Assembly: GCF_036013525.1 (NCBI RefSeq)
Contig: NZ_CP107853.1
Span: forward strand, 9,672,001-9,736,000
Origin: Nonomuraea sp. NBC_00507
GTDB taxonomy: Bacteria; Actinomycetota; Actinomycetes; Streptosporangiales; Streptosporangiaceae
Length of the DNA: 64,000 bases
Direction: 5' to 3'
Shown: piece after piece, positions 1 to 64,000 of the stretch
Position numbering within the stretch: the stretch's first letter is position 1
Layout: every line of letters starts with the position of its first letter
Translations under genes and position numbers: made by a program
Notes under the pieces: model-generated
Databases searched by the model: none
What the model was told of the DNA's origin: nothing
Seen by the model: only the letters and a program-made list of their open reading frames with translations

Positions 1-361
1 CCCTGATCCCGGGAAGGGATCGATGGTTCCCCGGCTCCGTGCCTCCTGGCTGCACGGACTCGGCAGGTCGCCGTCCGGTGTCGTGTTCGACAAGGGGACG
101 TACGGCGGCGACCGGCGGATCTCTATCTGGCTCACATCGGGGGACCGATGCGGATTCGCGGCGACATGGCTTGTCGCTGCGACGCCAGAAGCTACGCCGA
201 AACGTCAAGACTCGGCAAAGCGCCAGTCAGGTTGTAAAGATCCAACAACTGGTTCTGTCAGGTCCGAAACCCCTGTTGGAACGCCAGGTTCAGTTATGGA
301 AATGTGACCCTTCTCACAAACTGCGGCACACTGTCGTGTAAGGTCCCAATTGTCACTTTCG
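1..361. other. Left-edge intergenic region, no gene supported
   Basis: No reading frame here has a recognisable product or a convincing ribosome site. The right third (about 230-361) is less G+C-rich than its surroundings and carries CRP-type dyads, so it looks like the promoter side of a gene lying left of the window. A short dyad, GATCCC/GGGATC, sits at 5-21. Confidence 0.4.
303..318. promoter_or_regulatory. Candidate CRP/GlxR-family binding site
   Basis: TGTGA, six bases, then TCACA is a perfect match to the CRP-type palindrome recognised by actinobacterial Crp/GlxR regulators. A second, weaker version (TGTCA-N6-TCACA) follows at 351-366 and overlaps the stop codon of the methyltransferase gene. 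The likely target is a leftward gene outside the window; this is inference. Confidence 0.45.
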
Positions 362-1114
362 TCACACGCTTCGCGCCGTCATCCTGAAGCCGGTGGGCGG
401 GAGCGTTCCCGCGGCCATACGGTCCCGTTCGATGCGCCATAGCTCGTTGAGGACGTCGGTGCCGCCGTTCGTCACCTTTCCGCCGATATATCGTGACAAG
501 TACGGTTCTCGCCGCATGCTCGTGACCTGGAACCGTTCGGCAAGGGCGGCGAGCATGGCGTCCGCGGGGGTGTGGTCCCCATGCGCCTCGCGCCATCGCT
601 CGAGCGGGTCACGTCCGGGACCGCCGGGCTCGCGCGTGACATCCGCCACTCCCGCGGCGGCGAGCAACGATCCGGCATCGTAGAACCAGGTGGCTGCGGC
701 CAGGTCGGCCCAATCCCACCCGAACTCGTCCACCACCAGCAGCCCGCCCGGCCGGAGCAGTGACCGTACGCGGTCCAGCGCCGCCTGGAGCGGATGCACG
801 TGGTGCAGCGAGAGCGACATGACGACCGCATCGAACAACGATTCACCGTCGTAGTGGCGGACGAGCGCCGGGTCGTCGGCGGCGGAGTCGGGATAGGTCA
901 CGACATCGGCCTGCACCGCCGGCACCCCGGCCGCCCGCGCCGCTCCGACCGCCTCCGGCGAGATGTCGATAGCGGTGACCGAGTGACCGCGCCGCATCAA
1001 CTCGGAGGCCAGCACGCCCCGCCCGCAGCCGACGTCGAGGATCCGCTGCGGCTGCCGGGGAAGCACCTGACTCAGCCACGCGTACTGGTGGTTGTCCACC
1101 GTTTCTGTCTCCAT
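362..1114 (-). CDS. SAM-dependent class I methyltransferase
   Basis: The predicted cytoplasmic protein is 250 aa. Residues 27-33 (DVGCGRG) form motif I of a Rossmann-fold methyltransferase, an acidic residue follows at the end of beta-2 (AIDIS), and LRPGGLLVVDEF is the post-III segment. This is a Methyltransf_11/25-like domain with a C-terminal part ending in a basic stretch. The substrate cannot be told. The frame is open further upstream, but I chose METETV because earlier starts would run into the divergent LysR gene; ATG at 1126 is an alternative. It is divergent from the LysR gene, which may control it. Confidence 0.8.
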   Translation of the reverse strand: METETVDNHQYAWLSQVLPRQPQRILDVGCGRGVLASELMRRGHSVTAIDISPEAVGAARAAGVPAVQADVVTYPDSAADDPALVRHYDGESLFDAVVMSLSLHHVHPLQAALDRVRSLLRPGGLLVVDEFGWDWADLAAATWFYDAGSLLAAAGVADVTREPGGPGRDPLERWREAHGDHTPADAMLAALAERFQVTSMRREPYLSRYIGGKVTNGGTDVLNELWRIERDRMAAGTLPPTGFRMTARSV

Positions 1115-1139
1115 GCGACCGAGCATGACCGCCCGCAGC

Positions 1140-1188
1140 CATGCACACCACTGCAGGCTCGGCATGGAACCCATAAGCTCGGTGCATG
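1140..1188. promoter_or_regulatory. Dyad in the divergent methyltransferase/LysR promoter
   Basis: CATGCAC (1140-1146) and GTGCATG (1182-1188) form an inverted repeat 35 bp apart in the 71-bp divergent region; the right arm overlaps the LysR start codon. LysR regulators usually bind in such divergent spacers, but the classical T-N11-A element is not clear. Confidence 0.3.
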
Positions 1189-2106
1189 CTTGATGTGTGG
1201 TCGCTGAAGGTGCTGGTGGAGGTGGGGAGGCTGGGATCGTTCTCGGCGGCGGCCGAGGAGCTGTCGATGACGCAGCCCGCCGTGTCGCGGCAGATCGCCA
1301 CGCTGGAGCGGCACACCGGCGTACGGTTGTTCGAACGGCTGCCGCGTGGCGTCCGGCCGACGGACGCGGGGCGGGCGGCACTGGAGCAGGCGGATGAGGT
1401 GCTGCGGGGGTTGAGGCTGTTCGAAACGCGGATGCGGGCCTTCGCGACGGCGGAGGCGGGGCGGGTCCGGGTGTCGGCCTTCCCGAGCGCCGCGACCAGC
1501 TACCTTCCCGACCGGTTCCGTTCGTTCGCGGCCAGGCATCCGGACGTGGAGCTCTCCCTCACGGTCCGCTCCGGCGAGCACGACCCGTGCGCCGCCGTCC
1601 TGGACGGTGAGACCGACATCGCCCTCCTGACCTCCTGGGACATGGGCGGCCCTTCGGGAACCGCGGGCATGCCCGGGGTGGCGCTGACGCCGCTGCACGA
1701 GGACGAGCTGCTGGTCGCGCTGGCGGTCAGCCATCCGCTGGCGAAGCGAAGCCGGGTGCGGCTGCGGGATCTCGCGGCGGATCCGTGGATCGACGGCACC
1801 CATCCCGACTGCCTCGGTCCCATCGCCCAGCTCGCGGCGGCTCTGGGCCGGGCGCCACGGATCAGTCACGTGTGCGACGACTGGAACGGCAGGCAGGGGT
1901 TGGTCGCCGCCGGGGTGGGGGTGATGCTCTATCCGTCGATCGCGGGCTACTCGACCGCCCGCCCGGACATCCGGCTCCTGCGCCCCTCACCGCCCCTGCC
2001 GTCGCGCACCATCCTCGCCGCCACCCTGCCCCCGACCGACCGCCCTCCGGCCGTCTCCGCCTTCCTGAGCACGCTCACCTCCCTGCCCACCGACCCGGTG
2101 CGGTAG
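1186..2106 (+). CDS. LysR-family transcriptional regulator
   Basis: This 306-aa protein has the full LysR layout. The N-terminal winged helix-turn-helix covers about residues 1-60 (GSFSAAAEELSMTQPAVSRQ is the helix pair), followed by a linker helix and a periplasmic-binding-protein-like effector domain from about 87 to 290. The length is normal for the family. It is divergent from a methyltransferase, which is the natural first target to consider. The inducer is unknown. Confidence 0.9.
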   Translation: MLDVWSLKVLVEVGRLGSFSAAAEELSMTQPAVSRQIATLERHTGVRLFERLPRGVRPTDAGRAALEQADEVLRGLRLFETRMRAFATAEAGRVRVSAFPSAATSYLPDRFRSFAARHPDVELSLTVRSGEHDPCAAVLDGETDIALLTSWDMGGPSGTAGMPGVALTPLHEDELLVALAVSHPLAKRSRVRLRDLAADPWIDGTHPDCLGPIAQLAAALGRAPRISHVCDDWNGRQGLVAAGVGVMLYPSIAGYSTARPDIRLLRPSPPLPSRTILAATLPPTDRPPAVSAFLSTLTSLPTDPVR

Positions 2107-2143
2107 GCGGAGAAGATCTGCGGTGGCGAGGGCGCGGTGGCCC

Positions 2144-2189
2144 AGCGCCTTACCGGCGACCAAACCGGTGGGCGAGCGCCTTACGGGCG
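2144..2189. repeat. 31-bp-period duplication of the nlpC gene 3' end
   Basis: AGCGCCTTACCGGCG (2144-2158) and AGCGCCTTACGGGCG (2175-2189) differ at one base. The second copy contains the real stop codon of the leftward NlpC/P60 gene (TTA on the plus strand, 2181-2183); the first places another TAA at 2150-2152 in a different frame. Confidence 0.6.
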
Positions 2190-3155
2190 GACGGCGCCGG
2201 CGAGGGTGCGGCCGTAGTCGGAGAGCTGGACGACCTTGATGACGTCACCGGTCTGTGGCGCGTGCACGATCTCCCCGTTCCCGGCATAGATGCTGACGTG
2301 CCCCAGCCCTTCGCTGAAGATGAGGTCACCGGGCTGGAGGTCGTCCAGAGACACCTTGCGGTCGGCCCCCCACGCCCACTGCTGCCACGTCGTGCGGGGA
2401 AGCGACACCCCTCCGGCCTGCCACGCCGCCTGCGTCAGCCCCGAGCAGTCGAACCCGCCGGGCCCCGTACCCCCGTAGACATACGGCTTGCCGACCTGCG
2501 CGTACGCGAACCGCAGCACCGCCGCCGCGTTCCCCGACGCCGACCCTGTGTACTTGATGCCGGCGCTGCTGGGATTTCCGGGATTGTAGGCGCCCAGCTT
2601 CTTCAGGAGCTTCTTCTGCTCGGCGATCAGCTTGAGGATCTCCGAGCGTTCCTTCTCCACCCCGTCGCGTTCGCTGTCCGCCGCTTCCAGCGCCTCCTGC
2701 GCCTTGTCACGCTCGGCCTTCAGCCCGCGGTTCTCCCGGTCGAAAGCGGCGAGCTTCTGCGCCCGCTCTTGCGACATCTGCCCCGCGACCGCCAGCCGCG
2801 ACAGGAAGTCCTCGGGATTGCCCGCGCCGATCAGCCCGGGAAGGGAGATGACGTCGCCACCGAGCCGGTAGCTGTCCACGGCCATGTTGATCACCTGGGC
2901 CCGCAGGTCGGCGACCGTCTCCAGCTTGCGCTTGTAGCCGTCGTTCAGCTTGACGTAGGTGCTCTTGGCCTTCTTGTAGCGTTCCGTCGCCGTGTTGTAC
3001 TGGTCGACGACCTTGTCGGCCTTGTCGTTGAGCTTCTCGAGCTTGGCCTTCGCCTGGCTGATCGTGGGCTTGGGATCAGCGACGGCGGCTCCCATGGGGG
3101 ACAGCACCAGCCCGAACGCGATACCCACGGACACCGGTACCCGGCCAAACCTCAC
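2181..3155 (-). CDS. NlpC/P60 peptidoglycan endopeptidase with coiled-coil N-terminus
   Basis: This is a secreted cell-wall hydrolase of about 324 aa. It has a signal peptide, a long charged coiled coil (about residues 35-190, rich in K/E/A), a short linker and a C-terminal NlpC/P60 domain. The catalytic residues are visible: Cys in FDCSGL, His in GHVSIY and a third polar His in EIVHAP. This is the RipA/RipC-like arrangement in which the coiled coil restrains or localises the peptidase. I chose GTG 3155 because GGGAGG lies seven bases upstream and a TACTAT -10 element precedes it; ATG 3179 is possible. The family cuts the D-Glu to diamino-acid bond in stem peptides. Confidence 0.88.
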   Translation of the reverse strand: MRFGRVPVSVGIAFGLVLSPMGAAVADPKPTISQAKAKLEKLNDKADKVVDQYNTATERYKKAKSTYVKLNDGYKRKLETVADLRAQVINMAVDSYRLGGDVISLPGLIGAGNPEDFLSRLAVAGQMSQERAQKLAAFDRENRGLKAERDKAQEALEAADSERDGVEKERSEILKLIAEQKKLLKKLGAYNPGNPSSAGIKYTGSASGNAAAVLRFAYAQVGKPYVYGGTGPGGFDCSGLTQAAWQAGGVSLPRTTWQQWAWGADRKVSLDDLQPGDLIFSEGLGHVSIYAGNGEIVHAPQTGDVIKVVQLSDYGRTLAGAVRP

Positions 3156-3189
3156 TGTGTCGCCTCCCAGGGATAACATCTGGGGCGAA

Positions 3190-3195
3190 ATAGTA
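3190..3195 (-). promoter_or_regulatory. Candidate -10 element of the NlpC/P60 gene
   Basis: Read on the minus strand this is TACTAT, close to the TANNNT consensus, and would start transcription about 28 bases before the GTG start. A -35 box is not clear. Confidence 0.4.
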
Positions 3196-3239
3196 CAGAA
3201 GTGGCGGCTGGGGTTGTCCCCAAATCGTCAATTCGTAAC

Positions 3240-4562
3240 CTAGGCCCGGCCGAGCCGACGCAGCAGCAAGGCAGACGGAACGGGTCTGGCTCCCATCCGC
3301 CTGACGGACTCGGCCACCTCGCGGTCCGACGACACCACGGCCATGGCCCGGCCGGGCGGCTCCGCGCGTACGAGCTGGCGGATCAGGTCGTCCGCGGTCT
3401 CCCCCGGCGCGCTGAACAGCACCCGCACCCCGCGCGGCGCGACCACCTGGACGGGGGCGTTGAGCTCGGCGCCGTCGAACACCACGGTCACCTCGACCCT
3501 GGTCTGCGCGACCAGCCCGCCGAGCCCGGTCATCAGCCGGTTGCGCTGGTCGGCGAGCGTGAGCGTGCCGTAGCCGGTCTTCGTGACGTTGTATCCGTCG
3601 ATGACCAGGTGCACCTGCGGCACCGCCAGCAGCTGGTCGAGCAGCTGCGGGTCGTCGTCGGCGAGGGCGCGCGCGGGCACCGCGCGCACGCCGGGCCGCT
3701 CGCCCGTGACGGCGGCGACCGAGTCCGCGGGCCGGCTGATCGTCGTGGGCAGGGCGAGCTCCCGACGCAGCCCGGCCGAGGCGTCCTGCAGCGCGTCGAG
3801 CAGCACCCTGATGCGGGCGTCCTCGATGCTCCTGCCCTCGCGGGCGGCCCGGCGCGAGGCCTCGAGCTGCTTCTCGACGTCGGCCAGCCGCTCACGCAAC
3901 CGCCGCAGCTCGGACTCGCCGGCGCTGCCCGCGACCACGGCGGCCGACCTGGCGTCCTCGGCCGCGCGCTCCATCTCCTCGGCCCGCGCGACCGCGGCCT
4001 TGGCGCGCTCGCGGGCGTCGTGGAGTTTGCGCCGCAGGTCGGAATTCTCGGCGCGGGCGAGCTTGACCTGCTCGCGCAGCCGATCGGCCTCCTCCTTGGC
4101 GGCGCTCTTCTGCGCGGCGAGCTGCTCACGCAGCCGCGAGACCACCTCTTCGCGCTCCGACCCCTCGGCCGCGGCGGCCGACTGCTCCAGGTCGGTGCGG
4201 GCGAGCTCGATCATCTCCTCCCAGCCGGGCGGCCGGATGAGGTAAGCCGCCGCGGCCACGAGCACGGGATCGGCGGCCGGCGGCACCTGGCCCTCGGCCA
4301 GGGAGGCCACCAGCTCGGGCCACCCGGCGGCCACCGACTCGGCGACCAGCTCGCGGAACTTCTTGTCGTTCTCCAGCTGCGCGGCGATGGGCGCGCTGCC
4401 GAGTTTGGCCCGCTTGCGCGGGTCGAATTTGGCGATGCCGCGCAACGGCGGTGGAATGGAGGCACCGGGCATCGTCCCGAGGACTTGAGCCGCCAGGTCG
4501 ACGACATTGAGCCGCACCTGCTCGGGAAGCGGGCGAGACAGGCCTTCACCCGCTGAACTCAT
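3240..4562 (-). CDS. NYN-domain (PIN-like) RNA-binding protein with coiled coil
   Basis: The protein is 440 aa. The N-terminal 120 residues are predicted helical, residues of about 125-245 form a strongly charged coiled coil, and the C-terminal 170 residues are a YacP-type NYN domain. That domain opens with VHLVIDGYNV, whose Asp and Asn are the usual metal/nucleic acid site, and has a second acidic strand at VVFDGAEL and VVSSDREV. YacP/Rae1-like proteins bind or cut RNA on ribosomes, so a role in RNA processing is plausible but not shown. The frame stays open far upstream; ATG 4562 is preferred because AAGGGAC lies upstream and the phosphotransferase gene is divergent. Confidence 0.8.
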   Translation of the reverse strand: MSSAGEGLSRPLPEQVRLNVVDLAAQVLGTMPGASIPPPLRGIAKFDPRKRAKLGSAPIAAQLENDKKFRELVAESVAAGWPELVASLAEGQVPPAADPVLVAAAAYLIRPPGWEEMIELARTDLEQSAAAAEGSEREEVVSRLREQLAAQKSAAKEEADRLREQVKLARAENSDLRRKLHDARERAKAAVARAEEMERAAEDARSAAVVAGSAGESELRRLRERLADVEKQLEASRRAAREGRSIEDARIRVLLDALQDASAGLRRELALPTTISRPADSVAAVTGERPGVRAVPARALADDDPQLLDQLLAVPQVHLVIDGYNVTKTGYGTLTLADQRNRLMTGLGGLVAQTRVEVTVVFDGAELNAPVQVVAPRGVRVLFSAPGETADDLIRQLVRAEPPGRAMAVVSSDREVAESVRRMGARPVPSALLLRRLGRA

Positions 4563-4706
4563 CCCACTTGTCCCTTCGTGACATGCCCTTTCAGACAAGG
4601 GTACGGCTGCCGCGTACCTGACCGTAACGGCCACCTGCGTATGGACGAGCGCTTGGTTGGGGGTGTACGACTGTGCCGGGGCGCCTGTTGAGCCGGGAGG
4701 CCGGTC

Positions 4707-5765
4707 ATGACCGAGCAGATGCGTACGTCCACCCGCGACCTGGAACAACTGCATGATCAGCTGACCGCCTGGCTCCGCGGCAGGGTCGGCAGGGACGCCT
4801 CGGTGTCCGGACTGTCCAGACCGACGAGTAACGGCATGTCCAGCGAGACCCTGTTCTTCACCGCCACCTGGGATGAGCAGCGAACGCGCTGCGTAGCACG
4901 GCTCGCACCGGCGGGAGAAGCCGTTCCGGTCTTTCCTTCGTACGATGTGCGGGCGCAGTTCGACGTGATGCGCCTGGCCAGGGAAATAGCTGGAATTCCA
5001 GCGCCCAGGGTCCTCTGGCTCGAGCCGGATCCCGGTCCACTCGGCACGCCGTTCTTCGTCATGGAATGCGCTGAGGGCGAGGTGCCGCCGGACGTGATGC
5101 CGTACACGTTCGGCGGGTGGCTGTGCGACGCCGCTCCCGAGGACCAGCGCAGGTTGCAGGACGCCAGCGTCGGGATCGTGGCGGCGCTGCACCAGGCGCC
5201 GTTCACGCCACGGGAGCTGTCCGTGATCGGGACCGGCGGGCTGCGGGCGCACGTCGAGGCGCAGCAGGCGTACTACGAGTGGGCGCACGGCAAGCGGCGC
5301 ATCCCCCTGCTGGAGCGGGCCTTCGGCTGGCTGGAGTCGCACTGGCCGGAGGATCCCGGGCCCGATGTGCTGTGCTGGGGCGACGCCAGGATCGGCAACC
5401 TGATGTTCCAGGACTTCACCCCGGTCGCGGTCCTCGACTGGGAGATGGCCGCCGTGGGGCCGCGCGAGCTGGATCTCTCCTGGATGATCTTCCTGCACCG
5501 GTTCTTCCAGGATCTCACCGTCGCCGCGGACTTCCCCGGCATGCCTGGATTCATGCGGCGTGACGACGTATGCCAGAAATATCGGGAGCTGACCGGCTAC
5601 CAGCCCCGCGACATGGACTTCTACGAGATGTACGCCGCCCTCCGGCACGGGATCATCATGGCCCGGGTGTGGCGCAGGATCCATTTCGGCGAGCAGCCCG
5701 ATCCGGCCGACCCCGACGACCTGGTCCTGCACCGGGCCACGATCGAGCAGCTGCTCAGTCGTTAG
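4707..5765 (+). CDS. Aminoglycoside phosphotransferase (APH)-family kinase
   Basis: This cytoplasmic protein is 352 aa with the APH/choline-kinase fold. LCWGDARIGNLMF is the Brenner catalytic loop with the catalytic Asp and metal-binding Asn, and VLDWEMA supplies the second metal Asp. The closest family pattern is the ACAD10/FadE-associated group (phosphotransferase family protein) found in actinobacteria, which act on hydroxyacyl compounds or are uncharacterised. Resistance is not implied. The start has GGGAGG upstream. It is divergent from the NYN gene, and its last 11 bases overlap the end of the convergent response-regulator gene. Confidence 0.8.
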   Translation: MTEQMRTSTRDLEQLHDQLTAWLRGRVGRDASVSGLSRPTSNGMSSETLFFTATWDEQRTRCVARLAPAGEAVPVFPSYDVRAQFDVMRLAREIAGIPAPRVLWLEPDPGPLGTPFFVMECAEGEVPPDVMPYTFGGWLCDAAPEDQRRLQDASVGIVAALHQAPFTPRELSVIGTGGLRAHVEAQQAYYEWAHGKRRIPLLERAFGWLESHWPEDPGPDVLCWGDARIGNLMFQDFTPVAVLDWEMAAVGPRELDLSWMIFLHRFFQDLTVAADFPGMPGFMRRDDVCQKYRELTGYQPRDMDFYEMYAALRHGIIMARVWRRIHFGEQPDPADPDDLVLHRATIEQLLSR

Positions 5766-6411
5766 CGTCGTAGACCAGCAGCGCCACCTGGACCCGGTTG
5801 TTGAGGTCCAGCTTGGTCAGGATCCGCGAGACGTGCGCCTTGACCGTGGGCACGCTCATGTAGAGCTCGCGCGCGATCTCGGCGTTGGACCTGCCCCGGC
5901 CCACGGCCAGCGCCACCTCGCGCTCGCGCTCGCTGAGCCGGCCGAGCAGCTTCCTGGCCCGGTCCGTACGCTGCTCCGCGCCGCCGTCCGACACGTGCGT
6001 GATCAGCTGCCGGGTCACCGCCGGCGACAGGATCGGCTCCCCGGCGGCCACCTTCCTGATCGCCTGGACGAGGTCGCCGGGCGCGATGTCCTTCAGCAGG
6101 AACCCGGCCGCCCCCGCCCGCAACGCCCGCAGCACCTGCGCATCGGCGTGGAACGTGGTCAGCACCACCACCTCGGGCGGCGACGACGTGCCCCGCAGCG
6201 CCTCGGTGGCGGTGAGACCGTCGACGCCCGGCATGCGGATGTCCATCAGCACCACATCGGGCCGGTGCTCGGCCACCAGCGGCGGCACCTCGGAACCGTC
6301 GCCGGCCTCGGCCACGATCTCGATGTCGGCCACGCCGCCCAGGATCATCGACAGCCCCGCCCGCACCATGGCGTCGTCGTCGACGATCAACAGCCGGATC
6401 GGCCCCGTCAT
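5755..6411 (-). CDS. NarL/FixJ-type response regulator
   Basis: The protein is 218 aa. The receiver domain occupies residues 1-125, with the acidic pair in LLIVDDD, phosphoacceptor Asp in VLMDIRMPG, Thr in VVLTTFHAD and Lys in FLLKDIAPG. A LuxR-type HTH follows at about 150-212 (LSEREREVALAV...IARELYMSVPTVKAHVSRI). It is co-transcribed with the histidine kinase: the kinase stop and this start share ATGA. The target genes are unknown; the divergent PH-domain operon is a candidate. Confidence 0.92.
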   Translation of the reverse strand: MTGPIRLLIVDDDAMVRAGLSMILGGVADIEIVAEAGDGSEVPPLVAEHRPDVVLMDIRMPGVDGLTATEALRGTSSPPEVVVLTTFHADAQVLRALRAGAAGFLLKDIAPGDLVQAIRKVAAGEPILSPAVTRQLITHVSDGGAEQRTDRARKLLGRLSEREREVALAVGRGRSNAEIARELYMSVPTVKAHVSRILTKLDLNNRVQVALLVYDAND

Positions 6412-7652
6412 GCGTCCTCCAAGGTCGTCTCCACCGGCCACGGCAGCCAGGCGCGTACCACGAACTCCCCCTCGGGCGTCGGGCCGTGCTCCAGTGTGCC
6501 GCCGGCGAGCTCCGCCCGCTCCGTCAGCCCGATGAGTCCCGCCCCCGCCCCGGGCAGACGCAGGGGGCGGCGGGACCACAGCGGGTTGCGTACCTCCGCC
6601 GACAGCCCCTTGCCGCGCATGCCCGCCACGGTCACGGTCACCGGCGCGCCGCCCGCGTGCTTGCGCGCGTTGGTGAGCGCCTCCTGGACGATGCGGTAGA
6701 CGTTGCGGCCCAGCCCTTCCGGCACGTCGTCCGCCCGCAGGTCGAGCCGCACGTCCATGCCCGCCTGCCGGCACTCCTCGACCAGCGTCGGCAGGTCGGC
6801 CAGCGTGGGCTGCGGCCGGTCGGGCACGGTGTCGTCCCCCGTGTCGTCCGCGCCCGGCCGCGCGTGCCGCAGCACGCCGATCACCTCACGCAGATCCTGC
6901 AGCGCCAGGTGGGCGTTGGTCCTGATGGCCCCGGCCGCCTTGGCGATCTCGCCGGCGGGCGCGTCGGGCCGGAACTCCAGCGCGCCGGCATGCAGGCTGA
7001 GCATCGAGATGCGGTGCGCGAGCACATCGTGCATCTCCCTGGCGATCCGCTCGCGTTCGAGCCGCTTGGCCTCCTCGGCGGCGATGTCGGCACGCTGCCT
7101 GAGCGACCAGATGAGCTGCCGCCTGGCCCTGATCACGATGCCCCACGCGTACACGGTCAGCACGAGGGCCGCGCCGATCAGGCCCCATGTCAGCGGGTCG
7201 ATGTCCTCCTGTGGCCGGAGGGCGACGTACGGCACCAGGGTGATGAGGGCCAGCAGCGTGATCGGCCCGGAGATCTTGAACGGCCGGTGCACCGCCACGG
7301 TGAACAACGCCACGATGGACGCGCCGCCGACGAGCTCCAGATAGGACGACAGCACCCCGGTCACCAGCGCGAGCGCGACCGGCCAGCGGCGCCGCAGCCA
7401 GACCGCGACGCACGCCAGGGCCCCCGTCACCTGCTCGATCGCGATGACCGGCTCCGGCTGCTTCTCGATCTCCGGCAGCCCCAAGAGCGTGATGCCGCAG
7501 GCAATCAGGAACATCGTGATGTCGACGATCCAGTCGCGCAGCGAGCGCCGCACCCGGCGGCCCTCGCGGCCGTCGCCGAGCAACACCGACGGGAGCACCC
7601 ACCGGTATTCGGGGACGAGCTCGTCCCGCCCTCGCGCTCGCGTCACAGGCAC
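6408..7652 (-). CDS. HisKA_3-type sensor histidine kinase
   Basis: The protein is about 414 aa. Several N-terminal membrane segments (about residues 25-160) lead into a dimerisation helix with the phosphoacceptor His in IAREMHDVLAHRISML. A degenerate HATPase_c domain at the C-terminus has an N-box (VYRIVQEALTNARKHA) and a G-rich stretch (PGAGAGLIGLTERAEL). It is the DesK/NarX-like partner of the response regulator just downstream (ATGA overlap). The start is uncertain: GTG 7652 with an upstream GGAAGGG is preferred over GTG 7646. There is no large extracellular loop, so it probably senses a membrane-located signal. Confidence 0.88.
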   Translation of the reverse strand: MPVTRARGRDELVPEYRWVLPSVLLGDGREGRRVRRSLRDWIVDITMFLIACGITLLGLPEIEKQPEPVIAIEQVTGALACVAVWLRRRWPVALALVTGVLSSYLELVGGASIVALFTVAVHRPFKISGPITLLALITLVPYVALRPQEDIDPLTWGLIGAALVLTVYAWGIVIRARRQLIWSLRQRADIAAEEAKRLERERIAREMHDVLAHRISMLSLHAGALEFRPDAPAGEIAKAAGAIRTNAHLALQDLREVIGVLRHARPGADDTGDDTVPDRPQPTLADLPTLVEECRQAGMDVRLDLRADDVPEGLGRNVYRIVQEALTNARKHAGGAPVTVTVAGMRGKGLSAEVRNPLWSRRPLRLPGAGAGLIGLTERAELAGGTLEHGPTPEGEFVVRAWLPWPVETTLEDA

Positions 7653-7757
7653 CGAGATTAGGCCCTTCCACCGGCTTGGCGACACCGACCAAAGTCGCAG
7701 CCGGGCGAGACCTCCGGCCGACGCGGGAGGAGCCGGCCGGGCAGGACGCTGGTGCGT

Positions 7758-7985
7758 ATGGAAGCGGTATTGAAGGTGTTCGGCTGGCTGCTGCTCCTGC
7801 AAGGAGTGGCCGGCCTGGTGAACGCCGTGCTCGGATGGTGGCGGTGGGCCGAGAGCCTGATCGTGGTCAACCACGTGGCGTTCCTCGACGGGTACGAGGT
7901 GTTCGCGGGCGTCGTGATCGGCGTGCTCGGCTTCGTGTTGCTGGCGGTCGCCGACTCGGCGAAAAAGGCGGAGGCGGGCGAATGA
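7758..7985 (+). CDS. Small two-helix membrane protein
   Basis: The protein is 75 aa, unrecognised, with two hydrophobic segments (about residues 2-22 and 42-66) separated by a short loop containing WWRW, and a charged C-terminus. Its TGA overlaps the ATG of the next gene (ATGA), so it belongs to the operon of two PH-domain membrane proteins. GTG 7752 is an alternative start closer to the AGGA ribosome site. No function can be assigned. Confidence 0.65.
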   Translation: MEAVLKVFGWLLLLQGVAGLVNAVLGWWRWAESLIVVNHVAFLDGYEVFAGVVIGVLGFVLLAVADSAKKAEAGE

Positions 7986-8473
7986 GCACGACGTCGCTGC
8001 GGCCGCCGCGCCACCAGGCCGATCCGCGGGCGATCCCGTGGTGGACCGTGCAGTGGCTGATCCTCATGGTGCCGGTCGCCGCCGGGGCGGTGGTGTCGTA
8101 CTGGGTGTTCACCGACCGGCCGGTCTGGCTGGGGACGGTGGTCGCGGCGTTCGCCGTGGGCTGCCTGGTGCTCGCGGTGGTGGCGCCGCGGGCCTCCTAC
8201 CGGGTGGAGCGGTGGGAGGTCACCGACGAGGCGGTCTACACGCGCAAGGGCTGGCTGACGCACACCTGGAAAGTGGCGCCGATGTCACGGATCCAGCGGA
8301 TCGACACCGCGCGGGGGCCGGTGCAGCGATGGTTCGGGCTGGCGGACGTCACGGTCACCACGGCGTCGTCGGCGGGCGCCGTCAAGATCGAGGCTCTGGA
8401 CCACGCGCTGGCCGCCGACCTGGCCGAACGCCTGACCGCCATCACTCAGGCCACCCCCGGTGACGCCACATGA
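7982..8473 (+). CDS. PH-domain membrane protein (bPH2/YdbS-like)
   Basis: The protein is 163 aa. It has two transmembrane helices near the N-terminus (about residues 17-60), then a bacterial pleckstrin-homology domain (PF03703 type). Diagnostic segments are YRVERWEVTDEAVYTRKGWL and MSRIQRIDTARGPVQRWFGL, the latter being the family signature around the turn after beta-3. YdbS/YdbT pairs are common and poorly understood; in Bacillus they are linked to stress and bacteriocin tolerance. It is coupled by ATGA overlaps to both neighbours. Confidence 0.85.
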   Translation: MSTTSLRPPRHQADPRAIPWWTVQWLILMVPVAAGAVVSYWVFTDRPVWLGTVVAAFAVGCLVLAVVAPRASYRVERWEVTDEAVYTRKGWLTHTWKVAPMSRIQRIDTARGPVQRWFGLADVTVTTASSAGAVKIEALDHALAADLAERLTAITQATPGDAT

Positions 8474-10008
8474 GTGAGATCTCCGTACGGCGCGAGCAGG
8501 ATGCGAGCCGGAGCCAGGACTGGCAGCGACTGGCGCGCCGCAGCCTGGGGGCGTCGGCGGTCAAGTCATCGGTGTTCGTGGTGCCCGCCGTGCTGGGGCT
8601 CGTCCGGTTCCTCACCACTCGGGATTGGCCGGTCGCCGGCGTCGTGGCGGTGTGTGCGGGGGCCGCGGTGCTGATCGTCGCCGGAGTGCTGGCGTACGAC
8701 CTGATCAGGTTGCGCACGACCCGCTGGCGCCTGACCGGCGACCGGCTCGAGCTGCGCTCGGGCATCGCCGTGCGGCAGCGCCGCTCGATCCCGCGCGATC
8801 GGGTGCGGAGCGTGGACCTGCGGGCCGATCCGGTGCTGCGAGCGTTCGGGCTGACCGTGGTCAAGGTGGGCACGGGCGAGCGCTCGGCCGGGGACGACGA
8901 GCTCCGCCTGGATCCGCTGACCAGGCACGACGCCGAGACGTTGCGCCGTGCGCTGCTGCCCGGCGCCGTCGCGGGGCCGCAGGCGGACGCGCCTCTGGCG
9001 GAGCTCAAGTGGTCGTGGATCACCTACGCGCCGCTGTCGGTGTGGACGTTCACGGGCGCGGCGGTCGTGCTGGGCCTGGCCTACAAAGGGCTCGACACGA
9101 TCGGCGTCAAGGTGCTCACCACAGAGGTCGCCGCGGGCCTGTGGAGCTGGGTGACCGCGCGGCCGCTGGTGACCGTCCCCCTGCTGGTCGTGGCGAACGC
9201 CGCCGTTGGGGTGCTGGGGGCCGTGCTGCTGTTCGCCGAGTCGTGGGGGCGTTACCGGCTGGAACGTGAGCCGGGGCGGCTCCGGCTACGCCGCGGCCTG
9301 CTGACCGCCCGGTCGCTCACGATGGAGGAGCGTCGCCTGCGGGGTGTGGAGATCAGCGAGCCGCTGCTGCTCCGGCTGGGCGGCGGGGCGCGCGTCAAGG
9401 CCATCGCCACCGGGCTCGGCAAGGCCGGCGAGAACGAGACCGAGGACGTCGCCGCCCTGACCCCGCCACTCCCCCGCGCCGTCGCCGGCCACCTCGCCGC
9501 CGAGATCGCGCGTACGAACCTCCCCGCCCCGGCGGGGCTCGCGGCACATCCCCGGGCGGCCAGGCGCAGGCGGATCAGGCGGGCTCTGGTGACCGTGCTC
9601 GTTCTGGCGGCGGTCGCGGCCGCCGTGTCGTCGCTGGTGCCGTGGGCGTGGGTGCGGGCCTGGGTCTGGGCGGCGCCCGCCGTGGCTCTGCCGCTCGGGT
9701 TATGGCTGGCCGCGGAGAGCGCCAGGAGCCTCGGGCATGCGCTCGCCGGACGTCATCTGATCACGCGGACCGGCGCCGTGGTCCGGCGTACGGTGGCGCT
9801 CGACCGCGCCGGCATCTCCGGCTGGACCATCACCGAGTCGCTCTTCCAGAGGCGCCACGGCCTGTTGACGGTGTCGGCCACCACCGCCGCGGGCGACGGG
9901 CGCTACGACGTCGTGGACGTCGGTCGCGGCGACGGTCTGGACCTGGCCTCGTGCGCGGTGCCGGGCCTGCTGGAGCCCTTCCTGGACCGCTCAGCACGCA
10001 ACACGTGA
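8470..10008 (+). CDS. PH-domain membrane protein with repeated bPH2 domains (YdbT-like)
   Basis: The protein is 512 aa. It contains three bPH2-like modules, each preceded by a pair of transmembrane helices: about residues 30-170 (RRSIPRDRVRSVDLRADPV), 195-330 (SLTMEERRLRGVEISEPLL) and 375-500 (TVALDRAGISGWTITESLF). It matches the YdbT partner of the small YdbS-like protein encoded just upstream (ATGA overlap). The PH modules probably face the cytoplasm and form a membrane complex with YdbS; the ligand is unknown. Confidence 0.85.
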   Translation: MSEISVRREQDASRSQDWQRLARRSLGASAVKSSVFVVPAVLGLVRFLTTRDWPVAGVVAVCAGAAVLIVAGVLAYDLIRLRTTRWRLTGDRLELRSGIAVRQRRSIPRDRVRSVDLRADPVLRAFGLTVVKVGTGERSAGDDELRLDPLTRHDAETLRRALLPGAVAGPQADAPLAELKWSWITYAPLSVWTFTGAAVVLGLAYKGLDTIGVKVLTTEVAAGLWSWVTARPLVTVPLLVVANAAVGVLGAVLLFAESWGRYRLEREPGRLRLRRGLLTARSLTMEERRLRGVEISEPLLLRLGGGARVKAIATGLGKAGENETEDVAALTPPLPRAVAGHLAAEIARTNLPAPAGLAAHPRAARRRRIRRALVTVLVLAAVAAAVSSLVPWAWVRAWVWAAPAVALPLGLWLAAESARSLGHALAGRHLITRTGAVVRRTVALDRAGISGWTITESLFQRRHGLLTVSATTAAGDGRYDVVDVGRGDGLDLASCAVPGLLEPFLDRSARNT

Positions 10009-10020
10009 CGGAAAAGAAGC

Positions 10021-10132
10021 GAGCCGCGTGATCCCTTTGGTTTGCCCATGCCCCTGTACTGGACAAACGCGGATCGCGCGGCTCAAGTGCTTGCAGACAT
10101 AACGGTATTTGTCTCACTTGCAACCCGGTTGC
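10021..10132. terminator. Three nested or tandem hairpins in a convergent spacer
   Basis: A 64-base imperfect hairpin spans 10021-10084: GAGCCGCGTGATCC pairs with GGATCGCGCGGCTC (one G/T mismatch), and inside it GTTTGCCC pairs with GGACAAAC. It is followed by a second dyad (AAGTG...AGACA with TGTCT-CACTT, 10085-10119) and a third (GCAACC-C-GGTTGC, 10120-10132). The spacer lies between convergent genes, so a bidirectional terminator is the simplest reading, but no U-tract follows. Confidence 0.5.
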
Positions 10133-10198
10133 AGCCTCATTAACCGCTGATGCGGAGCACTGGTCAGGAGGACGATCCGCGAGGGGCGCCGCCCCCGC

Positions 10199-11752
10199 CT
10201 AGCTGCCGGCCGGCTGCTTGTCCAGCTCCGCCATGTACGCCCTGGCCAGGGTGAGCGCGCCGCCCAGCGCGTCCTTCTCGGTCATGAGCTTGACCGTGGG
10301 CGAGTTCGTCGCCTCACCCTCGGGCCGCTGGTGCCCCGAGTAGTCGACCCGCACGACGACGGCGCCCTTGCGCATCAGCACCGTCCCGGAAGAGGCCGAG
10401 ACCTCGCCCCGCCCCCTGGTCTGGACGAACTGCCGGTAGGCCTGCTCTCCCAGCCCTTCGACGTCGGTGACCTTGCTCCAGGTGATGCCACCCATCGAAC
10501 TCTCCGCCATATGGCGGTCGCCGCCGCGCTGGCTGGCGTAGTAGCCCTTGGCCGAGGCCTCGTCGACGCCGCCCGCCCGGTTGGTGAACCGGTGCACGGT
10601 GATCAGCGCGCTGCGGATCTTGATGATCCCCTCGCCGCCGGACAGGTTCTTGTTGAGCCAGCGGCACTCGGTCTGGTTGTCGGCCCCGATCGTGGTGCCG
10701 CGGGCCCGCGTTTCCGGATCGGGCACCAGCCGGGTGGCCACCTCCGTCAAGGCGCCGCAGTCGGCGGGGAACGAGGGCAGGACGGACGGCGAGGGCGTCG
10801 GCGGAGCGCTCGTCGCGCTCGGGGTCTGCGACGGCTCCGGCTGGGCCAGCACGTCGGGGTTCTTCGCCTGCCAGGCGGCCGTGCCCTTGGCGAAGTGCGC
10901 GATCAGGCCGCTCACCTCGCGGATCGCGTTTTCCTCGGTGATCGCCTGCACGGTGTCGTTGGACAGCATCTGCGCGTCCTTGCGCTGCTGACTCGCCTGG
11001 TATCGGAGCTCGATCGTCATGTCACCGACCCGGGCGTGCGCCTTGCCGAAGGCGTACCAGCTCAGCTTCTTGTCCCGGGTCCAGGTGTATTGGGCGAATG
11101 CGCCCTCGCCCACGCCCGGGATGTCCTTGACCGGGGAGTTGTACATCCTCTCGCCGGGGTCCAGGGTCGGCTTGGCGGTTTCGGCGTATTTGCCGCCGCC
11201 GTAGTCGATCTCGTAGGAGTTTTGGGCGAGCGACCTGCCGGTCCTGGCGCCCTCGCCCTTCCACTGATCGATCTTGACGTCGATCTCGCGCTCGCGCCGG
11301 AACTCCCCGAACGAAATGTTTCGGTTCACCCAGTTGCAGGAGAACGTCACCGTGGTGTCGGACTCTCTGGAGGACTTGGTCACGGTCGCCTCAGGCACGA
11401 GCCGGTCGACCTCCTCTTTGGGCAGCATGGCGCACACGTCCGGCCCCTTCGCTCCGCCCGCCGGGGACTGGGACGACGCCGGCTGCCCGGTCTTGGCGGG
11501 AAACCACGAGCCGTAGACCTTGCCGTACACCAGATAGGCGCCCACACCGCCGGCCGCGACCAACACCACCAGCGCGGCGGCCAGCGTGGGCAGCAGCCAG
11601 GCCGGCCGACGCCGCGTCGGCGGCGGAGGCGGGAACGACGGCGGCAGGTATGGCGCACTCGGCATGGTCGGAGGCGGTCCCTGCGGCTCGAACGGCCTTC
11701 CCGGCACCTGGTAGGGGGTGGTCGGCGGCTGGTGCTCGCTACCGGGATTCAC
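10199..11752 (-). CDS. Membrane-anchored protein with two DUF3558-like ectodomains
   Basis: The protein is 517 aa. It has a proline-rich cytoplasmic N-terminus (1-47), one transmembrane helix (about 50-72), and two extracellular repeats that each begin with a Cys-containing segment and later show a second Cys before Trp: DVCAMLPKEEVDRLV...SCNWVN and DCGALTEVATRLV...ECRWLN. A Pro/Ser/Thr linker joins them. The same Cys...Cys-x-Trp pattern, as in DUF3558 lipoproteins, forms the C-termini of the two kinases encoded upstream on the same strand. This suggests a shared envelope ligand or a phosphorylated partner. The function is unknown. Confidence 0.75.
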   Translation of the reverse strand: MNPGSEHQPPTTPYQVPGRPFEPQGPPPTMPSAPYLPPSFPPPPPTRRRPAWLLPTLAAALVVLVAAGGVGAYLVYGKVYGSWFPAKTGQPASSQSPAGGAKGPDVCAMLPKEEVDRLVPEATVTKSSRESDTTVTFSCNWVNRNISFGEFRREREIDVKIDQWKGEGARTGRSLAQNSYEIDYGGGKYAETAKPTLDPGERMYNSPVKDIPGVGEGAFAQYTWTRDKKLSWYAFGKAHARVGDMTIELRYQASQQRKDAQMLSNDTVQAITEENAIREVSGLIAHFAKGTAAWQAKNPDVLAQPEPSQTPSATSAPPTPSPSVLPSFPADCGALTEVATRLVPDPETRARGTTIGADNQTECRWLNKNLSGGEGIIKIRSALITVHRFTNRAGGVDEASAKGYYASQRGGDRHMAESSMGGITWSKVTDVEGLGEQAYRQFVQTRGRGEVSASSGTVLMRKGAVVVRVDYSGHQRPEGEATNSPTVKLMTEKDALGGALTLARAYMAELDKQPAGS

Positions 11753-11799
11753 GAAGACTCCTGGGGTTGCCCTGACTTGCGGGAGAACATGCTAGTCAC

Positions 11800-11815
11800 G
11801 CACCTTGCAAGGTGC
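11800..11815. promoter_or_regulatory. Perfect 16-bp palindrome upstream of the double-ectodomain gene
   Basis: GCACCTTGCAAGGTGC reads the same on both strands. It lies 48 bp before the start of the leftward gene beginning at 11752 and 20 bp after the end of the kinase gene. It could be an operator or the stem of an attenuator hairpin. Confidence 0.4.
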
Positions 11816-11834
11816 TTGCGGCTCACGATCGGCA

Positions 11835-13262
11835 TCACTTCGGGATGGCCGCGGCCACCAGGCGGGCGGCGGCGATGGCCGTCTCCTTGTCCGCCGGCTT
11901 CGAGGCCGGCACGTCCTCGCGATGCCAGACCACTTCGCCCAGCAGGTTACTCGTCCGGAAGAGGACGATGCTGTCGGATCGTCCGCTTTCCGCGGAGTTC
12001 AGATAGAAAGTGAACGAGTTCTGGATGAACGCCGACTCCCCCGCGCCCTTGACGTCGGTGACGTCCCCCCGGTTCTCTCTCTCGTGCGTGCCCTCCGCGG
12101 CGGCGCGCGTGACCTTCTCGCTGGCGAAACGCCGCTCGGCCACCCGAGGGCCGCCGAGGTCGCCGTCGGGACGCTCCGCCCAGACCCGCACGATGAGGCG
12201 GCGTTGGGGCTTGTCGCGAATGACCCACTCGCACTCGCCCGGCCTGCTCGCACCGCGCTTGGGCGTGCCCTTCACGAGCCGGGCGGCCTGGGCGTCGCTC
12301 ACGAGCTTGCACGGGTCGGGCGCCTGGGCGAATCTGCCGGTCTCCGGCTCGACGCGGAGCGCGGCGGCGGCGTACCAGCCGCCCGCGCCCAGCGTCACGA
12401 CGGCGGCGAGCACAGCGACGGCCGGCCACCAGCGGCGGCGCCGGGGTGCCGTGGCGGCGGGCTGGGCGCGCAGCGCCTGGCGAATCTGCGGCGCGGTGGG
12501 CCGCACGGCGGGGTCCTTGGCGAGCATGGCCATCAGCAGGCCGCCCAGGTGGCGGCCCGCCCGCATCGGGAAGGGCGGCTCGTGGAGCAGCACCGCCGCC
12601 GCCACCGCGGCCGGCAGGTCCCGCTCGAACGGCGCCCGGCCCTCCACTGCGGTGTACAGGCTCGCGCCGAGCGACCACAGGTCGGACGCCGGGCCCGAAG
12701 GCTGCTCGTTGAGCCGCTCCGGGGCCATGTAGCCGGGCGAGCCGCCGCTGCCGAACTGGCCCCGCCCGCCCATCGGGGCCGCGATGCCGAAGTCGGTGAG
12801 CATGGCCGAGCCGTCGGAGTCGAGCAGGATGTTCGCCGGCTTGACGTCCTGGTGCAGCATGCCATGCGCGTGCGCGACCTCCAGCGCCGAGAGCACCTGC
12901 AGCCCCACCTGGGCCACGAACTCGGGCGGCAGCGGCCCCCGCTCCTTGATCAGCTTGTCGAGCGAACGGCCGGTGACCAGGTCCATGATGATCCACGGCT
13001 GGTCGCCTTCGAGCACCACGTCGTGGACCAGGACGATGGCCGGGTCGCGCAGCCGCCCCGCCGACCTGGCCTCGTGGATGGCCCGGTCGGTGAACTGCGC
13101 GCGCTCGGCCGGGTTGAGCCCCTCCGGCACGCGCACCTGCTTGACGGCGACCTGCCGGTCCAGGATCTCGTCGATGGCCCGCCACACGGTGCCCGCGCCG
13201 CCCTGTCCGAGCCGCTCGATCAGCCGGTAACGGCCTGCCAGCAGGTAGAGGTCATGCGGCAT
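11835..13262 (-). CDS. Membrane Ser/Thr protein kinase (PknB-type) with DUF3558-like ectodomain
   Basis: The protein is 475 aa. Kinase residues 10-270 show the glycine loop GQGGAGTVW, Lys41, the catalytic loop HQDVKPAN (137-144) and DFG (157-159). The usual HRD Arg is Gln, so this is a non-RD kinase that may not need activation-loop phosphorylation. A transmembrane helix lies at about 281-302. The ectodomain begins DPCKLVSDAQAARLV and has the partner Cys in GECEWVI. It overlaps the upstream kinase gene by 11 bases, so the two are co-transcribed. The substrate is unknown. Confidence 0.9.
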   Translation of the reverse strand: MPHDLYLLAGRYRLIERLGQGGAGTVWRAIDEILDRQVAVKQVRVPEGLNPAERAQFTDRAIHEARSAGRLRDPAIVLVHDVVLEGDQPWIIMDLVTGRSLDKLIKERGPLPPEFVAQVGLQVLSALEVAHAHGMLHQDVKPANILLDSDGSAMLTDFGIAAPMGGRGQFGSGGSPGYMAPERLNEQPSGPASDLWSLGASLYTAVEGRAPFERDLPAAVAAAVLLHEPPFPMRAGRHLGGLLMAMLAKDPAVRPTAPQIRQALRAQPAATAPRRRRWWPAVAVLAAVVTLGAGGWYAAAALRVEPETGRFAQAPDPCKLVSDAQAARLVKGTPKRGASRPGECEWVIRDKPQRRLIVRVWAERPDGDLGGPRVAERRFASEKVTRAAAEGTHERENRGDVTDVKGAGESAFIQNSFTFYLNSAESGRSDSIVLFRTSNLLGEVVWHREDVPASKPADKETAIAAARLVAAAIPK

Positions 13263-14751
13263 GGCGCAACGCCTGCTCGCTCGCCTGTGCCGCTTTCAGG
13301 GCCGACTGCTTGATGTCCTCGTCGGTGGGCCGGTCGGCGATGGTGGCGTATTCGACGCTCACCACGAGGTTGGCCAGCCGGTAGTAGACGTGGGCCGAGA
13401 GCATCCGCCCGGTGGGGCCCGTCAGCTCGAAGGCGAACGCCTCCTCCCCCACGCCGGTGATCTGGCGCACCGGCGTGCGTTTGACCGTCATGGAGTCCTT
13501 CACCCCGATCTCCGGCCATTTCCACTGCAGCTGGTCGAACTTCGACCAGTGGCGCTTTTGGTTCTGAAACAGCCTGCGGGCGCTGGCCGGGGTCATCGAC
13601 CAGGGGTCCACCGTGTCGGAGTCCTTCTGCACCTGCAGGCCCACGCCGGTGCGGGAGATCGGCCAGCCGCACTTGGGGCCCACGCTGTCGGCGCCCGGCT
13701 GGCCCTTGGGCGGGCTCTGCGTGCGCAGGAGCAGGCCGGCCTCCTCCTGGTTGATCAGCGTGCACACGTCCATCGGCGCGGTGAACGCCGCCGGCGCCCC
13801 GCTGTCCATGCTCCTCAGCACGAAGAAGCCGCCGGCCGCCACGACCACGACGGCGGCCGCCGTGGCGATCCACGCCACGGCCCGGCCGCGCTTCCTGACC
13901 GGACTGGGCGCGGTCGTCTCCTGGCCGGCCGGCACATGGGGCAGCGGGCCGCCGGCGGCGACCTGCCTGAGCGCGGGCACGATCATCCGCGGGTCCGGCC
14001 GGGCCTCCGGGTGCTGCGCCATCAGGGCGCTGATCAGCGGCCCCAGCGGGCCGGGCGCGACCGGCGGCGGCTGCGTCAGCGTGTCGCGTACGCGCTGGGC
14101 CGCCGACCCCTCGTAGGCGGCGGCGCCCGTCACCGCGGTGTAGAGCGTGGCCCCGAGCGACCACAGATCGCTGGCCGGGCCTCCGGGGTGGCCCTCCAGC
14201 CGCTCGGGCGCGATGAACCCGGGCGAACCGATCATCAGCCCCTGCTCGGTGAGCGTGGCCTGGCCTTCCTGCCGGGCGATGCCGAAGTCGGTGAGCACTA
14301 CCCTGCCGCTCTCGGTCAGGAACACGTTGCCGGGCTTGACGTCGCGATGCTGCATGCCCTGCGCGTGCGCGACGGACAGCGCCTCCAGCACGTCCGCGCC
14401 GATCCGCGCGGCGTAGTCGGGCGGCATGGGCCCGAACTCGCGCACGGTGTCGGCGAGCGTGCGGCCCCGCAGCAGCTCCATAACCAGCCACGGCCGCTCG
14501 TGCTCGACCACCACGTCGTGCAGGGCCACGATGCCCGGGTGGCGCAGCCTGGCGGTGGCCTGCGCCTCGCGCACGGACCGCTTCACCGAGTCGGCCCGCT
14601 CCTTGGGCGACATGCCCTCGGGCAGCATGAGCTCCTTGACCGCGACGTCGCGGTCAAGCATCTCGTCCCTGGCCAGCCACACCGTTCCCATGCCACCAGC
14701 GCCGAGAGGGCGCTGGAGTGCGTAGCGGCCGGCAAGTCTTCCCGTGGACAC
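13252..14751 (-). CDS. Membrane Ser/Thr protein kinase (PknB-type) with DUF3558-like ectodomain
   Basis: The protein is 499 aa. Kinase residues 8-265 have GAGGMGTVW, Lys39, HRDVKPGN (135-142), DFG (155-157) and APE (181-183). The transmembrane helix is at about 292-313. The ectodomain starts at Cys330 (DVCTLINQEE) and carries the second Cys in PKCGWPI. It is the first gene of the leftward run of two kinases plus the double-ectodomain protein. It starts with GTG 14751 and is divergent from the nuclease gene at 14827, with a possible TAGTTA -10 box about 14 bases upstream. Confidence 0.92.
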   Translation of the reverse strand: MSTGRLAGRYALQRPLGAGGMGTVWLARDEMLDRDVAVKELMLPEGMSPKERADSVKRSVREAQATARLRHPGIVALHDVVVEHERPWLVMELLRGRTLADTVREFGPMPPDYAARIGADVLEALSVAHAQGMQHRDVKPGNVFLTESGRVVLTDFGIARQEGQATLTEQGLMIGSPGFIAPERLEGHPGGPASDLWSLGATLYTAVTGAAAYEGSAAQRVRDTLTQPPPVAPGPLGPLISALMAQHPEARPDPRMIVPALRQVAAGGPLPHVPAGQETTAPSPVRKRGRAVAWIATAAAVVVVAAGGFFVLRSMDSGAPAAFTAPMDVCTLINQEEAGLLLRTQSPPKGQPGADSVGPKCGWPISRTGVGLQVQKDSDTVDPWSMTPASARRLFQNQKRHWSKFDQLQWKWPEIGVKDSMTVKRTPVRQITGVGEEAFAFELTGPTGRMLSAHVYYRLANLVVSVEYATIADRPTDEDIKQSALKAAQASEQALRHAA

Positions 14752-14826
14752 AAAGGGAAGGGTAACTAATGATCAAGGGGGTTGGTTATTCGATCCTGTC
14801 GGTCGGTCTCTCTATGGTCTTGGTTC

Positions 14827-16551
14827 GTGGACGCGGTACAAGGCACTCTCGACGAACTCGGCACTCCGCTCAACGAGGTCACGTTCGTCGTGTTCGACCT
14901 GGAGACGACCGGCGGCGCCCCCAATGAGGACGCCATCACCGAGATCGGGGCGGTCAAGGTGCGGGCGGGCGAGGTGCTGGGCGAGTTCTCCACGCTGATC
15001 GATCCCGGGGGGCCGATACCGCCGTTCATCTCCGTGCTGACCGGGATCACCGACGCCATGGTCATGGCCGCGCCGCGGATCGAGGCGGTGCTGCCGAGCT
15101 TCCTGGAGTTCATCCGCGGGGCCGTGCTGGTGGCGCACAACGCCGGGTTCGACACCCGTTTCCTCAAGGCGGCCTGTGCCGCGCACGGCTATCCCCCGCC
15201 CGCCAACCCGGTCGTCGACACCGTGGACCTGGCGCGGCGCGTGCTGACCCGCGACGAGACGCCCAACGCCAAGCTGGCCACGCTCGCCAGATTCTTCCGC
15301 AGCCCGGTCGAGCCGTGCCACCGGGCCCTGCAGGACGCCAGGGCCACCGTGGACGTGCTGCACGGGCTGATCGGGCGGGCCGGCTCGTTCCAGGTGCACA
15401 CGCTGGAGGAGCTGAAGTCGTTCGTCCGCGCCCCCACGCCCGAGCAGCAGCGCAAGCGGCACCTGGCCGAGTCCGTGCCGCACGCGCCCGGCGTCTACCT
15501 CTTCGAGGACGAGCGGGGCGAGGTCCTCTACATCGGCAAGAGCACCAACCTGCGCAACCGCGTGCGCTCCTACTTCACCGCCAGCGAGACCCGGCCGCGC
15601 ATCCGCGAGATGATCGGCATCGCCGAGCGGGTGCGCCACATCGTCTGCTCCACCTCCCTGGAGGCCGAGGTCAGGGAGCTGCGCCTGATCGGCGGCGCCA
15701 AGCCCCGCTACAACCGGCGTTCCCGCTTCCCCGAGAAGGTTCTCTGGCTCAAGCTCACCGCCGAGCCCTTTCCCCGCCTGTCGATCGTGCGCGAACTGAA
15801 GGACGACGAGGCCACCTACCTCGGCCCGTTCACCAGTGCCCGGCTGGCCGACGACGCCCGCATCGCGCTGCACGAGGCCGTGCCACTACGCCAGTGCACC
15901 CAGCCGATCAGCCTGCGCACCCGGCGCGCGGCCTGTGTGCTGCACGAGATGGACCGCTGCGGCGCGCCGTGCGAGGGCCGGGAGAGCCCGGAGGAATACG
16001 CCGTCCACGTCGAGAGCGCCCGCCGCGCCATGACGCTCGACGCCACGCCCGTCTTCACCGCCGTTCAGGCCCGCATGGAGCGCCTGTCGGTCGAGCAGCG
16101 CTACGAGGAGGCGTCCGTGGACCGCGACCGGCTGGCCGCGTTCGTCCGCACGGCGGCCCGCATGCAGCGGCTGAGCTCCCTCACCCGCATCCCGCAACTG
16201 GTCGCCGCCAGCCCGGCGTTCGGCGGCGGCTGGGACGTCCACGTCGTCAGATACGGCAGGCTCGCCGCCGCCGGTGTCCTGCAGAAGGGCGTTCACCCCA
16301 CCCCTTTCGTGGCCTCCCTGACGGCTACGGCCGAGGTCGTCATCCCCGGTCCTGGCCCGGTCCACGCCGCCAGCGCCGAGGAGACCGAGTGCATCCTGCG
16401 CTGGCTGGAATCGCCGGGCGTGCGACTGGTGGAGGTGGACGGCGTGTGGAGCCTGCCCGCCCGGGGCGCCGCCCGCCACAAGGCCCGCATCGACCTCGCC
16501 TACCGCCATCTCGACCAGGGACGTGGCCGCGAGGGGCGGCCTTTGCGGTAA
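14827..16551 (+). CDS. DEDDh exonuclease fused to UvrC-like GIY-YIG nuclease (Rv2191-type)
   Basis: The protein is about 574 aa. Residues 18-180 are a DnaQ-like 3'-5' exonuclease (VVFDLETTG motif I, HNAGFDTRF motif II, HRALQDARATVDVL motif III with the DEDDh His). Residues of about 200-285 are a GIY-YIG domain (PGVYLFEDERGEVLYIGKS), followed by a UvrC-like region with Cys pairs (CVLHEMDRCGAPCEG). Such fusions are known in actinobacteria; M. tuberculosis Rv2191 also lies next to trpD and ctaE (recalled). A role in DNA repair or end-processing is inferred. The start is uncertain: GTG 14827 places the exonuclease at a normal distance. Confidence 0.9.
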   Translation: MDAVQGTLDELGTPLNEVTFVVFDLETTGGAPNEDAITEIGAVKVRAGEVLGEFSTLIDPGGPIPPFISVLTGITDAMVMAAPRIEAVLPSFLEFIRGAVLVAHNAGFDTRFLKAACAAHGYPPPANPVVDTVDLARRVLTRDETPNAKLATLARFFRSPVEPCHRALQDARATVDVLHGLIGRAGSFQVHTLEELKSFVRAPTPEQQRKRHLAESVPHAPGVYLFEDERGEVLYIGKSTNLRNRVRSYFTASETRPRIREMIGIAERVRHIVCSTSLEAEVRELRLIGGAKPRYNRRSRFPEKVLWLKLTAEPFPRLSIVRELKDDEATYLGPFTSARLADDARIALHEAVPLRQCTQPISLRTRRAACVLHEMDRCGAPCEGRESPEEYAVHVESARRAMTLDATPVFTAVQARMERLSVEQRYEEASVDRDRLAAFVRTAARMQRLSSLTRIPQLVAASPAFGGGWDVHVVRYGRLAAAGVLQKGVHPTPFVASLTATAEVVIPGPGPVHAASAEETECILRWLESPGVRLVEVDGVWSLPARGAARHKARIDLAYRHLDQGRGREGRPLR

Positions 16552-16568
16552 CCCGCTAGAGTTGCTCC

Positions 16569-16856
16569 ATGGTCACGGCTATCGTCCACATCAACGCCGA
16601 GGTAGACCGGATCACGGAGGTCGCCGAGACGATCGCCGAGATCGACGGCGTCAGCGAGGTCTACTCCATCACCGGCGAATACGACCTCCTTGCCATGGTC
16701 CGCGTCCCGGCCTATGAACAAATCGCCGAGGTCGTCCCAGGAAAGATCAACAAGGTCCAGGGCGTCCTGCACACGGAAACGCACATCGCCTTCCGCGCCT
16801 TCAGCAAACACGACCTGGACGCGGCCTTCTCCATCGGCTTCCCGGAAGCCGACTGA
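16569..16856 (+). CDS. Stand-alone Lrp/AsnC ligand-binding (RAM) domain protein
   Basis: The protein is 95 aa and consists only of the alpha-beta RAM domain of Lrp/AsnC regulators (VTAIVHINAEVDRITEVAET...GEYDLLAMVRV), with no DNA-binding HTH. Single-domain versions are common in actinobacteria and archaea, where they form oligomers that bind amino acids and may modulate partner regulators. It sits 17 bases after the nuclease gene and is convergent with the qcr operon. Confidence 0.88.
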   Translation: MVTAIVHINAEVDRITEVAETIAEIDGVSEVYSITGEYDLLAMVRVPAYEQIAEVVPGKINKVQGVLHTETHIAFRAFSKHDLDAAFSIGFPEAD

Positions 16857-17009
16857 CCGCCTGCCTCCTCCTGGTGCCGCATTGACCACGGAGCAGGCCC
16901 AGAATGCGCTCCGTCACGGCGAGCAACCCGTGAGCCTTCACGACCGGCCATGACGGACGGCAAGGGTTTACGGCGTGTGCGGTGACGCTGGGCGACCGTA
17001 AAAATGAAA

Positions 17010-17050
17010 GACACCGGCCCCGGCGGAAAGATCCGTCCGGGGCCGGTGTC
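17010..17050 (-). terminator. Rho-independent terminator of the qcr operon
   Basis: GACACCGGCCCCGG (17010-17023) pairs perfectly with CCGGGGCCGGTGTC (17037-17050) across a 13-base loop. Read leftward the stem is followed by TTTCATTTTTAC, a U-rich tail. The right arm is partly made of the duplicated qcrB 3' end. Confidence 0.85.
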
Positions 17051-17070
17051 ATCAGCGGGCCGGTGTCATC
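17041..17070. repeat. 17-bp-period duplication of the qcrB 3' end
   Basis: GGCCGGTGTCATC occurs at 17041-17053 and 17058-17070. The second copy contains the real qcrB stop (TCA on the plus strand, 17066-17068); the first places another at 17049-17051, out of frame with it. Confidence 0.65.
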
Positions 17071-18715
17071 GGGTGAGCGTGTGATCCTCGCCGCCGCTGA
17101 TGGCGGCGTGCTCTTCTTCGTGCTCGTGGCCCTCGTCCAGCGGGATCTTCTCCCCGCCGTACGCCTTGGACATGCGTGCGCGCAGCTTGCCGAGCGGCCC
17201 GCGCATGCCCTTGGGCGGGATGCCGGCGGTGTCCTCGGCCACCGGCAGCATCAGCACCGGCTCCTTGCCGCGCACGTGCGCCTCGATGTCGTCCGCCGGC
17301 GGCGTGTGGACCTCGATGAACTCACCGTGCGGCAGCCGCTTGATCACGCCGGACTCCACGCCGTGCGAGACGACGGCGGCGTCCTGGCGCTGCAGGCCGA
17401 GGCAGATGCGGTAGGTGATCAGGTAGGCCAGCGCCGGCGCCACGAAGATCAGGAACCGGCCGGCGTACGTCGTCCAGTTGAGGCTGATGTGGAAGTTCGC
17501 CGAGATCTCGTCGTTGGCGCCGAGCAGCCAGAGGACGCCGTAGAACGTCATGGCCGAGAAGCCGATCGAGGTGCGGTGCGGGTTGTTGCGCGGCCGGTCC
17601 GCGATGTGGTGCTCGCGGTTGTCGCCCGTCACCCAGCGTTCCAGGAACGGATAGAGCGCCAGACCGGTCATGATGATGCCCATCGGCACCAGCGCCGGGA
17701 TGATCACGCTCAGCGGCAACGTGCCCGCGTGGGTCGTGCCGAAGAGGTTGATCTCCCACGGCGGCATGATGCGCAGCGCGCCCTCCAGGAAGCCCATGTA
17801 CCAGTCGGGCTGCGAGCCGGCCGACACGTCCGCCGGTGTGTAGGGGCCGAACAGCCAGATCGGGTTGATCTGGGCGAAGGTCGCCAGGCCCGCGATCACA
17901 CCGAGGGTGAACAGGAAGTAGGCGCCCGCCTTGGCCATGAAGGCCGGGTAGAACGGCGCGCCCACCACGTTCTGGTTGGTGCGGCTCTTGCCGGGCATCT
18001 GGGTGTGCTTCTGCACCCACATGAGCACCATGTGAGCCGAGATCAACGCCAGGAGGATGCCCGGGATGAGCAGGATGTGCAGCGAGTAGAACCGGGCGAT
18101 GATGTCCTCACCCGGGTATTCCCCACCGAACAGGAAGAATGTGAGGAACGTGCCGATGAGCGGCAGCGAGATCGCCACGCCCTCGGTGATCCGCAGACCG
18201 GCGCCGGACAGCAGGTCGTCTGGCAGGGAGTAGCCGGTCAGACCCTCGAGCAGCGCCAGCGTCAGCAGCAGCACGCCGATGATCCAGTTGAGCTCGCGCG
18301 GCTTGCGGTAGGCGCCGGTGAAGAACACCCGCAGCATGTGCACGGTCATGCCGGCCACGAAGAGCAGGGCCGCCCAGTGGTGCATCTGCCGCATGAGCAG
18401 ACCACCCCGGACTTCGAAGCTGATCTCCATGGTCGAGGCGTAGGCCGCGGACATCCCCACGCCCTTGAGCGGCTCATAGACGCCGTCATAGATGACGTGC
18501 TCCATGCTGGGCTTGAACCAGAACGTCAGGAACGTGCCGGTCAGCAGCAGGATGATGAACGAGTAGAGCGCGATCTCACCCAGCAGGAACGACCAGTGGT
18601 CCGGGAAGATCTTGCGCAGGTTGCGCTTGAGGAAGTTGGCCCCGCCGAGCCGGTCGTCGAGGAAGGTCGACGGACCGGAGATCGCCTTGGGAACCGTCTT
18701 CAGTTCGGTGGTCAT
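17066..18715 (-). CDS. qcrB: Menaquinol-cytochrome c reductase cytochrome b subunit
   Basis: The protein is 549 aa and integral to the membrane. It binds the two b hemes (His pairs around MHHWAALLFVAGMTVHML and FYSLHILL...SAHMVL) and the quinol sites (PDW/PPWEIN region). Eight or nine transmembrane helices are followed by an actinobacteria-type charged, His/Glu-rich C-terminal tail of about 120 residues. It is the last gene of qcrCAB, with its start in an ATGA overlap with qcrA. It forms the bc1 part of the obligate bc1-aa3 supercomplex that passes electrons from menaquinol via diheme QcrC to CtaC. QcrB is the Q203-type drug target in mycobacteria. Confidence 0.97.
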   Translation of the reverse strand: MTTELKTVPKAISGPSTFLDDRLGGANFLKRNLRKIFPDHWSFLLGEIALYSFIILLLTGTFLTFWFKPSMEHVIYDGVYEPLKGVGMSAAYASTMEISFEVRGGLLMRQMHHWAALLFVAGMTVHMLRVFFTGAYRKPRELNWIIGVLLLTLALLEGLTGYSLPDDLLSGAGLRITEGVAISLPLIGTFLTFFLFGGEYPGEDIIARFYSLHILLIPGILLALISAHMVLMWVQKHTQMPGKSRTNQNVVGAPFYPAFMAKAGAYFLFTLGVIAGLATFAQINPIWLFGPYTPADVSAGSQPDWYMGFLEGALRIMPPWEINLFGTTHAGTLPLSVIIPALVPMGIIMTGLALYPFLERWVTGDNREHHIADRPRNNPHRTSIGFSAMTFYGVLWLLGANDEISANFHISLNWTTYAGRFLIFVAPALAYLITYRICLGLQRQDAAVVSHGVESGVIKRLPHGEFIEVHTPPADDIEAHVRGKEPVLMLPVAEDTAGIPPKGMRGPLGKLRARMSKAYGGEKIPLDEGHEHEEEHAAISGGEDHTLTR

Positions 18716-19827
18716 GCCTGGCCTCCCTGCTCCCGGGCCGCCTTCTCGGCGTCACCGCGCTCCCAGTAGCTGGGACCGACGGGCACGTCGAAATCGCCCT
18801 GAGCGATGAGGTAGCCCTGCTCGTCCACGGCGATCGGCAGCTGCGGCAGCGGCCGCGCGGCCGGGCCGAAGATGACCTTGGCGCCGTCCGCGGCGTCGAA
18901 CGTCGACTGGTGGCACGGGCAGAGGATGTGGTGGGTGTTCTGCTCGTAGAGCGCCGCCGGGCAGCCCACGTGGGTGCAGATCTTGGAGTAGGCGACGATG
19001 CCGTCGTGCGTCCAGTTTTTCCGCACCCCGGACTTGAGCTCCTCCGGGCGGAACTTGATGAGAATGAGCGTGGCCTTGGCGAGGGCGTTGAGGTCGTGCT
19101 CGTAGCCCTCGGGGACCACCGACAGGATGCCGCCGGGCGAGTTGAAGTCGGCGGCCCTGATCGGCTGTCCGGTGCCCTCGACGACGAGCTTGAGCGGCTT
19201 GCCTTCCTTGTTCTTCTCGCCCCAGACGGTGTGGCGCAGCTCCTCGTTGAACTTGGAGCCCGGCATCTTCGAGTTGTCCAGGTCGCGCAGCAGCACCAGC
19301 GGCACCAGGCCGAGCGGCGCCGCCGCCAGCAGCAGCGTGCGGCGCAGCAGCTTGCGCTTGACGAAGCCGCTCTCGTTGGCGCCCTGGACGAAGGTGTCGG
19401 CCACGACCTCGCGGTCGGGCTCGTCGGAGGCCATCGCGTGGCGCTCCTGGATCAGCGAGTATTTCGGCATGATCTGGCGGACCCAGACCACGATGCCGAC
19501 CGCCAGGCCCAGGATCGCGATCGTCAGCGTGCTGCCCAGCGCCAGGTTGGACGTCCCGGTCGCCTCCGGGCTGCCCACCTGGAACACCACATAGGAGACG
19601 ATGAACGCGACGGACGCGAGGAAGGTGATCGTGAAGCAGAGCGCCACGATCTTCTCCGCCTTGCGGGCCTTGGCCTCGTCCTGCAGCGTCACGCCGGGGA
19701 CCTCTTCGGCGGCGGGCTCCGCCGCTTCCACGGTGCCGAGCATCGAGGTGCCCGGCGCGGGGGTGCCGATGACGCGCTTGGGTACGCGTTCGTCCGGCTG
19801 CTCGATCTCGTGCTCGTTGTCTGTCAT
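18712..19827 (-). CDS. qcrA: Rieske iron-sulfur subunit of menaquinol-cytochrome c reductase
   Basis: The protein is 371 aa. It has three transmembrane helices between about residues 50 and 190, the actinobacterial form, then a C-terminal Rieske domain with CTHVGC and CPCHQSTF supplying two Cys and two His to the [2Fe-2S] cluster. The N-terminus is acidic and Pro/Glu-rich. Its start overlaps the qcrC stop and its stop overlaps the qcrB start (ATGA at both ends), so expression is translationally coupled. It carries electrons from menaquinol to the QcrC hemes. Confidence 0.97.
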   Translation of the reverse strand: MTDNEHEIEQPDERVPKRVIGTPAPGTSMLGTVEAAEPAAEEVPGVTLQDEAKARKAEKIVALCFTITFLASVAFIVSYVVFQVGSPEATGTSNLALGSTLTIAILGLAVGIVVWVRQIMPKYSLIQERHAMASDEPDREVVADTFVQGANESGFVKRKLLRRTLLLAAAPLGLVPLVLLRDLDNSKMPGSKFNEELRHTVWGEKNKEGKPLKLVVEGTGQPIRAADFNSPGGILSVVPEGYEHDLNALAKATLILIKFRPEELKSGVRKNWTHDGIVAYSKICTHVGCPAALYEQNTHHILCPCHQSTFDAADGAKVIFGPAARPLPQLPIAVDEQGYLIAQGDFDVPVGPSYWERGDAEKAAREQGGQA

Positions 19828-20636
19828 GACTTCTGTCGCTTCTTCGCGGTGATCCAGATGGCGGCGAGTGCCAGGGCGCTGAGTCCTACAACAAACGCTA
19901 CGAGACCTTCGGTGACCGGGCCAATACGCCCGAGGCCGAAACCTCCCGGGTCCTTCTGCGAACGCACCTGGGTGATGTAGGCGATCATGTCGCGCTTCTC
20001 TTCCGGCGTGATCGTCGTGTCGTTGAACACCGGCATGGCCTGCGGGCCCGTGACCATCGCCTCGTAGATCTGCGTGGGGGACGCCTCATTGAGGTTGGGG
20101 GCGTACTTGCCCTGGGTCAGGGCGCCACCGGCGCCGACCCAGTTGTGGCACTGGATGCAGTTGGCGCGGAACAGCTCGCCGCCCCGGCCGGCGTCGCCGA
20201 GCTTCGCGTCGACCTGCTCGGCTCCGGGAACCTGCGGGCCGCCGCCGAGCGACTGCACGTAGGCCGCGATCTGGCGGGTCGTCGTCTCGTTGACCCAGGA
20301 CGCCGGAGGCTTGCGCGGGACCTGAGGGGCGGGCGCGCCCGCGGGCATGCGGCCGGTGCTCATCTGGAAGTCGACGGCCGCGGCGCCGACGCCGATGAGC
20401 GTGGGGGCCTTGTCGCTGATCCCCTCGGCGTTCATGCCATGGCAGCTCGAACAATGCTGGACGAACAGGCTCTTGCCCTCGGCCACGTCATCGACCTTGC
20501 CTGCCGCGAGTGCCGCGTCGGCAGGCTTACCCGCCTGGACAAAGGCGGCGTATACCATCCCGACCAGCGCCAGCGCCAAAATCAGGACGGCGTATCTCGC
20601 GAGGGGATGCCGCCGCCAAGCGGTGATCCTAGTCAC
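19824..20636 (-). CDS. qcrC: Diheme cytochrome c of the bc1-aa3 supercomplex
   Basis: The protein is 270 aa. An N-terminal signal anchor (about 13-33), two cytochrome c domains with heme motifs CSSCH (62-66) and CIQCH (160-164), Met ligands further on (GRMPAG, QAMPVF), and a C-terminal transmembrane helix (about 240-262) match actinobacterial cytochrome cc. It replaces soluble cytochrome c, linking QcrA to the CuA site in CtaC. It is the first gene of qcrCAB, 16 bp after ctaE. Confidence 0.97.
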   Translation of the reverse strand: MTRITAWRRHPLARYAVLILALALVGMVYAAFVQAGKPADAALAAGKVDDVAEGKSLFVQHCSSCHGMNAEGISDKAPTLIGVGAAAVDFQMSTGRMPAGAPAPQVPRKPPASWVNETTTRQIAAYVQSLGGGPQVPGAEQVDAKLGDAGRGGELFRANCIQCHNWVGAGGALTQGKYAPNLNEASPTQIYEAMVTGPQAMPVFNDTTITPEEKRDMIAYITQVRSQKDPGGFGLGRIGPVTEGLVAFVVGLSALALAAIWITAKKRQKS

Positions 20637-20651
20637 TAGAGATCCCGTTCC

Positions 20652-21308
20652 TTAACGAATGATGTAGATGGTCGCGAAAAGACCGATCCAGACGACGTCG
20701 ACGAAGTGCCAGTAGTAGGACACGACGATCGCGCTGGTGGCCTGCTCATGCGTGAAGCGCTTCGCGGCGTACGTGCGTCCCAGCATGAACAGGAACGCGA
20801 TCAGGCCACCGGTCACGTGCAGGCCATGGAAGCCCGTCGTCAGGTAGAACACCGAGGTGTAGGCGTTGGCGGACAGGGTCGCGCCCTCAGACGCCAGCTT
20901 GGAGTACTCGAACAGCTGGCCCGCGATGAAGACCGCGCCCATGAGGAAGCTGACGATGTACCAGAAGCGGAGCCTGCTGACCTGCCCCTTCTCTGCGGCC
21001 CACACGCCGAGCTGGCACGTCACACTCGACAGCACCAGGATGATCGTGTTGACCGTTGCGAACGGGATGTCCAGGTGAGCGACGCCCTCGGCGGCTTGCG
21101 CGCCTGCGGGAAGTAGCGCGGGGCTCCATTCGAGACCCTTGCCCTCGCTCACCGACCGGATGGTGAAGTACATCGCGAACAGCGCCGCGAAGAACATGAG
21201 CTCAGAGGACAGCCACACGATCGTCCCGACGCTGACCAGATTGGGTCTGCGGTACGACGGTGCTGTCGTCGTCGAAGTTATTGCGGATGCTGTCGCCACG
21301 GGCAGCAT
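20652..21308 (-). CDS. ctaE: Cytochrome c oxidase subunit III
   Basis: The protein is 218 aa. It has the five-helix form of subunit III, with [29 protein letters not shown] and the terminal [15 protein letters not shown] as family signatures. It lies immediately upstream of qcrCAB on the same strand, the usual actinobacterial order ctaE-qcrC-qcrA-qcrB. The open frame extends further upstream, but ATG 21308 with CTGGAG ahead of it fits the family N-terminus. Confidence 0.96.
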
Positions 21309-21516
21309 TATTGCGGCTCCAGTAGCCGGTCCCGCGCACGACCCCCCGTTAGCAGGTACAAACCGGCCACCAACCTGGGATAATTGCCGCAAAACGCCCC
21401 CAACGGGCGGCAACCTGGGTTTGCACCCCGGCACACCGGTACGATCCAGGGTGACCCTACCGCTACGACCGATAGTGAGCGCGACAGTGACGTCATCTGG
21501 GAGCACCGACGACACG

Positions 21517-21915
21517 ATGAAGGTTCTCGTTTACAGCGACGACGCCGCCACGAGGGCCGAGGTGATCCAGGCCATCGGCAGACGGCCCGCGGCGGACGTG
21601 CCTTTCGTCGAGATCGTGGAGTGCGCCACCGAGCCCAAGGTCCACCAGTGGCTGGGCTCGGGCGAGATCGACGTGGCCGTCCTCGACGGCGAGACGCAGC
21701 CCGCGGGCGGCATGGGCGTCTCGCGCCAGGCCAAGGACGAGGTCTATGACTGCCCGCCCATCTGCCTGATCATCGCCCGGCGCGACGACCGGTGGCTGGC
21801 CGAGTGGTCCAAGGCCGACGCCGTGGTGTCGCAGCCGCTGGAGCCCATGGTCGTGGCCGACACGGTGGCCGACCTGATGCGCCGCCGTTCCTCCACCCGA
21901 CTCAACGCTAAGTAG
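21517..21915 (+). CDS. Receiver-like (REC) single-domain protein
   Basis: The protein is 132 aa with a CheY-like fold pattern: [13 protein letters not shown] gives the acidic pair, and [13 protein letters not shown] carries an Asp at the phosphoacceptor position. The usual Lys-Pro near the end is Gln-Pro (VVSQPLEP), so normal phosphoryl chemistry may be lost. It has no output domain. It is divergent from ctaE and seven bases upstream of trpD. The family is conserved beside ctaE in actinobacteria (recalled) but its role is unknown. GGGAG precedes ATG 21517. Confidence 0.8.
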
Positions 21916-21921
21916 GTGCCC

Positions 21922-22968
21922 ATGGACTCCCGGACGACCTGGCCTGCCCTGCTCTCCGCTCTCCTGGCCGGAGAGCATCTGACATCAGACGAGACGGCCT
22001 GGGCGATGCGGGAGATCATGTCCGGCTCCGCGACGCCGTCTCAGATCGCGGGCTTCGTGATCGCCTTGCGCGCCAAGGGTGAGACGGTGTCCGAGGTGGT
22101 GGGCCTGGCCCGCACCATGCTCGACCTGGCCACGCCGCTCAGCGTGGAGGGCCGGGTGGTCGACATCGTCGGCACCGGAGGTGACCGCGCCCACACCGTC
22201 AACGTCTCGACGATGGCGGCCATCGTCGTCGCCGCGACCGGCGCGCGCGTGGTCAAGCACGGCAACCGCGCCGCCTCCTCCTCGTGCGGCGCCGCCGACG
22301 TCCTGGAGCACCTGGGCATCCGCCTCGATCTCACGCCCGAGCAGACGGCGCAGGTGGCGCAGGACGCCGGCATCGCGTTCTGCTTCGCCCCCGTCTACCA
22401 CCCCGCGCTGCGCTTCGCCGGGCCGACGCGCAAGGAGATCGGCGTACCCACGATCTTCAACTTCCTCGGCCCGCTCACCAATCCGGCCCGCCCGGCGGCC
22501 CAGGCCATCGGCGTCTTCGACGCCAGGATGCTGCCCGTGCTCGCGGGCGTCTTCGCCGAGCGCGGGGTGTCCGCCCTGGTGTTCCGCGGTGACGACGGCC
22601 TGGACGAGCTGACCATTTCCAGCACCTCGACGGTGTGGGTGGTCAAGGACGGCACCGCCACGCAGACGACGTTCGACCCCGCGGCCCTCGGCATCCCGCG
22701 CGCCGACGCGGGCGCCCTGCGCGGCGGCGATGTGGCGTTCAACTCCCAGGCCGTGCACGACCTGCTGCGCGGCAAGACCGGGCCGGTGCGCGACGCGGTG
22801 CTGCTCAACGCAGCCGCCGCGCTGGTGGCCTACGACGGCCCCGGCGACGATCTCGACTCCGCCATGACCGAGGGCTATGCCCGCGCGGCGCAGGCCGTGG
22901 ACTCCGGCGCCGCCGCGGCCCTCCTGGACCGGTGGGTGGAGGTCAGCCGCTCCTTGCGTCCCGCCTGA
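21922..22968 (+). CDS. trpD: Anthranilate phosphoribosyltransferase
   Basis: The protein is 348 aa. It transfers the phosphoribosyl group from PRPP to anthranilate in tryptophan synthesis. The PRPP-binding loop [14 protein letters not shown], the [18 protein letters not shown] segment and the GPLTNPARP motif are all present. GTG 21916, directly after the preceding stop, is possible, but ATG 21922 has AGTAGGTG ahead of it. It is not in a trp operon; the location next to ctaE matches other actinobacteria. Confidence 0.97.
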
Positions 22969-23006
22969 CGGCGGGGCTCCCGGGCACGGAGCTGCCGGGT
23001 CCTCAA

Positions 23007-23027
23007 GGCATCGCCTGAGGCGGTGCC
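23007..23027. terminator. Hairpin between convergent trpD and L,D-transpeptidase genes
   Basis: GGCATCGCC and GGCGGTGCC pair (one G/T) around TGA. A smaller stem, CCGCC-TGA-CGGCGG, covers the trpD stop itself. There is no U-tract on either side. Confidence 0.45.
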
Positions 23028-23039
23028 AGTGCCGACCGG

Positions 23040-24233
23040 CTACGACAGGCTGATCGTGGGGCCCGCCTTGAGCGAGCTCCACTTCAGCCATTGCCGCCAG
23101 TTCTCCTGCCAGTGCCCCCACCCGTTCGTGGGCTCCAGCTTCCGCGGCGACCCGGTAATGATGATCGGGTCGCCGATGAGGGTGTTCTTGATGAACCACT
23201 TGGCGTTGTCCGGGCTGATGTTCACGCATCCATGGCTGACGTTCGAGTTGCCCTGCGAGCCGACCGACCAGGGCGCGCTGTGCACGTACTCGCCGCTGTT
23301 GGAGATGCGCACGGTGTTGTAGACCGTCAGCCGGTAGTAGCCGGCCTGGCCGGGCCCGATCCCGGGGGAGGTCATGACGGTGACGGGCTCGCGCGACATC
23401 GCCAGGTGGATGCCCGAGGTCGTGTAGTACTTCCACTGCCCGCCCTGGCCGGCGCTCATCGGCATGGTGCGGACCTTCTTGCCGTCGCGGCGGACCGTGA
23501 GCACGTGCTCATCGGTGCTCCCCTTGGTGATCTGCGATCGGCCGATCTTGAAGTTGAGCGTGACGTCGCGCTTGCCGTACATGGCCGGTCCCCCGCGCAC
23601 CCCCGCCAGCCGCGCCTCCACCCGCACTCGGGTACGGGCGGGCCAGTACTTCTGTGGCCGGAAGTCGACGTGCTGGTCGTCGAACCAGTGCCAGGCGCCC
23701 TCCACCGGCTTGGAGCTGCGGACGGTGAGGTTGCGCTCGATGGACACCCGGTCGGTGACCGGCTTGTCGAAGGCGATCATGATGGGCATGCCGACGCCGA
23801 CCGTCAGCCCGGTGTCGTCCTTGTTCGGGGTGATCGTCTCGATGTCGAACGTCTCTTTGCCCTTGACCGTTGTGAACGTGCTGCTGGTCGTGGTCTGCTT
23901 GCCCGCGGCGTCCTCGGTGACGGCGGTGACCGTGTAGGCGGTGCCGGGGCGGGCGGTGCCGATGCTGCGCCAGCGAGTGCCGTCACCGCTCAGCATCCCC
24001 TTGAGGGCGGACTTGCCACCGTCCACCCGTACGCTCCTGAGCTTGCCGCTGTTGGCCGCCACGACCACAGGCTGGTCGGTGGACACGTCCTTGGTCTTGT
24101 CCTGAGGAGAGAACGACACCGCGGGACCCCGCGCGCCGCCGACCATGGCGATGGGCGCCGGGTCGTTCGCCGAGCACGCGGTCACCAGCACCAAAACCAG
24201 AAGACCGGCGGATCCATACGTTACGCGCTCCAC
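23040..24233 (-). CDS. L,D-transpeptidase lipoprotein (LdtMt2-like)
   Basis: The protein is about 397 aa. Its signal peptide ends in the lipobox LVTACS, anchoring it outside the membrane. Two Ig-like domains (about 50-255) are followed by a YkuD catalytic domain with SHGCVNIS holding the nucleophile Cys and the His/Gly of the HxGC-type site. A Trp-rich tail follows (GWGHWQENWRQW). It makes 3-3 crosslinks in peptidoglycan and the family is sensitive to carbapenems. GTG 24233 follows GGGAG and gives a proper signal peptide. It is inserted between trpD and ctaF. Confidence 0.93.
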   Translation of the reverse strand: MERVTYGSAGLLVLVLVTACSANDPAPIAMVGGARGPAVSFSPQDKTKDVSTDQPVVVAANSGKLRSVRVDGGKSALKGMLSGDGTRWRSIGTARPGTAYTVTAVTEDAAGKQTTTSSTFTTVKGKETFDIETITPNKDDTGLTVGVGMPIMIAFDKPVTDRVSIERNLTVRSSKPVEGAWHWFDDQHVDFRPQKYWPARTRVRVEARLAGVRGGPAMYGKRDVTLNFKIGRSQITKGSTDEHVLTVRRDGKKVRTMPMSAGQGGQWKYYTTSGIHLAMSREPVTVMTSPGIGPGQAGYYRLTVYNTVRISNSGEYVHSAPWSVGSQGNSNVSHGCVNISPDNAKWFIKNTLIGDPIIITGSPRKLEPTNGWGHWQENWRQWLKWSSLKAGPTISLS

Positions 24234-24329
24234 GGTGACTCCCTCGCCCAAGATCGAACCGCTTCTGCCTCCTTTATTACCCTGAGTGCTCGAATCACCA
24301 CATCCGGCCACTGGTAAAGAACCTGAAAA

Positions 24330-24363
24330 AGCGGGCGTCCTCCCCCAAGGAAGGACACCCGCT
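24330..24363 (-). terminator. Rho-independent terminator of the cta operon
   Basis: AGCGGGCGTCCT (24330-24341) pairs with AGGACACCCGCT (24352-24363) with one G-U type mismatch. Read leftward it ends in TTTTTCAGG. It terminates ctaC-ctaD-ctaF. Confidence 0.8.
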
Positions 24364-24367
24364 CCGG

Positions 24368-24388
24368 TTTCGCTCAGCTTTCGCTCAG
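24368..24388. repeat. 11-bp-period duplication of the ctaF 3' end
   Basis: TTTCGCTCAG occurs at 24368-24377 and 24379-24388. The second copy holds the real ctaF stop (TCA, 24385-24387); the first holds another at 24374-24376 in a different frame. Confidence 0.6.
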
Positions 24389-24798
24389 TGCGAGAAGTTG
24401 CCCCGGTAGTACTGGAACACGAACCCGATCATGGCCATGAGGATCAGGAAGACCCCGATCAGGAACATCCAGAAGCCGAACACGAACCCGGCGAAGGCGA
24501 AGGCCGCCGCCAGGCACACGAATAGCGGCCACCAGCTGCTCGGGCTGAAGAACCCGATCTCACCGGCTCCCTCGCTGATGTCGGCCTGCTTGTTGTCCTC
24601 CGGCTGCGGGCCGATGCGCCGCGCGGTGAACATCAGGTAGTAGCCCACCATGAACGCGAACCCGACCGAGATGGCCATGGCCGTGGTGCCGACCGGCTCA
24701 CCCTGGCCGGTGGCGGCCTTGGTCCAGAACCAGTAGGCGACGTCGACGCCGGCGAAGAACAGGCCGCACGCGAGGAAAAGCCACCCTTGAATCCTCAT
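24385..24798 (-). CDS. ctaF: Actinobacterial cytochrome c oxidase subunit IV
   Basis: The protein is 137 aa with four predicted transmembrane helices (GWLFLACGLFFAGVDVAYWF, MAISVGFAFMVGYYLMF, WWPLFVCLAAAFAFAGFVFG and FLIGVFLILMAMIGFVFQYY). It matches the actinobacteria-specific CtaF/subunit IV, which supports assembly of the aa3 oxidase. Its ATG shares one base with the ctaD TGA (TGATG), so translation is coupled. It is the last gene of the cta operon. Confidence 0.93.
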   Translation of the reverse strand: MRIQGWLFLACGLFFAGVDVAYWFWTKAATGQGEPVGTTAMAISVGFAFMVGYYLMFTARRIGPQPEDNKQADISEGAGEIGFFSPSSWWPLFVCLAAAFAFAGFVFGFWMFLIGVFLILMAMIGFVFQYYRGNFSH

Positions 24799-26462
24799 CA
24801 GGCCTCCACCTCCTGGACGGGCTTGGCGGACACGTGCGGATAGTGCAGGTCGAACGCAGGGCGCTCGGACCGGATGCGCGGCAGCGAGGTGAAGTTGTGC
24901 CGCGGCGGCGGGCAGGAGGTCGCCCACTCGAGCGAGCCGCCGTAACCCCACGGGTCGTCGACCGTGACCTTGGGCGCGCTGCGCCACGTCTTCCAGACGT
25001 TGTAGAAGAACGGCAGCGTGGACAGGCCCAGGACGAATGCGCCCACCGACGACAGCATGTTGAGGTCGGTGAAGCCGTCGGCCGCACTGTAGTCGGCGTA
25101 GCGGCGCGGGAAGCCCGCCATGCCGAGCCAGTGCTGCACCAGGAACGTGGTGTGGAAGCCGATGAACAGCAGCCAGAAGTGAACCTTGCCCAGCTTGTCG
25201 TCGAGCATCCTGCCGGTGAACTTGGGCCACCAGAAGTAGAACCCGGCGAACATGGCGAACACGACGGTGCCGAAGACCACGTAGTGGAAGTGGGCGACGA
25301 CGAAGTAGGTGTCGCTGATGTGGAAGTCGAGCGGCGGCGAGGCCAGGATGACACCCGTCAGACCGCCCAGGAGGAAGGTGATGAGGAAGCCGACGGCGAA
25401 CAACATCGGCGACTCGAAGCTCAGATGCCCTCGCCACATGGTGCCGACCCAGTTGAAGAACTTCACACCTGTCGGTATCGCGATGAGGAACGTCATGAAC
25501 GAGAAGAACGGCAACAACACCTGCCCGGTCGGGAACATGTGGTGCGCCCAGACCGTGATGGACAGACCGGCGATCGAGATCGTCGCGACCACGAGGCTGA
25601 TGTAGCCGAAGATCGGCTTGCGGCTGAAGACCGGCAGCACCTCGGTCACGATGCCGAAGAACGGCAGCGCGATGATGTAGACCTCGGGATGGCCGAAGAA
25701 CCAGAACAGGTGCTGCCAGAGCAGCGCGCCGCCGTTCTCCGGGTCGAAGATGTGGGTGCCGAGCTTGCGGTCGGCCTCCAAGGCCAGCAGCGCGGCGGCC
25801 AGCACCGGGAAGGCCATCAGCACGAGCATGCTGGTGAGCAGGATGTTCCAGGTGAAGATCGGCATGCGGAACATGGTCATGCCGGGGGCGCGCATGCAGA
25901 TGATCGTGGTGATGAAGTTCACCGAGCCGAGGATCGTACCCAGACCGGACAGGGCCAGACCCATGATCCACAGGTCGCCGCCGATGCCGGGCGAGTTGAT
26001 CGCGTTCGACAGCGGCGTGTAGGCGAACCAGCCGAACGACGCGGCGCCGCCCGGGGTGAAGAAGCCGGACACGGCGATGATGCTGCCGAACAGGTAGAGC
26101 CAGTAGCTCACCATGTTGAGGCGCGGGAACGCCACGTCGGGGGCGCCGATCTGCAGCGGCATCAGCTCATTGGCGAAGCCGGCGAACAGCGGCGTCGCGA
26201 ACATCAGCAGCATGATCGTGCCGTGCATGGTGAACAGCTGGTTGAACTGCTCGTTGCTGGTGAACTGCAGCCCCGGCTGCGCCAGCTCCGCCCGCATGAT
26301 CAGCGCCATGACGCCGCCGATCAGGAAGAAGATGAACGACGTGATCAGGTAAAGGTGCCCGATGATCTTGTGGTCGGTGGAGGACAGCCACTTGGCGATC
26401 ACCTGGCCCTTGGTGGTGGGCCGCCCGACCGGCGCGCGAAGTGGTTCTTGAATGGCGGTCAC
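24798..26462 (-). CDS. ctaD: Cytochrome c oxidase subunit I
   Basis: The protein is about 554 aa. It is the catalytic heme aa3-CuB subunit with twelve transmembrane helices. The heme a His is in [23 protein letters not shown] provides the CuB His and cross-linked Tyr; and AHFHYVVFG contains further heme ligands. GTG 26462 is preferred because it gives the normal N-terminus and a GTGA overlap with the ctaC stop. It reduces O2 to water and pumps protons as part of the bc1-aa3 supercomplex. Confidence 0.97.
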
Positions 26463-27286
26463 TGGGCACTCCCAGCCTGTGTAGCGATGTACTGGTTCCA
26501 CTCGGTGTCGTTGACGAGCTTCACCGAGAAGAGCATCTTGCTGTGGTCGACACCGCACAGCTCGGCGCAGCGGCCCGCGTAGACACCCGGCTTGTCAAGT
26601 GTCTTGATCTCGAACTTGCGGCCCGGGTTGCCCTCCGGGATGCCGGGGATCACGTCACGCTTGAACAGGAACGCCGGCACCCAGAACGAGTGGATGACGT
26701 CGTCCGTCGACAGGTCGAACTCGACCGTCTTGTTCACGGGCAGGACAAGCTGGGGGCCCTGCCTGTAGTCGTTCACCGGCAGGCCGGCGACGGGCTGCAG
26801 CGTCTTGCCGCCGACATTCGTGGTGAAGCGCCAGCTCCACTGGAAGGCCTCGACCTTGACCCGCACATCCGGGTTGTTCGACATGCGGGTCAGGTATTCG
26901 CTGTCGCGGGCGGTGAAAAAGAAGAACACCGACACCATGACCAGCGGAATCAAGGTGTAAAGCATCTCGATCGGCAGGTTGTAGCGGACCTGCGGCGGGA
27001 GATCGGCCTTCGCCTTGCGCTTGCGGTGGAAAATGGCCGCCCACACGATCAGGACGATCACGACGGCGCCCGTGGCGAGTGCGGCGATCCAGGCCCCGTT
27101 CCACAGAGTCTGGATCGGGCCACCCTGCTCGGTGATGTGTTCGGGAAGAAGGCCGCGAGACCAGTCGGCCTCGGGGACGTCATTAGCACACGCCGTAGCA
27201 GTGGCCAGCAGCAACGCCAAAGCGGCGGCGCGTGGCACCCTGCGCCGGGCCAACGAACGCCGCGTCGTACGGCGAGTCGGACTCAC
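26459..27286 (-). CDS. ctaC: Cytochrome c oxidase subunit II
   Basis: The protein is about 275 aa. It has an N-terminal signal with a possible lipobox (ATAC), two transmembrane helices (about residues 65-88 and 105-125), and a cupredoxin domain with the binuclear CuA motif [12 protein letters not shown] and an upstream His ([10 protein letters not shown]). It accepts electrons from the diheme QcrC. It is first in ctaCDF. GTG 27286 gives a suitable signal peptide; the frame is open further upstream. Confidence 0.96.
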
Positions 27287-27309
27287 GGATCGCCTACCCC
27301 ACAGATGAA

Positions 27310-27331
27310 GCCCAAGAGTCTTCCCTTGGGC
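27310..27331 (-). promoter_or_regulatory. Hairpin in the ctaC leader
   Basis: GCCCAAG (27310-27316) pairs with CTTGGGC (27325-27331) over eight bases, about 24 bp before the ctaC start, in the divergent spacer with the cysteine desulfurase gene. It could be an mRNA leader stem or an operator; no regulator can be named. Confidence 0.35.
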
Positions 27332-27436
27332 GCTCGTATTACTGTTCTGATCAATGCACAACTGACAAGCAGACACATTAGCGTGCAGGTGCCTTGCCCC
27401 ACCGCGCGACCCCTCGATGGCCCCGCAAGTGGGACG

Positions 27437-28579
27437 ATGAGTCTCGTGGCGTATTTCGACGCGGCTTCGAGCGAGCCGCTCCACCCGCAGGCGCGTGAGG
27501 CGCTGCTGGCGGCGATCGACGTCGGCTGGGCCGATCCCGCGAGACTCTATGGCCAGGCCCGCCGTGCGCATCTGCTGCTGGAGCAGGCCCGCACGGAGGT
27601 GGCCGAGGCGCTCGGCGCGCGCCCGGACGAGGTGTCGTTCACCTCTTCCGGCACGCAGGCCGTGCATCTCGGCGTGCTCGGCACCCTACACGGCAGGCGC
27701 AGGGCCGGGCGCCATCTGGTGACGAGCGCGGTCGAGCACTCCAGCGTGCTGCACGCCGGCGGCGTGCACGAACGCGACGGGGGCACGGTGGAGACGGTGG
27801 GAGTGGATCTGACCGGCCGGGTGGACCTCGACGCGTTCGCCGAGGCCGTGGCGCGGCCCGGCACCGCGCTGGCCTGCCTGCAGACGGCCAACCACGAGGT
27901 CGGCACCCTGCAGCCGGTGGCGGAGGCGGCCGCGGCGTGCCGGGCGCACGGCGTTCCGCTCCTGGTGGACGCGGCGCAGACGGCCGGCCGGATGCCGATG
28001 CCGCCCGGCTGGGCGGTGCTCACCGCCAGCGCACACAAGTGGGGTGGCCCGGCCGGGGTGGGCGTGCTGGTGGTGCGCAAGGGCACCCGGTTCCGCTCGT
28101 TCCTGCCGGAGGACGAGCGGGAGCGGCGGCGGGTGCCGGGCTTCGAGAACGTGCCCGGCATCGTGGCCGCGGCGGCCGCCCTGCGCGCGATGAGCGCGGA
28201 GGCCGCGCAGGAGCAGGCGCGGATCTCCGAACTCGTCGGAAAGATCAGGGAGACGGTGCCGAAGATCGTCCCGGACGTGGAGGTGATCGGCGACCCCGAG
28301 GAGCGGGCGCCGCACATCGTGACCTTCTCGTGCCTCTATGTCGACGGCGAGGCCCTGCTCACCGAGCTGGACAAGGCGGGATTCGCCGTATCGTCCGGAA
28401 GTTCGTGCACCGCTAGTACGCTTCGTCCATCGCACGTTCTTGAAGCGATGGGCGTGCTGACGCATGGGAATGTCCGGGTGTCGCTGCCCAGGGGCGTCTC
28501 CGCGGCGGAGGTCGACAGGTTCCTCGCCGTGCTGCCCGAGATGGTGCGCCGCATCCGCCAGGACGCAGGAGTCGCATGA
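27437..28579 (+). CDS. Cysteine desulfurase (NifS/IscS family)
   Basis: The protein is 380 aa and PLP-dependent. The PLP Lys is in SAHKWGGPAG, the catalytic His in TANHEVGTLQ, and the mobile-loop Cys in SSGSSCTAS, the form of class I (IscS/NifS) enzymes. It takes sulfur from cysteine as an enzyme persulfide. Its stop overlaps the start of a TusA-like gene (ATGA), so sulfur is probably handed to TusA. ATG 27437 or GTG 27446 could be the start. It is divergent from ctaC. Confidence 0.92.
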   Translation: MSLVAYFDAASSEPLHPQAREALLAAIDVGWADPARLYGQARRAHLLLEQARTEVAEALGARPDEVSFTSSGTQAVHLGVLGTLHGRRRAGRHLVTSAVEHSSVLHAGGVHERDGGTVETVGVDLTGRVDLDAFAEAVARPGTALACLQTANHEVGTLQPVAEAAAACRAHGVPLLVDAAQTAGRMPMPPGWAVLTASAHKWGGPAGVGVLVVRKGTRFRSFLPEDERERRRVPGFENVPGIVAAAAALRAMSAEAAQEQARISELVGKIRETVPKIVPDVEVIGDPEERAPHIVTFSCLYVDGEALLTELDKAGFAVSSGSSCTASTLRPSHVLEAMGVLTHGNVRVSLPRGVSAAEVDRFLAVLPEMVRRIRQDAGVA

Positions 28580-28821
28580 CCGAGGTTACTCAGCCGGCTT
28601 TGACGATCGACGCACTCGGGAAGAAGTGCCCGATCCCGATCATCATGCTCGCCGAGCAGATCAACTACGTCCCGCTGAACGCCGTGGTGGCCGTGCTGGC
28701 CGACGATCCGGCGGCCTATACGGACGTGCCGGCGTGGTGCAGGTTGAAGTCGCATCGCCATGTCGGCTCGTACGAGCTGCCGGAGGGCGGCTGGGCCATC
28801 CACGTCAGACGCAACTACTGA
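28576..28821 (+). CDS. TusA/SirA-family sulfur carrier
   Basis: The protein is 81 aa. The single-domain TusA fold carries KKCPIPI, whose Cys in the CPxP motif is the persulfide carrier. It is translationally coupled to the cysteine desulfurase. Likely roles are sulfur relay to tRNA thiolation, molybdenum cofactor or Fe-S assembly; the nearby Fe-S genes (erpA-like, nadA, lipA) make the last attractive, but this is inference. Confidence 0.88.
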   Translation: MTEVTQPALTIDALGKKCPIPIIMLAEQINYVPLNAVVAVLADDPAAYTDVPAWCRLKSHRHVGSYELPEGGWAIHVRRNY

Positions 28822-28825
28822 GGCC

Positions 28826-28857
28826 CCGCCCCGGCACGTAGGCCGAGGACGGGGCGG
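28826..28857. terminator. G+C-rich hairpin between convergent tusA-like and adoK genes
   Basis: CCGCCCCG (28826-28833) pairs perfectly with CGGGGCGG (28850-28857). It lies five bases after the sulfur-carrier stop and lacks a U-tract. Confidence 0.5.
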
Positions 28858-28882
28858 TCTGAAGCGCGCCTCTTGGCGCCGA

Positions 28883-28928
28883 CTCAGGCGTGGTGGCAGC
28901 TCGGAGTCGGCTCAGGGGTGGTAGCAGC
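28883..28928. repeat. 28-bp-period duplication of the adoK 3' end
   Basis: CTCAGGCGTGGTGGCAGC (28883-28900) and CTCAGGGGTGGTAGCAGC (28911-28928) match at 16 of 18 bases. The second includes the real adoK stop (TCA, 28912-28914); the first repeats it at 28884-28886 in another frame. Confidence 0.65.
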
Positions 28929-29898
28929 GCACGTGCTCGGCGATCTCCGCGGCCGCCTCGGCGCCATACGCGGCGGTGAACCGCTCGAGGAAGCCCTGCT
29001 GCCCGAGCTCGTATTCCTGCCCGCCGACCCGCTCCAGCACGTGCGTGGCGGTGAGGTTGCCGATCTGCCCGCACCGCTCCAGCGGCAGCGCCCAGGCCAG
29101 CCCGGACATGAACCCGGCCCGGAAGGCGTCACCGACGCCCGTGGGGTCGGCCTTGCCCAGCTCGGGAGCGGGCGCGACCTGGATGGACGGCTCGCCCTTG
29201 CGGTCGATGACGGCGCCCTTGGGCCCCAGCGTGGTGACCCGCACGCCGACCCGGCCCAGGATCTCCTCATCCGACCAGCCGGTCTTCTGCTCGATGAGCC
29301 CCTTCTCGTAGTCGTTGGAGAAGAGATAGGCGGCGCCGTCGACGAGCTGGCGGATCTGCTCGTCCTCCATGCGGGCCAGCTGCTGGGAGATGTCGGCGGC
29401 GAAGGGGATGCCGCGCTGACGGCACTCGTCGGTGTGCCGCAACATCGCGTCGGGGTCGTTGGGGCTGATGAGCACCAGGTCGAGGCCGCCGACGCGGTCG
29501 ACGACGGGCTGCAGCTCGATGAGCCGGGCCTCGGCCATGGCGCCGGTGTAGAACGAGGCGATCTGGTTGTGGTGCTCGTCAGTGGTGCACAGGAAACGCG
29601 CGGTGTGCTGGGTCTCGGAGATGTGCACGGAGCCGCAGTCCACGCCGTGGCGCTCCAGCCAGGACCGGTAGTCGGCGAAGTCGTTGCCGACGGCTCCCAC
29701 GAGAATCGGCTTCAGGCCGAGGCAGCCCATGCCGAATGCGATGTTCGCGGCGCACCCGCCGCGACGAATCTGCAGATCGTCGACCAGGAACGAGAGTGAC
29801 ACCCGGTCGAGCTGCTCGGCGATGAGCTGATCGCCGAAGCTTCCTGGGAAGGTCATCAGGTGGTCTGTCGCGATGGAGCCGGTGACGGCGATGCGCAC
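28912..29898 (-). CDS. adoK: Adenosine kinase (PfkB family, Rv2202c-like)
   Basis: The protein is 328 aa. It starts VRIAVTGSIATDHLM, with the ribokinase-fold GG motif (IRRGGCAANIAFGMG), and ends with the PfkB signature DPTGVGDAFRAGF that holds the catalytic Asp and anion hole. The sequence closely follows M. tuberculosis AdoK as I recall it, including SETQHTARFLCTTD. It phosphorylates adenosine to AMP in purine salvage. GTG 29898 fits the family N-terminus. It lies downstream of the ErpA-like gene on the same strand, as in mycobacteria. Confidence 0.92.
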   Translation of the reverse strand: MRIAVTGSIATDHLMTFPGSFGDQLIAEQLDRVSLSFLVDDLQIRRGGCAANIAFGMGCLGLKPILVGAVGNDFADYRSWLERHGVDCGSVHISETQHTARFLCTTDEHHNQIASFYTGAMAEARLIELQPVVDRVGGLDLVLISPNDPDAMLRHTDECRQRGIPFAADISQQLARMEDEQIRQLVDGAAYLFSNDYEKGLIEQKTGWSDEEILGRVGVRVTTLGPKGAVIDRKGEPSIQVAPAPELGKADPTGVGDAFRAGFMSGLAWALPLERCGQIGNLTATHVLERVGGQEYELGQQGFLERFTAAYGAEAAAEIAEHVRCYHP

Positions 29899-29953
29899 GG
29901 GATTCTTCTTCCTCGTTGTCAGCAGGCCAATGAGCCCCACGAGAATACGCGAA

Positions 29954-29983
29954 GGTCCCGCGCGCACAAAGGCGAACGGGACC
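29954..29983 (-). terminator. Hairpin between the ErpA-like gene and adoK
   Basis: GGTCCCG (29954-29960) pairs perfectly with CGGGACC (29977-29983). It lies about 30 bp after the leftward ErpA-like stop and before adoK, so it may terminate or attenuate between the two. Confidence 0.4.
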
Positions 29984-30014
29984 TCGCGGCCGACCTTCGA
30001 CCAGTGGCCGACGA

Positions 30015-30368
30015 CTAGTTGAACGAGTCGCCACAGGCGCAGGAGCCGGTGGCGTTCGGGTTGTCGATGGTGAAGCCCTGCTTCTCGATGGTGTCGACGA
30101 AGTCGATGCTGGCGCCCATCAGGTAAGGAGCGCTCATCCGGTCGGTGACCACGCTGACGCCGCCGAAGTCCGTCACCACGTCGCCGTCCATCGAACGATC
30201 GTCGAAGAAGAGCTGGTAGCGCAGGCCGGAGCAACCACCCGGCTGCACGGCGACCCGCAGCTGCAGACCCTCTTCACCCTGCTGCTCCAGCAGGCTCTTG
30301 ACCTTGGCGGCGGCCGCGTCAGTCAGGATCAGACCCTGCGTCGTGGTCTCGCTGCTCTCAACCGTCAT
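30015..30368 (-). CDS. erpA: HesB/IscA/ErpA-type iron-sulfur insertion protein
   Basis: The protein is 117 aa. The A-type carrier signature has Cys in QPGGCSGLRY and the C-terminal pair in SCACGDSF, which bind or pass an Fe-S cluster. It delivers clusters to apo-enzymes; adjacent divergent NadA is an Fe-S enzyme and LipA is encoded further right. ATG 30368 has an AGGGAG site upstream. The position upstream of adoK matches Rv2204c-Rv2202c (recalled). Confidence 0.9.
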   Translation of the reverse strand: MTVESSETTTQGLILTDAAAAKVKSLLEQQGEEGLQLRVAVQPGGCSGLRYQLFFDDRSMDGDVVTDFGGVSVVTDRMSAPYLMGASIDFVDTIEKQGFTIDNPNATGSCACGDSFN

Positions 30369-30510
30369 CTGCTGACTCCCTAACCCGGCTGTCTGTTTTC
30401 GACGTCCTACCAATGACGCTACCAACACCTGGACGATGCCACACATTCCCGGGCCGCCCGCCGACCGTCCAGCCCCGGAATAACCATGGATGCCCGTGTG
30501 TCATCATGAG

Positions 30511-30529
30511 TATCGTCACTTCGACGATA
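30511..30529. promoter_or_regulatory. Perfect 7-bp dyad just upstream of nadA
   Basis: TATCGTC (30511-30517) and GACGATA (30523-30529) are separated by five bases and end just before the GGGGG ribosome site of nadA. It is either an operator for an NAD-synthesis repressor or a hairpin that hides the ribosome site. Confidence 0.45.
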
Positions 30530-30542
30530 AGGGGGTATGGCC

Positions 30543-31694
30543 ATGGCCACCCAGACTGGGCTGCCGCTCTTCGTTCTCGGCCGGAACGCCGATCCGCACA
30601 GCGAGAAGGGGGTCGACTGCCCCGGCGAGCTGCCACCCGCTTCCGACCCCGGCCTGGTGGAACGTGCCCGCAAGGCCAAGGAGGCGCTCGGCGAACGCCT
30701 GTTCGTGCTCGGCCACCACTACCAGCGCGACGAGGTCATCCAGTTCGCCGATGTGACGGGCGACTCGTTCAAGCTCGCCCAGCAGGCCGCGGCACGGCCG
30801 GAGGCGGAGTACATCGTCTTCTGCGGCGTGCACTTCATGGCCGAGTCGGCCGACATCCTCACCGGCGATGACCAAAAGGTAATACTTCCGGATATGGCGG
30901 CCGGGTGCTCGATGGCCGACATGGCCACGTTCGACCAGGTCGAGGAGTGCTGGGAAGCCCTGGAGGACGCCGGCCTGGCCGATCAGGTGATCCCGGTCAC
31001 ATACATGAACTCCAGCGCCGACATCAAGGCCTTCTGCGGCCGCAACGGCGGCGCCGTCTGCACCTCCTCCAACGCCCGCCGGGCCCTGGATTGGGCGTTC
31101 GAGCAGGGCCAGAAGGTGCTGTTCCTGCCCGACCAGCACCTGGGCCGCAACACGGCGGTGCTGGACATGGGCATGTCCCTGGACGACTGCGTGGTGTGGA
31201 ACCCCCACCGCCCGAACGGCGGCCTCACCCAGGAGCAGCTGGAGCGGGCCAGGATGATCCTGTGGCGCGGCCACTGCTCGGTGCACGGCCGCTTCACGGC
31301 CGACTCGGTGGACGACGTACGCGCCCGCATCCCCGGCGTGAACGTCCTCGTGCACCCGGAGTGCCGCCACGAGGTCGTGCTCAAGGCCGATTACGTGGGC
31401 TCGACGGAATACATCATCAAGAAGCTGGAGGCGGCCCCCGCCGGCTCGAGCTGGGCGATCGGCACCGAACTCAACCTGGTCAAGCGCCTGGCCCAGATGT
31501 TCCCCGACAAGAACGTCTCGTTCCTGGACCGGACGGTCTGCTACTGCTCCACGATGAACAGGATCGACCTCCCCCATTTGGTGTGGGCCCTGGAATCGCT
31601 GGTTCTGGGTGAGGTCGTGAACCAGATCACGGTGGACGAGGACACGACGCACTGGGCCAGGGTCGCCCTGGACCGCATGCTCGCCCTCCCATAG
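30543..31694 (+). CDS. nadA: Quinolinate synthase A
   Basis: The protein is about 383 aa. It condenses iminoaspartate and dihydroxyacetone phosphate to quinolinate for NAD synthesis and needs a [4Fe-4S] cluster. Conserved segments are LGHHYQRDEVIQFAD, FCGVHFMAESADIL, HPECRHEVV and CYCSTMNRID, with the three cluster Cys spread through the three domains. There are two ATGs (30537 and 30543); the GGGGG at 30531-30535 is correctly spaced only for the second. No nadB or nadC follows. Confidence 0.95.
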   Translation: MATQTGLPLFVLGRNADPHSEKGVDCPGELPPASDPGLVERARKAKEALGERLFVLGHHYQRDEVIQFADVTGDSFKLAQQAAARPEAEYIVFCGVHFMAESADILTGDDQKVILPDMAAGCSMADMATFDQVEECWEALEDAGLADQVIPVTYMNSSADIKAFCGRNGGAVCTSSNARRALDWAFEQGQKVLFLPDQHLGRNTAVLDMGMSLDDCVVWNPHRPNGGLTQEQLERARMILWRGHCSVHGRFTADSVDDVRARIPGVNVLVHPECRHEVVLKADYVGSTEYIIKKLEAAPAGSSWAIGTELNLVKRLAQMFPDKNVSFLDRTVCYCSTMNRIDLPHLVWALESLVLGEVVNQITVDEDTTHWARVALDRMLALP

Positions 31695-31766
31695 GCCGAT
31701 TTATCCCCATATCCCCCGCCCAACCGCATGGACCTCCGCAGGGGACGCGCTACGCGCGACTGGGCT

Positions 31767-31793
31767 CCGGGCTCCTCTCACGGGGGAGCCCGG
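31767..31793. terminator. Hairpin after nadA
   Basis: CCGGGCTCC (31767-31775) pairs perfectly with GGAGCCCGG (31785-31793) around nine bases, 73 bp after the nadA stop. It has no U-tract. The rest of the 207-bp spacer holds nothing recognisable. Confidence 0.4.
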
Positions 31794-31901
31794 CTCCCCC
31801 GCCGAGACGTCGACTCCAGGAGATCCGATACGGCGCGGCGACGGACGCCCCTGTGTTTGAGAGCCACTGAAATTCCAGCCACCGGCCGCACGGCCGAGAT
31901 C

Positions 31902-32402
31902 ATGATCGCCGAAGCCCGCAAGGCGTTCTGGGTGATGGTCGGGTTCCTGGCTGTCATCTGGGTCGTGCAGATCGTCAGCTGGGCATCGGGCTATGCGCTG
32001 AGCTATGAGTTCGGCGTACAGGCATGGAACCCCGCGAGCCTGCCCGACATCGTGGCCAGCGGCCTCGGCGCCTGGTTCACTTCTCAGCCGATGAGCGTCG
32101 GCGCGGGCGCGAGCGGCGTCGTCTTCGGGTACTTCGGCTACGTACTGGTGCGCGGCGCGTTCGACCGGCATCTCATCGACATCGTGGTCGGCGTGGTCAT
32201 GGCGCTGTGCTTCGCCTATCAGTTCGCCGGATTGCTGCCCCAGGAGGGCATCGGCTGGCAGGCTCACTTGTTCGGCTTCCTCGGGGGTCTGCTGGGCGGC
32301 TGGTTGTTCCGCGACCGCGGCCGCCCCCGGCCCGCAACGGCGTCCCCTGACCCGAACTCTCGGGCCACGCTACTGAAGGAATTGGACGATCTCGGGCTCT
32401 GA
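31902..32402 (+). pseudogene. Rhomboid-family protein with an internal in-frame deletion
   Basis: The protein is 166 aa. The C-terminal half is a clear rhomboid: the catalytic Ser is in VGAGASGVVFGYFGYVL and the His in WQAHLFGFLGGLLGGWL. The N-terminal segment ends FGVQAWNPASLPDI, then jumps straight to VASGLGAWFTSQ. In normal actinobacterial rhomboids about 45 residues lie between these points, including the first core helix and the HxxxN-type loop (family knowledge). The frame survives, so a shortened protein could still be made, but proteolytic activity is doubtful. Confidence 0.65.
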
Positions 32403-32432
32403 CGGCGCGCGGGACACTAGCTGGTGAAGGCC

Positions 32433-32645
32433 CTACAGGTTCCCAAACAGCGAGAACATGACGTAGCCAACCGAGCCGACAAGCAGGCACACCGCACCGA
32501 GGGCCGCGCCCGCCGCAACTGCGAAGATTCGCACGTCACGAGGTCGCCCTGCCGAGACCGCTCGCCCCACAGCCATGCCAGCGGCAGGAAGAGCCACGGC
32601 CGCGATGCCGCCTCCCTTGATCAGCTCCGTGGTTAGCCACTCCAA
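32433..32645 (-). CDS. Small membrane protein, hypothetical
   Basis: The protein is 70 aa, unrecognised, with two hydrophobic segments (about 10-30 and 42-66) joined by a short basic loop. It would use a TTG start, and the nearest ribosome-like site (GGAAG) is very close to it, so the call is weak. It ends 30 bp past the rhomboid remnant in convergent orientation. Confidence 0.4.
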   Translation of the reverse strand: MEWLTTELIKGGGIAAVALPAAGMAVGRAVSAGRPRDVRIFAVAAGAALGAVCLLVGSVGYVMFSLFGNL

Positions 32646-32657
32646 CTTCCAGAGGCT

Positions 32658-32774
32658 TCACGCCAACAGCCCGTAGCCGGTGAGGACCGCCACACATACG
32701 ACGCTGAAGCCGAAAGCGGCAAACAGACGGGTGCCCTGATCAGGGAAGGACGTCTTGGCGCAGATGATCGCATG
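32658..32774 (-). pseudogene. Startless fragment of a small membrane protein
   Basis: A 38-codon open frame has no ATG, GTG or TTG. It encodes a Gly/Phe/Val-rich transmembrane stretch (GTRLFAAFGFSVVCVAVL) and ends at a TGA just upstream of the 70-aa gene. It looks like the tail of a lost gene. Confidence 0.3.
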
Positions 32775-32812
32775 TCATCGCAACTGCTGTCCTGAGGCTA
32801 GATAGTGCGTGG

Positions 32813-33574
32813 TCAGGTGTTGGCGGCCAGGAATGGCAGCACTTGGGGAAGCACGTCCCCGGACTTGTCCCAGCCCTCCTTGTGATCGGCATCGGGCAAG
32901 GAGAAGAAGGCCGCAACACCGGTGCGGTCGGCGAAGGTGCGCATCGGGTCGTGCCAGGGATCCGCCGTGCCCGCATACAGCATCATGGGCACGCCGGAGG
33001 CGGCGAGCTCGGCGTGCAGGCCAGCCTCGCGGGAGAACGCCTCGTAGTTGGCGCGGAAGGCGCCGAGGTCGCCGGAGCCGATCAGAGCGGCCTGGTAAGG
33101 GTCGGTGGCGGCGCCCTGCTTGATCAGGGTATAGGGGTCGGTGTCGGCGGGCAGGGCCAATTGCCGCAGTGTGGGCTCGATGGCCGAGCGGAAGCCGCCG
33201 ATGGGGTCCCAGGCGCCGGCCACCAGGCAAGTCAGGCGGTCCGGGGCGAGCGCCGCGACCGCGTAACCGGTCATTGCGCCCAGGGAGTAGCCCCAGAACG
33301 CGGCACGGTCGGCGCCCACGTCGTCGAGCACGGCCGTCACGTACGCGACACGCCGTTCCAGCGCGTACGCCTCGACCTCGCGCGGCGCGTCGCCGGCGCC
33401 CAGTCCCGGAGGGTCGATGGCGATCACCGTGTAGGCGGGCGTCAGGGACGACGTGTAACCGCTATGGGTCCAATGTGCCCCGTCCTGAAACATCCCGGGG
33501 TGGAGCACCAGCGGCGGGCCGTCCCCCGAAACCTCGTAGGAGATCTTGAAACCGTTGCTGCGTGCGATGGGCAC
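32813..33574 (-). CDS. Alpha/beta hydrolase
   Basis: The protein is 253 aa and complete. The oxyanion-hole region is LVLHPGMFQDG, the nucleophile elbow is GYSLGAMTG (Ser in GxSxG), the acid is in YAGTADPWHDP and the His is in DADHKEGW. GTG 33574 has GGAGG upstream. It is divergent from an HxlR-type regulator with a palindrome in the 93-bp gap, so it is probably the regulated target, perhaps a detoxifying esterase. The substrate is unknown. Confidence 0.85.
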   Translation of the reverse strand: MPIARSNGFKISYEVSGDGPPLVLHPGMFQDGAHWTHSGYTSSLTPAYTVIAIDPPGLGAGDAPREVEAYALERRVAYVTAVLDDVGADRAAFWGYSLGAMTGYAVAALAPDRLTCLVAGAWDPIGGFRSAIEPTLRQLALPADTDPYTLIKQGAATDPYQAALIGSGDLGAFRANYEAFSREAGLHAELAASGVPMMLYAGTADPWHDPMRTFADRTGVAAFFSLPDADHKEGWDKSGDVLPQVLPFLAANT

Positions 33575-33603
33575 ACATCCTCCAAAGGGCTTGTACGCAG
33601 GAA

Positions 33604-33620
33604 CGTTACGACTTGTAACG
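33604..33620. promoter_or_regulatory. Candidate HxlR operator
   Basis: CGTTAC (33604-33609) and GTAACG (33615-33620) form a dyad with a five-base centre in the divergent promoter of the hydrolase and the HxlR gene. HxlR regulators bind such palindromes in divergent spacers. Confidence 0.5.
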
Positions 33621-33667
33621 GGACCCATCGTGGAGCATGATCGGACGGACCGGAAGGAGGCACTTTC

Positions 33668-34069
33668 TTGTCGCAACGGAACACCGGGGTAACGGACCAG
33701 CTCGCGGCCGGGAGCGAGGCGGGCGGTCCCGACGACGAATGTCCCTTGCCCGAGGTGCTGGCCTTGATCGGCGGCAAGTGGAGTGCCCAGGTGCTGGTGG
33801 AACTGGGCGACGGCCCGCGCAGGTTCACCCAGCTGGAGCGGGCCATCCCGGGGATCAGCCGCCGCATGCTGACGGTGAGCCTGCGCGACCTGGAACGCAA
33901 CGGGCTCGTCACGCGCACCGTCTATCCGGACGCGCCGCCACGCGTCGAGTACGCCACCACGCCGTTGATCGAGGACATCCGCGAGCCGTTGGAGGCGCTC
34001 ACGGCCTGGGCCCGCCGTGCCGCGCCGGTCATCACGGCGGCCCGCCGGGAGTACGACAACCGTCAGTGA
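33668..34069 (+). CDS. HxlR-family transcriptional regulator
   Basis: The protein is 133 aa. A winged helix of the HxlR type covers residues 25-120: CPLPEVLALIGGKWSAQVL with the conserved N-terminal Cys, then RRFTQLERAIPGISRRML and LTVSLRDLERNGLVTRTVYP. The N-terminal Cys often senses electrophiles in the family. It starts with TTG and has a strong GGAGG site. It is divergent from the alpha/beta hydrolase. Confidence 0.88.
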   Translation: MSQRNTGVTDQLAAGSEAGGPDDECPLPEVLALIGGKWSAQVLVELGDGPRRFTQLERAIPGISRRMLTVSLRDLERNGLVTRTVYPDAPPRVEYATTPLIEDIREPLEALTAWARRAAPVITAARREYDNRQ

Positions 34070-34085
34070 GCGGGCCGCACGCCCA

Positions 34086-34214
34086 TCACAGCCGGTCTGT
34101 CAGGAACGCGCTCACCGCCGTACGGAAGCCGTCCGGGTCATCGGCCCAGGGCACGTGGCCGGCCTGTGGAAGGACCACACGGGACACGCGGGCCAGCGCC
34201 CGCCGTGGTGCACT
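34086..34214 (-). pseudogene. C-terminal remnant of an alpha/beta hydrolase
   Basis: About 43 codons encode the end of an alpha/beta hydrolase: VVLPQAGHVPWADDP contains the catalytic-His region and FRTAVSAFLTDRL the last helix. The rest of the gene is missing; upstream sequence is replaced by the repeat array at 34263-34360. Confidence 0.55.
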
Positions 34215-34262
34215 CGCTCCATCGATCCACTCTCCAGCGTCTGGACTGGTGTCTTCGGCAGT

Positions 34263-34360
34263 ATGTCGGCTCACGATCCCGCAGAATGTCAGTCCAATGG
34301 CTCAACTATGTCGGTTTGGAAAGCCGTGAAATGTCGGTGCTCCCTCCGTAGAATGTCGGT
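34263..34360 (+). repeat. Five 8-bp direct repeats at 22/23-bp spacing before the DUF4143 gene
   Basis: ATGTCGGC (34263), ATGTCAGT (34286), ATGTCGGT (34308), ATGTCGGT (34331) and ATGTCGGT (34353) start 23, 22, 23 and 22 bases apart. The bases between are unrelated. The ATG of the last copy is in frame with the DUF4143 ORF and may be its start codon. The layout resembles iterons or the multiple subterminal transposase sites of IS21-type elements. Confidence 0.7.
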
Positions 34361-35630
34361 TCTACAGATGGGGGAGCTCGTGGAGCTGGTGCCGAGACAC
34401 ATCGTCGATCATGCGGTCGAGTTCCTGGCGGCCTTCAGAGTGGTGATCATCAACGGGCCTCGCCAGTCCGGGAAGACCACACTCCTGCGGCAACTTGAGG
34501 CCTGTCGTGGCGGCACGTACCTGACATTGGACGATGGCACGCTACGCGCCGCCGCGCATGCCGATCCGGAGGTGTTCGTAGCCGACGGGCCCAAGCCGAT
34601 GATGATCGATGAGATCCAACGTGGCGGTGACGACCTTGTGCTCGCGATCAAATCGGCCGTGGACCGCTCGGCGGAACGCGGGCAGTTCGTGCTCGCAGGC
34701 TCGACCAGGTTTCTTGCGACTCCGTCGCTGAGCGAATCTCTGGCCGGACGTGCGAGCATCATTGAAGTCTGGCCCTTCGCGCAACAGGAGCTCTCGGGCG
34801 GCGGCACATCCTTTCTCGAGAGAGCATTCCAGGAGCCGGAGTCCTTCAGGACGACGACACCGAGTTCGTGCGACAGGGAGGACTACTTCGATCTCATCGC
34901 CCGGGGCTTCTACCCCGAAGTCATGGCGATGCGGTCGGAGCTCGCCCGCGGCGAGTGGTACAGGGCCTACGTGCAGTCCATCATCGACACCGACATTCGA
35001 GAGATGGCGAAGATCGATGAGCCCAGCAACCTCCGGCAACTTTTGAGACTTGTCGCCGCCTCCACCGCTCAGGAGCTCAACGTCGTCAAGACCGCCGGCG
35101 ATCTCGGGCTCCACCGCACCACGGTCAGTCGCTACCTCGGCCTGCTGGAAACCGTTTTCCTCGTGCAGTCGCTGCCTGCCTGGTCGCGCAATCTCAACGC
35201 CAGGGCCGTACGGCGTCCCAAGGTGCACATCACCGACACCGGGCTGGCCGCGCACTTGCTGTCGGTGGACGCTGAAGGGTTGTCAGCACGCGTGGCGCCC
35301 GCCCGTGGGGCGCTCGTGGAGACCTTCATCGCCAATGAGCTGGCCAAGCAAGCGACATGGGCGCCGTACCGGATGAATCTTTTTCACTGGCGTATCAGTC
35401 AGGGTGCCGAGGTCGACCTAGTGATCGAGCGGACCAACGGCCGGGTGGTCGGCGTGGAGGCCAAATCCACCGATGCCGTGGACCTCAAGGACTTCAAGGG
35501 CTTGACGACCCTCAGGGACGCTCTCGGCGATCAATTCGTCCACGGATTCGTGCTCTACACCGGGAAGCGCTCACTCGCCTTCGGCGACCGGCTGACCGCG
35601 CTGCCGATCAGCGCCCTGTGGGACCGCTAG
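34353..35630 (+). CDS. AAA-type ATPase with DUF4143 nuclease-like domain
   Basis: The protein is about 425 aa. Walker A is INGPRQSGKTT, Walker B is PMMIDEIQR, and sensor 1 is FVLAGSTRF. A winged-helix region follows (DLGLHRTTVSRYLGLLETVF), then the DUF4143 restriction-endonuclease-like fold with GAEVDLVIER and GVEAKSTDAVDL, the D-ExK-type metal site. Such proteins are widespread, often single and mobile, with unknown function; links to defence or DNA transactions are speculation. The start is uncertain (34353, 34368 or a later GTG). It is flanked by gene debris on both sides. Confidence 0.85.
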   Translation: MSVLQMGELVELVPRHIVDHAVEFLAAFRVVIINGPRQSGKTTLLRQLEACRGGTYLTLDDGTLRAAAHADPEVFVADGPKPMMIDEIQRGGDDLVLAIKSAVDRSAERGQFVLAGSTRFLATPSLSESLAGRASIIEVWPFAQQELSGGGTSFLERAFQEPESFRTTTPSSCDREDYFDLIARGFYPEVMAMRSELARGEWYRAYVQSIIDTDIREMAKIDEPSNLRQLLRLVAASTAQELNVVKTAGDLGLHRTTVSRYLGLLETVFLVQSLPAWSRNLNARAVRRPKVHITDTGLAAHLLSVDAEGLSARVAPARGALVETFIANELAKQATWAPYRMNLFHWRISQGAEVDLVIERTNGRVVGVEAKSTDAVDLKDFKGLTTLRDALGDQFVHGFVLYTGKRSLAFGDRLTALPISALWDR

Positions 35631-35876
35631 GAGGGACGCGCGGGCTCGATCGCGGCGGCGGTACTTGCCGGGCTGCCGTTCCCCGCAGCGGAGTTCGACT
35701 CGCTGATCTGGGAGCTGGAGGAGCGGCTGGCGCGCGAGCGCAGCGAGGAGTTCAGCGAGCGGTTCCCGCTCTGGGACCTGCTGTGGGGCCGCTACTACCT
35801 GGAGTTCCTCGTCTTCGATCTCATGCCGAGCCTGGACGAGACCGGCCTCCTGGCCGGATTGGAGCACAAGCCATGA
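35631..35876 (+). pseudogene. Startless C-terminal gene fragment
   Basis: Right after the DUF4143 TAG the same frame stays open for 81 codons with strong coding-type G+C at third positions, but lacks a start codon until near its end. It encodes FDSLIWELEERLARERSEEF, then WDLLWGRYYLEFLVFDLMPS. Its TGA overlaps the ATG of the hydrolase pseudogene (ATGA), so it was probably the 3' end of an operon partner whose 5' part was lost. The family is not recognised. Confidence 0.5.
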
Positions 35877-36533
35877 TGCGAAACGCCCTGTACATCGGGC
35901 GCGAATGGAACGTCGAGCATGACCGGCGGGCGCAGGTGAGCGACGCCGAGCTCAGGTACGCCGTGCTGGGAGAGGGCGAGCCCGTGCTGAGCATCGAGGG
36001 CGGCGCCCAGCACGCCCGCGAACTGCTCGATCACCTGGGCATCGAGAAGGCGCACATCATGGCCTTCTCCTTCGGCGGGGTGATCGCCTTCCAGTTCCTG
36101 CTGTCCTACCCCGAGCGGGCGCACAGCGCGATCCTGCTGGAGCCGTACCTGCCGCGCGAGGAGCCGGACACGATCACCGCCAACGTCGACGCCTTCATGA
36201 ACGCGATGAAGCTGTACGAGACGGGCGACAAGCTGGGCGCGGCCCAGCTGTACATGGAGGCGGTGTGCGGGCCGAGCTTCCTGCCCGCCGTCGAGATGAC
36301 GGGGCCGCTCGACGTGTGGGACCGCGTCGAGCAGTGCGTCGACACGACCTTCGCCGACTTCCCGGCGATCTCGCAGTGGGGCTTCAAGCCGTCAGACGCA
36401 GCGGTTCCTCATGAACTGGCTGCCGCAGGCCGAGCGGGCCGGCATCCCCAACGCCACGCACGGGATGTAGAGCATGAACCCGGTGGCCGTGGGCGAGGCC
36501 GCCCACGCGTTCCTCAAGCGCCACCCCATGTGA
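35873..36533 (+). pseudogene. Alpha/beta hydrolase pseudogene with two deletions, a frameshift and a nonsense codon
   Basis: The first part encodes LRYAVLGEGEPVL joined directly to SIEGGAQHARELLDHL; normal homologues have about 40 residues between (the HG oxyanion loop), so an in-frame deletion is inferred. The nucleophile elbow survives as AFSFGGV. After QWGFKPSDA the coding frame shifts, with the last part readable as RFLMNWLPQAERAGIPNATH in another frame. There the expected Gln before SMNPVAVGEAAHAFL is TAG. The original C-terminus ends at 36533. Confidence 0.75.
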
Positions 36534-36590
36534 GGTGGCACACCCACCCGTGCCCCGTCCGGCGTCCCGCCGGGCGGGGTTCGGCGCCTC

Positions 36591-37193
36591 CTAGGCGAAG
36601 TCGTAGCCGACTTCGACGGTGACCGTGAGGGTCTGGCGGCCGGGGCTGATCGAGGCGCTGGTGTCGGCTGCCGCCGCGGCCAGGGTCATCAGCGGCTGGG
36701 GGCCGCCCTTGACGTCCTCGCTCACCGAGACGACCCGGCCCAGCGGGCGGCCGGCCAGCTCGGCGTATTGCGCGGCCTTGGCGGCGGCGTCGCGGAACGC
36801 TCTGGTCCTGGCCTCCCGCAGCACGTCGGCGGGGCTCGACAGCTCGAAGGCCACGCCGTTGAGCCTGGCCTCCTCGCCGACCCCGGCCACCGTGTCGATG
36901 ACGCGATCGGCCCGGGTCAGGTCGCGCACCACGACCTCCACGCCTTGAGCCGCGCGGTAGGCGGCCACCTTCGGGTAGGTCTCGTATTCCGGTCCCAGCG
37001 ACAGCTCGACCGTCCGTACGTCCTCCGCGGCGATCCCCGCCTGGCGCAGCGCGTCCGCGAGGCGGGCGGCGGCGGCGCGGACGGCGGTGAAGGAATCCGC
37101 GGCCGACGCCCTGCGCACCTCGACGCCCGCGTGCAGGCGCAGGATGTCGGGCGCGGCCAGCACGCTGCCCTCGCCGATGACGGTGATGTCCAC
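36591..37193 (-). CDS. SIMPL-domain (DUF541) protein
   Basis: The protein is 200 aa and matches the SIMPL family over its whole length (ITVIGEGSVLAAPDILRL...; VVVRDLTRADRVIDTV...; PLGRVVSVSED). No signal peptide is seen, so it is probably cytoplasmic here, whereas many relatives are periplasmic. Members include the oxidative-stress protein YggE, and the biochemical role is unclear. GTG 37193 has GGGGG five bases upstream. Confidence 0.85.
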   Translation of the reverse strand: MDITVIGEGSVLAAPDILRLHAGVEVRRASAADSFTAVRAAAARLADALRQAGIAAEDVRTVELSLGPEYETYPKVAAYRAAQGVEVVVRDLTRADRVIDTVAGVGEEARLNGVAFELSSPADVLREARTRAFRDAAAKAAQYAELAGRPLGRVVSVSEDVKGGPQPLMTLAAAAADTSASISPGRQTLTVTVEVGYDFA

Positions 37194-37254
37194 GCCAACC
37201 CCCTTGGATGGGTTCCGCCCTTGATCCTAGGACGCCTGCCCGGCGAGCCGAAGC

Positions 37255-39363
37255 TCATGCGGTGGTGCGCGTGAAGCGGAAGCCCATCGTGTCGAACTCG
37301 GCCTTGGCGGGGGCGGTCGCCAGCACCCGGCTGACCTGCCCGGACAGGTCGATCACCACGGCCTCGTACCCGGCCCCCTTTGTGCGCCACACCGCCAGGT
37401 GGTCGTCGTCCCACCAGCCGATGAGGCGGCTGCTGGCGAACGGGATGATGACCGGCTGCGGGTCGTCGCCGGAGGTGGAGCGGGCGCAGATCGCGGTGCC
37501 CGCCGTCGTGCAGTGAGCCAGGAAGCGGGTGCCGTTCGGGGAGATGTCGTCGCCCTCCACCCACACCGGCGTGCCCACGTTCGCCAGGGTACGCAGCAGC
37601 TTGCCGTTCAGGTCGTAGAACCTCATCTGGCCGCCCACCCACGTGCCGACCGCCCGGCCGCCCGCGTCCCAGAAGAAGCGCCACTCCCCCGCGCCAGCCT
37701 CCTTGATCGGGAACGCGCGTCCCCGCTCGGTGGTGACGTCGACGATGCCGTACCCGTACTCGACGGTGTTGCCGCCGGCGTCCTTGTAGAGGGTCACCAG
37801 GCCGTGCTTGCCGTCCGGCGACCAGCGGGGCGTGGTGGGGAAGACCGGTTTCCTGCTCACCTTGACGATCCGCTTGGCACCGGTGACGTGGTTGATGATC
37901 GACACGGTGGCGTAGAGGTCGGTGCTGTAGTCCACGTCGGTGCCGAGGGCCAGGTTGGTCCTGGCGTCCAGGGCGTACTCGAAGTAGCGGGAGTCGGCGG
38001 AGAAGGCGTTGGTCGCGTGCTTGCGCACGTAGAGGCGCTTGCCGCTGCCGACGGTGTAAGAGGCGAGCTTGATGGGATCGCCGTCGGCTTCCTCGACGCG
38101 GATGGAGGTGCCGGGGAGCGCGATCGAGCGGCTCGCCGGTTTTGGGGTGGACGAAGGCGTGGTGGAGGTCGTCACCGCGCCGCTGGAGGTGGGTAATGCG
38201 CTGGAGGTCGTTGCGGAAGGCGTGGTGGAGGTCGTCACCGCGCCGCCGGAGGCGAGTGGCGTGGTGGTCGTGCGGCCGACGCCGGGCAGGCCGCCGAGGC
38301 GGATGGCGACGAAGGCGGTGACCGCGATGAGCACGAGCGCGCCGACGGCGCTGCCGGCGACGATCCAGCCGGTGGCGCGGCGTGGAGCGGGCCTGTGGGG
38401 CGGGCCTTGGCCGAGGGGCCTGTTGGGCGTGCCTTGGCCGAGGGGCCTGTGGTGGGCGGGTGCCTGCCAGGCCGGGCCGGCCACCCCGGGCACCGGTCCT
38501 GACGCGGCCGCGGCGCTGCCTTCCTGCAGGAGGGCGGGAGACTGCGCGGCGGGGGCGTGGCCGAGCAGGCGCATGAGCGCCTCACTCGCCGCGGGCCGCC
38601 GGGCCGGGTCCTTGGCCAGGCAGTCCCGCACGAGCGCCCGCAGCCCCGCGTCCTCGATCGCCCCGACGTCCGGCTCGGTGTGCAGGATCCGGTTGACGAC
38701 CGCGGGCAGGCTGTCGTGCCCGAACGGCGGCCGCCCCGACGCGGCGTACAGCAGCGTGCACGCCCAGGCGAACATGTCCGACTTCGGCCCGGGGCTTGAC
38801 TCGGTGAGCTGCTCGGGCGCCATGTACGAGGGCGTCCCGATCGCCGTCCCGGTGAGCGTCGAGGACAGGTCGAGCGCCCTGGCGATGCCGAAGTCGATCA
38901 CCCGGGGGCCGTCGGAGGCCAGCACCACGTTCGACGGCTTGAAGTCGCGGTGCACGATGCCGGCCTGGTGGATGGCGACCAGCGCGGTGACGGTGCCGAT
39001 GGCGAGCCGGTGCAGGGAGGCGCCCGAGCGGGGCCCCTGCGTGCGGACGACGTCGGTCAGGGTGGGGCCGTCGATGTACTCGCTCACGATGTAGGGCCGG
39101 CCGCCGAACAACCCCGTCTCGATGACCTGCGCGGTGCAGAACGGCGCCACCCGCCTGGCCATCGCCACCTCGCGGACGAACCGCTCCGACGCCTCGGCGT
39201 CGCCGGCCAGGTCGGCCCGCAGCAGCTTGAGCGCGACCTTGGCGCCGTCCGGGGCCGTGGCGAGGTAGACAATGCCCTGCCCGCCCTCACCGAGGCGCCC
39301 GATCAGGGTGAAATCCCCCACCGACGTGGGATCCCCTGGTCTTGGGTCCGCGAGGTCCGGCAT
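37255..39363 (-). CDS. Membrane Ser/Thr protein kinase with extracellular beta-propeller-like domain
   Basis: The protein is 702 aa. The kinase domain lies at residues 18-275 (GEGGQGIVYLA, ALKLL Lys, HRDFKPSN, DFGIAR, APEQL). A Pro/Gly-rich juxtamembrane stretch contains PLGQG repeats, and the transmembrane helix (GWIVAGSAVGALVLIAVTAF) is at about 345-367. A Thr/Ser-rich stalk with a repeated GAVTTSTTPS segment leads to a C-terminal half with WD40/TolB-like blade repeats (RWSPDGKHGLVTL, ISPNGTRFLAHC). The propeller probably senses an external ligand. ATG 39363 has GGGAG upstream. Confidence 0.88.
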   Translation of the reverse strand: MPDLADPRPGDPTSVGDFTLIGRLGEGGQGIVYLATAPDGAKVALKLLRADLAGDAEASERFVREVAMARRVAPFCTAQVIETGLFGGRPYIVSEYIDGPTLTDVVRTQGPRSGASLHRLAIGTVTALVAIHQAGIVHRDFKPSNVVLASDGPRVIDFGIARALDLSSTLTGTAIGTPSYMAPEQLTESSPGPKSDMFAWACTLLYAASGRPPFGHDSLPAVVNRILHTEPDVGAIEDAGLRALVRDCLAKDPARRPAASEALMRLLGHAPAAQSPALLQEGSAAAASGPVPGVAGPAWQAPAHHRPLGQGTPNRPLGQGPPHRPAPRRATGWIVAGSAVGALVLIAVTAFVAIRLGGLPGVGRTTTTPLASGGAVTTSTTPSATTSSALPTSSGAVTTSTTPSSTPKPASRSIALPGTSIRVEEADGDPIKLASYTVGSGKRLYVRKHATNAFSADSRYFEYALDARTNLALGTDVDYSTDLYATVSIINHVTGAKRIVKVSRKPVFPTTPRWSPDGKHGLVTLYKDAGGNTVEYGYGIVDVTTERGRAFPIKEAGAGEWRFFWDAGGRAVGTWVGGQMRFYDLNGKLLRTLANVGTPVWVEGDDISPNGTRFLAHCTTAGTAICARSTSGDDPQPVIIPFASSRLIGWWDDDHLAVWRTKGAGYEAVVIDLSGQVSRVLATAPAKAEFDTMGFRFTRTTA
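38153..38246 (-). repeat. 31-bp in-frame direct repeat in the kinase stalk
   Basis: The same 31 bases occur at 38153-38183 and 38216-38246, 63 bp (21 codons) apart. They encode the repeated GAVTTSTTPS stalk segment, so stalk length could vary by recombination. Confidence 0.7.
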
Positions 39364-39478
39364 TGACGTCTCCCACGTTATGGCGTCTTTCTCGCCATTC
39401 TGGTGCGTCGCGCGCTTCCCCGTCACCCGTTATGGCGGGCTTGCGGGCACGGCTGTTAGGGCGGCTTGTGGGAACAGC

Positions 39479-40828
39479 TCAGACCGCGTCCACGACCGCT
39501 CCTGGGTCCTCGAGGTGGATCCGGCGCCCGGCCCGCGGCAGGCGGACGAGCTTGCCGCCGAGATCGCCGGCCAGCCGCTCCGCGCAGCCGGCCCGCTCCC
39601 CCGCGCACAGCACGGTCACCGGCACTTCGGGGAACGGCTTGTCCTCCCTGACGCGGCGCAGGTCGGCGGCCATGTCGCGGCGGGCCAGCCACTCCCCCGC
39701 CACGGCCGCGGGCACCTTGCCCATGCGGTAGACGCCGAGCGGATCGGGCAGACCGGCCAGTCTCCGATGCGCGGCCGGCCCCGCCAGGCGGGCCAGCGCG
39801 GTGGCGGCCCACGTGCCGCCCAGGGCGGGCAGCCACCTGCCCGCCGCCCTGGCGACGGCCTGCGGCCTGCGGCCGTCCGGGCAGACGGGCTCCACCAGGA
39901 CGAGCTTGGCCACGCGGAGCGGGTGCAGCCGGGCGAAGGCCTCCGCGTGCCAGCAGGCGACGCCGTGGGCCACGACGGTGACCTGCTCCGGGTGGGCGGG
40001 GGCCAAGGCGGCCAGGCGGGCGACCTCGGCGTAGAGGGTGGGCGGGGCCGGCGAGCGCGGGCTGAGGCCGAGCCCTGGGCGGTCGAAGCGGATGACGCGG
40101 CGGCTGCCGGCCAGTTCGCCGGCGACCGCGTCCCAGTGGAACCAGGCGCCCGCCGGTCCCGCCGTGATGAGCACCGCCGGTCCGTCGCCCTCCTCGACGA
40201 CGTGCGGCCGGCCATGCCCGGAGTGCCACAGGTCAGCGACGAGCAGGCGCAGCGCCACGTACACCAGCCAGACGGCGATGAGCGTGAGTTGCGCGCGGTG
40301 CGCGAGCCCCGCGCCGCGCCCGGCGGCGAGCGCGGCCGCGGTGAGCGCCGTCGCGGCCAGCGTCGCCCAGGTGAGCAACCAGGCGATCCGGGTACGCCAC
40401 CGCGCGGCCAGCAGCACCATCGCGGCCACCACGGCGCCGACCGCCAGGGCCTCGGCCAGGAGGTGCACATGATGGGCGGGGGACAGGCCCTGCCGCCCGC
40501 AGGCGGGATCGCTCAGTGAGGCGCAGTCCAGGGGGAACACCGCGGCGACGATGGTGAGGAGCGCGTACGCGGACAGCGCCAGCCAGCCCTGCCACTCGCG
40601 CTCCACCCGGGGCACGAGCGCCACACCGAGGAGGCAGACCAGACCGGACAGCGCGTCGCTGACCCGGAACAGGCGCGCCCAGGGCTGGTCGCGGGCGGCC
40701 AGTTCGGTGACGTAGCCGTGGGTCTTGTCGACTCCCGGTGTGGTGAACTGCCCGGTGATCCAGGCACTGCCCAGCACGGCCGCCACGATGAACGCGGAGG
40801 CCGCGAGCACGTACAACCTTCGCTCCAC
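39479..40828 (-). CDS. DUF998-like membrane domain fused to a degenerate alpha/beta hydrolase
   Basis: The protein is about 449 aa. Residues 1-205 contain six or so transmembrane helices of the DUF998 type (FTTPGVDKTHGYVTELAA, GLVCLLGVALVPRVER). Residues from about 230 form an alpha/beta hydrolase fold (VLITAGPAGAWFHWDAVA, VIRFDRPGLGLS). At the nucleophile elbow VVAHGVACWHAEAF has Gly where the catalytic Ser is expected, so hydrolytic activity is doubtful. The start is uncertain (GTG 40828 has no clear ribosome site). Confidence 0.7.
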   Translation of the reverse strand: MERRLYVLAASAFIVAAVLGSAWITGQFTTPGVDKTHGYVTELAARDQPWARLFRVSDALSGLVCLLGVALVPRVEREWQGWLALSAYALLTIVAAVFPLDCASLSDPACGRQGLSPAHHVHLLAEALAVGAVVAAMVLLAARWRTRIAWLLTWATLAATALTAAALAAGRGAGLAHRAQLTLIAVWLVYVALRLLVADLWHSGHGRPHVVEEGDGPAVLITAGPAGAWFHWDAVAGELAGSRRVIRFDRPGLGLSPRSPAPPTLYAEVARLAALAPAHPEQVTVVAHGVACWHAEAFARLHPLRVAKLVLVEPVCPDGRRPQAVARAAGRWLPALGGTWAATALARLAGPAAHRRLAGLPDPLGVYRMGKVPAAVAGEWLARRDMAADLRRVREDKPFPEVPVTVLCAGERAGCAERLAGDLGGKLVRLPRAGRRIHLEDPGAVVDAV

Positions 40829-40835
40829 GTGATCA

Positions 40836-41045
40836 TTAGACCACTTTGGGTGATCGCCGCACGGGAACCGCGGAAAAGCCGGTGGCGAACGCGTCGGGGA
40901 CGTCGGAATCCGCGATCGCCACACACGGCTTGGGGCATGCGAGCACCAGCGCGGTCGGCGCCCGCGCGCCCGGGGCCATCCGGGCGGTCAGGACGCCGGC
41001 GAACACGCCGTCGCCGGCCGGACGCGCATCGCGTCCGGCGGAGGC
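40836..41045 (-). pseudogene. Coding-like open tail after pspAA
   Basis: Immediately after the pspAA TGA the same frame remains open for 69 codons with high third-position G+C and ends at TAA (40836-40838). It encodes PAGDGVFAGVLTARMAPGAR, then LVLACPKPCVAIADSDVPD. The first part faintly recalls the PfkB-kinase end signature, but identification is not safe. It is either a gene remnant or a read-through extension. Confidence 0.3.
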
Positions 41046-41324
41046 TCAGCCGGGGATGAGGCCCTGATCGCCGAGCATCTCCCGCACCTCGTCGATCGAG
41101 GCGTCCGCCGGCGGAAGGATCAGCTCTGACGGCTCGAGACTGTCGTCGGGCAGCGCCTTGCCCACGTGACGCACCTTGTCGAGCAGCGCGTGCAGCTTGA
41201 CGCGGAAAGCCTCCTCGTTGCCGACCTCGATGGCCGCCTCGAGCTCGCTGTCCAGCTCATTGAGCACGGCGATGTCGTCGGCGGAGATCTCCACCTGGCC
41301 CTCGCCCATGATCCTGACGATCAT
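41046..41324 (-). CDS. PspA-associated protein PspAA
   Basis: The protein is 92 aa. It starts MIVRIMGEGQVEISADDIAV, the conserved beginning of the actinobacterial PspAA family, and is acidic throughout. Its start overlaps the pspA stop (ATGA), so the two are translationally coupled. PspAA is thought to regulate or assist PspA in the envelope stress response. No PspM/ClgR homologue is in the window. Confidence 0.88.
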   Translation of the reverse strand: MIVRIMGEGQVEISADDIAVLNELDSELEAAIEVGNEEAFRVKLHALLDKVRHVGKALPDDSLEPSELILPPADASIDEVREMLGDQGLIPG

Positions 41325-42145
41325 GCGCCCTCCCCAGGCTGGCGCAGCTGCTGGGTCTGACCCTGGCCCTGCTGCTGAGGCTGCGACTGGGGCTGGGGCT
41401 GCTGCTGCGGCTGGCCCTGCTCGATGGCGGACTGCGGCGCCGGGCCCTGCCCCAGCTCGGCCTTCATCCTGGCGAGCTCCAGCTCGACGTCCATGCCGCC
41501 GCCCATGCGGTCGAGCTCGGCCTGGATGTCGTCGCCCTTGGTGCCGGTGAAGTCGTCGAGCGCGCCGCTGGCCAGCAGCTCGTCGATGGCGCCCGCGCGG
41601 GCCTGCATCTGCGCGGTCTTGTCTTCGGCCCGCTGGATCGCCAGGCCGACGTCGCCCATCTCCTCCGAGATGCCGGAGAACGCCTCGTTGATGCGCGTCT
41701 GCGCCTCGGCGGCGGTGTAGGTCGCCTTGATCGTCTCCTTCTTCGTGCGGAAGGAGTCGACCTTGGCCTGCAGCCGCTGGGAAGCCGTGGTCAGCTTCTC
41801 CTCCTCGGCCTGCAGATTGTCGTGCTGGACCTTGAGGTCGGCCATCTGCGTCTGCAGACTGGACCGCCGCTGCAGCGCCTCGCGGGCCAGGTCCTCACGC
41901 CCGACGGACAACGCCTTGCGGCCCTGCTCCTCCAGACGCCTGGAGGACTGCTCAAGACCGTTGATCTGCAGCTCCACCCGCTTGCGCGATGTGGCGACGT
42001 CCGCCACTCCCCGGCGCACCTTCTGCAGCAGCTCGAGTTGCCGCTGGTAGGAGTAGTCCAGGGTCTCGCGCGGATCCTCCATCTTGTCCAAAGCCTTGTT
42101 GGCCTTGGACTTGAAGATCATCGAAAGTCTCTTCATCACGCTCAT
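41321..42145 (-). CDS. pspA: PspA/IM30 (ESCRT-III-like) membrane stress protein
   Basis: The protein is 274 aa. A nearly continuous coiled coil covers residues 25-225 (MEDPRETLDYSYQRQLELLQ; LQTQMADLKVQHDNLQAEEE). An amphipathic N-terminal helix (MSVMKRLSMIFKSKANKAL) binds stressed membranes. A Gln/Pro-rich tail (QPQQQPQPQSQPQQQGQGQ) of about 40 residues is longer than in most relatives. It forms rods that stabilise membranes. It is the first gene of the pair with PspAA. Confidence 0.93.
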   Translation of the reverse strand: MSVMKRLSMIFKSKANKALDKMEDPRETLDYSYQRQLELLQKVRRGVADVATSRKRVELQINGLEQSSRRLEEQGRKALSVGREDLAREALQRRSSLQTQMADLKVQHDNLQAEEEKLTTASQRLQAKVDSFRTKKETIKATYTAAEAQTRINEAFSGISEEMGDVGLAIQRAEDKTAQMQARAGAIDELLASGALDDFTGTKGDDIQAELDRMGGGMDVELELARMKAELGQGPAPQSAIEQGQPQQQPQPQSQPQQQGQGQTQQLRQPGEGA

Positions 42146-42270
42146 GCGCGTCGGCCGTCCCCTTCTAGGTCGTGCTGGTGGTCACCCAATGCAGCGCAGC
42201 CGCCTTGGGATTACCCTACGCATAACGCACGGGGGCGTCACTAAGTTGCAGTCCAGGTAGGGTTGACGTC

Positions 42271-42882
42271 GTGTTGCGACGCCGATCCCAAACCTCTGTG
42301 GACGACACCCCCGTCCCCGTTGACGATCCTAAGCCCCAGGGTAAAGGTCGTCCCACACCCAAGCGCCGGGAAGCCGAAGGCAAACGGCGCCAGCCAGTCA
42401 ATGCGCCGAAAGACCGCAAAGAGGCCTATCGATCGATGCGGGCCAAGCAGGCCGCCGAGCGCGACAAGGCCCGCAAGGGCATGCTCGCCGGTGACGAGCG
42501 GTATTTTCCCGCTCGCGACAAGGGTCACGCGCGCAAGTTCGCGCGTGACTGGGTCGACGCGCGGCGGCTGCCGAGCCAGTATTTCCTGCCGTTCTCGCTA
42601 GTGATCCTGCTGGCCACGTGGGTTCCGTGGCCCATCGAGATCCGGGCGATGGTGCTCAACCTGGTCATCGCGATCGGCTGGCCGGTCATGATGCTGGGCG
42701 TGCTCTTCACCTCGATCTACGTGGCGTGGAGGGTGAAGCGGCTGGTGGCGGAGAAGCTGCCGGACGAGCCGCTCAAGGGCGTGGGCTTCTACGCCGCGAT
42801 GCGGGCGCTGCAGATCCGCAGGCTGCGCTTCCCGCCGCCCATGGTGCTGCCCGGCGGCAAGCCGGTCCCGCCGAAGAAATAG
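42271..42882 (+). CDS. DUF3043 membrane protein
   Basis: The protein is 203 aa. Its strongly basic N-terminal half contains the DUF3043 signature (AGDERYFPARDKGHARKFAR, DWVDARRLPSQYFLPFSL) and is followed by two transmembrane helices (about 115-165) and a basic tail. The family is actinobacterial and of unknown function; M. tuberculosis Rv2206 appears to be the counterpart at the same location (recalled). GTG 42271. It is divergent from pspA. Confidence 0.88.
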   Translation: MLRRRSQTSVDDTPVPVDDPKPQGKGRPTPKRREAEGKRRQPVNAPKDRKEAYRSMRAKQAAERDKARKGMLAGDERYFPARDKGHARKFARDWVDARRLPSQYFLPFSLVILLATWVPWPIEIRAMVLNLVIAIGWPVMMLGVLFTSIYVAWRVKRLVAEKLPDEPLKGVGFYAAMRALQIRRLRFPPPMVLPGGKPVPPKK

Positions 42883-42901
42883 CCGTCCACGGGACGGCTA
42901 T
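42879..42901. terminator. Palindrome holding both stop codons of two convergent genes
   Basis: ATAGCCGTCC (42879-42888) pairs perfectly with GGACGGCTAT (42892-42901) over a three-base loop. The left arm contains the DUF3043 TAG and the right arm the SMI1-gene TAG (on the minus strand). It is a compact shared terminator. Confidence 0.6.
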
Positions 42902-43920
42902 GTCCTGACGTCGTCCCAGCGCAGCACGCCTCGCCTGACCGCGGGCCGCCAGCCGTCGACCTCCTTGCCTTGCTCCAGGGCGTCGGCGACGGCCCGCAGC
43001 AGCGCATGGGTGGACCGCAGGCGAGGCTCCATGCCGGAGATCGTGTCGTCCCATCCGACGGCACCGCCGGCGGAGTCGACCACGGCATACTCCGCCTCCA
43101 GCTCCTCCGGATCGCGCTCCGGGAAGGAGAGGAACGGGATCATCCGGCCGTTCCAGTATTCGGTAGCAGGATCGGTCCCGATGTCCGTGCGCTGCCACGA
43201 GCACATGTCGCGCCAGGTGTTCCTGATCTCCCGGATGCTGAGGGCGTAGGCGCCGTGGGACCAGAAGCCGAACACCGACGCTCCTCGCGAGCCGTTGTGG
43301 CGCAGGAGCGAGGCCCGCAGGTCGTCCGGGAAGTCCACGCCCATCTGCGACTCGGCCACGGCGATCGTGTGCGCCCTGCCGGGCCGGCCGAGCGCCTGGT
43401 ACGTGCGAGGCGCGTTCACCTTGAGCCACCGCTCGATCCGCCGCCATTGCCGGTCCACAGCCCGCCCGACCCTCGGATCGATCGGCCGCACGGTGACCGG
43501 GCGCGGGGCGGGCGTGCAGTTGGGGTCGGGGATCTCGGCCGCCGGCGGCGTATGCGTGACGGGCGGGCCGGTGGGAGCGGCCGTCGCCGGACCGGCGGGA
43601 GACGGCATGGCCGGCCGTTCCGGCTCGGCGGGAAGCGCATGCTCGGCCGTGAGGGCCGCCTGCTCGACCTGATACGCGCGCCATGCCGCCGCGGCCGAGT
43701 GCTCGGCCTCCGTGGGAGTCAGCGCGGCCGCCAGGGTCACCGCCACGATCGCCGCGATGGCGGCCCACACCGGTCCCATGCGCCGGCGCCGGTCCGGCCT
43801 GACCGCCGGGGACTCAGGCCGCTCCCCGGGCACGCGGGAGCGGCGGCGCAGCCGTATCGCTATCGCGGTCAAGATCGCCGCCGTCAGCGCCAGCCGTACG
43901 AGCTTCAGCACGTCGCGCAC
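42898..43920 (-). CDS. Membrane-anchored SMI1/KNR4-like (SUKH) protein
   Basis: The protein is about 340 aa. It has a hydrophobic N-terminal helix, a basic segment, a second transmembrane helix (about 48-68), a Pro/Ala-rich stretch, then a SMI1/KNR4 fold (RAHTIAVAESQMGVDFPDDL; LRHNGSRGASVFGFW; NGRMIPFLSF; EAEYAVVDSAGGAVGW). SUKH proteins are often immunity proteins against contact-dependent toxins, but no toxin gene is adjacent. Start GTG 43920. It is divergent from the aldo/keto reductase. Confidence 0.72.
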   Translation of the reverse strand: MRDVLKLVRLALTAAILTAIAIRLRRRSRVPGERPESPAVRPDRRRRMGPVWAAIAAIVAVTLAAALTPTEAEHSAAAAWRAYQVEQAALTAEHALPAEPERPAMPSPAGPATAAPTGPPVTHTPPAAEIPDPNCTPAPRPVTVRPIDPRVGRAVDRQWRRIERWLKVNAPRTYQALGRPGRAHTIAVAESQMGVDFPDDLRASLLRHNGSRGASVFGFWSHGAYALSIREIRNTWRDMCSWQRTDIGTDPATEYWNGRMIPFLSFPERDPEELEAEYAVVDSAGGAVGWDDTISGMEPRLRSTHALLRAVADALEQGKEVDGWRPAVRRGVLRWDDVRT

Positions 43921-43968
43921 CCTATCCCGAAACAGATCACCCCAGATGCCAGGACTAAGGTCGGACCC

Positions 43969-44967
43969 ATGGAATTCCGACACCTCGGTCGCAGTGGTCT
44001 CAAGGTCAGCGAAATCAGCTACGGTAACTGGCTCACCCATGGCTCTCAGGTCGAGGAGGACGCCGCCAAGCAGTGCGTTCAGGCGGCGCTCGACGAGGGC
44101 ATCACCACGTTCGACACAGCGGACGTCTACGCCGGGACGAAGGCCGAGGAGGTCCTCGGCCGGGCGCTGAAGGGTGTGCGCAGGGAGTCGCTGGAGATCT
44201 TCACCAAGGTCTACTGGCCGACGGGCCCCGGCCAGAACGACCGCGGCCTGTCGCGCAAGCACATCACCGAGTCGATCAACGGCTCGCTGCGCCGGCTGCA
44301 GACCGACTACGTCGACCTGTACCAGGCGCACCGCTTCGACTACGAGACGCCGCTGGAGGAGACGCTCAAGACGTTCGACGACCTCGTACGCCAGGGCAAG
44401 GTCCTCTACATCGGCGTCAGCGAGTGGACGGCAGACCAGATCGCCCAGGCGTTGAAGATCGCCGACGAGATGCGTTTCGACCGGATCGTCTCCAGCCAGC
44501 CTCAGTACTCGATGTTGTGGCGGATCATCGAGGCCGAGGTCGTGCCGCTGAGCGAGAAGGAGGGCATCGGCCAGATCGTCTGGTCCCCGATCGCCCAGGG
44601 CGTGCTCACCGGCAAGTACATGCCCGGCCAGCAGCCGCCCGAGGGCTCCAGGGCCACCGACGCCAGCGGCAGCGCCATGATCGCCCGGTTCATGAACGAC
44701 GACGTGCTGGCCCGCGTACAGGACCTCAAGCCGATCGCCGCCGACCTGGGGCTGAGCATGGCGCAGCTGGCGATCGCCTGGGTGCTGCAGAACCCCAACG
44801 TCTCCAGCGCCATCGTCGGCGCCAGCCGTCCCGAGCAGGTGCGTGACAACGTGAAGGCATCGGGCGTCAAGCTGGAGGAGGACGTGCTGCGGCGGATCGA
44901 CGACGTGCTCGGCCCGGTCGTCGAGCGCGACCCGGCCAAGACCATGAGCCCCCGCACCCGCCCATAA
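43969..44967 (+). CDS. Aldo/keto reductase (Kv-beta-like)
   Basis: The protein is 332 aa with a TIM-barrel NADPH-dependent AKR fold. The catalytic tetrad is visible as Asp/Tyr in FDTADVYAG, Lys in IFTKVYW and His in YQAHRFDY; the NADPH-binding end is SSAIVGASRPEQVRDN. The pattern is that of the potassium-channel-beta-like AKR family. The physiological substrate is unknown; it may act in carbonyl detoxification. It is terminated by the strong hairpin just downstream. Confidence 0.9.
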   Translation: MEFRHLGRSGLKVSEISYGNWLTHGSQVEEDAAKQCVQAALDEGITTFDTADVYAGTKAEEVLGRALKGVRRESLEIFTKVYWPTGPGQNDRGLSRKHITESINGSLRRLQTDYVDLYQAHRFDYETPLEETLKTFDDLVRQGKVLYIGVSEWTADQIAQALKIADEMRFDRIVSSQPQYSMLWRIIEAEVVPLSEKEGIGQIVWSPIAQGVLTGKYMPGQQPPEGSRATDASGSAMIARFMNDDVLARVQDLKPIAADLGLSMAQLAIAWVLQNPNVSSAIVGASRPEQVRDNVKASGVKLEEDVLRRIDDVLGPVVERDPAKTMSPRTRP

Positions 44968-44980
44968 CCTCATCACAGCA

Positions 44981-45018
44981 AAAACCCCTTGAGCCACAAC
45001 AGGGCTCAAGGGGTTTTT
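44981..45018. terminator. Strong bidirectional Rho-independent terminator
   Basis: AAAACCCCTTGAGCC (44981-44995) pairs perfectly with GGCTCAAGGGGTTTT (45003-45017). It has U-tracts on both strands and serves the aldo/keto reductase and the convergent 68-aa gene. Confidence 0.92.
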
Positions 45019-45032
45019 CATTTATCCGCAAT

Positions 45033-45239
45033 TCACTCCTGACGCAATGACAAACCCGTGTATTCGACACGGTCCTCATCAAGCAGCGCGACCTGCTCGA
45101 CACCCAATTCGACCAGGTCACGCCAGTTCTCGCCGATCCAGGACTCGGCGTCCGCCTGGCTCGGAAAAACCTCTCGCGGCAAAGGGCGATCTGTCACCTC
45201 ACCACCATTTGCATTTTCATAACGCCACCGCCATGTCAT
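45033..45239 (-). CDS. Small conserved acidic protein, function unknown
   Basis: The protein is 68 aa. It starts MTWRWRYENANGGEVTD and continues with FPSQADAESWIGENWRDLVE, a pattern I recall from small conserved actinobacterial proteins of unknown role. AGGAGCG lies at ideal distance from ATG 45239, which decides against the longer frame. It is a single gene between a terminator and a divergent secreted protein. Confidence 0.75.
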   Translation of the reverse strand: MTWRWRYENANGGEVTDRPLPREVFPSQADAESWIGENWRDLVELGVEQVALLDEDRVEYTGLSLRQE

Positions 45240-45321
45240 GCCATACGCTCCTTTTCCGCGGGTTCGCCGGCGCACCTTCCGACGGCACTGGAACCCTACT
45301 CCCGAGCTTGGAGGTCAATCG

Positions 45322-46020
45322 ATGCTGCGCGCATACCGTGTTGCGGCGGGGGTCGCCCTCGGGGCGGCCGCCTTCCTCTCCCTCCCCTCCTCCGCCCTCG
45401 CCTCCCCCTCGATCAATCCCAACGCCCCTCTGCCCGGTGTGGCGGATCCCCATGCCACGCGGCTGTGGAGCGTCTGGCAGAGCGACGGCACGGCCTGGCT
45501 CGCGACCGCGGCCGGGGACACGCCGGCGGACGGCTCCGTCATCGGCTGGCGCTTCTCCGCGGCCCCGGACGGGGCGGCGAGCGAGTCCCCCGGCGGGGAC
45601 CTGCCCGCGTTCGAGACCGTGTGCGGCAAGGACACCGCGGCGTCCGGGCACAAGCGGGTTGCGGTGGCAGTGGACTTCGGCGACGGCGACACCGACGCCT
45701 ACCCCGGCGACCAGCCGCCCGCCCAAGGGGTGCTCACGTGCGTGGCCGGGACCGAGGACGCCACCACGGCCCAGTTGCTCGCCACCGCGGCCAAGGTGCG
45801 GGTGAACGGCCAGGGTGACGTCGTGGCCGTCAACGACTACCCGGCCAAGGAGAAAGGCGGCACCCAGCTGACTGCCGCCGCGCCCGCCGCCGGCGGAGGG
45901 GGTGGCGGGGTGCCGGTCGCACTGATCGCAGGCGGCGCGGGCGCGCTCGCGCTGATCGCCGGCGGCGCCGTCGTGGCCACCCGCCGCCGCGCCAAGCCCT
46001 CCGCCCCTGCGGCCCGCTAG
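45322..46020 (+). CDS. SCO2322-family secreted membrane-anchored protein
   Basis: The protein is 232 aa. It has a signal peptide (ending about ALASPS at 29), an extracellular domain with two Cys (ETVCGKD, VLTCVAG), and a Gly-rich hinge before a C-terminal transmembrane helix and basic stop-transfer (AGGAVVATRRRAK). It matches the SCO2322 family, often found near ECF-type vitamin or cobalt uptake genes; here the next genes are cobU and cobS. GGAGG precedes ATG 45322. Confidence 0.75.
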   Translation: MLRAYRVAAGVALGAAAFLSLPSSALASPSINPNAPLPGVADPHATRLWSVWQSDGTAWLATAAGDTPADGSVIGWRFSAAPDGAASESPGGDLPAFETVCGKDTAASGHKRVAVAVDFGDGDTDAYPGDQPPAQGVLTCVAGTEDATTAQLLATAAKVRVNGQGDVVAVNDYPAKEKGGTQLTAAAPAAGGGGGGVPVALIAGGAGALALIAGGAVVATRRRAKPSAPAAR

Positions 46021-46115
46021 GCGCCCGCGCGGCTCGACCGCCGACGACCCGGCCCGCTAGGCTCCCGCGCGGCCGGACCGCCGACGACCCGGCCCGGCGA
46101 GCGCCCGCGGTCCGG
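46011..46115. repeat. 40-bp tandem repeat covering the SCO2322-family stop codon
   Basis: Unit 1 (46011-46050) and unit 2 (46051-46090) differ at about three of 40 bases; a partial third unit runs to about 46115. Unit 1 contains the real TAG (46018-46020) and unit 2 repeats TAG at 46058-46060, shifted by one frame. Confidence 0.75.
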
Positions 46116-46138
46116 CGCCCCTCTGTACGCTCGGCGCG

Positions 46139-47218
46139 GTGAAGGTCCTTCTCTCCGGTACGGCGGGCGGCGCGGGCTGGCCCGAGCCCGGCTGCCGGTG
46201 CGTCTCCTGTGCAGGGCTGCCGCCCGGACATCGCCACCCGTTCGAGCTGGTCGTGGACGGCGCCGTCCGTTTTCCGTTCGCCGAGGCGCCGCGCGGCTAC
46301 CGCGTCTGCGGCGGCGGCCGCGGGCTGGTCGGCCCGGATGGGGCGGCGCTGCTGTGCCTGCCGCCGAGCCTGAAACCGTCGCCCGACCCCGGCGTGGCCC
46401 CCCGGTACGACGACGAACCATCCCGGTACGACGTGGTGCTGATCGACCTGCTGGACCGGCCGGAGCGGCTCGGCGCGCTGCGGCGGGCGGGACTGGTGGA
46501 CGAGGCGACCCAGGTGGTGGCGATCGGGCTGGATCACCGGGTGCGGTCGGAGGACGAGTTGGCCAGGCGGCTTCGGCTGTGGGGCGCAGTGGCCGTCCCG
46601 GACGGGACCGCGCTGGAGACCCCGGACGGCACCGCGCTGGAGACCCTGCCGATCGCACACCGCGCGCCCGTTGAGCGGCGGCGGTCGGCGTGCAGCCCGC
46701 AGGTGCGGCGGGCGTTGTTACTGGGTGGGACGCGGTCAGGAAAGTCGGCGGAGGCCGAACTGCGGCTGGCGGCCGAGCCGTACGTGACCTATGTCGCCAC
46801 CGGCCCGGACGGTGCGGGCGACGGCGAATGGGCCGCGCGGGTGCGGGCACACCGGTCCCGGCGGCCCGCGCACTGGGACACGGTCGAGACGATCGACCTG
46901 GCCACCACGATCGCGAACGCCACCACCCCGCTGTTGATCGACGGGCTCGGGACATGGCTGGCAGCGGTGTTCGACGAGCATGGGGCCTGGGAGGGCGACC
47001 GGGCGCCGGTCGGCCACCGGTGCGACGAGCTGGTGGCGGCGTGGCGGCAGGCTCCGGAGCCGATCGTGGCGGTGTCCGACGAGGTGGGGATGGGGGTGGT
47101 GCCCGCGACGGCCAGCGGACGGCTGTTCAGGGACACGCTCGGCCGGCTCAACGAGCGCCTCGCCGCGGAGTCCGAGTACGTGGCACTGGTCGTGGCGGGA
47201 CGGCTCCTGGAGCTGTGA
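46139..47218 (+). CDS. cobU: CobU-type adenosylcobinamide kinase/guanylyltransferase with N-terminal extra domain
   Basis: The protein is 359 aa. The C-terminal 175 residues are CobU: the P-loop GGTRSGKSAEAELRL, VTYVATGP, HRSRRPAHWDTVE and SDEVGMGVVPATASGRLFRD. It phosphorylates adenosylcobinamide and adds GMP for the lower-loop assembly by CobS. The first 180 residues form an extra domain with CRCVSCAG (possible zinc site) that resembles a reduced metallo-beta-lactamase-like fold seen in actinobacterial CobU proteins. An exact octapeptide repeat (PDGTALET twice, 46598-46645) lies between the domains. GTG start. Confidence 0.88.
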   Translation: MKVLLSGTAGGAGWPEPGCRCVSCAGLPPGHRHPFELVVDGAVRFPFAEAPRGYRVCGGGRGLVGPDGAALLCLPPSLKPSPDPGVAPRYDDEPSRYDVVLIDLLDRPERLGALRRAGLVDEATQVVAIGLDHRVRSEDELARRLRLWGAVAVPDGTALETPDGTALETLPIAHRAPVERRRSACSPQVRRALLLGGTRSGKSAEAELRLAAEPYVTYVATGPDGAGDGEWAARVRAHRSRRPAHWDTVETIDLATTIANATTPLLIDGLGTWLAAVFDEHGAWEGDRAPVGHRCDELVAAWRQAPEPIVAVSDEVGMGVVPATASGRLFRDTLGRLNERLAAESEYVALVVAGRLLEL

Positions 47219-47252
47219 CCCGCGGAAACGGACCGCACGCGCGACCGGCGTG

Positions 47253-47428
47253 CGCCGTCACGGGCAGGCGGCGCGGGCGTTCCAGCGGCCGGGGTACGCC
47301 GTCACGGGCAGGCGGCGCGGGTGTTCCAGCGGCCGGGGTACGCCGTCACGGGCAGGCGGCGCGGGTGTTCCAGCGGTCGGGGTGCGCCGTCACGGGCGGA
47401 CGGCGCGGGCGTACCAGCGGCCGTCGAG
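47253..47428. repeat. 44-bp tandem array derived from the ABC ATPase 3' end
   Basis: Units start at 47253, 47297, 47341 and 47385. The last unit is the true end of the leftward ABC gene, with the stop at 47390-47392. The other three repeat that end and carry TCA (TGA on the minus strand) at 47346, 47302 and 47258. The three outer units differ by only one or two bases and each encodes RWNTRAACP-stop in its own frame. Confidence 0.85.
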
Positions 47429-48190
47429 CCGGTCCACGTGCAGGGGGCGGCCGAAGCAGTCGGAGAGGTTGGCCGGGGTCAGCACGTCCGCGATCGGTCC
47501 GGCGGCCAGCACCCCGGCCTCGCGCATGAGCATGGCGTGCGTGGTCGTCGCGGGCACCTCCTCCACGTGGTGCGTCACCGTCACGGTCGTGAGCACCGGC
47601 CTGGTCGCGGCCAGGTCCTCGACGGCGGTGATGAGGTCTTCGCGCGCCGGCAGGTCGAGCCCCGCGAACGGCTCGTCGAGCAGCACCAGCGCAGGGTCCG
47701 CCATGAGCGCCCTGGCGATCCTGATCCTGGCCCGCTCACCCTGCGAGCACACGCGGAACGGCCGGTCCGCCAGGTCCTTGCAGCCCAGGTCGGCCAGGAG
47801 GCGGTAGGCCCGGTCCCGCTCGGTGTCGCCGTACTTGTCCCACAGCGGAACGCTCGTCCCCGTGTGCCCGGTGAGCACCACGGTGTGCGCGGTCGCCCCT
47901 TCCTCCTCCATGAGCTCCTCGTCGATGAGCCGCTGGCTGGAGGCGACCAGGCCGATGTGGCGGCGCAACTCCCGCACGTCGACCCGCCCGAGCCTGTGGC
48001 CTAGTACCTTGACCGTGCCCTCGCTGGGGTGCCGTACGGCCCCGGCCAGCGACAACAACGTCGTCTTGCCCGCGCCGTTGGGGCCGAGGACCACCCAGTG
48101 GTCGCCGTAGTCCACCTGCCAGTCGACTGCGTCCAGCAGCGACTTGCCGACGACTCGGACGCCTACGCCTTCGAGTTCAACCACGTGCAT
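47390..48190 (-). CDS. ABC transporter-type ATPase (single, soluble)
   Basis: The protein is 266 aa. Walker A is GPNGAGKTT, the signature is CSQGERARIRIAR (a changed LSGGQ), Walker B is ALVLLDEPFAGLD, and the switch His is in VTHHVEEV. The overall look is of the ModF/YheS-like stand-alone ATPases. No permease gene is adjacent. It lies between cobU and cobS in the opposite orientation, so it is not part of their operon. The substrate is unknown. Confidence 0.9.
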   Translation of the reverse strand: MHVVELEGVGVRVVGKSLLDAVDWQVDYGDHWVVLGPNGAGKTTLLSLAGAVRHPSEGTVKVLGHRLGRVDVRELRRHIGLVASSQRLIDEELMEEEGATAHTVVLTGHTGTSVPLWDKYGDTERDRAYRLLADLGCKDLADRPFRVCSQGERARIRIARALMADPALVLLDEPFAGLDLPAREDLITAVEDLAATRPVLTTVTVTHHVEEVPATTTHAMLMREAGVLAAGPIADVLTPANLSDCFGRPLHVDRLDGRWYARAVRP

Positions 48191-48223
48191 CCCGCCACCC
48201 TAGTGGCCCTACGATCGTCGGAT

Positions 48224-49180
48224 ATGCCACTGATGCACGGGCTGCGTTTCGCGATCGGGACGCTCAGCGTCTTCCCCGTGCGGGTCGATCACGTGGACCG
48301 GCAGGTCGCGGGGCAGGCGATGACGCTGGCGCCCGTCGTCGGGCTGGCGCTCGGCGTGCTCGCCGGATTGCCTCTGGGCCTGCCCGTGCCCGCCTTGCTG
48401 GGTGCGGCGCTGGCGGTCGGGCTGCTGGCCCTGCTGACCCGGGGCCTGCACCTGGACGGGCTGGCCGACCTGGCGGACGGGCTGGGCAGCGGCAAGCCCG
48501 CTGATCAGGCGCTCGACATCATGAAAAAGTCGGACATCGGGCCGTTCGGCGTGATGGCTCTGGTCTTCACGTTGCTCGTCCAGGTGGCGGCACTGGCGGA
48601 GGCCGGGTTCGCGGCCCTGGTGGCCGCCTGCGTGGCGGGGCGGCTGACCCTGACGTGGGCCTGCCGGCCGAGCGTCCCCGCCGCCCGGCCGGAAGGGTTG
48701 GGGGCGACGGTCGCCGGCACGGTACGCCCTTCCGCGCCCTGGCTCGTCACCTTGGCCGCCCTGCTCGCCTCCGCCGCCTTCGGCCTGTCCATCGACTCCC
48801 ACGTCTGGGACGGCGGGCCGGCGGCCTTGGCCCGGGAAGCGACCACGTGGTTCACCGGCTCGGACCCCCGGTACCTCACGCCAGGGGTCAAGTACGGCGA
48901 CGAGGCCGTGCTCGTTGAGAAGTACCTCGTCGGCGAGCCCTCGACGCTGGGTGTCGCCATGGCGTCCCGGTACCCGCCGGAGGGCGTACCAGGGAACGCG
49001 GGCCTGGGGCTGCCCGCCCTGCTGGCGCTGCCGCTCGGCCTCCTGACCGGGCTGGCGGCCGCCCTGCTGCTGCTCCGGCGCGCCAGGCGGCGTCTCGGCG
49101 GCATCACCGGCGACGTCCTAGGCGCGCTGGTGGAGACGGCCACGGCCGCCACGCTGGTGGCCTGCGCGCTGCTCAGCTGA
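48224..49180 (+). CDS. cobS: Adenosylcobinamide-GDP ribazoletransferase
   Basis: The protein is 318 aa, longer than the usual 250 or so. Family motifs are RFAIGTLSVFPV at the start, TRGLHLDGLADLADGLG with the metal-binding Asp/His cluster, MKKSDIGPFGVMAL and RRLGGITGDVLGALVE. It joins GDP-cobinamide to alpha-ribazole in B12 synthesis at the membrane. The extra 65-70 residues sit between transmembrane helices (SIDSHVWDGGPAALAREATT to about YPPEGVPGNAGL). The start could be ATG 48224 or 48233. Confidence 0.92.
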   Translation: MPLMHGLRFAIGTLSVFPVRVDHVDRQVAGQAMTLAPVVGLALGVLAGLPLGLPVPALLGAALAVGLLALLTRGLHLDGLADLADGLGSGKPADQALDIMKKSDIGPFGVMALVFTLLVQVAALAEAGFAALVAACVAGRLTLTWACRPSVPAARPEGLGATVAGTVRPSAPWLVTLAALLASAAFGLSIDSHVWDGGPAALAREATTWFTGSDPRYLTPGVKYGDEAVLVEKYLVGEPSTLGVAMASRYPPEGVPGNAGLGLPALLALPLGLLTGLAAALLLLRRARRRLGGITGDVLGALVETATAATLVACALLS

Positions 49181-49260
49181 TCGCGCTCGACTGACCGCGC
49201 TCGACTGACCGCGCTCGGCTGAGCGGGCTCGGCTGACCGGGCTCGGCTGAGCAGCGGAGT
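49177..49260. repeat. 14-bp tandem array starting at the cobS stop codon
   Basis: Six units beginning CTGA start at 49177, 49191, 49205, 49219, 49233 and 49247. The first unit contains the true cobS TGA (49178-49180). Because the period is 14, the repeated TGAs fall in all three frames. Degenerate units may continue to the convergent CPBP stop at 49270. Confidence 0.8.
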
Positions 49261-49269
49261 CGGGCCCGG

Positions 49270-50169
49270 CTAGGCGGCGGGCTCGGCAGCCGGTTGCGGC
49301 GGGCGTACCGGGAAGAAGCGCAGCAGGGCCGCGCCGATCACCGCGATGAGGACCCACCCCACCAGGCCGGTCACCCCGACCAGCACCTCGTTCGGCGGGG
49401 CGGCGGCGTCGCCGAGCAGGATGGCGGCCGGGGCCACCGCGTTCAGCGAGCCGTGCGCCACGACAGCGGGCCACACGCTGCCCGTGCGCAGCCGCAACCA
49501 TCCGAACACCACCCCGGCGAGCACGCAGAACCCGATGAAGTACAGCGCCGCCCACGACCCGAGCCGGGGATAGTTGTAGCCGAGCAGCGTGAGCGGCGCG
49601 TGCCAGACCCCCCAGATGGCGCCGGACAGCAGAAGCCCGGCGAAGACGCCGTTCCCGGACACGAGCCGGGGCAGCAGCCAGCCGCGCCAGCCCCACTCCT
49701 CCCCCAGCGCCGGGATCGCGTTGAGCACGGGACCGGCGAGCAACGCCAGCACGACCTGGATGGCGGCCACCGAGCCGAGGTCGGGTGGCACCGGGGCGCC
49801 CCGGCCCTCCAGCGCCGACCTGAGCAGGCTGAGCCCGCCGAGGTCCAGCGACACCAGCCCGACCGCGGCACTGAGCCCCATCGCGAGAAAGACCAGCAGG
49901 GGGACGCCGAACCACGCGGCGAGCACGAGCGCGCCCGTGCGGCCCTTGCGCTCGCCGAGCGTCAGCCCGGTCTGCCTGGCCCACTCCTTGAACGGCGTGC
50001 GCGAGAGCGCCCACACCCCGAGCACTCCCACGGTGGGCGTGAACATCATCAGCGTGGCCAGCCCGGCCATCAGCGGCGAGCCGAGCCCACCGCCGAACCA
50101 GATGGGCAGCACCGCCGCCCAGGACAACCCGAAGGCCAGGACGATGAAGATGAGCAGAGGTCTTTTCAT
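49270..50169 (-). CDS. CPBP-family intramembrane glutamic endopeptidase
   Basis: The protein is 299 aa with eight or so transmembrane helices. The CPBP (Abi/CAAX protease) motifs are present: LGEEWGWRGWLLP with the catalytic Glu pair and Arg, IWGVWHAPL with a His, and AVVAHGSLNAV with the second His/Asn. Members process peptides or prenylated proteins, or give bacteriocin immunity; the target here is unknown. GGAG precedes ATG 50169. Confidence 0.9.
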   Translation of the reverse strand: MKRPLLIFIVLAFGLSWAAVLPIWFGGGLGSPLMAGLATLMMFTPTVGVLGVWALSRTPFKEWARQTGLTLGERKGRTGALVLAAWFGVPLLVFLAMGLSAAVGLVSLDLGGLSLLRSALEGRGAPVPPDLGSVAAIQVVLALLAGPVLNAIPALGEEWGWRGWLLPRLVSGNGVFAGLLLSGAIWGVWHAPLTLLGYNYPRLGSWAALYFIGFCVLAGVVFGWLRLRTGSVWPAVVAHGSLNAVAPAAILLGDAAAPPNEVLVGVTGLVGWVLIAVIGAALLRFFPVRPPQPAAEPAA

Positions 50170-50186
50170 CAGAATCTCCGTGGATA

Positions 50187-50268
50187 CTCCGGCCTTCTGG
50201 CCGGAGAGGAAACGGACTCATGCGGAGCATGGTGGGGACGGCGATTCGACGCCAGGCGAATCGCCGTC
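50187..50268. repeat. Two strong hairpins between the CPBP gene and the iscB remnant
   Basis: CTCCGGCC/GGCCGGAG (50187-50206, four-base loop) and GACGGCGATTCG/CGAATCGCCGTC (50237-50268, eight-base loop) are perfect stems. They lie just past the end of the broken iscB and could be the subterminal hairpin of the IS200/IS605-type element end plus a terminator, or the CPBP leader. Confidence 0.45.
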
Positions 50269-50275
50269 GAACCAG

Positions 50276-50961
50276 TCACGGTGGCGCATCGTCGCTGCCT
50301 TCTCTTTGGTGGTGGTAGGCGTAGCCGTCGCCCCGTTGCAGCAGGCGGACGTGCCGATGGACGGTGCCGTGGGCGGTGGTGATGTTGGTGTCCACCCGGT
50401 GCCGCAGCGACGGGGCCAGCCACCCCTGCGGCCGGGCTCGGTTGAGGAAACGCGGCGCCCGATAGCGCAGGTTCGCTCCCCGGCGGCGCCGCCGCAACGC
50501 GGCCCGCGCCGCCAGCCGGTCTCGGATGCGCCCGCCCCGGTGGTCGAGCTGCACCGCGAACAGTCCCGTTCGGGTGCCGTCACCGTCGTGGAAGACGGAC
50601 AGCCGGTGTGCTTGCCGCCGGGGTCGACACCGATCTCGACGCCGGGCACCGCGCAGGCGTCGGCGTCCCGGTCTTTCAGCCGGATGACCAGGGGGGTGTG
50701 CCGGTGGATCACCGCCCGGCCGGAGGCCGGCAGCTTGCGCGCCATCACCGGGCGGGTGGGTTGAAGCGGCGCGCCGTGCTTGTCCAGCACGAACACTCGG
50801 GTCTCCCCTCGCCCATGTCCCACACCGGGTGCGCGGCCTGCCGCGCGCCTGTCCCCCGTTTCGTCCCTGCTCCCGGGGTTGTCTGCTGAGACAGGTTCCA
50901 GAGCGTGCCGCTGAGGAAGCACGGCACGGTGGGTCTTCTGTCCTGCGTGAAACGTAGCCAT
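50276..50961 (-). pseudogene. iscB: Broken IscB (RNA-guided nuclease ancestor of Cas9)
   Basis: From about 50799 the sequence encodes RVFVLDKHGAPLQPTRPVMA and GRAVIHRHTPLVIRLKDR (the PLMP domain), then GVEIGVDPGGKHTG, the RuvC-I motif. One base is missing at about 50603; the next frame continues LSVFHDGDGTRTGLFAVQLD and the Arg-rich bridge helix region ending RFLNRARPQGWLAPSLRHRV at about 50384. The HNH, RuvC-II and RuvC-III regions (roughly 250 residues) are absent. ATG 50961 with GGAGG upstream would be the start. It is clearly inactive. Confidence 0.8.
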
Positions 50962-51095
50962 CAAGGATGCACCTCCTTGTCGGTGATGGCTCGGGCTGGT
51001 CAAACAACGCTCACCCGCCGACGACGCACAGCCGTCCACGGCGGGCAAGCCCCGGCCTTCAAGCCGGGGGAGCGTTTGACGATTCCACTCGCTCG
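50962..51095 (-). ncRNA. Candidate omega RNA of the iscB element
   Basis: The leader of iscB, where these elements encode their guide-scaffold RNA, folds as a multi-stem structure on the minus strand. The outer stem is 51071-51079 with 51000-51011 (two unpaired bases), enclosing CCCCGGC/GCCGGGG (51050-51069) and CCCGCC/GGCGGG (51014-51045). The scaffold edge would be about 51079, so the guide would be the next bases upstream, i.e. the 3' end of the DUF1648 gene. Confidence 0.55.
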
Positions 51096-52039
51096 TTGAT
51101 GAGAGCGTTGATGAGGGACGCGCCGCGCACGGTGTCGTCGATGCTGATCGCCAGTTGCCCGCCGGTACGGTAGCCGAGCACCAGGCATTCGCCACCGCGC
51201 AGCATGATGGTGGCATTTCCGGGCAGGCCGCGTATGCCCCATCCGCCGACTCGGCTCGGATGGCGCACCTCCGCCCAGGCCGACTCGATCTTGGAAAGCG
51301 GGATCCTGCGCACGGGCCAGCCCAGCGGGCCGAATTGGATGACGACCCGGTCGTCTCCGGCCCGTACGGAGACCGACGAGGTCAGGACCCCGAGCGCCAG
51401 CACGAGGGTGAGCCCTGGCAGGACCAGCACCGCGAGCTCACCCGGCACGATGCCGGCGAAGGAGAGCGCGGCCAGCACGGCGATGACAGCCGCCGCGACC
51501 GCGGTGACCACGGCCAACCACGGGTTGGCGACGTGACTGACCCAGACGGTCCGCTGCCCTGCCCTGAGCCGCAGGAGCGGCGGCCGCGGCCCGGCGGGCG
51601 CGGGCTCGTCGGGCGCTCCCCTGCCCAGGTAGCCGGCCGCGACGGCGACGGCCAGTGTCGCGCCGACGATCGCGAGGACGGCCCAGCCCGGCAGCCGCGC
51701 CTCGCGCCAGCCGGGCGCGTCCAGGTTGGCCAGCACGGTCGTGACGTTCATGCCGAACGCGAACACGCCCGCGCCGAACAGCACGCCCCACCAGAGCATC
51801 CGGCCCTGCCTGTGGGTCAGGGCCCGCACCGTCGCGAGCAGGACGAGCCCCGGCACCGCCCAGACCAGCGCCACCATCGCCACGTACGCGGTGAACGGCA
51901 TCGAACCGTCGGGCCGGTCGCCCAGGCCCCAGTGTGTGGCCAGCGGATCGGGCAGCCGCTCCCGCATGGCCAGGGGCAGCAGGACCTGCCCGGCGAGGAC
52001 GAGCAGGCCCCACGCGGGGGCGGCCACTCGGGCGTTCAT
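51059..52039 (-). CDS. DUF1648-domain membrane protein, 3' end altered by the iscB element
   Basis: The protein is 326 aa. The N-terminal DUF1648 signature (RERLPDPLATHWGLGDRPDG) is followed by several transmembrane pairs and a C-terminal cytoplasmic beta-rich part (VVIQFGPLGWPVRRIPLSKI). It is co-transcribed with a YtrA-type GntR regulator (ATGA overlap), the standard pairing. The last residues (SNAPPA) and the stop codon are encoded inside the candidate omega RNA stem, so the original terminus was replaced when the element inserted. Confidence 0.8.
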   Translation of the reverse strand: MNARVAAPAWGLLVLAGQVLLPLAMRERLPDPLATHWGLGDRPDGSMPFTAYVAMVALVWAVPGLVLLATVRALTHRQGRMLWWGVLFGAGVFAFGMNVTTVLANLDAPGWREARLPGWAVLAIVGATLAVAVAAGYLGRGAPDEPAPAGPRPPLLRLRAGQRTVWVSHVANPWLAVVTAVAAAVIAVLAALSFAGIVPGELAVLVLPGLTLVLALGVLTSSVSVRAGDDRVVIQFGPLGWPVRRIPLSKIESAWAEVRHPSRVGGWGIRGLPGNATIMLRGGECLVLGYRTGGQLAISIDDTVRGASLINALINERVESSNAPPA

Positions 52040-52383
52040 GACAGCTCCTCCAAGATGGTGATGAGGTCGTTGCGGCCGTAGCCGTGTTTCCTGGCCTCTT
52101 CCAGCAGTTCGCGCGTCCGCTGCACGAGCAGGGCGCGACCGCCGGCGAGGCCGGCGACGCTGACGCCGCGCCCGCGCCGGAACTCCAGGAGCCCTTCGTC
52201 CCGCAGGTCGCGCAGCGCGCGCAGCACGGTGTTGGGGTTGATGCCGAGCGCCTGGGCCAGGTCGCGGGCGGGCGGCAGGCGGTCTCCCGGCGCGTAGGAG
52301 CCGTCCCCAATGGCGCGCCGGATCGCGCCGGCCACCTGCTCGTGCAGGGGCCGCGCGTCGTTGAGATCGAGCGTCAGCAGCAT
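52036..52383 (-). CDS. GntR-family regulator (YtrA subfamily)
   Basis: The protein is 115 aa. The winged HTH at residues 5-75 (PLHEQVAGAIRRAIGDGSYA; LPPARDLAQALGINPNTVLR; LEFRRGRGVSV) is followed by a short two-helix dimerisation tail, the small YtrA form. It probably represses its own operon with the DUF1648 gene through the palindrome that overlaps its start codon. Confidence 0.9.
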   Translation of the reverse strand: MLLTLDLNDARPLHEQVAGAIRRAIGDGSYAPGDRLPPARDLAQALGINPNTVLRALRDLRDEGLLEFRRGRGVSVAGLAGGRALLVQRTRELLEEARKHGYGRNDLITILEELS

Positions 52384-52406
52384 GGTGCTAATGACACTAG
52401 CACCAT
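52382..52406. promoter_or_regulatory. GntR/YtrA operator
   Basis: ATGGTGCTA (52382-52390) and TAGCACCAT (52398-52406) form a perfect 9-bp dyad with a seven-base centre. It overlaps the regulator's start codon region, as expected for autorepression. Confidence 0.7.
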
Positions 52407-52449
52407 GTCTCGGAAGACGCTACCGGCCATTCATAGGATGAACCCCTGT

Positions 52450-52479
52450 TTGTGAGTACGCAGAAACCCTGGATAGCAT
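52450..52479 (+). promoter_or_regulatory. Candidate promoter of pepA (leaderless)
   Basis: TTGTGA (52450-52455) and TAGCAT (52474-52479) are 18 bp apart and fit -35/-10 boxes. The -10 ends eight bases before GTG 52488, so transcription would begin at or next to the start codon. Confidence 0.5.
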
Positions 52480-52487
52480 CGGTTTAC

Positions 52488-53957
52488 GTGACCACTGTGC
52501 GGCTGAACTCAGCAGATCCCGTCTCCCTGGACACCGACGCTTTGATCGTCGGCTTCACGTCGAGCGAGGAAGGTCCCAGCCCTGCCACGGGCGCCGAGTC
52601 CCTGGACGCGGCCTTCGGCGGAAAGCTGGCCGCGTCGCTCGCCGCGGTGGCCTTCTCCGGGAAGGCCGGGGAGCTGGCCAAGCTGCCCACGTTCGGCGCC
52701 ATCGCCGCCCCGCTGCTGGTCGCGGTCGGACTCGGCGACTCCTACGACGCCGAAGGGCTGCGCCGCGCCGCCGGCGCCGCTGTACGGTCGCTCGCCGGCA
52801 CCAGACGCGCCGCGCTCGCCCTTCCCGCGGGCTCCCCCGAGGAGGCCGAGGCAGTCGCGCTCGGCGGCCTGCTCGGCGCCTACTCCTTCGCCCGCTACCG
52901 CACCAACGGCGAGCAGAAGGCGCCGGTGGCCGAGCTGACCGTGGTCTCCGGGCAGCCCGAGTCCGTCGCCGAGCGCGCGGGCGTCCTGGCCGAGTCGGTC
53001 GCGCTGGTCCGCGACCTGGTCAACACGCCGCCTTCGGACCTGTGGCCGGCCAAGTTCGCCGAGATCGCCGAGCAGGCGGGCGGCAAGGTGGGGCTGAGCG
53101 TCGAGGTGCTCGACGACAAGCAGCTCAAGGACGGCGGCTACGGCGGACTCATCGGCGTCGGCCAGGGCTCGGCCAACCCGCCGCGCCTGGTCCGCCTCTC
53201 CTACAGCCACCCGGACGCCGGCAAGACCCTCGCCTTCGTGGGCAAGGGCATCACGTTCGACTCGGGCGGCCTGTCGCTCAAGCCGTCCAACGCGATGGAC
53301 TGGATGAAGTCGGACATGGGCGGCGCGGGCGCGGTGCTCGGCGCCCTGATCGGCATCGCCAGGCTGGGCCTGCCGGTCAACGCCATCGGCTATCTGTGCC
53401 TGGCGGAAAACCTGCCGAGCGGCACCGCGCAGCGCCCCTCCGACGTCATCCACAGCTACAGCGGCAAGACCGTCGAGGTGCTCGACACCGACGCCGAGGG
53501 CCGCCTGGTGCTCATGGACGGCATCGCCAGGGCCGCCGAGGACAACCCCGACGTGCTCGTCGACGTGGCCACGCTCACCGGCGCGCAGATCGTCTCGCTC
53601 GGCTGGCGCATCTCCGGCGTCATGGCCAACGACGACGCGATCAGGGAGCTGGTTCTCCAGGCCGCGGGCGCGGCCGGCGAGGGCGCGTGGGGCATGCCGC
53701 TGCCGGAGGAACTGCGCAAGGGTCTCGACTCACCGATCGCCGACATCGCCAACCTCCATCCCGAGCGGTGGGGCGGCATGCTGGCGGCGGGCATCTTCCT
53801 GAAGGAGTTCGTGCCCGAAGGGGTGCGCTGGGCCCACATCGACATGGCCGGGCCCGCCTTCAACAAGGCCGAGCCATATGGCTACACCCCGAAGGGCGGG
53901 ACCGGAGCCGTCACCCGTACCCTCATCGGACTGGCAGAGCGGCACGCGAGCATCTGA
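52488..53957 (+). CDS. pepA: Leucyl aminopeptidase (M17)
   Basis: The protein is 489 aa. The C-terminal M17 domain has the two-metal site: Lys/Asp in KGITFDSGGLSLK, Asp in KSDMGGAGAVLG, and the signature DTDAEGRLVL with Asp and Glu. The N-terminal 160 residues form the regulatory alpha/beta domain. It removes N-terminal residues from peptides as a hexamer. GTG 52488 gives VTTVRLNSADPV, the typical actinobacterial beginning, and fits the leaderless promoter; GTG 52452 is the longer alternative. Confidence 0.95.
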   Translation: MTTVRLNSADPVSLDTDALIVGFTSSEEGPSPATGAESLDAAFGGKLAASLAAVAFSGKAGELAKLPTFGAIAAPLLVAVGLGDSYDAEGLRRAAGAAVRSLAGTRRAALALPAGSPEEAEAVALGGLLGAYSFARYRTNGEQKAPVAELTVVSGQPESVAERAGVLAESVALVRDLVNTPPSDLWPAKFAEIAEQAGGKVGLSVEVLDDKQLKDGGYGGLIGVGQGSANPPRLVRLSYSHPDAGKTLAFVGKGITFDSGGLSLKPSNAMDWMKSDMGGAGAVLGALIGIARLGLPVNAIGYLCLAENLPSGTAQRPSDVIHSYSGKTVEVLDTDAEGRLVLMDGIARAAEDNPDVLVDVATLTGAQIVSLGWRISGVMANDDAIRELVLQAAGAAGEGAWGMPLPEELRKGLDSPIADIANLHPERWGGMLAAGIFLKEFVPEGVRWAHIDMAGPAFNKAEPYGYTPKGGTGAVTRTLIGLAERHASI

Positions 53958-54008
53958 AACAAATGAAAAGATGGCGGCATCACGTACACCCCGACAAGGA
54001 GCCTTCCT

Positions 54009-55373
54009 GTGGCCTATGACATCGTCGTCCTAGGGGGCGGCAGCGGCGGTTACGCCTGCGCGCTTCGGGCGGCTGAGCTGGGCAAGTCGGTCGTCCTCAT
54101 CGAAAAGGACAAGATCGGCGGCACTTGCCTCCACAGGGGATGCATCCCCACGAAGGCTCTGCTGCACTCGGCCGAGGTCGCCGACGAGACCCGTGAGAGC
54201 GAGGCCTTCGGCGTCAAGGCCCGCTTCGACGGCATCGACGTGCAGGGCGTGCACGCGTTCAAGGACAAGATCGTCACGCGGGCCTGGAAGGGCGTGCAGG
54301 GCCTGCTCAAGGGCGCGGGCGTGACGATCGTCGAAGGCGAGGGCCGGCTGGTCGGCGCCAACAGGATCCAGGTGGGCCAGGACGTCTACGAGGGCCGCAC
54401 CATCGTGCTGGCCACCGGCTCGGCGCCCAAGTCGCTGCCCGGCCTGGAGATCGACGGCGAGCGCGTCATCACCAGCGAGCACACGCTGAAGATGGACCGC
54501 GTGCCGACCTCGGTGATCGTGCTGGGCGGCGGCGTGATCGGCGTCGAGCTCGCCAGCGTCTACCGCTCCTTCGGCGCCGAGGTCACGATCGTGGAGGCGC
54601 TGCCGCACCTGCTGCCGACCGAGGAGGAGTCGAGCTCCAAGCTGCTGGAGCGGGCCTTCCGCCGCCGCGGCATCAAATATGAGCTGGGCGTCTTCTTCGA
54701 CAGCGCCAAGACCACCGAGACGGGTGTCGTCGTCACGCTGGCCAGCGGCAAGACCCTCGACGCCGAGCTGCTGCTGGTCGCCGTCGGCCGCGGCGCCGTC
54801 TCCTCGGGCATGGGCTTCGAGGAGCAGGGCATCGCCATCGAACGTGGCGCCGTCGTGGTCGACGAGCACTGCCGCACCTCCGTGCCGGGGATCTACGCCA
54901 TCGGCGACCTCATCCCCACCCTGCAGCTGGCCCACGCCGGCTTCGCCGAGGGGATCATGGTGGCCGAGCACATCGCCGGGCTCAACCCGCCGCCCATCGA
55001 CTACGCGGGCGTGCCCCGCATCACCTACTCCGACCCCGAGGTCTCCTCGGTGGGGATCACCTCGAAGCAGGCGGCCGAGCGCGGCATCGAGATCGTCGAG
55101 CAGGTCTACGACCTCGCCGGAAACCCCAAGAGCCAGATCCTCGGCACCTCGGGCGCGGTGAAGGTCATCGCCCAGAAGGACGGCCCCGTCGTCGGTGTCC
55201 ACATGGTGGGCCGGCGCATCGGCGAGCTCGTCACGGAAGGCCAGCTGATCTACAACTGGGAGGCGCTGCCCGCAGAGGTCGCCCAGCTCATCCACGCACA
55301 CCCGACCCAGTCCGAGGCCTTGGGTGAGGCGATGCTGGCCCTGGCCGGCAAGCCGTTGCACGTCCACAACTAG
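54009..55373 (+). CDS. lpd: Dihydrolipoyl dehydrogenase (E3)
   Basis: The protein is 454 aa. FAD-binding GGGSGGYACALRAAELG is followed by the redox-active disulfide GGTCLHRGCIPTK. The NAD-binding motif is VIVLGGGVIGVELASVYRSF, and the C-terminal His-Glu pair is in IHAHPTQSEALGEA. It reoxidises lipoyl groups on 2-oxoacid dehydrogenase E2 proteins, one of which is encoded 39 bp downstream. Two in-frame TAGs close the gene (TAG TCC TAG). AAGGAG precedes GTG 54009. Confidence 0.97.
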   Translation: MAYDIVVLGGGSGGYACALRAAELGKSVVLIEKDKIGGTCLHRGCIPTKALLHSAEVADETRESEAFGVKARFDGIDVQGVHAFKDKIVTRAWKGVQGLLKGAGVTIVEGEGRLVGANRIQVGQDVYEGRTIVLATGSAPKSLPGLEIDGERVITSEHTLKMDRVPTSVIVLGGGVIGVELASVYRSFGAEVTIVEALPHLLPTEEESSSKLLERAFRRRGIKYELGVFFDSAKTTETGVVVTLASGKTLDAELLLVAVGRGAVSSGMGFEEQGIAIERGAVVVDEHCRTSVPGIYAIGDLIPTLQLAHAGFAEGIMVAEHIAGLNPPPIDYAGVPRITYSDPEVSSVGITSKQAAERGIEIVEQVYDLAGNPKSQILGTSGAVKVIAQKDGPVVGVHMVGRRIGELVTEGQLIYNWEALPAEVAQLIHAHPTQSEALGEAMLALAGKPLHVHN

Positions 55374-55412
55374 TCCTAGCCCTCGAGATCAGAACGCGAG
55401 AGAAGAATAACG

Positions 55413-56903
<1,491 letters not shown>

Positions 56904-56910
56904 GGGGTTC

Positions 56911-56950
56911 AGGGAAAGGGCCGGGCGGGGTTCCGCCCGGCCCTTTCCCT
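56911..56950. terminator. Long perfect hairpin after the E2 gene
   Basis: AGGGAAAGGGCCGGGCGG (56911-56928) pairs perfectly with CCGCCCGGCCCTTTCCCT (56933-56950) over a four-base loop. There is no U-tract; this is the I-shaped type common in actinobacteria. Confidence 0.85.
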
Positions 56951-57004
56951 GTGCCGGCCCGGTTCGCCGGGCGCATCCGCGGGTGGGCCGCGTAGGGTGA
57001 GCGT

Positions 57005-57898
57005 ATGGCGATCATCGTGACGGGAGCGTCGGGGTTGCTCGGCACGTCGCTGGTGGCGGCGCTGCGGGCCGAGGGGCAAGAGGTCGTCAGGCTGGTGCGC
57101 CGGGAGCCGAGGAGCCCGGACGAGGCCTACTGGCAGCCCGCCGAGCAGGAGGTCGACCTTGCCGCGCTGGACGGCGCCGAGGCCGTCGTGCACCTGGCCG
57201 GGGCCTCGATCGGGGACAAGCGGTGGACGGCGGCGTACAAGCGGGAGCTGGTCGACAGCCGGGTGCGGAGCACCCGGGTGCTCGTGGACGCCCTGCGCGC
57301 GCTGTCCAGGCCACCCGAGGTGCTCCTGTCGGCCTCCGGAGTGGACTTCTACGGCGACACCGGCGACCGGGAGATCGACGAGAGCGAGGACCGGGGCACG
57401 GGGTTCCTGGCGGACCTGTGCGTGCAGTGGGAGGCCGAGGCGCGGCGGGCCAGCGAGGCGGGCATCAGGACCGTGCAGATGCGGTCCGGGCTTGCGCTGA
57501 GCCGGCGGGGCGGGGTGCTGGGCCGGGTGTTGCCGATCTTCAAGATGGGGCTGGGAGCGCCGCTGGGATCGGGAAAGCAGTACTGGTCGTGGATCTCCTT
57601 GAACGACTGGGTGGGAGCCGCACGACATGTCCTGAAAAATCGGGATGTGGCTGGGCCGGTCAACTTCACCTCGCCCTCCCCCGTCACCAACGCCGAGTTC
57701 ACCCGTGCCATCGCAAAAGCCCTGGGCAGGAGCATGATGCCGATGCCGGTCCCGGCGTTCGCGCTGTCCATAGGGCTCGGTGAGTTCGCCCGCGAGGGGC
57801 TGCTGCCCAGCCACCGCGTCCTGCCGCGCACCCTGCTGGACAGCGGCTACGGCTTCGCCCATACCAGTCTCGGTGAGGCGCTGAGCGCCGTACTCTAG
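57005..57898 (+). CDS. TIGR01777-family NAD(P)-dependent epimerase (Rv2216-like)
   Basis: The protein is 297 aa. The Rossmann motif is VTGASGLLGTSLV. VVHLAGASIGDKRWTAAYK is the family signature, and the C-terminal DUF1731 begins near INFTSPSPVTNAEF-type sequence (here VNFTSPSPVTNAEFTRAI). It belongs to the SDR/SulA-like epimerases with no proven substrate. M. tuberculosis Rv2216 sits between dlaT and lipB, as here (recalled). Confidence 0.92.
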   Translation: MAIIVTGASGLLGTSLVAALRAEGQEVVRLVRREPRSPDEAYWQPAEQEVDLAALDGAEAVVHLAGASIGDKRWTAAYKRELVDSRVRSTRVLVDALRALSRPPEVLLSASGVDFYGDTGDREIDESEDRGTGFLADLCVQWEAEARRASEAGIRTVQMRSGLALSRRGGVLGRVLPIFKMGLGAPLGSGKQYWSWISLNDWVGAARHVLKNRDVAGPVNFTSPSPVTNAEFTRAIAKALGRSMMPMPVPAFALSIGLGEFAREGLLPSHRVLPRTLLDSGYGFAHTSLGEALSAVL

Positions 57899-57936
57899 GG
57901 GCCGTTCATCCTTCTTTTCAGGTAGGAGATCATGAC

Positions 57937-58674
57937 ATGATCCGGTCAGGACAGTCGCACATCCTCGCGATCGGGGGTGGCTCGTTTCGCCCGAGTGCGC
58001 GTTACAGCTTCATCGAGGCGAGCGGCCTGCTGCGCTACGGGCTCGACCTGACCGGCCAGGACCGGCCCAAGCTCGGCCTGCTCGCCACCGCCACGGGCGA
58101 TGCGTCGGACTGGCTGCTGAAGATGTACGGCGCGTTCGCGGGCTGGGACGTCGAGCTGAGCCACTTGACGGTGTTCCCGATGCCCAACGTGGCCGACCCC
58201 AAGGCGTGGATCCTGGAGCAGGACATGATCTACGTGAGCGGCGGCAGCGTGGCCAACCTCATGGCGTTGTGGCGGCTGCACGGCCTCGACGAGGCGTTCG
58301 AGGAGGCCTGGCGGTCCGGGGTGGTGCTCACGGGGCAGAGCGCCGGCGCCCTGTGCTGGCACGTGGGCGGCAACACCGACTCCTTCGGCCCCGAGCTGCG
58401 GCCCTGGTCCGACGGGCTCGCGCTGCTGCCCTACTCGTGCGGCGTCCACTACGACTCCGACCCGCAGCGGCGCCCGCTGCTGCACGCGTCGGTGGCCAGC
58501 GGCGAGCTGCCCGCCGGCTTCGCCGCCGACGAGGGCGTCGGCCTCCACTACGTGGGCACGGAGTTCATCCAGGCGGTGTCCGTCGAGCCCGGCGGCTCCG
58601 CCTACCGGCTGGAGCACGACGGGGCGGCGGGCATCAAGGAGTTGAGGATCGAGCCTCGTCTGCTCACACCCTGA
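57937..58674 (+). CDS. Peptidase E-like (S51) protein
   Basis: The protein is 245 aa. VLTGQSAGALCW holds the nucleophile Ser in the S51 elbow, GVHYDSDPQRR gives a catalytic His region, and MIYVSGGSVANLMALW is the conserved GG strand. Peptidase E cleaves N-terminal Asp-X bonds; this member is of the YgaJ-like branch, so specificity is uncertain. It lies between the epimerase and lipB. Confidence 0.88.
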   Translation: MIRSGQSHILAIGGGSFRPSARYSFIEASGLLRYGLDLTGQDRPKLGLLATATGDASDWLLKMYGAFAGWDVELSHLTVFPMPNVADPKAWILEQDMIYVSGGSVANLMALWRLHGLDEAFEEAWRSGVVLTGQSAGALCWHVGGNTDSFGPELRPWSDGLALLPYSCGVHYDSDPQRRPLLHASVASGELPAGFAADEGVGLHYVGTEFIQAVSVEPGGSAYRLEHDGAAGIKELRIEPRLLTP

Positions 58675-58712
58675 ATTACCCTTCAAGGGTGAGGGAACGG
58701 CACAATAGGCTC

Positions 58713-59417
58713 ATGCGCCCCGGAGCTCGCACCCACGGGGACGATCCCCACGCACTGGCCATCGTCCGTCTCGGCGTCGACGTCCCCTACGAGCAGGCCT
58801 GGTCGCTGCAGCGCTGGGTGCACGGCAAGCGCGTGGCGGGCGAGCTGCCCGACACCGTACTGATCCTCGAGCACGCGCCCGTCTACACCGCGGGAAAGCG
58901 CACCGCCCCGCAGGAGCGCCCGTCCGACGGCACCCCGGTCATCGACGTCGATCGCGGCGGCCGGCTCACCTGGCACGGTCCCGGGCAGCTCGTCGCCTAT
59001 CCGATCGTCGGCGGCGTCACGGACGTGATCACGTACGCCTGCCGCCTGGAGGAGACGATGATCCAGGTGTGCGCCGACTTCGGCGTCACCGCCCGGCGGG
59101 TGCCGGGCAGGGGCGGCGTGTGGGCGAAGGGCGATCCGAACCTGGGGCTGCCGGATCGCCAGCTCGGCGCGGTCGGCATCCGCGTCTCGCGCGGCGTCAC
59201 CATGCACGGCTTCGCGCTCAACTGCGCCAACGACCCTCGCTGGTTCAACCGCATCGCGCCGTGCGGGCTGCCCGACGTGGGCGTCTCCTCGCTGTCGGCG
59301 GAGACCGGCCGGCGCATCGTGGTCGAAGAGGTCCTGCCGATCGCGGAGAAGCGGCTGGCCGAGGCGCTCGGCATGGAGGCGTTCGAGCTGCACGAAGAGG
59401 ACCTCCTCCGGAGGTAA
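58713..59417 (+). CDS. lipB: Octanoyl-[acyl-carrier-protein] transferase
   Basis: The protein is 234 aa. Its motifs are DRGGRLTWHGPGQLVAYPI, the Lys-containing VWAKGDPNLGLP (reduced), GIRVSRGVTMHGFALNC and APCGLPDVGVSSL, which contains the acyl-thioester Cys. It moves octanoyl from ACP to lipoyl domains, the first step of lipoate synthesis. ATG 58713; the upstream ACCCT/AGGGT dyad (58679-58691) may be part of its leader. Confidence 0.95.
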   Translation: MRPGARTHGDDPHALAIVRLGVDVPYEQAWSLQRWVHGKRVAGELPDTVLILEHAPVYTAGKRTAPQERPSDGTPVIDVDRGGRLTWHGPGQLVAYPIVGGVTDVITYACRLEETMIQVCADFGVTARRVPGRGGVWAKGDPNLGLPDRQLGAVGIRVSRGVTMHGFALNCANDPRWFNRIAPCGLPDVGVSSLSAETGRRIVVEEVLPIAEKRLAEALGMEAFELHEEDLLRR

Positions 59418-59475
59418 CCGGATCGGCATTTAATAGCGTCGAAAACCGGGATATCACCGGCTTACCATCACCCGT

Positions 59476-60456
59476 GTGAAGCGCCTCCTGGCTCTCCTTC
59501 TCGCGCTCCTCGTGCACCTGATGACGCTGGCGTTCCTCGTGCTGGGCGCGTGGACCATCCTGGCGCACGCGGATTCACTGCTCGCGTGGCTGCTCGGCGG
59601 GCTGTGCCTGGCCATCGGCTGGGTGCTGCGGCCACGCCTGGCCCGGCTGCCCGCCGACGCCGAGACGCTCGAGCACGACTCGGCCCCTGAGCTGTACGCC
59701 GTCGCCGAGCGCGTGGCGGACCGGGTCGGCGTGACGCGGCCGCGCAAGATCGCGATCAGAGACCTGGCCGCCGAGACCGGCTACGACCGGGTGGGCCTGG
59801 CACGTACGCCGGTGCTGGTCGTGGGGCTGCCGCTGTGGCTGGCCCTGCCGCCCAGGCAGCGGGTGACGCTGCTGGCGAGCGCGTACGCCCGCGTGCCGAC
59901 CGGTGAGGAGCTCATCGTGGGTGGCGCGCTGGACACGCTGGAGGCCTGGCGGGACGCCCTGATGGAGGCCGGGCCGCTGCGGGTCAGGGAAGAGGCGCAC
60001 ACCACGATCACCGCCGCCTCCCTGGGCGTCGCCGACCAGCCGGGGACCGCGTACGAGGTGGCGGGGTTCTTCGGCCGCCTGCTCGGCCGGGTGCTCGGCG
60101 CTCCCGTGCTGCTGATGCGGTACGCGCTCAGCCGGCTGGCCCGCGCCGGCGAGCCCCGTACCAGGGAACGGCGGCAGGCGCTGACGCGGCGGGTCGCCTC
60201 CGCGGCGGAGCAGGCGGAGCTGGAGGAGCTGCGGTCCGGCGGCTACCTGGCGCCGATGCAGGCGGCGGCGCTGCGCGGCGAAAACGCGGCGTCGATCAGG
60301 CAGGCTGCGCTGGCCAGGTCCCGGCTCACCGCCGACGGCGTGCTCGCCGCGGCCCCGCACTGCGATCTGCTCGGCACGCGCGCGTCCGAGCGCATCGACG
60401 ACGAGCTCCAGACCTATTACGCCCGGGCGATCCGCGGCTTCGGTCTCATCTCGTGA
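59476..60456 (+). CDS. M48-like membrane protein lacking the zinc motif
   Basis: The protein is 326 aa. Two N-terminal helices (about 4-52) and the segment following (DSAPELYAVAERVADRVGV; VLVVGLPLWLALPPRQRVTL) are arranged as in HtpX/Ste24 M48 proteases. Where HExxH should follow, the sequence is LLASAYARVPTGEE, so the zinc site is missing and proteolysis is unlikely. It lies between lipB and lipA on the same strand. The role is unknown. Start GTG 59476. Confidence 0.7.
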   Translation: MKRLLALLLALLVHLMTLAFLVLGAWTILAHADSLLAWLLGGLCLAIGWVLRPRLARLPADAETLEHDSAPELYAVAERVADRVGVTRPRKIAIRDLAAETGYDRVGLARTPVLVVGLPLWLALPPRQRVTLLASAYARVPTGEELIVGGALDTLEAWRDALMEAGPLRVREEAHTTITAASLGVADQPGTAYEVAGFFGRLLGRVLGAPVLLMRYALSRLARAGEPRTRERRQALTRRVASAAEQAELEELRSGGYLAPMQAAALRGENAASIRQAALARSRLTADGVLAAAPHCDLLGTRASERIDDELQTYYARAIRGFGLIS

Positions 60457-60498
60457 CCCTCGACCGGGCCGGCTCACCGGGAGACGTAAGCTGAGGAC

Positions 60499-61428
60499 GT
60501 GACCGTTGCTCCTGAAGGCCGAAAGCTCCTCCGCCTGGAGGTGCGCAACGCCGAAACCCCTATCGAGCGCAAGCCCCCATGGATCAAGACCAAGCTCAAG
60601 ACGGGCCCCGAATACACCGAGCTGAAATCGCTCGTGCGCCGCGAGGGCCTGCACACGGTCTGTGAAGAGGCGGGCTGTCCCAATATCTACGAGTGCTGGG
60701 AAGACCGCGAGGCGACCTTCCTCATCGGCGGCGACCAGTGCACGCGCCGCTGCGACTTCTGCCAGATCGACACGGGCAAGCCGAAGGAGTACGACCGCGA
60801 CGAGCCGCGCCGGGTCGCCGAGTCCGTCCAGCAGATGGGCTTGAAGTACGCGACCGTGACCGGCGTGGCCCGCGACGACCTGCCCGACGGCGGGGCCTGG
60901 CTCTACGCCGAGACCGCCCGCCAGATCCACGCCCTGCTGCCCGGCTGCGGCGTCGAGCTGCTGGTGCCCGACTTCAACGGCAACCGCGAGCAGCTGGAGG
61001 AGGTCTTCTCCAGCAAGCCGGAGGTGTTCGCGCACAACGTGGAGACTGTGCCGCGGATCTTCAAGCGCATCCGTCCCGCGTTCCGCTACGACCGATCCCT
61101 CAACGTGATCACCATGGCCCGCGAGGCCGGGCTGGTCACCAAGTCCAACCTGATCCTGGGCATGGGCGAGACCCGCGAGGAGATCGTCGAGGCCATGCGC
61201 GACCTGCACGCGGCCGGCACCGACCTGCTGACCATCACGCAATACCTGCGGCCGACGCCCCGCCACCACCCGGTGGAGCGGTGGGTGAAGCCGGAGGAGT
61301 TCGTCGAGCTGCAGGCCGAGGCCGAGGCGATCGGGTTCGCCGGCGTCCTGTCCGGGCCGCTGGTCCGCTCGTCCTACCGGGCGGGCAAGCTCTACAAGCA
61401 GGCCATCGAGGCGCGCCAGACCGCTTGA
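60499..61428 (+). CDS. lipA: Lipoyl synthase
   Basis: The protein is 309 aa and a radical-SAM enzyme with two [4Fe-4S] clusters. The auxiliary cluster uses [12 protein letters not shown], the SAM cluster uses CTRRCDFC, and the terminal RSSYRAGK holds the Ser ligand. It inserts two sulfurs into octanoyl groups on E2 and H proteins. It probably depends on the Fe-S and sulfur carriers encoded at 27-30 kb. GTG 60499. Confidence 0.97.
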
Positions 61429-61445
61429 GGCCAGCTGAGGACAGC
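61426..61445. repeat. 10-bp duplication at the lipA stop codon
   Basis: TGAGGCCAGC (61426-61435) is followed directly by TGAGGACAGC (61436-61445). The first TGA is the real stop; the second lies one frame away. Confidence 0.5.
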
Positions 61446-61468
61446 CCCGGGCGCGCTCGCCCGGGGCT
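61443..61468 (+). terminator. Rho-independent terminator of lipA
   Basis: AGCCCCGGGCG (61443-61453) pairs perfectly with CGCCCGGGGCT (61458-61468) over a four-base loop and is followed by CTTTCGCTTTCG. Confidence 0.85.
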
Positions 61469-61536
61469 CTTTCGCTTTCGCGTGCTGGGGCGCGTCGTTA
61501 CCATGGCCGGGGGCATCCGACGGAGGGCGACGGGGC

Positions 61537-62175
61537 ATGGCCGTACTGATCCGCACCAGTGATGTTCCCGCAAGCGCCGCCACGACGCCTGGCGGAGCAT
61601 CGTGTGCGACACGCTCGGCCCCCTCGACTTACGCATCGATCCGGAAGCGCCGTTGCGGGGCGAGATCGAGATGGGGCGGCTCGGCGCCGTGGGCGTCGGC
61701 CGGATACTTACGTCCACGCCGCACAGCGTGCACCGCACCGCCGGGCTGATCCACCGTGACAATCCCGACCTCTACCGGGTGGTGCTGGCCCTTTCTGGCA
61801 GCCCGCGCCTGGCCCAGGACGAGCGGTACACGCAGCTGAGCCGGGGCGAGTTCGCGATCTACGACTTCACTCGGCCGTACGAACTGGCCTATGACAGCGC
61901 CGTGCGGCTGGCCGTGTTCAGCGTCCCGCACGACCTGCTGGCCCTGCCCGCCGGCTCGGTCGCCGCGCTCACCGCGTTGCCCATCAGCGCCGACTGCGGC
62001 GCGGGCGCGCCGGCCGTGCCGCTGCTGCTGCGCGTGCACGCCTTCATCGAGCAGCGCCTGGGCGAGATCGACCTGGACCCGGGCGCGATCGCGGCCGCGC
62101 ACCACATCTCCGCGCGCGCACGATGTGGCGGTCGAGGCGCTGGTGCCCGAATTGCTGGAGTTCTTCGCACTTTAG
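61537..62175 (+). pseudogene. Broken AraC-family regulator
   Basis: The first codons encode MAVLIRTSDVPASA. One base is missing at about 61578, after which the frame continues DTLGPLDLRIDPEAPLRGEI, an AraC-binding-like ligand domain. It stops at LDPGAIAAAHHIS, where the DNA-binding HTH should begin. The HTH region (about 100 residues) is gone; a short foreign-looking tail (VEALVPELLEFFAL) follows in another frame. It is inactive as a regulator. Confidence 0.7.
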
Positions 62176-62217
62176 GTAACGCTAAGGTAACAAACCTATC
62201 GAGTGGTTGGTTTTCTG

Positions 62218-64000
62218 GTGAACACTGGGCGGGTGGACTTCGACGAACTGATCACCCGCCTGGACCTCACCACCAAGATCGGACTGCTCACCGGGGCGGA
62301 CATGTGGTCGCTCCCGCCGGTTCCCGAGATCGGCCTGGACCGGCTCGTCATGAGCGACGGACCCATCGGCGTGCGCGGGGAGCAGTGGAGTTCCGCCGAC
62401 CCGTCGATCGCGCTGCCGAGCCCGACCGCGCTCGCCGCGACCTGGGACCTGGACCTGGTCAGGCGGGCCGGGCGGCTGCTCGCCCAGGAGGCCCGGCGCA
62501 AGGGGGTGCACGTGCTGCTCGCCCCCACGCTCAACCTGCACCGTTCGCCGCTCGGTGGGCGGCATTTCGAGTGCTTCTCGGAGGATGCGTACCTGACGGG
62601 TGAACTCGGCGCGGCGTACGTCGAGGGCGTGCAGGAGGGCGGCGTGGCCACCACGCCCAAGCACTTCGTGGCCAACGACTTCGAGACCGACCGGTTCACT
62701 GTGGACGTCCGTGTGGGTGAGCAGGCGCTGCGGGAGGTGTACCTGCGGCCGTTCGAGCGCGTGGTGCGGGCGGGCGCCTGGGGCGTCATGACCGCGTACA
62801 ACGCGGTCAACGGCACGACGATGACCGAGCACGCGGAGCTGGTCAACGGGGTGTTGAAGGGCGAGTGGGGGTTCGACGGGTTCGTCGTGTCCGACTGGAC
62901 GGCGGTGCGCTCCACCGAGGCGGCCGCCATGGGCGGGACCGATGTGGCGATGCCGGGGCCGTACGGGCCGTGGGGCGAGAAGCTGGAGGCGGCGGTGCGG
63001 GACGGGCGCGTGCCCGAGGCCGTCATCGACGACCGGATCCGCCGCATCCTGCGCCTGGCCGCACGCGTCGGCGCCCTCCACACCCCGGACGAGTCCACCG
63101 GGGCCTTGGCCGCCTCCCCCACCGGCGCCTCCGACCCGGCGGCCGCCACACGCATCGGCGCCTCGGCCACCGACCCGACCGGCCCGGCCGGCGCGGCCGA
63201 AGTTGCCGACGCCGGCGAAGGGGCCGATGCGCGGGCGGGCGCAAGCGCGGGTGCGGGCGCGGGTGCGGGCGCGGGCGCGGGCGCGGGCGCGCGTGGCGAG
63301 GTGATCGATGGTGTGGCGCTGGCGCGTGAGGTCGCCGCACGGGCCTTCACGCTGCTGACCAACGACGGCGTCCTGCCGCTCCGGGGCGCTCCGACGATCG
63401 CCGTCATCGGCTCGGCCGCCGACAAGGCGCGCGTCATGGGCGGCGGCAGCGCCCAGGTCTTCCCCGACCGGATCGTCTCACCCCTGGAGGGTCTCGGTGC
63501 GCGTGCCGAGGTCCGGTACGCCCTCGGCACCGACCCCCGGGTCCGCCTGGCGCCGATCCCTTCCCCCACCAGGGCCCTGTTCCTGGACGAGGCGGGCGGC
63601 GTGCTGGCCGAGCACCCACTGGCCGACGGTGAGGCGCGCTGGATCGGCCAGCTGCCGCCGGACGTGGACGGCGATCGGCTCAAGGCGGTCCGGCTGGTGA
63701 CCGCATACACGCCGGGGCTCTCGGGTGAGCACCAGCTGTCCGTCGTCGGCGCCGGCGCCTTCACCGTCACCGTGAACGGCGAGACCGTCTTCGACGACAC
63801 CATCGACCCGCCGGGCGGCGACCCGGCCGCGGCGTTCCTTTCTCCGCCGGAGCAGCGATTGAGCGTGCCGATGACGGCGGGCGAGCCGTACGAGGTGACC
63901 GTGACGCACCCCACAGGGGCGTTCGGCGGCATGGCGATCGTGTCCTTCACGCTCGGCCACGCCGACCCGAGCCCCGGCGACGAGGCGCTCATGGCCGAGG
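62218..64000 (+). CDS. Glycoside hydrolase family 3 beta-glucosidase, cut by the window end
   Basis: The first 594 codons are present. The (beta/alpha)8 domain has APTLNLHRSPLGGRHFECFS, TPKHFVANDFETDR (KH at 148-149) and the catalytic nucleophile Asp226 in FDGFVVSDWTAV. The second domain begins near RAFTLLTNDGVLPL. A PA14-like insertion follows (about 470-580: VTAYTPGLSGEHQLSVVGAG, FTVTVNGETVFDD). Between domains 1 and 2 is an unusual Ala/Gly-rich stretch with a GA microsatellite. No signal peptide is seen, so it is probably intracellular. The start is 62218 or GTG 62233. Confidence 0.9.
   Translation, partial: MNTGRVDFDELITRLDLTTKIGLLTGADMWSLPPVPEIGLDRLVMSDGPIGVRGEQWSSADPSIALPSPTALAATWDLDLVRRAGRLLAQEARRKGVHVLLAPTLNLHRSPLGGRHFECFSEDAYLTGELGAAYVEGVQEGGVATTPKHFVANDFETDRFTVDVRVGEQALREVYLRPFERVVRAGAWGVMTAYNAVNGTTMTEHAELVNGVLKGEWGFDGFVVSDWTAVRSTEAAAMGGTDVAMPGPYGPWGEKLEAAVRDGRVPEAVIDDRIRRILRLAARVGALHTPDESTGALAASPTGASDPAAATRIGASATDPTGPAGAAEVADAGEGADARAGASAGAGAGAGAGAGAGARGEVIDGVALAREVAARAFTLLTNDGVLPLRGAPTIAVIGSAADKARVMGGGSAQVFPDRIVSPLEGLGARAEVRYALGTDPRVRLAPIPSPTRALFLDEAGGVLAEHPLADGEARWIGQLPPDVDGDRLKAVRLVTAYTPGLSGEHQLSVVGAGAFTVTVNGETVFDDTIDPPGGDPAAAFLSPPEQRLSVPMTAGEPYEVTVTHPTGAFGGMAIVSFTLGHADPSPGDEALMAE

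Follow-up and report, generated by a model that had tools for sequence, protein, structure and literature searches.

Several genes in the window, by which we mean the whole 64,000-nucleotide stretch of Nonomuraea sp. NBC_00507 DNA analyzed here, end in short tandem repeats that copy the stop codon. We conclude, with a probability of roughly 0.83, that these repeats are minisatellites (VNTRs) that came from slippage and collected where DNA is least constrained. Tandem duplications of ~10 to 60 bp would arise chromosome-wide by replication slippage or unequal exchange, a step that we infer. The distribution of arrays and the strain comparison show what follows. Within genes, survivors are limited to multiples of three, and few duplications persist in promoter gaps of the same region. 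Beyond stop codons, duplications of any length persist, because one that contains the stop leaves the protein unchanged. Convergent gene ends appear to be the least constrained DNA here, and so arrays would collect there. Some units would extend back across the stop and thereby copy it, making the additional stops by-products of duplication.

Results

Six of eight gene-end repeats vary between strains

The sequence-only reading had named eight genes with such repeats. They are listed below with self-match scores (+1/-2).

2135..2189, minus strand: NlpC/P60 gene end (stop 2181); period 31, two imperfect copies, TAA in each; score 15
17040..17070, minus strand: qcrB gene end (stop 17066); period 17, two copies; score 14
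24360..24388, minus strand: ctaF gene end; period 11 (TRF row); score 12
28883..28928, minus strand: adoK (PfkB kinase) gene end (stop 28912); period 28, two imperfect copies; score 12
46010..46096, plus strand: SCO2322-family gene end (stop 46020); period 40, two copies, TAG in each; score 38
47241..47420, minus strand: ABC ATPase gene end (stop 47390); period 44, four copies (4.2 units by TRF), TGA in each; score 106
49171..49250, plus strand: cobS gene end (stop 49180); period 14, about six copies (5.7 by TRF); score 45
61426..61445, plus strand: lipA gene end; period 10; score 7

The qcrB and SCO2322-family products match models NF050120 (QcrB) and NF040672, respectively. No known RNA element was found in the window at gathering threshold. 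A terminator-like hairpin lies at 61443-61468, downstream of the lipA repeat.

We compared these gene ends with those of a same-species genome, G046. Six arrays (NlpC/P60, qcrB, adoK, SCO2322-like, ABC ATPase, and cobS) all differ there and are therefore independently supported, with the periods originally given (31, 17, 28, 40, 44, and 14). The length difference is 25 to 88 bp in five of the six, and whole-unit differences are clear for qcrB (five copies in G046 versus two here), ABC (two versus four; the G046 gene stop is TAA), and SCO2322 (one versus two). The single SCO2322 unit of G046 is bordered by CGGCCCG at both ends, as judged by eye, a pair that is a possible slippage template. NlpC/P60 has one copy in G046, which is 27 bp shorter, whereas at adoK G046 is longer by 25 bp. 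The cobS array differs in make-up: G046 has fewer of the 14-base copies and, in addition, another repeat, for a net difference of 2 bp. Head-to-tail units in the VNTR range of ~10 to 100 bp are clear for qcrB, SCO2322, ABC, and cobS; in NlpC/P60 and adoK they are imperfect, the matched stretch being shorter than the period. The VNTR hallmark of copy number varying between isolates is likewise seen in the comparison with G046.

The other two listed repeats fared differently. The lipA repeat is a chance match: 71 of the 1675 stops sampled reach its score of 7, and its length is unchanged in G046. The ctaF repeat scores as high as that of adoK (12), yet it is identical in G046 and is possibly also a chance match. 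Chance as a general account, in which 70% GC sequence simply yields such matches, holds for lipA and possibly ctaF, but we give it practically no credence overall. First-order Markov sequence (600 kb) held no tandem array scoring at least 14 and three scoring at least 12. Together with the strain differences, this refutes chance for the six arrays.

In a sister species, G031, the six arrays are absent, and the genes end at the aligned place (by eye). We read the six as young minisatellites behind unchanged protein ends.

Repeat periods in coding sequence are nearly all multiples of three

Indels of at least 6 bp relative to G046 were all multiples of three in coding DNA (8 of 8; 0.16/kb), whereas the 11 in noncoding DNA were spread 4/5/2 over the residues 0/1/2 modulo 3 (1.34/kb). 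Relative to G031, a more distant genome, multiples of three made up only 21 of the 36 coding indels, perhaps owing to alignment or gene-call error. Tandem arrays within coding sequence had periods divisible by three in 64 of 65 cases in this genome and in 55 of 55 in the relatives. Therefore, with arrays also varying within the species, the suggestion of slippage filtered by selection was right in substance.

However, the periods of the stop-spanning arrays themselves do not show the avoidance of multiples of three that had been claimed. In the 20 arrays outside the window and the orthologous gene ends, they were 7/7/6 (0/1/2 modulo 3). The original odds of (2/3)^8, about 0.04, become (2/3)^6 = 0.09 or (2/3)^7 = 0.06 for the six or seven repeats that stand, whose periods are indeed not multiples of three. 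Scoring stop repeats more loosely over the whole sample of this genome, with the window and double counts included, gave 12/11/10 at a score of at least 9, 5/10/7 at 12, and 2/7/5 at 15, the last leaving room for a weak bias. Pooled convergent-gap arrays are weak contrary evidence to even periods: 13 of 66 were multiples of three (P = 0.018), or 8 of 39 without the window and selected gaps (P = 0.12). We also probed a possible bias, the absorption of multiple-of-three duplications near gene ends into the open reading frame. Coding arrays numbered 10 near the stop versus 51 in the interior in this genome (6.9 versus 3.5 per 100 kb), and 4 versus 47 in the relatives (5.1 versus 6.7 per 100 kb).

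Repeat-bearing gene ends are concentrated in one region

Our sample of this genome covered 2.04 Mb, about 16% of the Nonomuraea genome. Genes were called with a codon model and dynamic programming, so that starts are approximate and some genes are missed in variable regions. We left out stops no more than 130 nt from the end of a stretch and L001; repeats whose match was shorter than the period minus 6 were left out of the array tests only. The relatives exclude 18 loci from the own or same-species genome or from genomes covered by longer stretches. L049 (inside L063-L064) is still in the downstream-stop, open-frame, near-stop coding-array, and 0- to 80-nt triplet counts, and L110 (overlapping L280-L281) is still in the relatives' downstream-stop, array-edge, and coding-array counts. 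Final stop/start, placement, density, and period counts were taken without either.

Repeats scoring at least 12 were found at 22 of 1675 stops: 7 of 57 in the window, 11 of 367 in its flank (8 repeats, three convergent pairs being counted twice), and 4 of 1251 elsewhere. At starts, scored in mirror image, the total was 4 of 1707 (0 of 58, 0 of 370, and 4 of 1279). Outside this region, repeat-bearing gene ends are rare; the window itself is exceptional (Fisher P = 4e-6).

The idea that slippage starts at the stop codon found no clear support. In the flank, other stop-like triplets 0 to 80 nt past the stop carried repeats at 4 of 281 (14 per 1000), and true stops did so at 11 of 381, which represent 8 distinct repeats. 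The rate at flank true stops (11 of 367) was about seven times that at noncoding stop-like triplets as a whole (10 of 2298). Random placement was tested on the first copy of each array. Outside the window, this genome had 6 stop-spanning arrays versus 5.0 expected (P = 0.39). The relatives had 14 versus 7.2 in gaps not touching the eight genes (P = 0.007) and 27 versus 14.6 in all gaps (P = 0.0004), so some of the stop-proximal excess persists there. In the relatives, array edges lying 20 nt or less from the stop were 2 to 3 times as dense as those farther away, whereas in this genome the profile was nearly flat. A small set from other genera (29 loci, 11 arrays) had 2 stop-spanning arrays versus 1.7 expected.

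Array placement largely tracks constraint

In the relatives, counting gaps that do not touch the stop of any of the eight genes, there were 18 arrays in 8.9 kb of convergent, 27 in 44.0 kb of co-directional, and 3 in 28.8 kb of divergent gaps. The corresponding figures for the window's own region were 12 in 16.6 kb, 17 in 28.3 kb, and 1 in 16.3 kb. Divergent gaps were not depleted in the rest of the genome, which had 15 arrays in 74 kb of divergent, 11 in 48 kb of convergent, and 8 in 116 kb of co-directional gaps. Ten of those 15 divergent arrays are multiples of three, which suggests missed genes. SNP divergence from G046 was 5.06% in convergent gaps (1068 sites) and 4.32% at fourfold sites (Fisher P = 0.27), and it was 2.87% in co-directional and 1.12% in divergent gaps.

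Array placement thus largely tracks constraint. However, C1:9.47-9.96 Mb has 30 arrays in 69 kb of noncoding DNA versus 36 in 271 kb in the other sampled stretches, and constraint alone does not explain this roughly threefold density. GC skew did not place the origin and terminus. Alternatively, mutation rather than relaxed constraint might place the arrays, if gene ends (chiefly convergent ones) were mutational hot spots at which tandem duplication is provoked, for instance by forks that stall at terminators or by head-on transcription. Besides this regional difference, the stop-proximal excess in the relatives speaks for such hot spots, as do the unrelated arrays that recur across species at the adoK end (periods 18, 29, and 10 in other species, alongside 25/28) and in the cobS-CPBP gap. 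We nevertheless consider them unlikely. This genome without the window has no stop excess of tandem arrays, and since convergent gaps diverge at no less than the synonymous rate, relaxed constraint suffices. It is similarly improbable that, within a single core part of the Nonomuraea chromosome, convergent gene ends are true hot spots where tandem duplications arise repeatedly, supplying strain-specific 3' untranslated sequence; replication stalling at transcription terminators would perhaps be their source.

The data do not support the extra stops as a fail-safe

Minisatellites under differing constraint would yield extra stops as by-products. The sequence-only reading had also proposed a fail-safe, in which selection maintains stop-bearing copies in other frames that halt read-through or frameshifted ribosomes early. 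In five of the six genes, the longest frame open beyond the stop is indeed shorter than its counterpart in array-free G031, and all frames are closed within 39 nt at cobS and within 129 nt at ABC. However, four of the six genes have their next in-frame stop at a distance of 231, 351, 573, and 651 nt (sample median, 132), and the ABC in-frame stop lies at 129 nt in G031 as well. In 561 genes of this genome, no frame had an excess of stops just downstream: stops per 10 codons were 0.18/0.20/0.18 at +1..30 and 0.18/0.19/0.20 at +61..90. The 220 genes from relatives were mixed, since near-stop triplets (0.19/0.17/0.23 per 10 codons) exceeded shuffles (0.17/0.15/0.14) but distant ones (0.15/0.19/0.24) also did so in two frames. 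The even periods of stop-spanning arrays count against a fail-safe too, and the arrays vary among strains and species rather than being conserved across relatives. Ho and Hurst (2019; PMC6764699) report that eubacteria are not under selection for extra in-frame stops, which also argues against this idea. We therefore regard a fail-safe as very unlikely. The shorter open frames are a by-product of the arrays.

Discussion

A striking stop-codon pattern needs no function to emerge. As long as a duplication contains the stop, it can extend into coding sequence at any length and leave the protein unaltered. The way arrays differ among convergent, co-directional, and divergent gaps illustrates on a small scale how constraint shapes repeats, and Nonomuraea strains can conveniently be typed by their gene-end arrays. 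Should the regional excess prove mutational, it would point to replication trouble at gene ends, which is testable.

The MIRU elements of mycobacteria are 40- to 100-bp repeats, some of them strain-variable. They are dispersed over 41 sites in H37Rv (in part after PMC2734929). We looked for such dispersal with three of the six arrays and found no homologous units at many sites and no full second site, among 40 scored of 98 to 195 candidates each. The ABC unit had one 29-base partial match elsewhere in the genome (40 of 100 candidates scored), and the cobS unit had no other site among 40 of 98. A MIRU-type dispersed family was thus not seen for the three arrays.

The additional stops that Ho and Hurst describe (PMC6764699) likewise lie past the primary stop but are in-frame and selected in some eukaryotes. 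Those of Nonomuraea are mainly out of frame and a by-product of duplication. Archaeal Borg elements also carry tandem repeats. In PMC9879509, their repeats inside open reading frames are all multiples of three, compared with only 14 to 38% of intergenic ones. Fast evolution, independent origin, and flanking partial repeats are shared as well. However, Borg elements have pervasive, perfect repeats enriched in A, whereas the Nonomuraea arrays are GC-rich, mostly degenerate, and bacterial. The rnc-fpg1 VNTR of Mycobacterium tuberculosis (PMC2734929) also consists of head-to-tail intergenic units of tens of bases that are strain-variable and missing from related species. It has been studied there for its position upstream of the next gene, with whose expression it is linked, whereas the Nonomuraea arrays occupy convergent gaps for the most part and overlap the stop.

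Identity and variation of the gene-end repeats

The genome of this strain comprises 12.9 Mb in two contigs, the window being C1:9672001-9736000. Family searches upheld the gene names NlpC/P60, QcrB, cytochrome c oxidase subunit IV, SCO2322 family, ABC ATPase, CobS and lipoyl synthase from the sequence-only reading. They also identified adoK as a PfkB-family kinase, the name adoK itself coming only from that reading. The closest named relatives of the ABC ATPase were from Nonomuraea, the nearest being Nonomuraea sp. G32 at 99% identity (best 80 of 93). Each stop received the score of the best ungapped self-match running across it (match +1, mismatch -2, periods 4-60), and TRF concurred for the long arrays. 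First-order Markov sequence (600 kb) yielded three tandem arrays scoring at least 12 and none scoring at least 14. We consider the gene-end arrays to be real repeats and give an ordinary cause a probability of about 0.83.

Table. Self-match score; distance (nt) to the next stop in frames 0/1/2
NlpC: 15; 231/28/191
qcrB: 14; 351/262/11
ctaF: 12
adoK: 12; 573/25/104
SCO2322: 38; 651/37/119
ABC: 106; 129/85/41
cobS: 45; 39/25/11
lipA: 7

A same-species genome (G046) has five qcrB copies versus two in the window, two ABC copies versus four, and one SCO2322 copy versus two. Its NlpC end is 27 bp shorter and its adoK end is 25 bp longer; at its cobS end the 14-base copies are fewer and a further repeat is present (net 2 bp). 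The ctaF and lipA ends are equal in length. The other six arrays were absent from a sister species (G031), whose stops align with the first-copy stop of the window (by eye, stops located within 30 nt). Therefore, the duplications are young and lie behind an unchanged protein end. The ABC ATPase's own stop is TAA in G046 versus TGA in the window, and the other G046 copy is still TGA.

In 58 kb aligned with G046, all 8 coding indels of at least 6 bp were multiples of three. The 11 noncoding ones, eight times as dense per base, fell 4/5/2 into classes 0/1/2 (modulo 3). Against the sister species there were 36 coding (21/10/5) and 39 noncoding (9/17/13) indels of this size; at this distance multiples of three thus stand out less sharply in coding sequence.

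A cobU-like gene carries an in-frame 24-bp repeat (window 46592-46651). G046 has 48 bp more, equal to two further copies, and therefore protein length differs between the strains. The gene called at 55413-56903 contains Pro/Ala-rich coding repeats (window 55712-56156) that differ between the strains by 6, 27, and 9 bp, each divisible by three. At window 31801-36394 the alignment breaks, with ~37 kb between neighbouring blocks in G046 versus ~4.6 kb in the window (listed blocks >800 bp). This points to a large insertion in one strain or a deletion in the other.

Periods and additional stops

It had been proposed that the periods avoid multiples of three. Stop-spanning arrays split 2/2/2 in this genome outside the window and 5/5/4 in relatives' gaps touching no stop of the eight genes (non-selected gaps), or 7/7/6 together, which does not bear out the proposal. 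All relatives with the selected genes gave 6/10/11 (p 0.31). However, only 13 of 66 convergent-gap arrays, all pooled, were in class zero (p 0.018; 8/39 without the window and selected gaps, p 0.12), and own-sample stop scores of at least 15 gave 2/7/5 (window and double counts included). Both count against even thirds.

A fail-safe role for the added stops was also considered and is not supported. Stop triplets per ten codons in the three frames were 0.18/0.20/0.18 at +1..30 and 0.18/0.19/0.20 at +61..90 for 561 own genes, and 0.19/0.17/0.23 and 0.15/0.19/0.24 for 220 relative genes. A period not divisible by three regains frame only at the fourth copy, which leaves ABC and cobS as the only genes whose arrays could supply an in-frame stop. 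The array-free sister species has an in-frame stop 129 nt past ABC. The longest open frame past the stop is shorter than in that species in 5 of 6 genes, a by-product of the arrays. Ho and Hurst 2019 (PMC6764699) found eubacteria to show no selection for additional stops.

Distribution in relatives and across the genome

We surveyed the ABC neighbourhood at 36 relative loci, one of them same-species. Stop repeats scoring at least 10 occurred at ABC (3/36), cobS (4/35), the CPBP gene facing cobS (6/33), cobU (2/36), and SCO2322 (0/10), with mostly differing periods. The same threshold was reached at the adoK end in 7 of 34 rows (three own or same-species; the others with periods 18, 29, 10, and a weak 11), at qcrB in 4/34 (three own or same-species), and at lipA in 2/34.

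The own-genome sample totalled 2.04 Mb (1770 genes, one overlapping stretch left out). Stop repeats scoring at least 12 numbered 7/57 in the window, 11/367 in its flank (8 distinct), and 4/1251 in the rest; the corresponding counts were 0/58, 0/370, and 4/1279 at starts and 7/369, 10/2298, and 48/11061 at other noncoding stop-like triplets. The frequency at stops is extreme in the window, raised in the flank, and at background level in the rest. Flank stop-like triplets bore repeats in 4/281 cases at 0-80 nt past a stop versus 1/376 at 80-400 nt. It is thus the gene end where repeats are raised; the stop codon itself is not clearly special, which lends no clear support to the idea that slippage starts there.

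In three flank convergent pairs, a single repeat bears both stops, each gene ending in its own copy:
L070:11442-11478
L071:2213-2235
L073:17046-17111

For placement, each unit was positioned randomly within gaps of the type in which it occurs. In the own sample, 5.0 stop-spanning arrays were predicted and 6 seen without the window (P 0.39), and 5.5 and 9 with it (P 0.09). Relatives' non-selected gaps gave 7.2 and 14 (P 0.007), convergent gaps alone 3.9 and 5; therefore, the excess is mainly co-directional. Relatives' co-directional gaps held 29 arrays in the stop half versus 11 in the other, as expected from avoidance of the next gene's promoter. Own-sample co-directional gaps showed no such split (12 versus 13).

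Relatives' array density per kb was 2.01 in convergent, 0.61 in co-directional, and 0.10 in divergent gaps; the own region (C1:9.47-9.96 Mb) held 12 in 16.6 kb, 17 in 28.3, and 1 in 16.3. This order matches SNP divergence between strains (5.06%, 2.87%, and 1.12%; fourfold sites, 4.32%). The rest of the genome lacks it (11 in 48 kb, 8 in 116, and 15 in 74), and 10 of its 15 divergent arrays are multiples of three, which suggests missed genes. The region G000:C1:9472001-9960000 of this genome has 30 noncoding arrays in 69 kb versus 36 in 271 kb elsewhere, about three times the density of other sampled stretches.

Alternatively, gene ends might be mutational hot spots for tandem duplication. Because the flank and relatives counts speak against an ordinary cause, we weigh this alternative slightly up and the ordinary cause slightly down, but we regard hot spots as improbable. 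The regional excess and a mild stop-proximal excess in relatives remain beside the ordinary-cause reading.

Among the open-licence papers listed, titles and abstract openings showed no report of stop-spanning repeats in actinomycetes. Among bacterial repeats, the closest counterparts of these gene-end arrays are the VNTRs of mycobacteria (PMC2734929).
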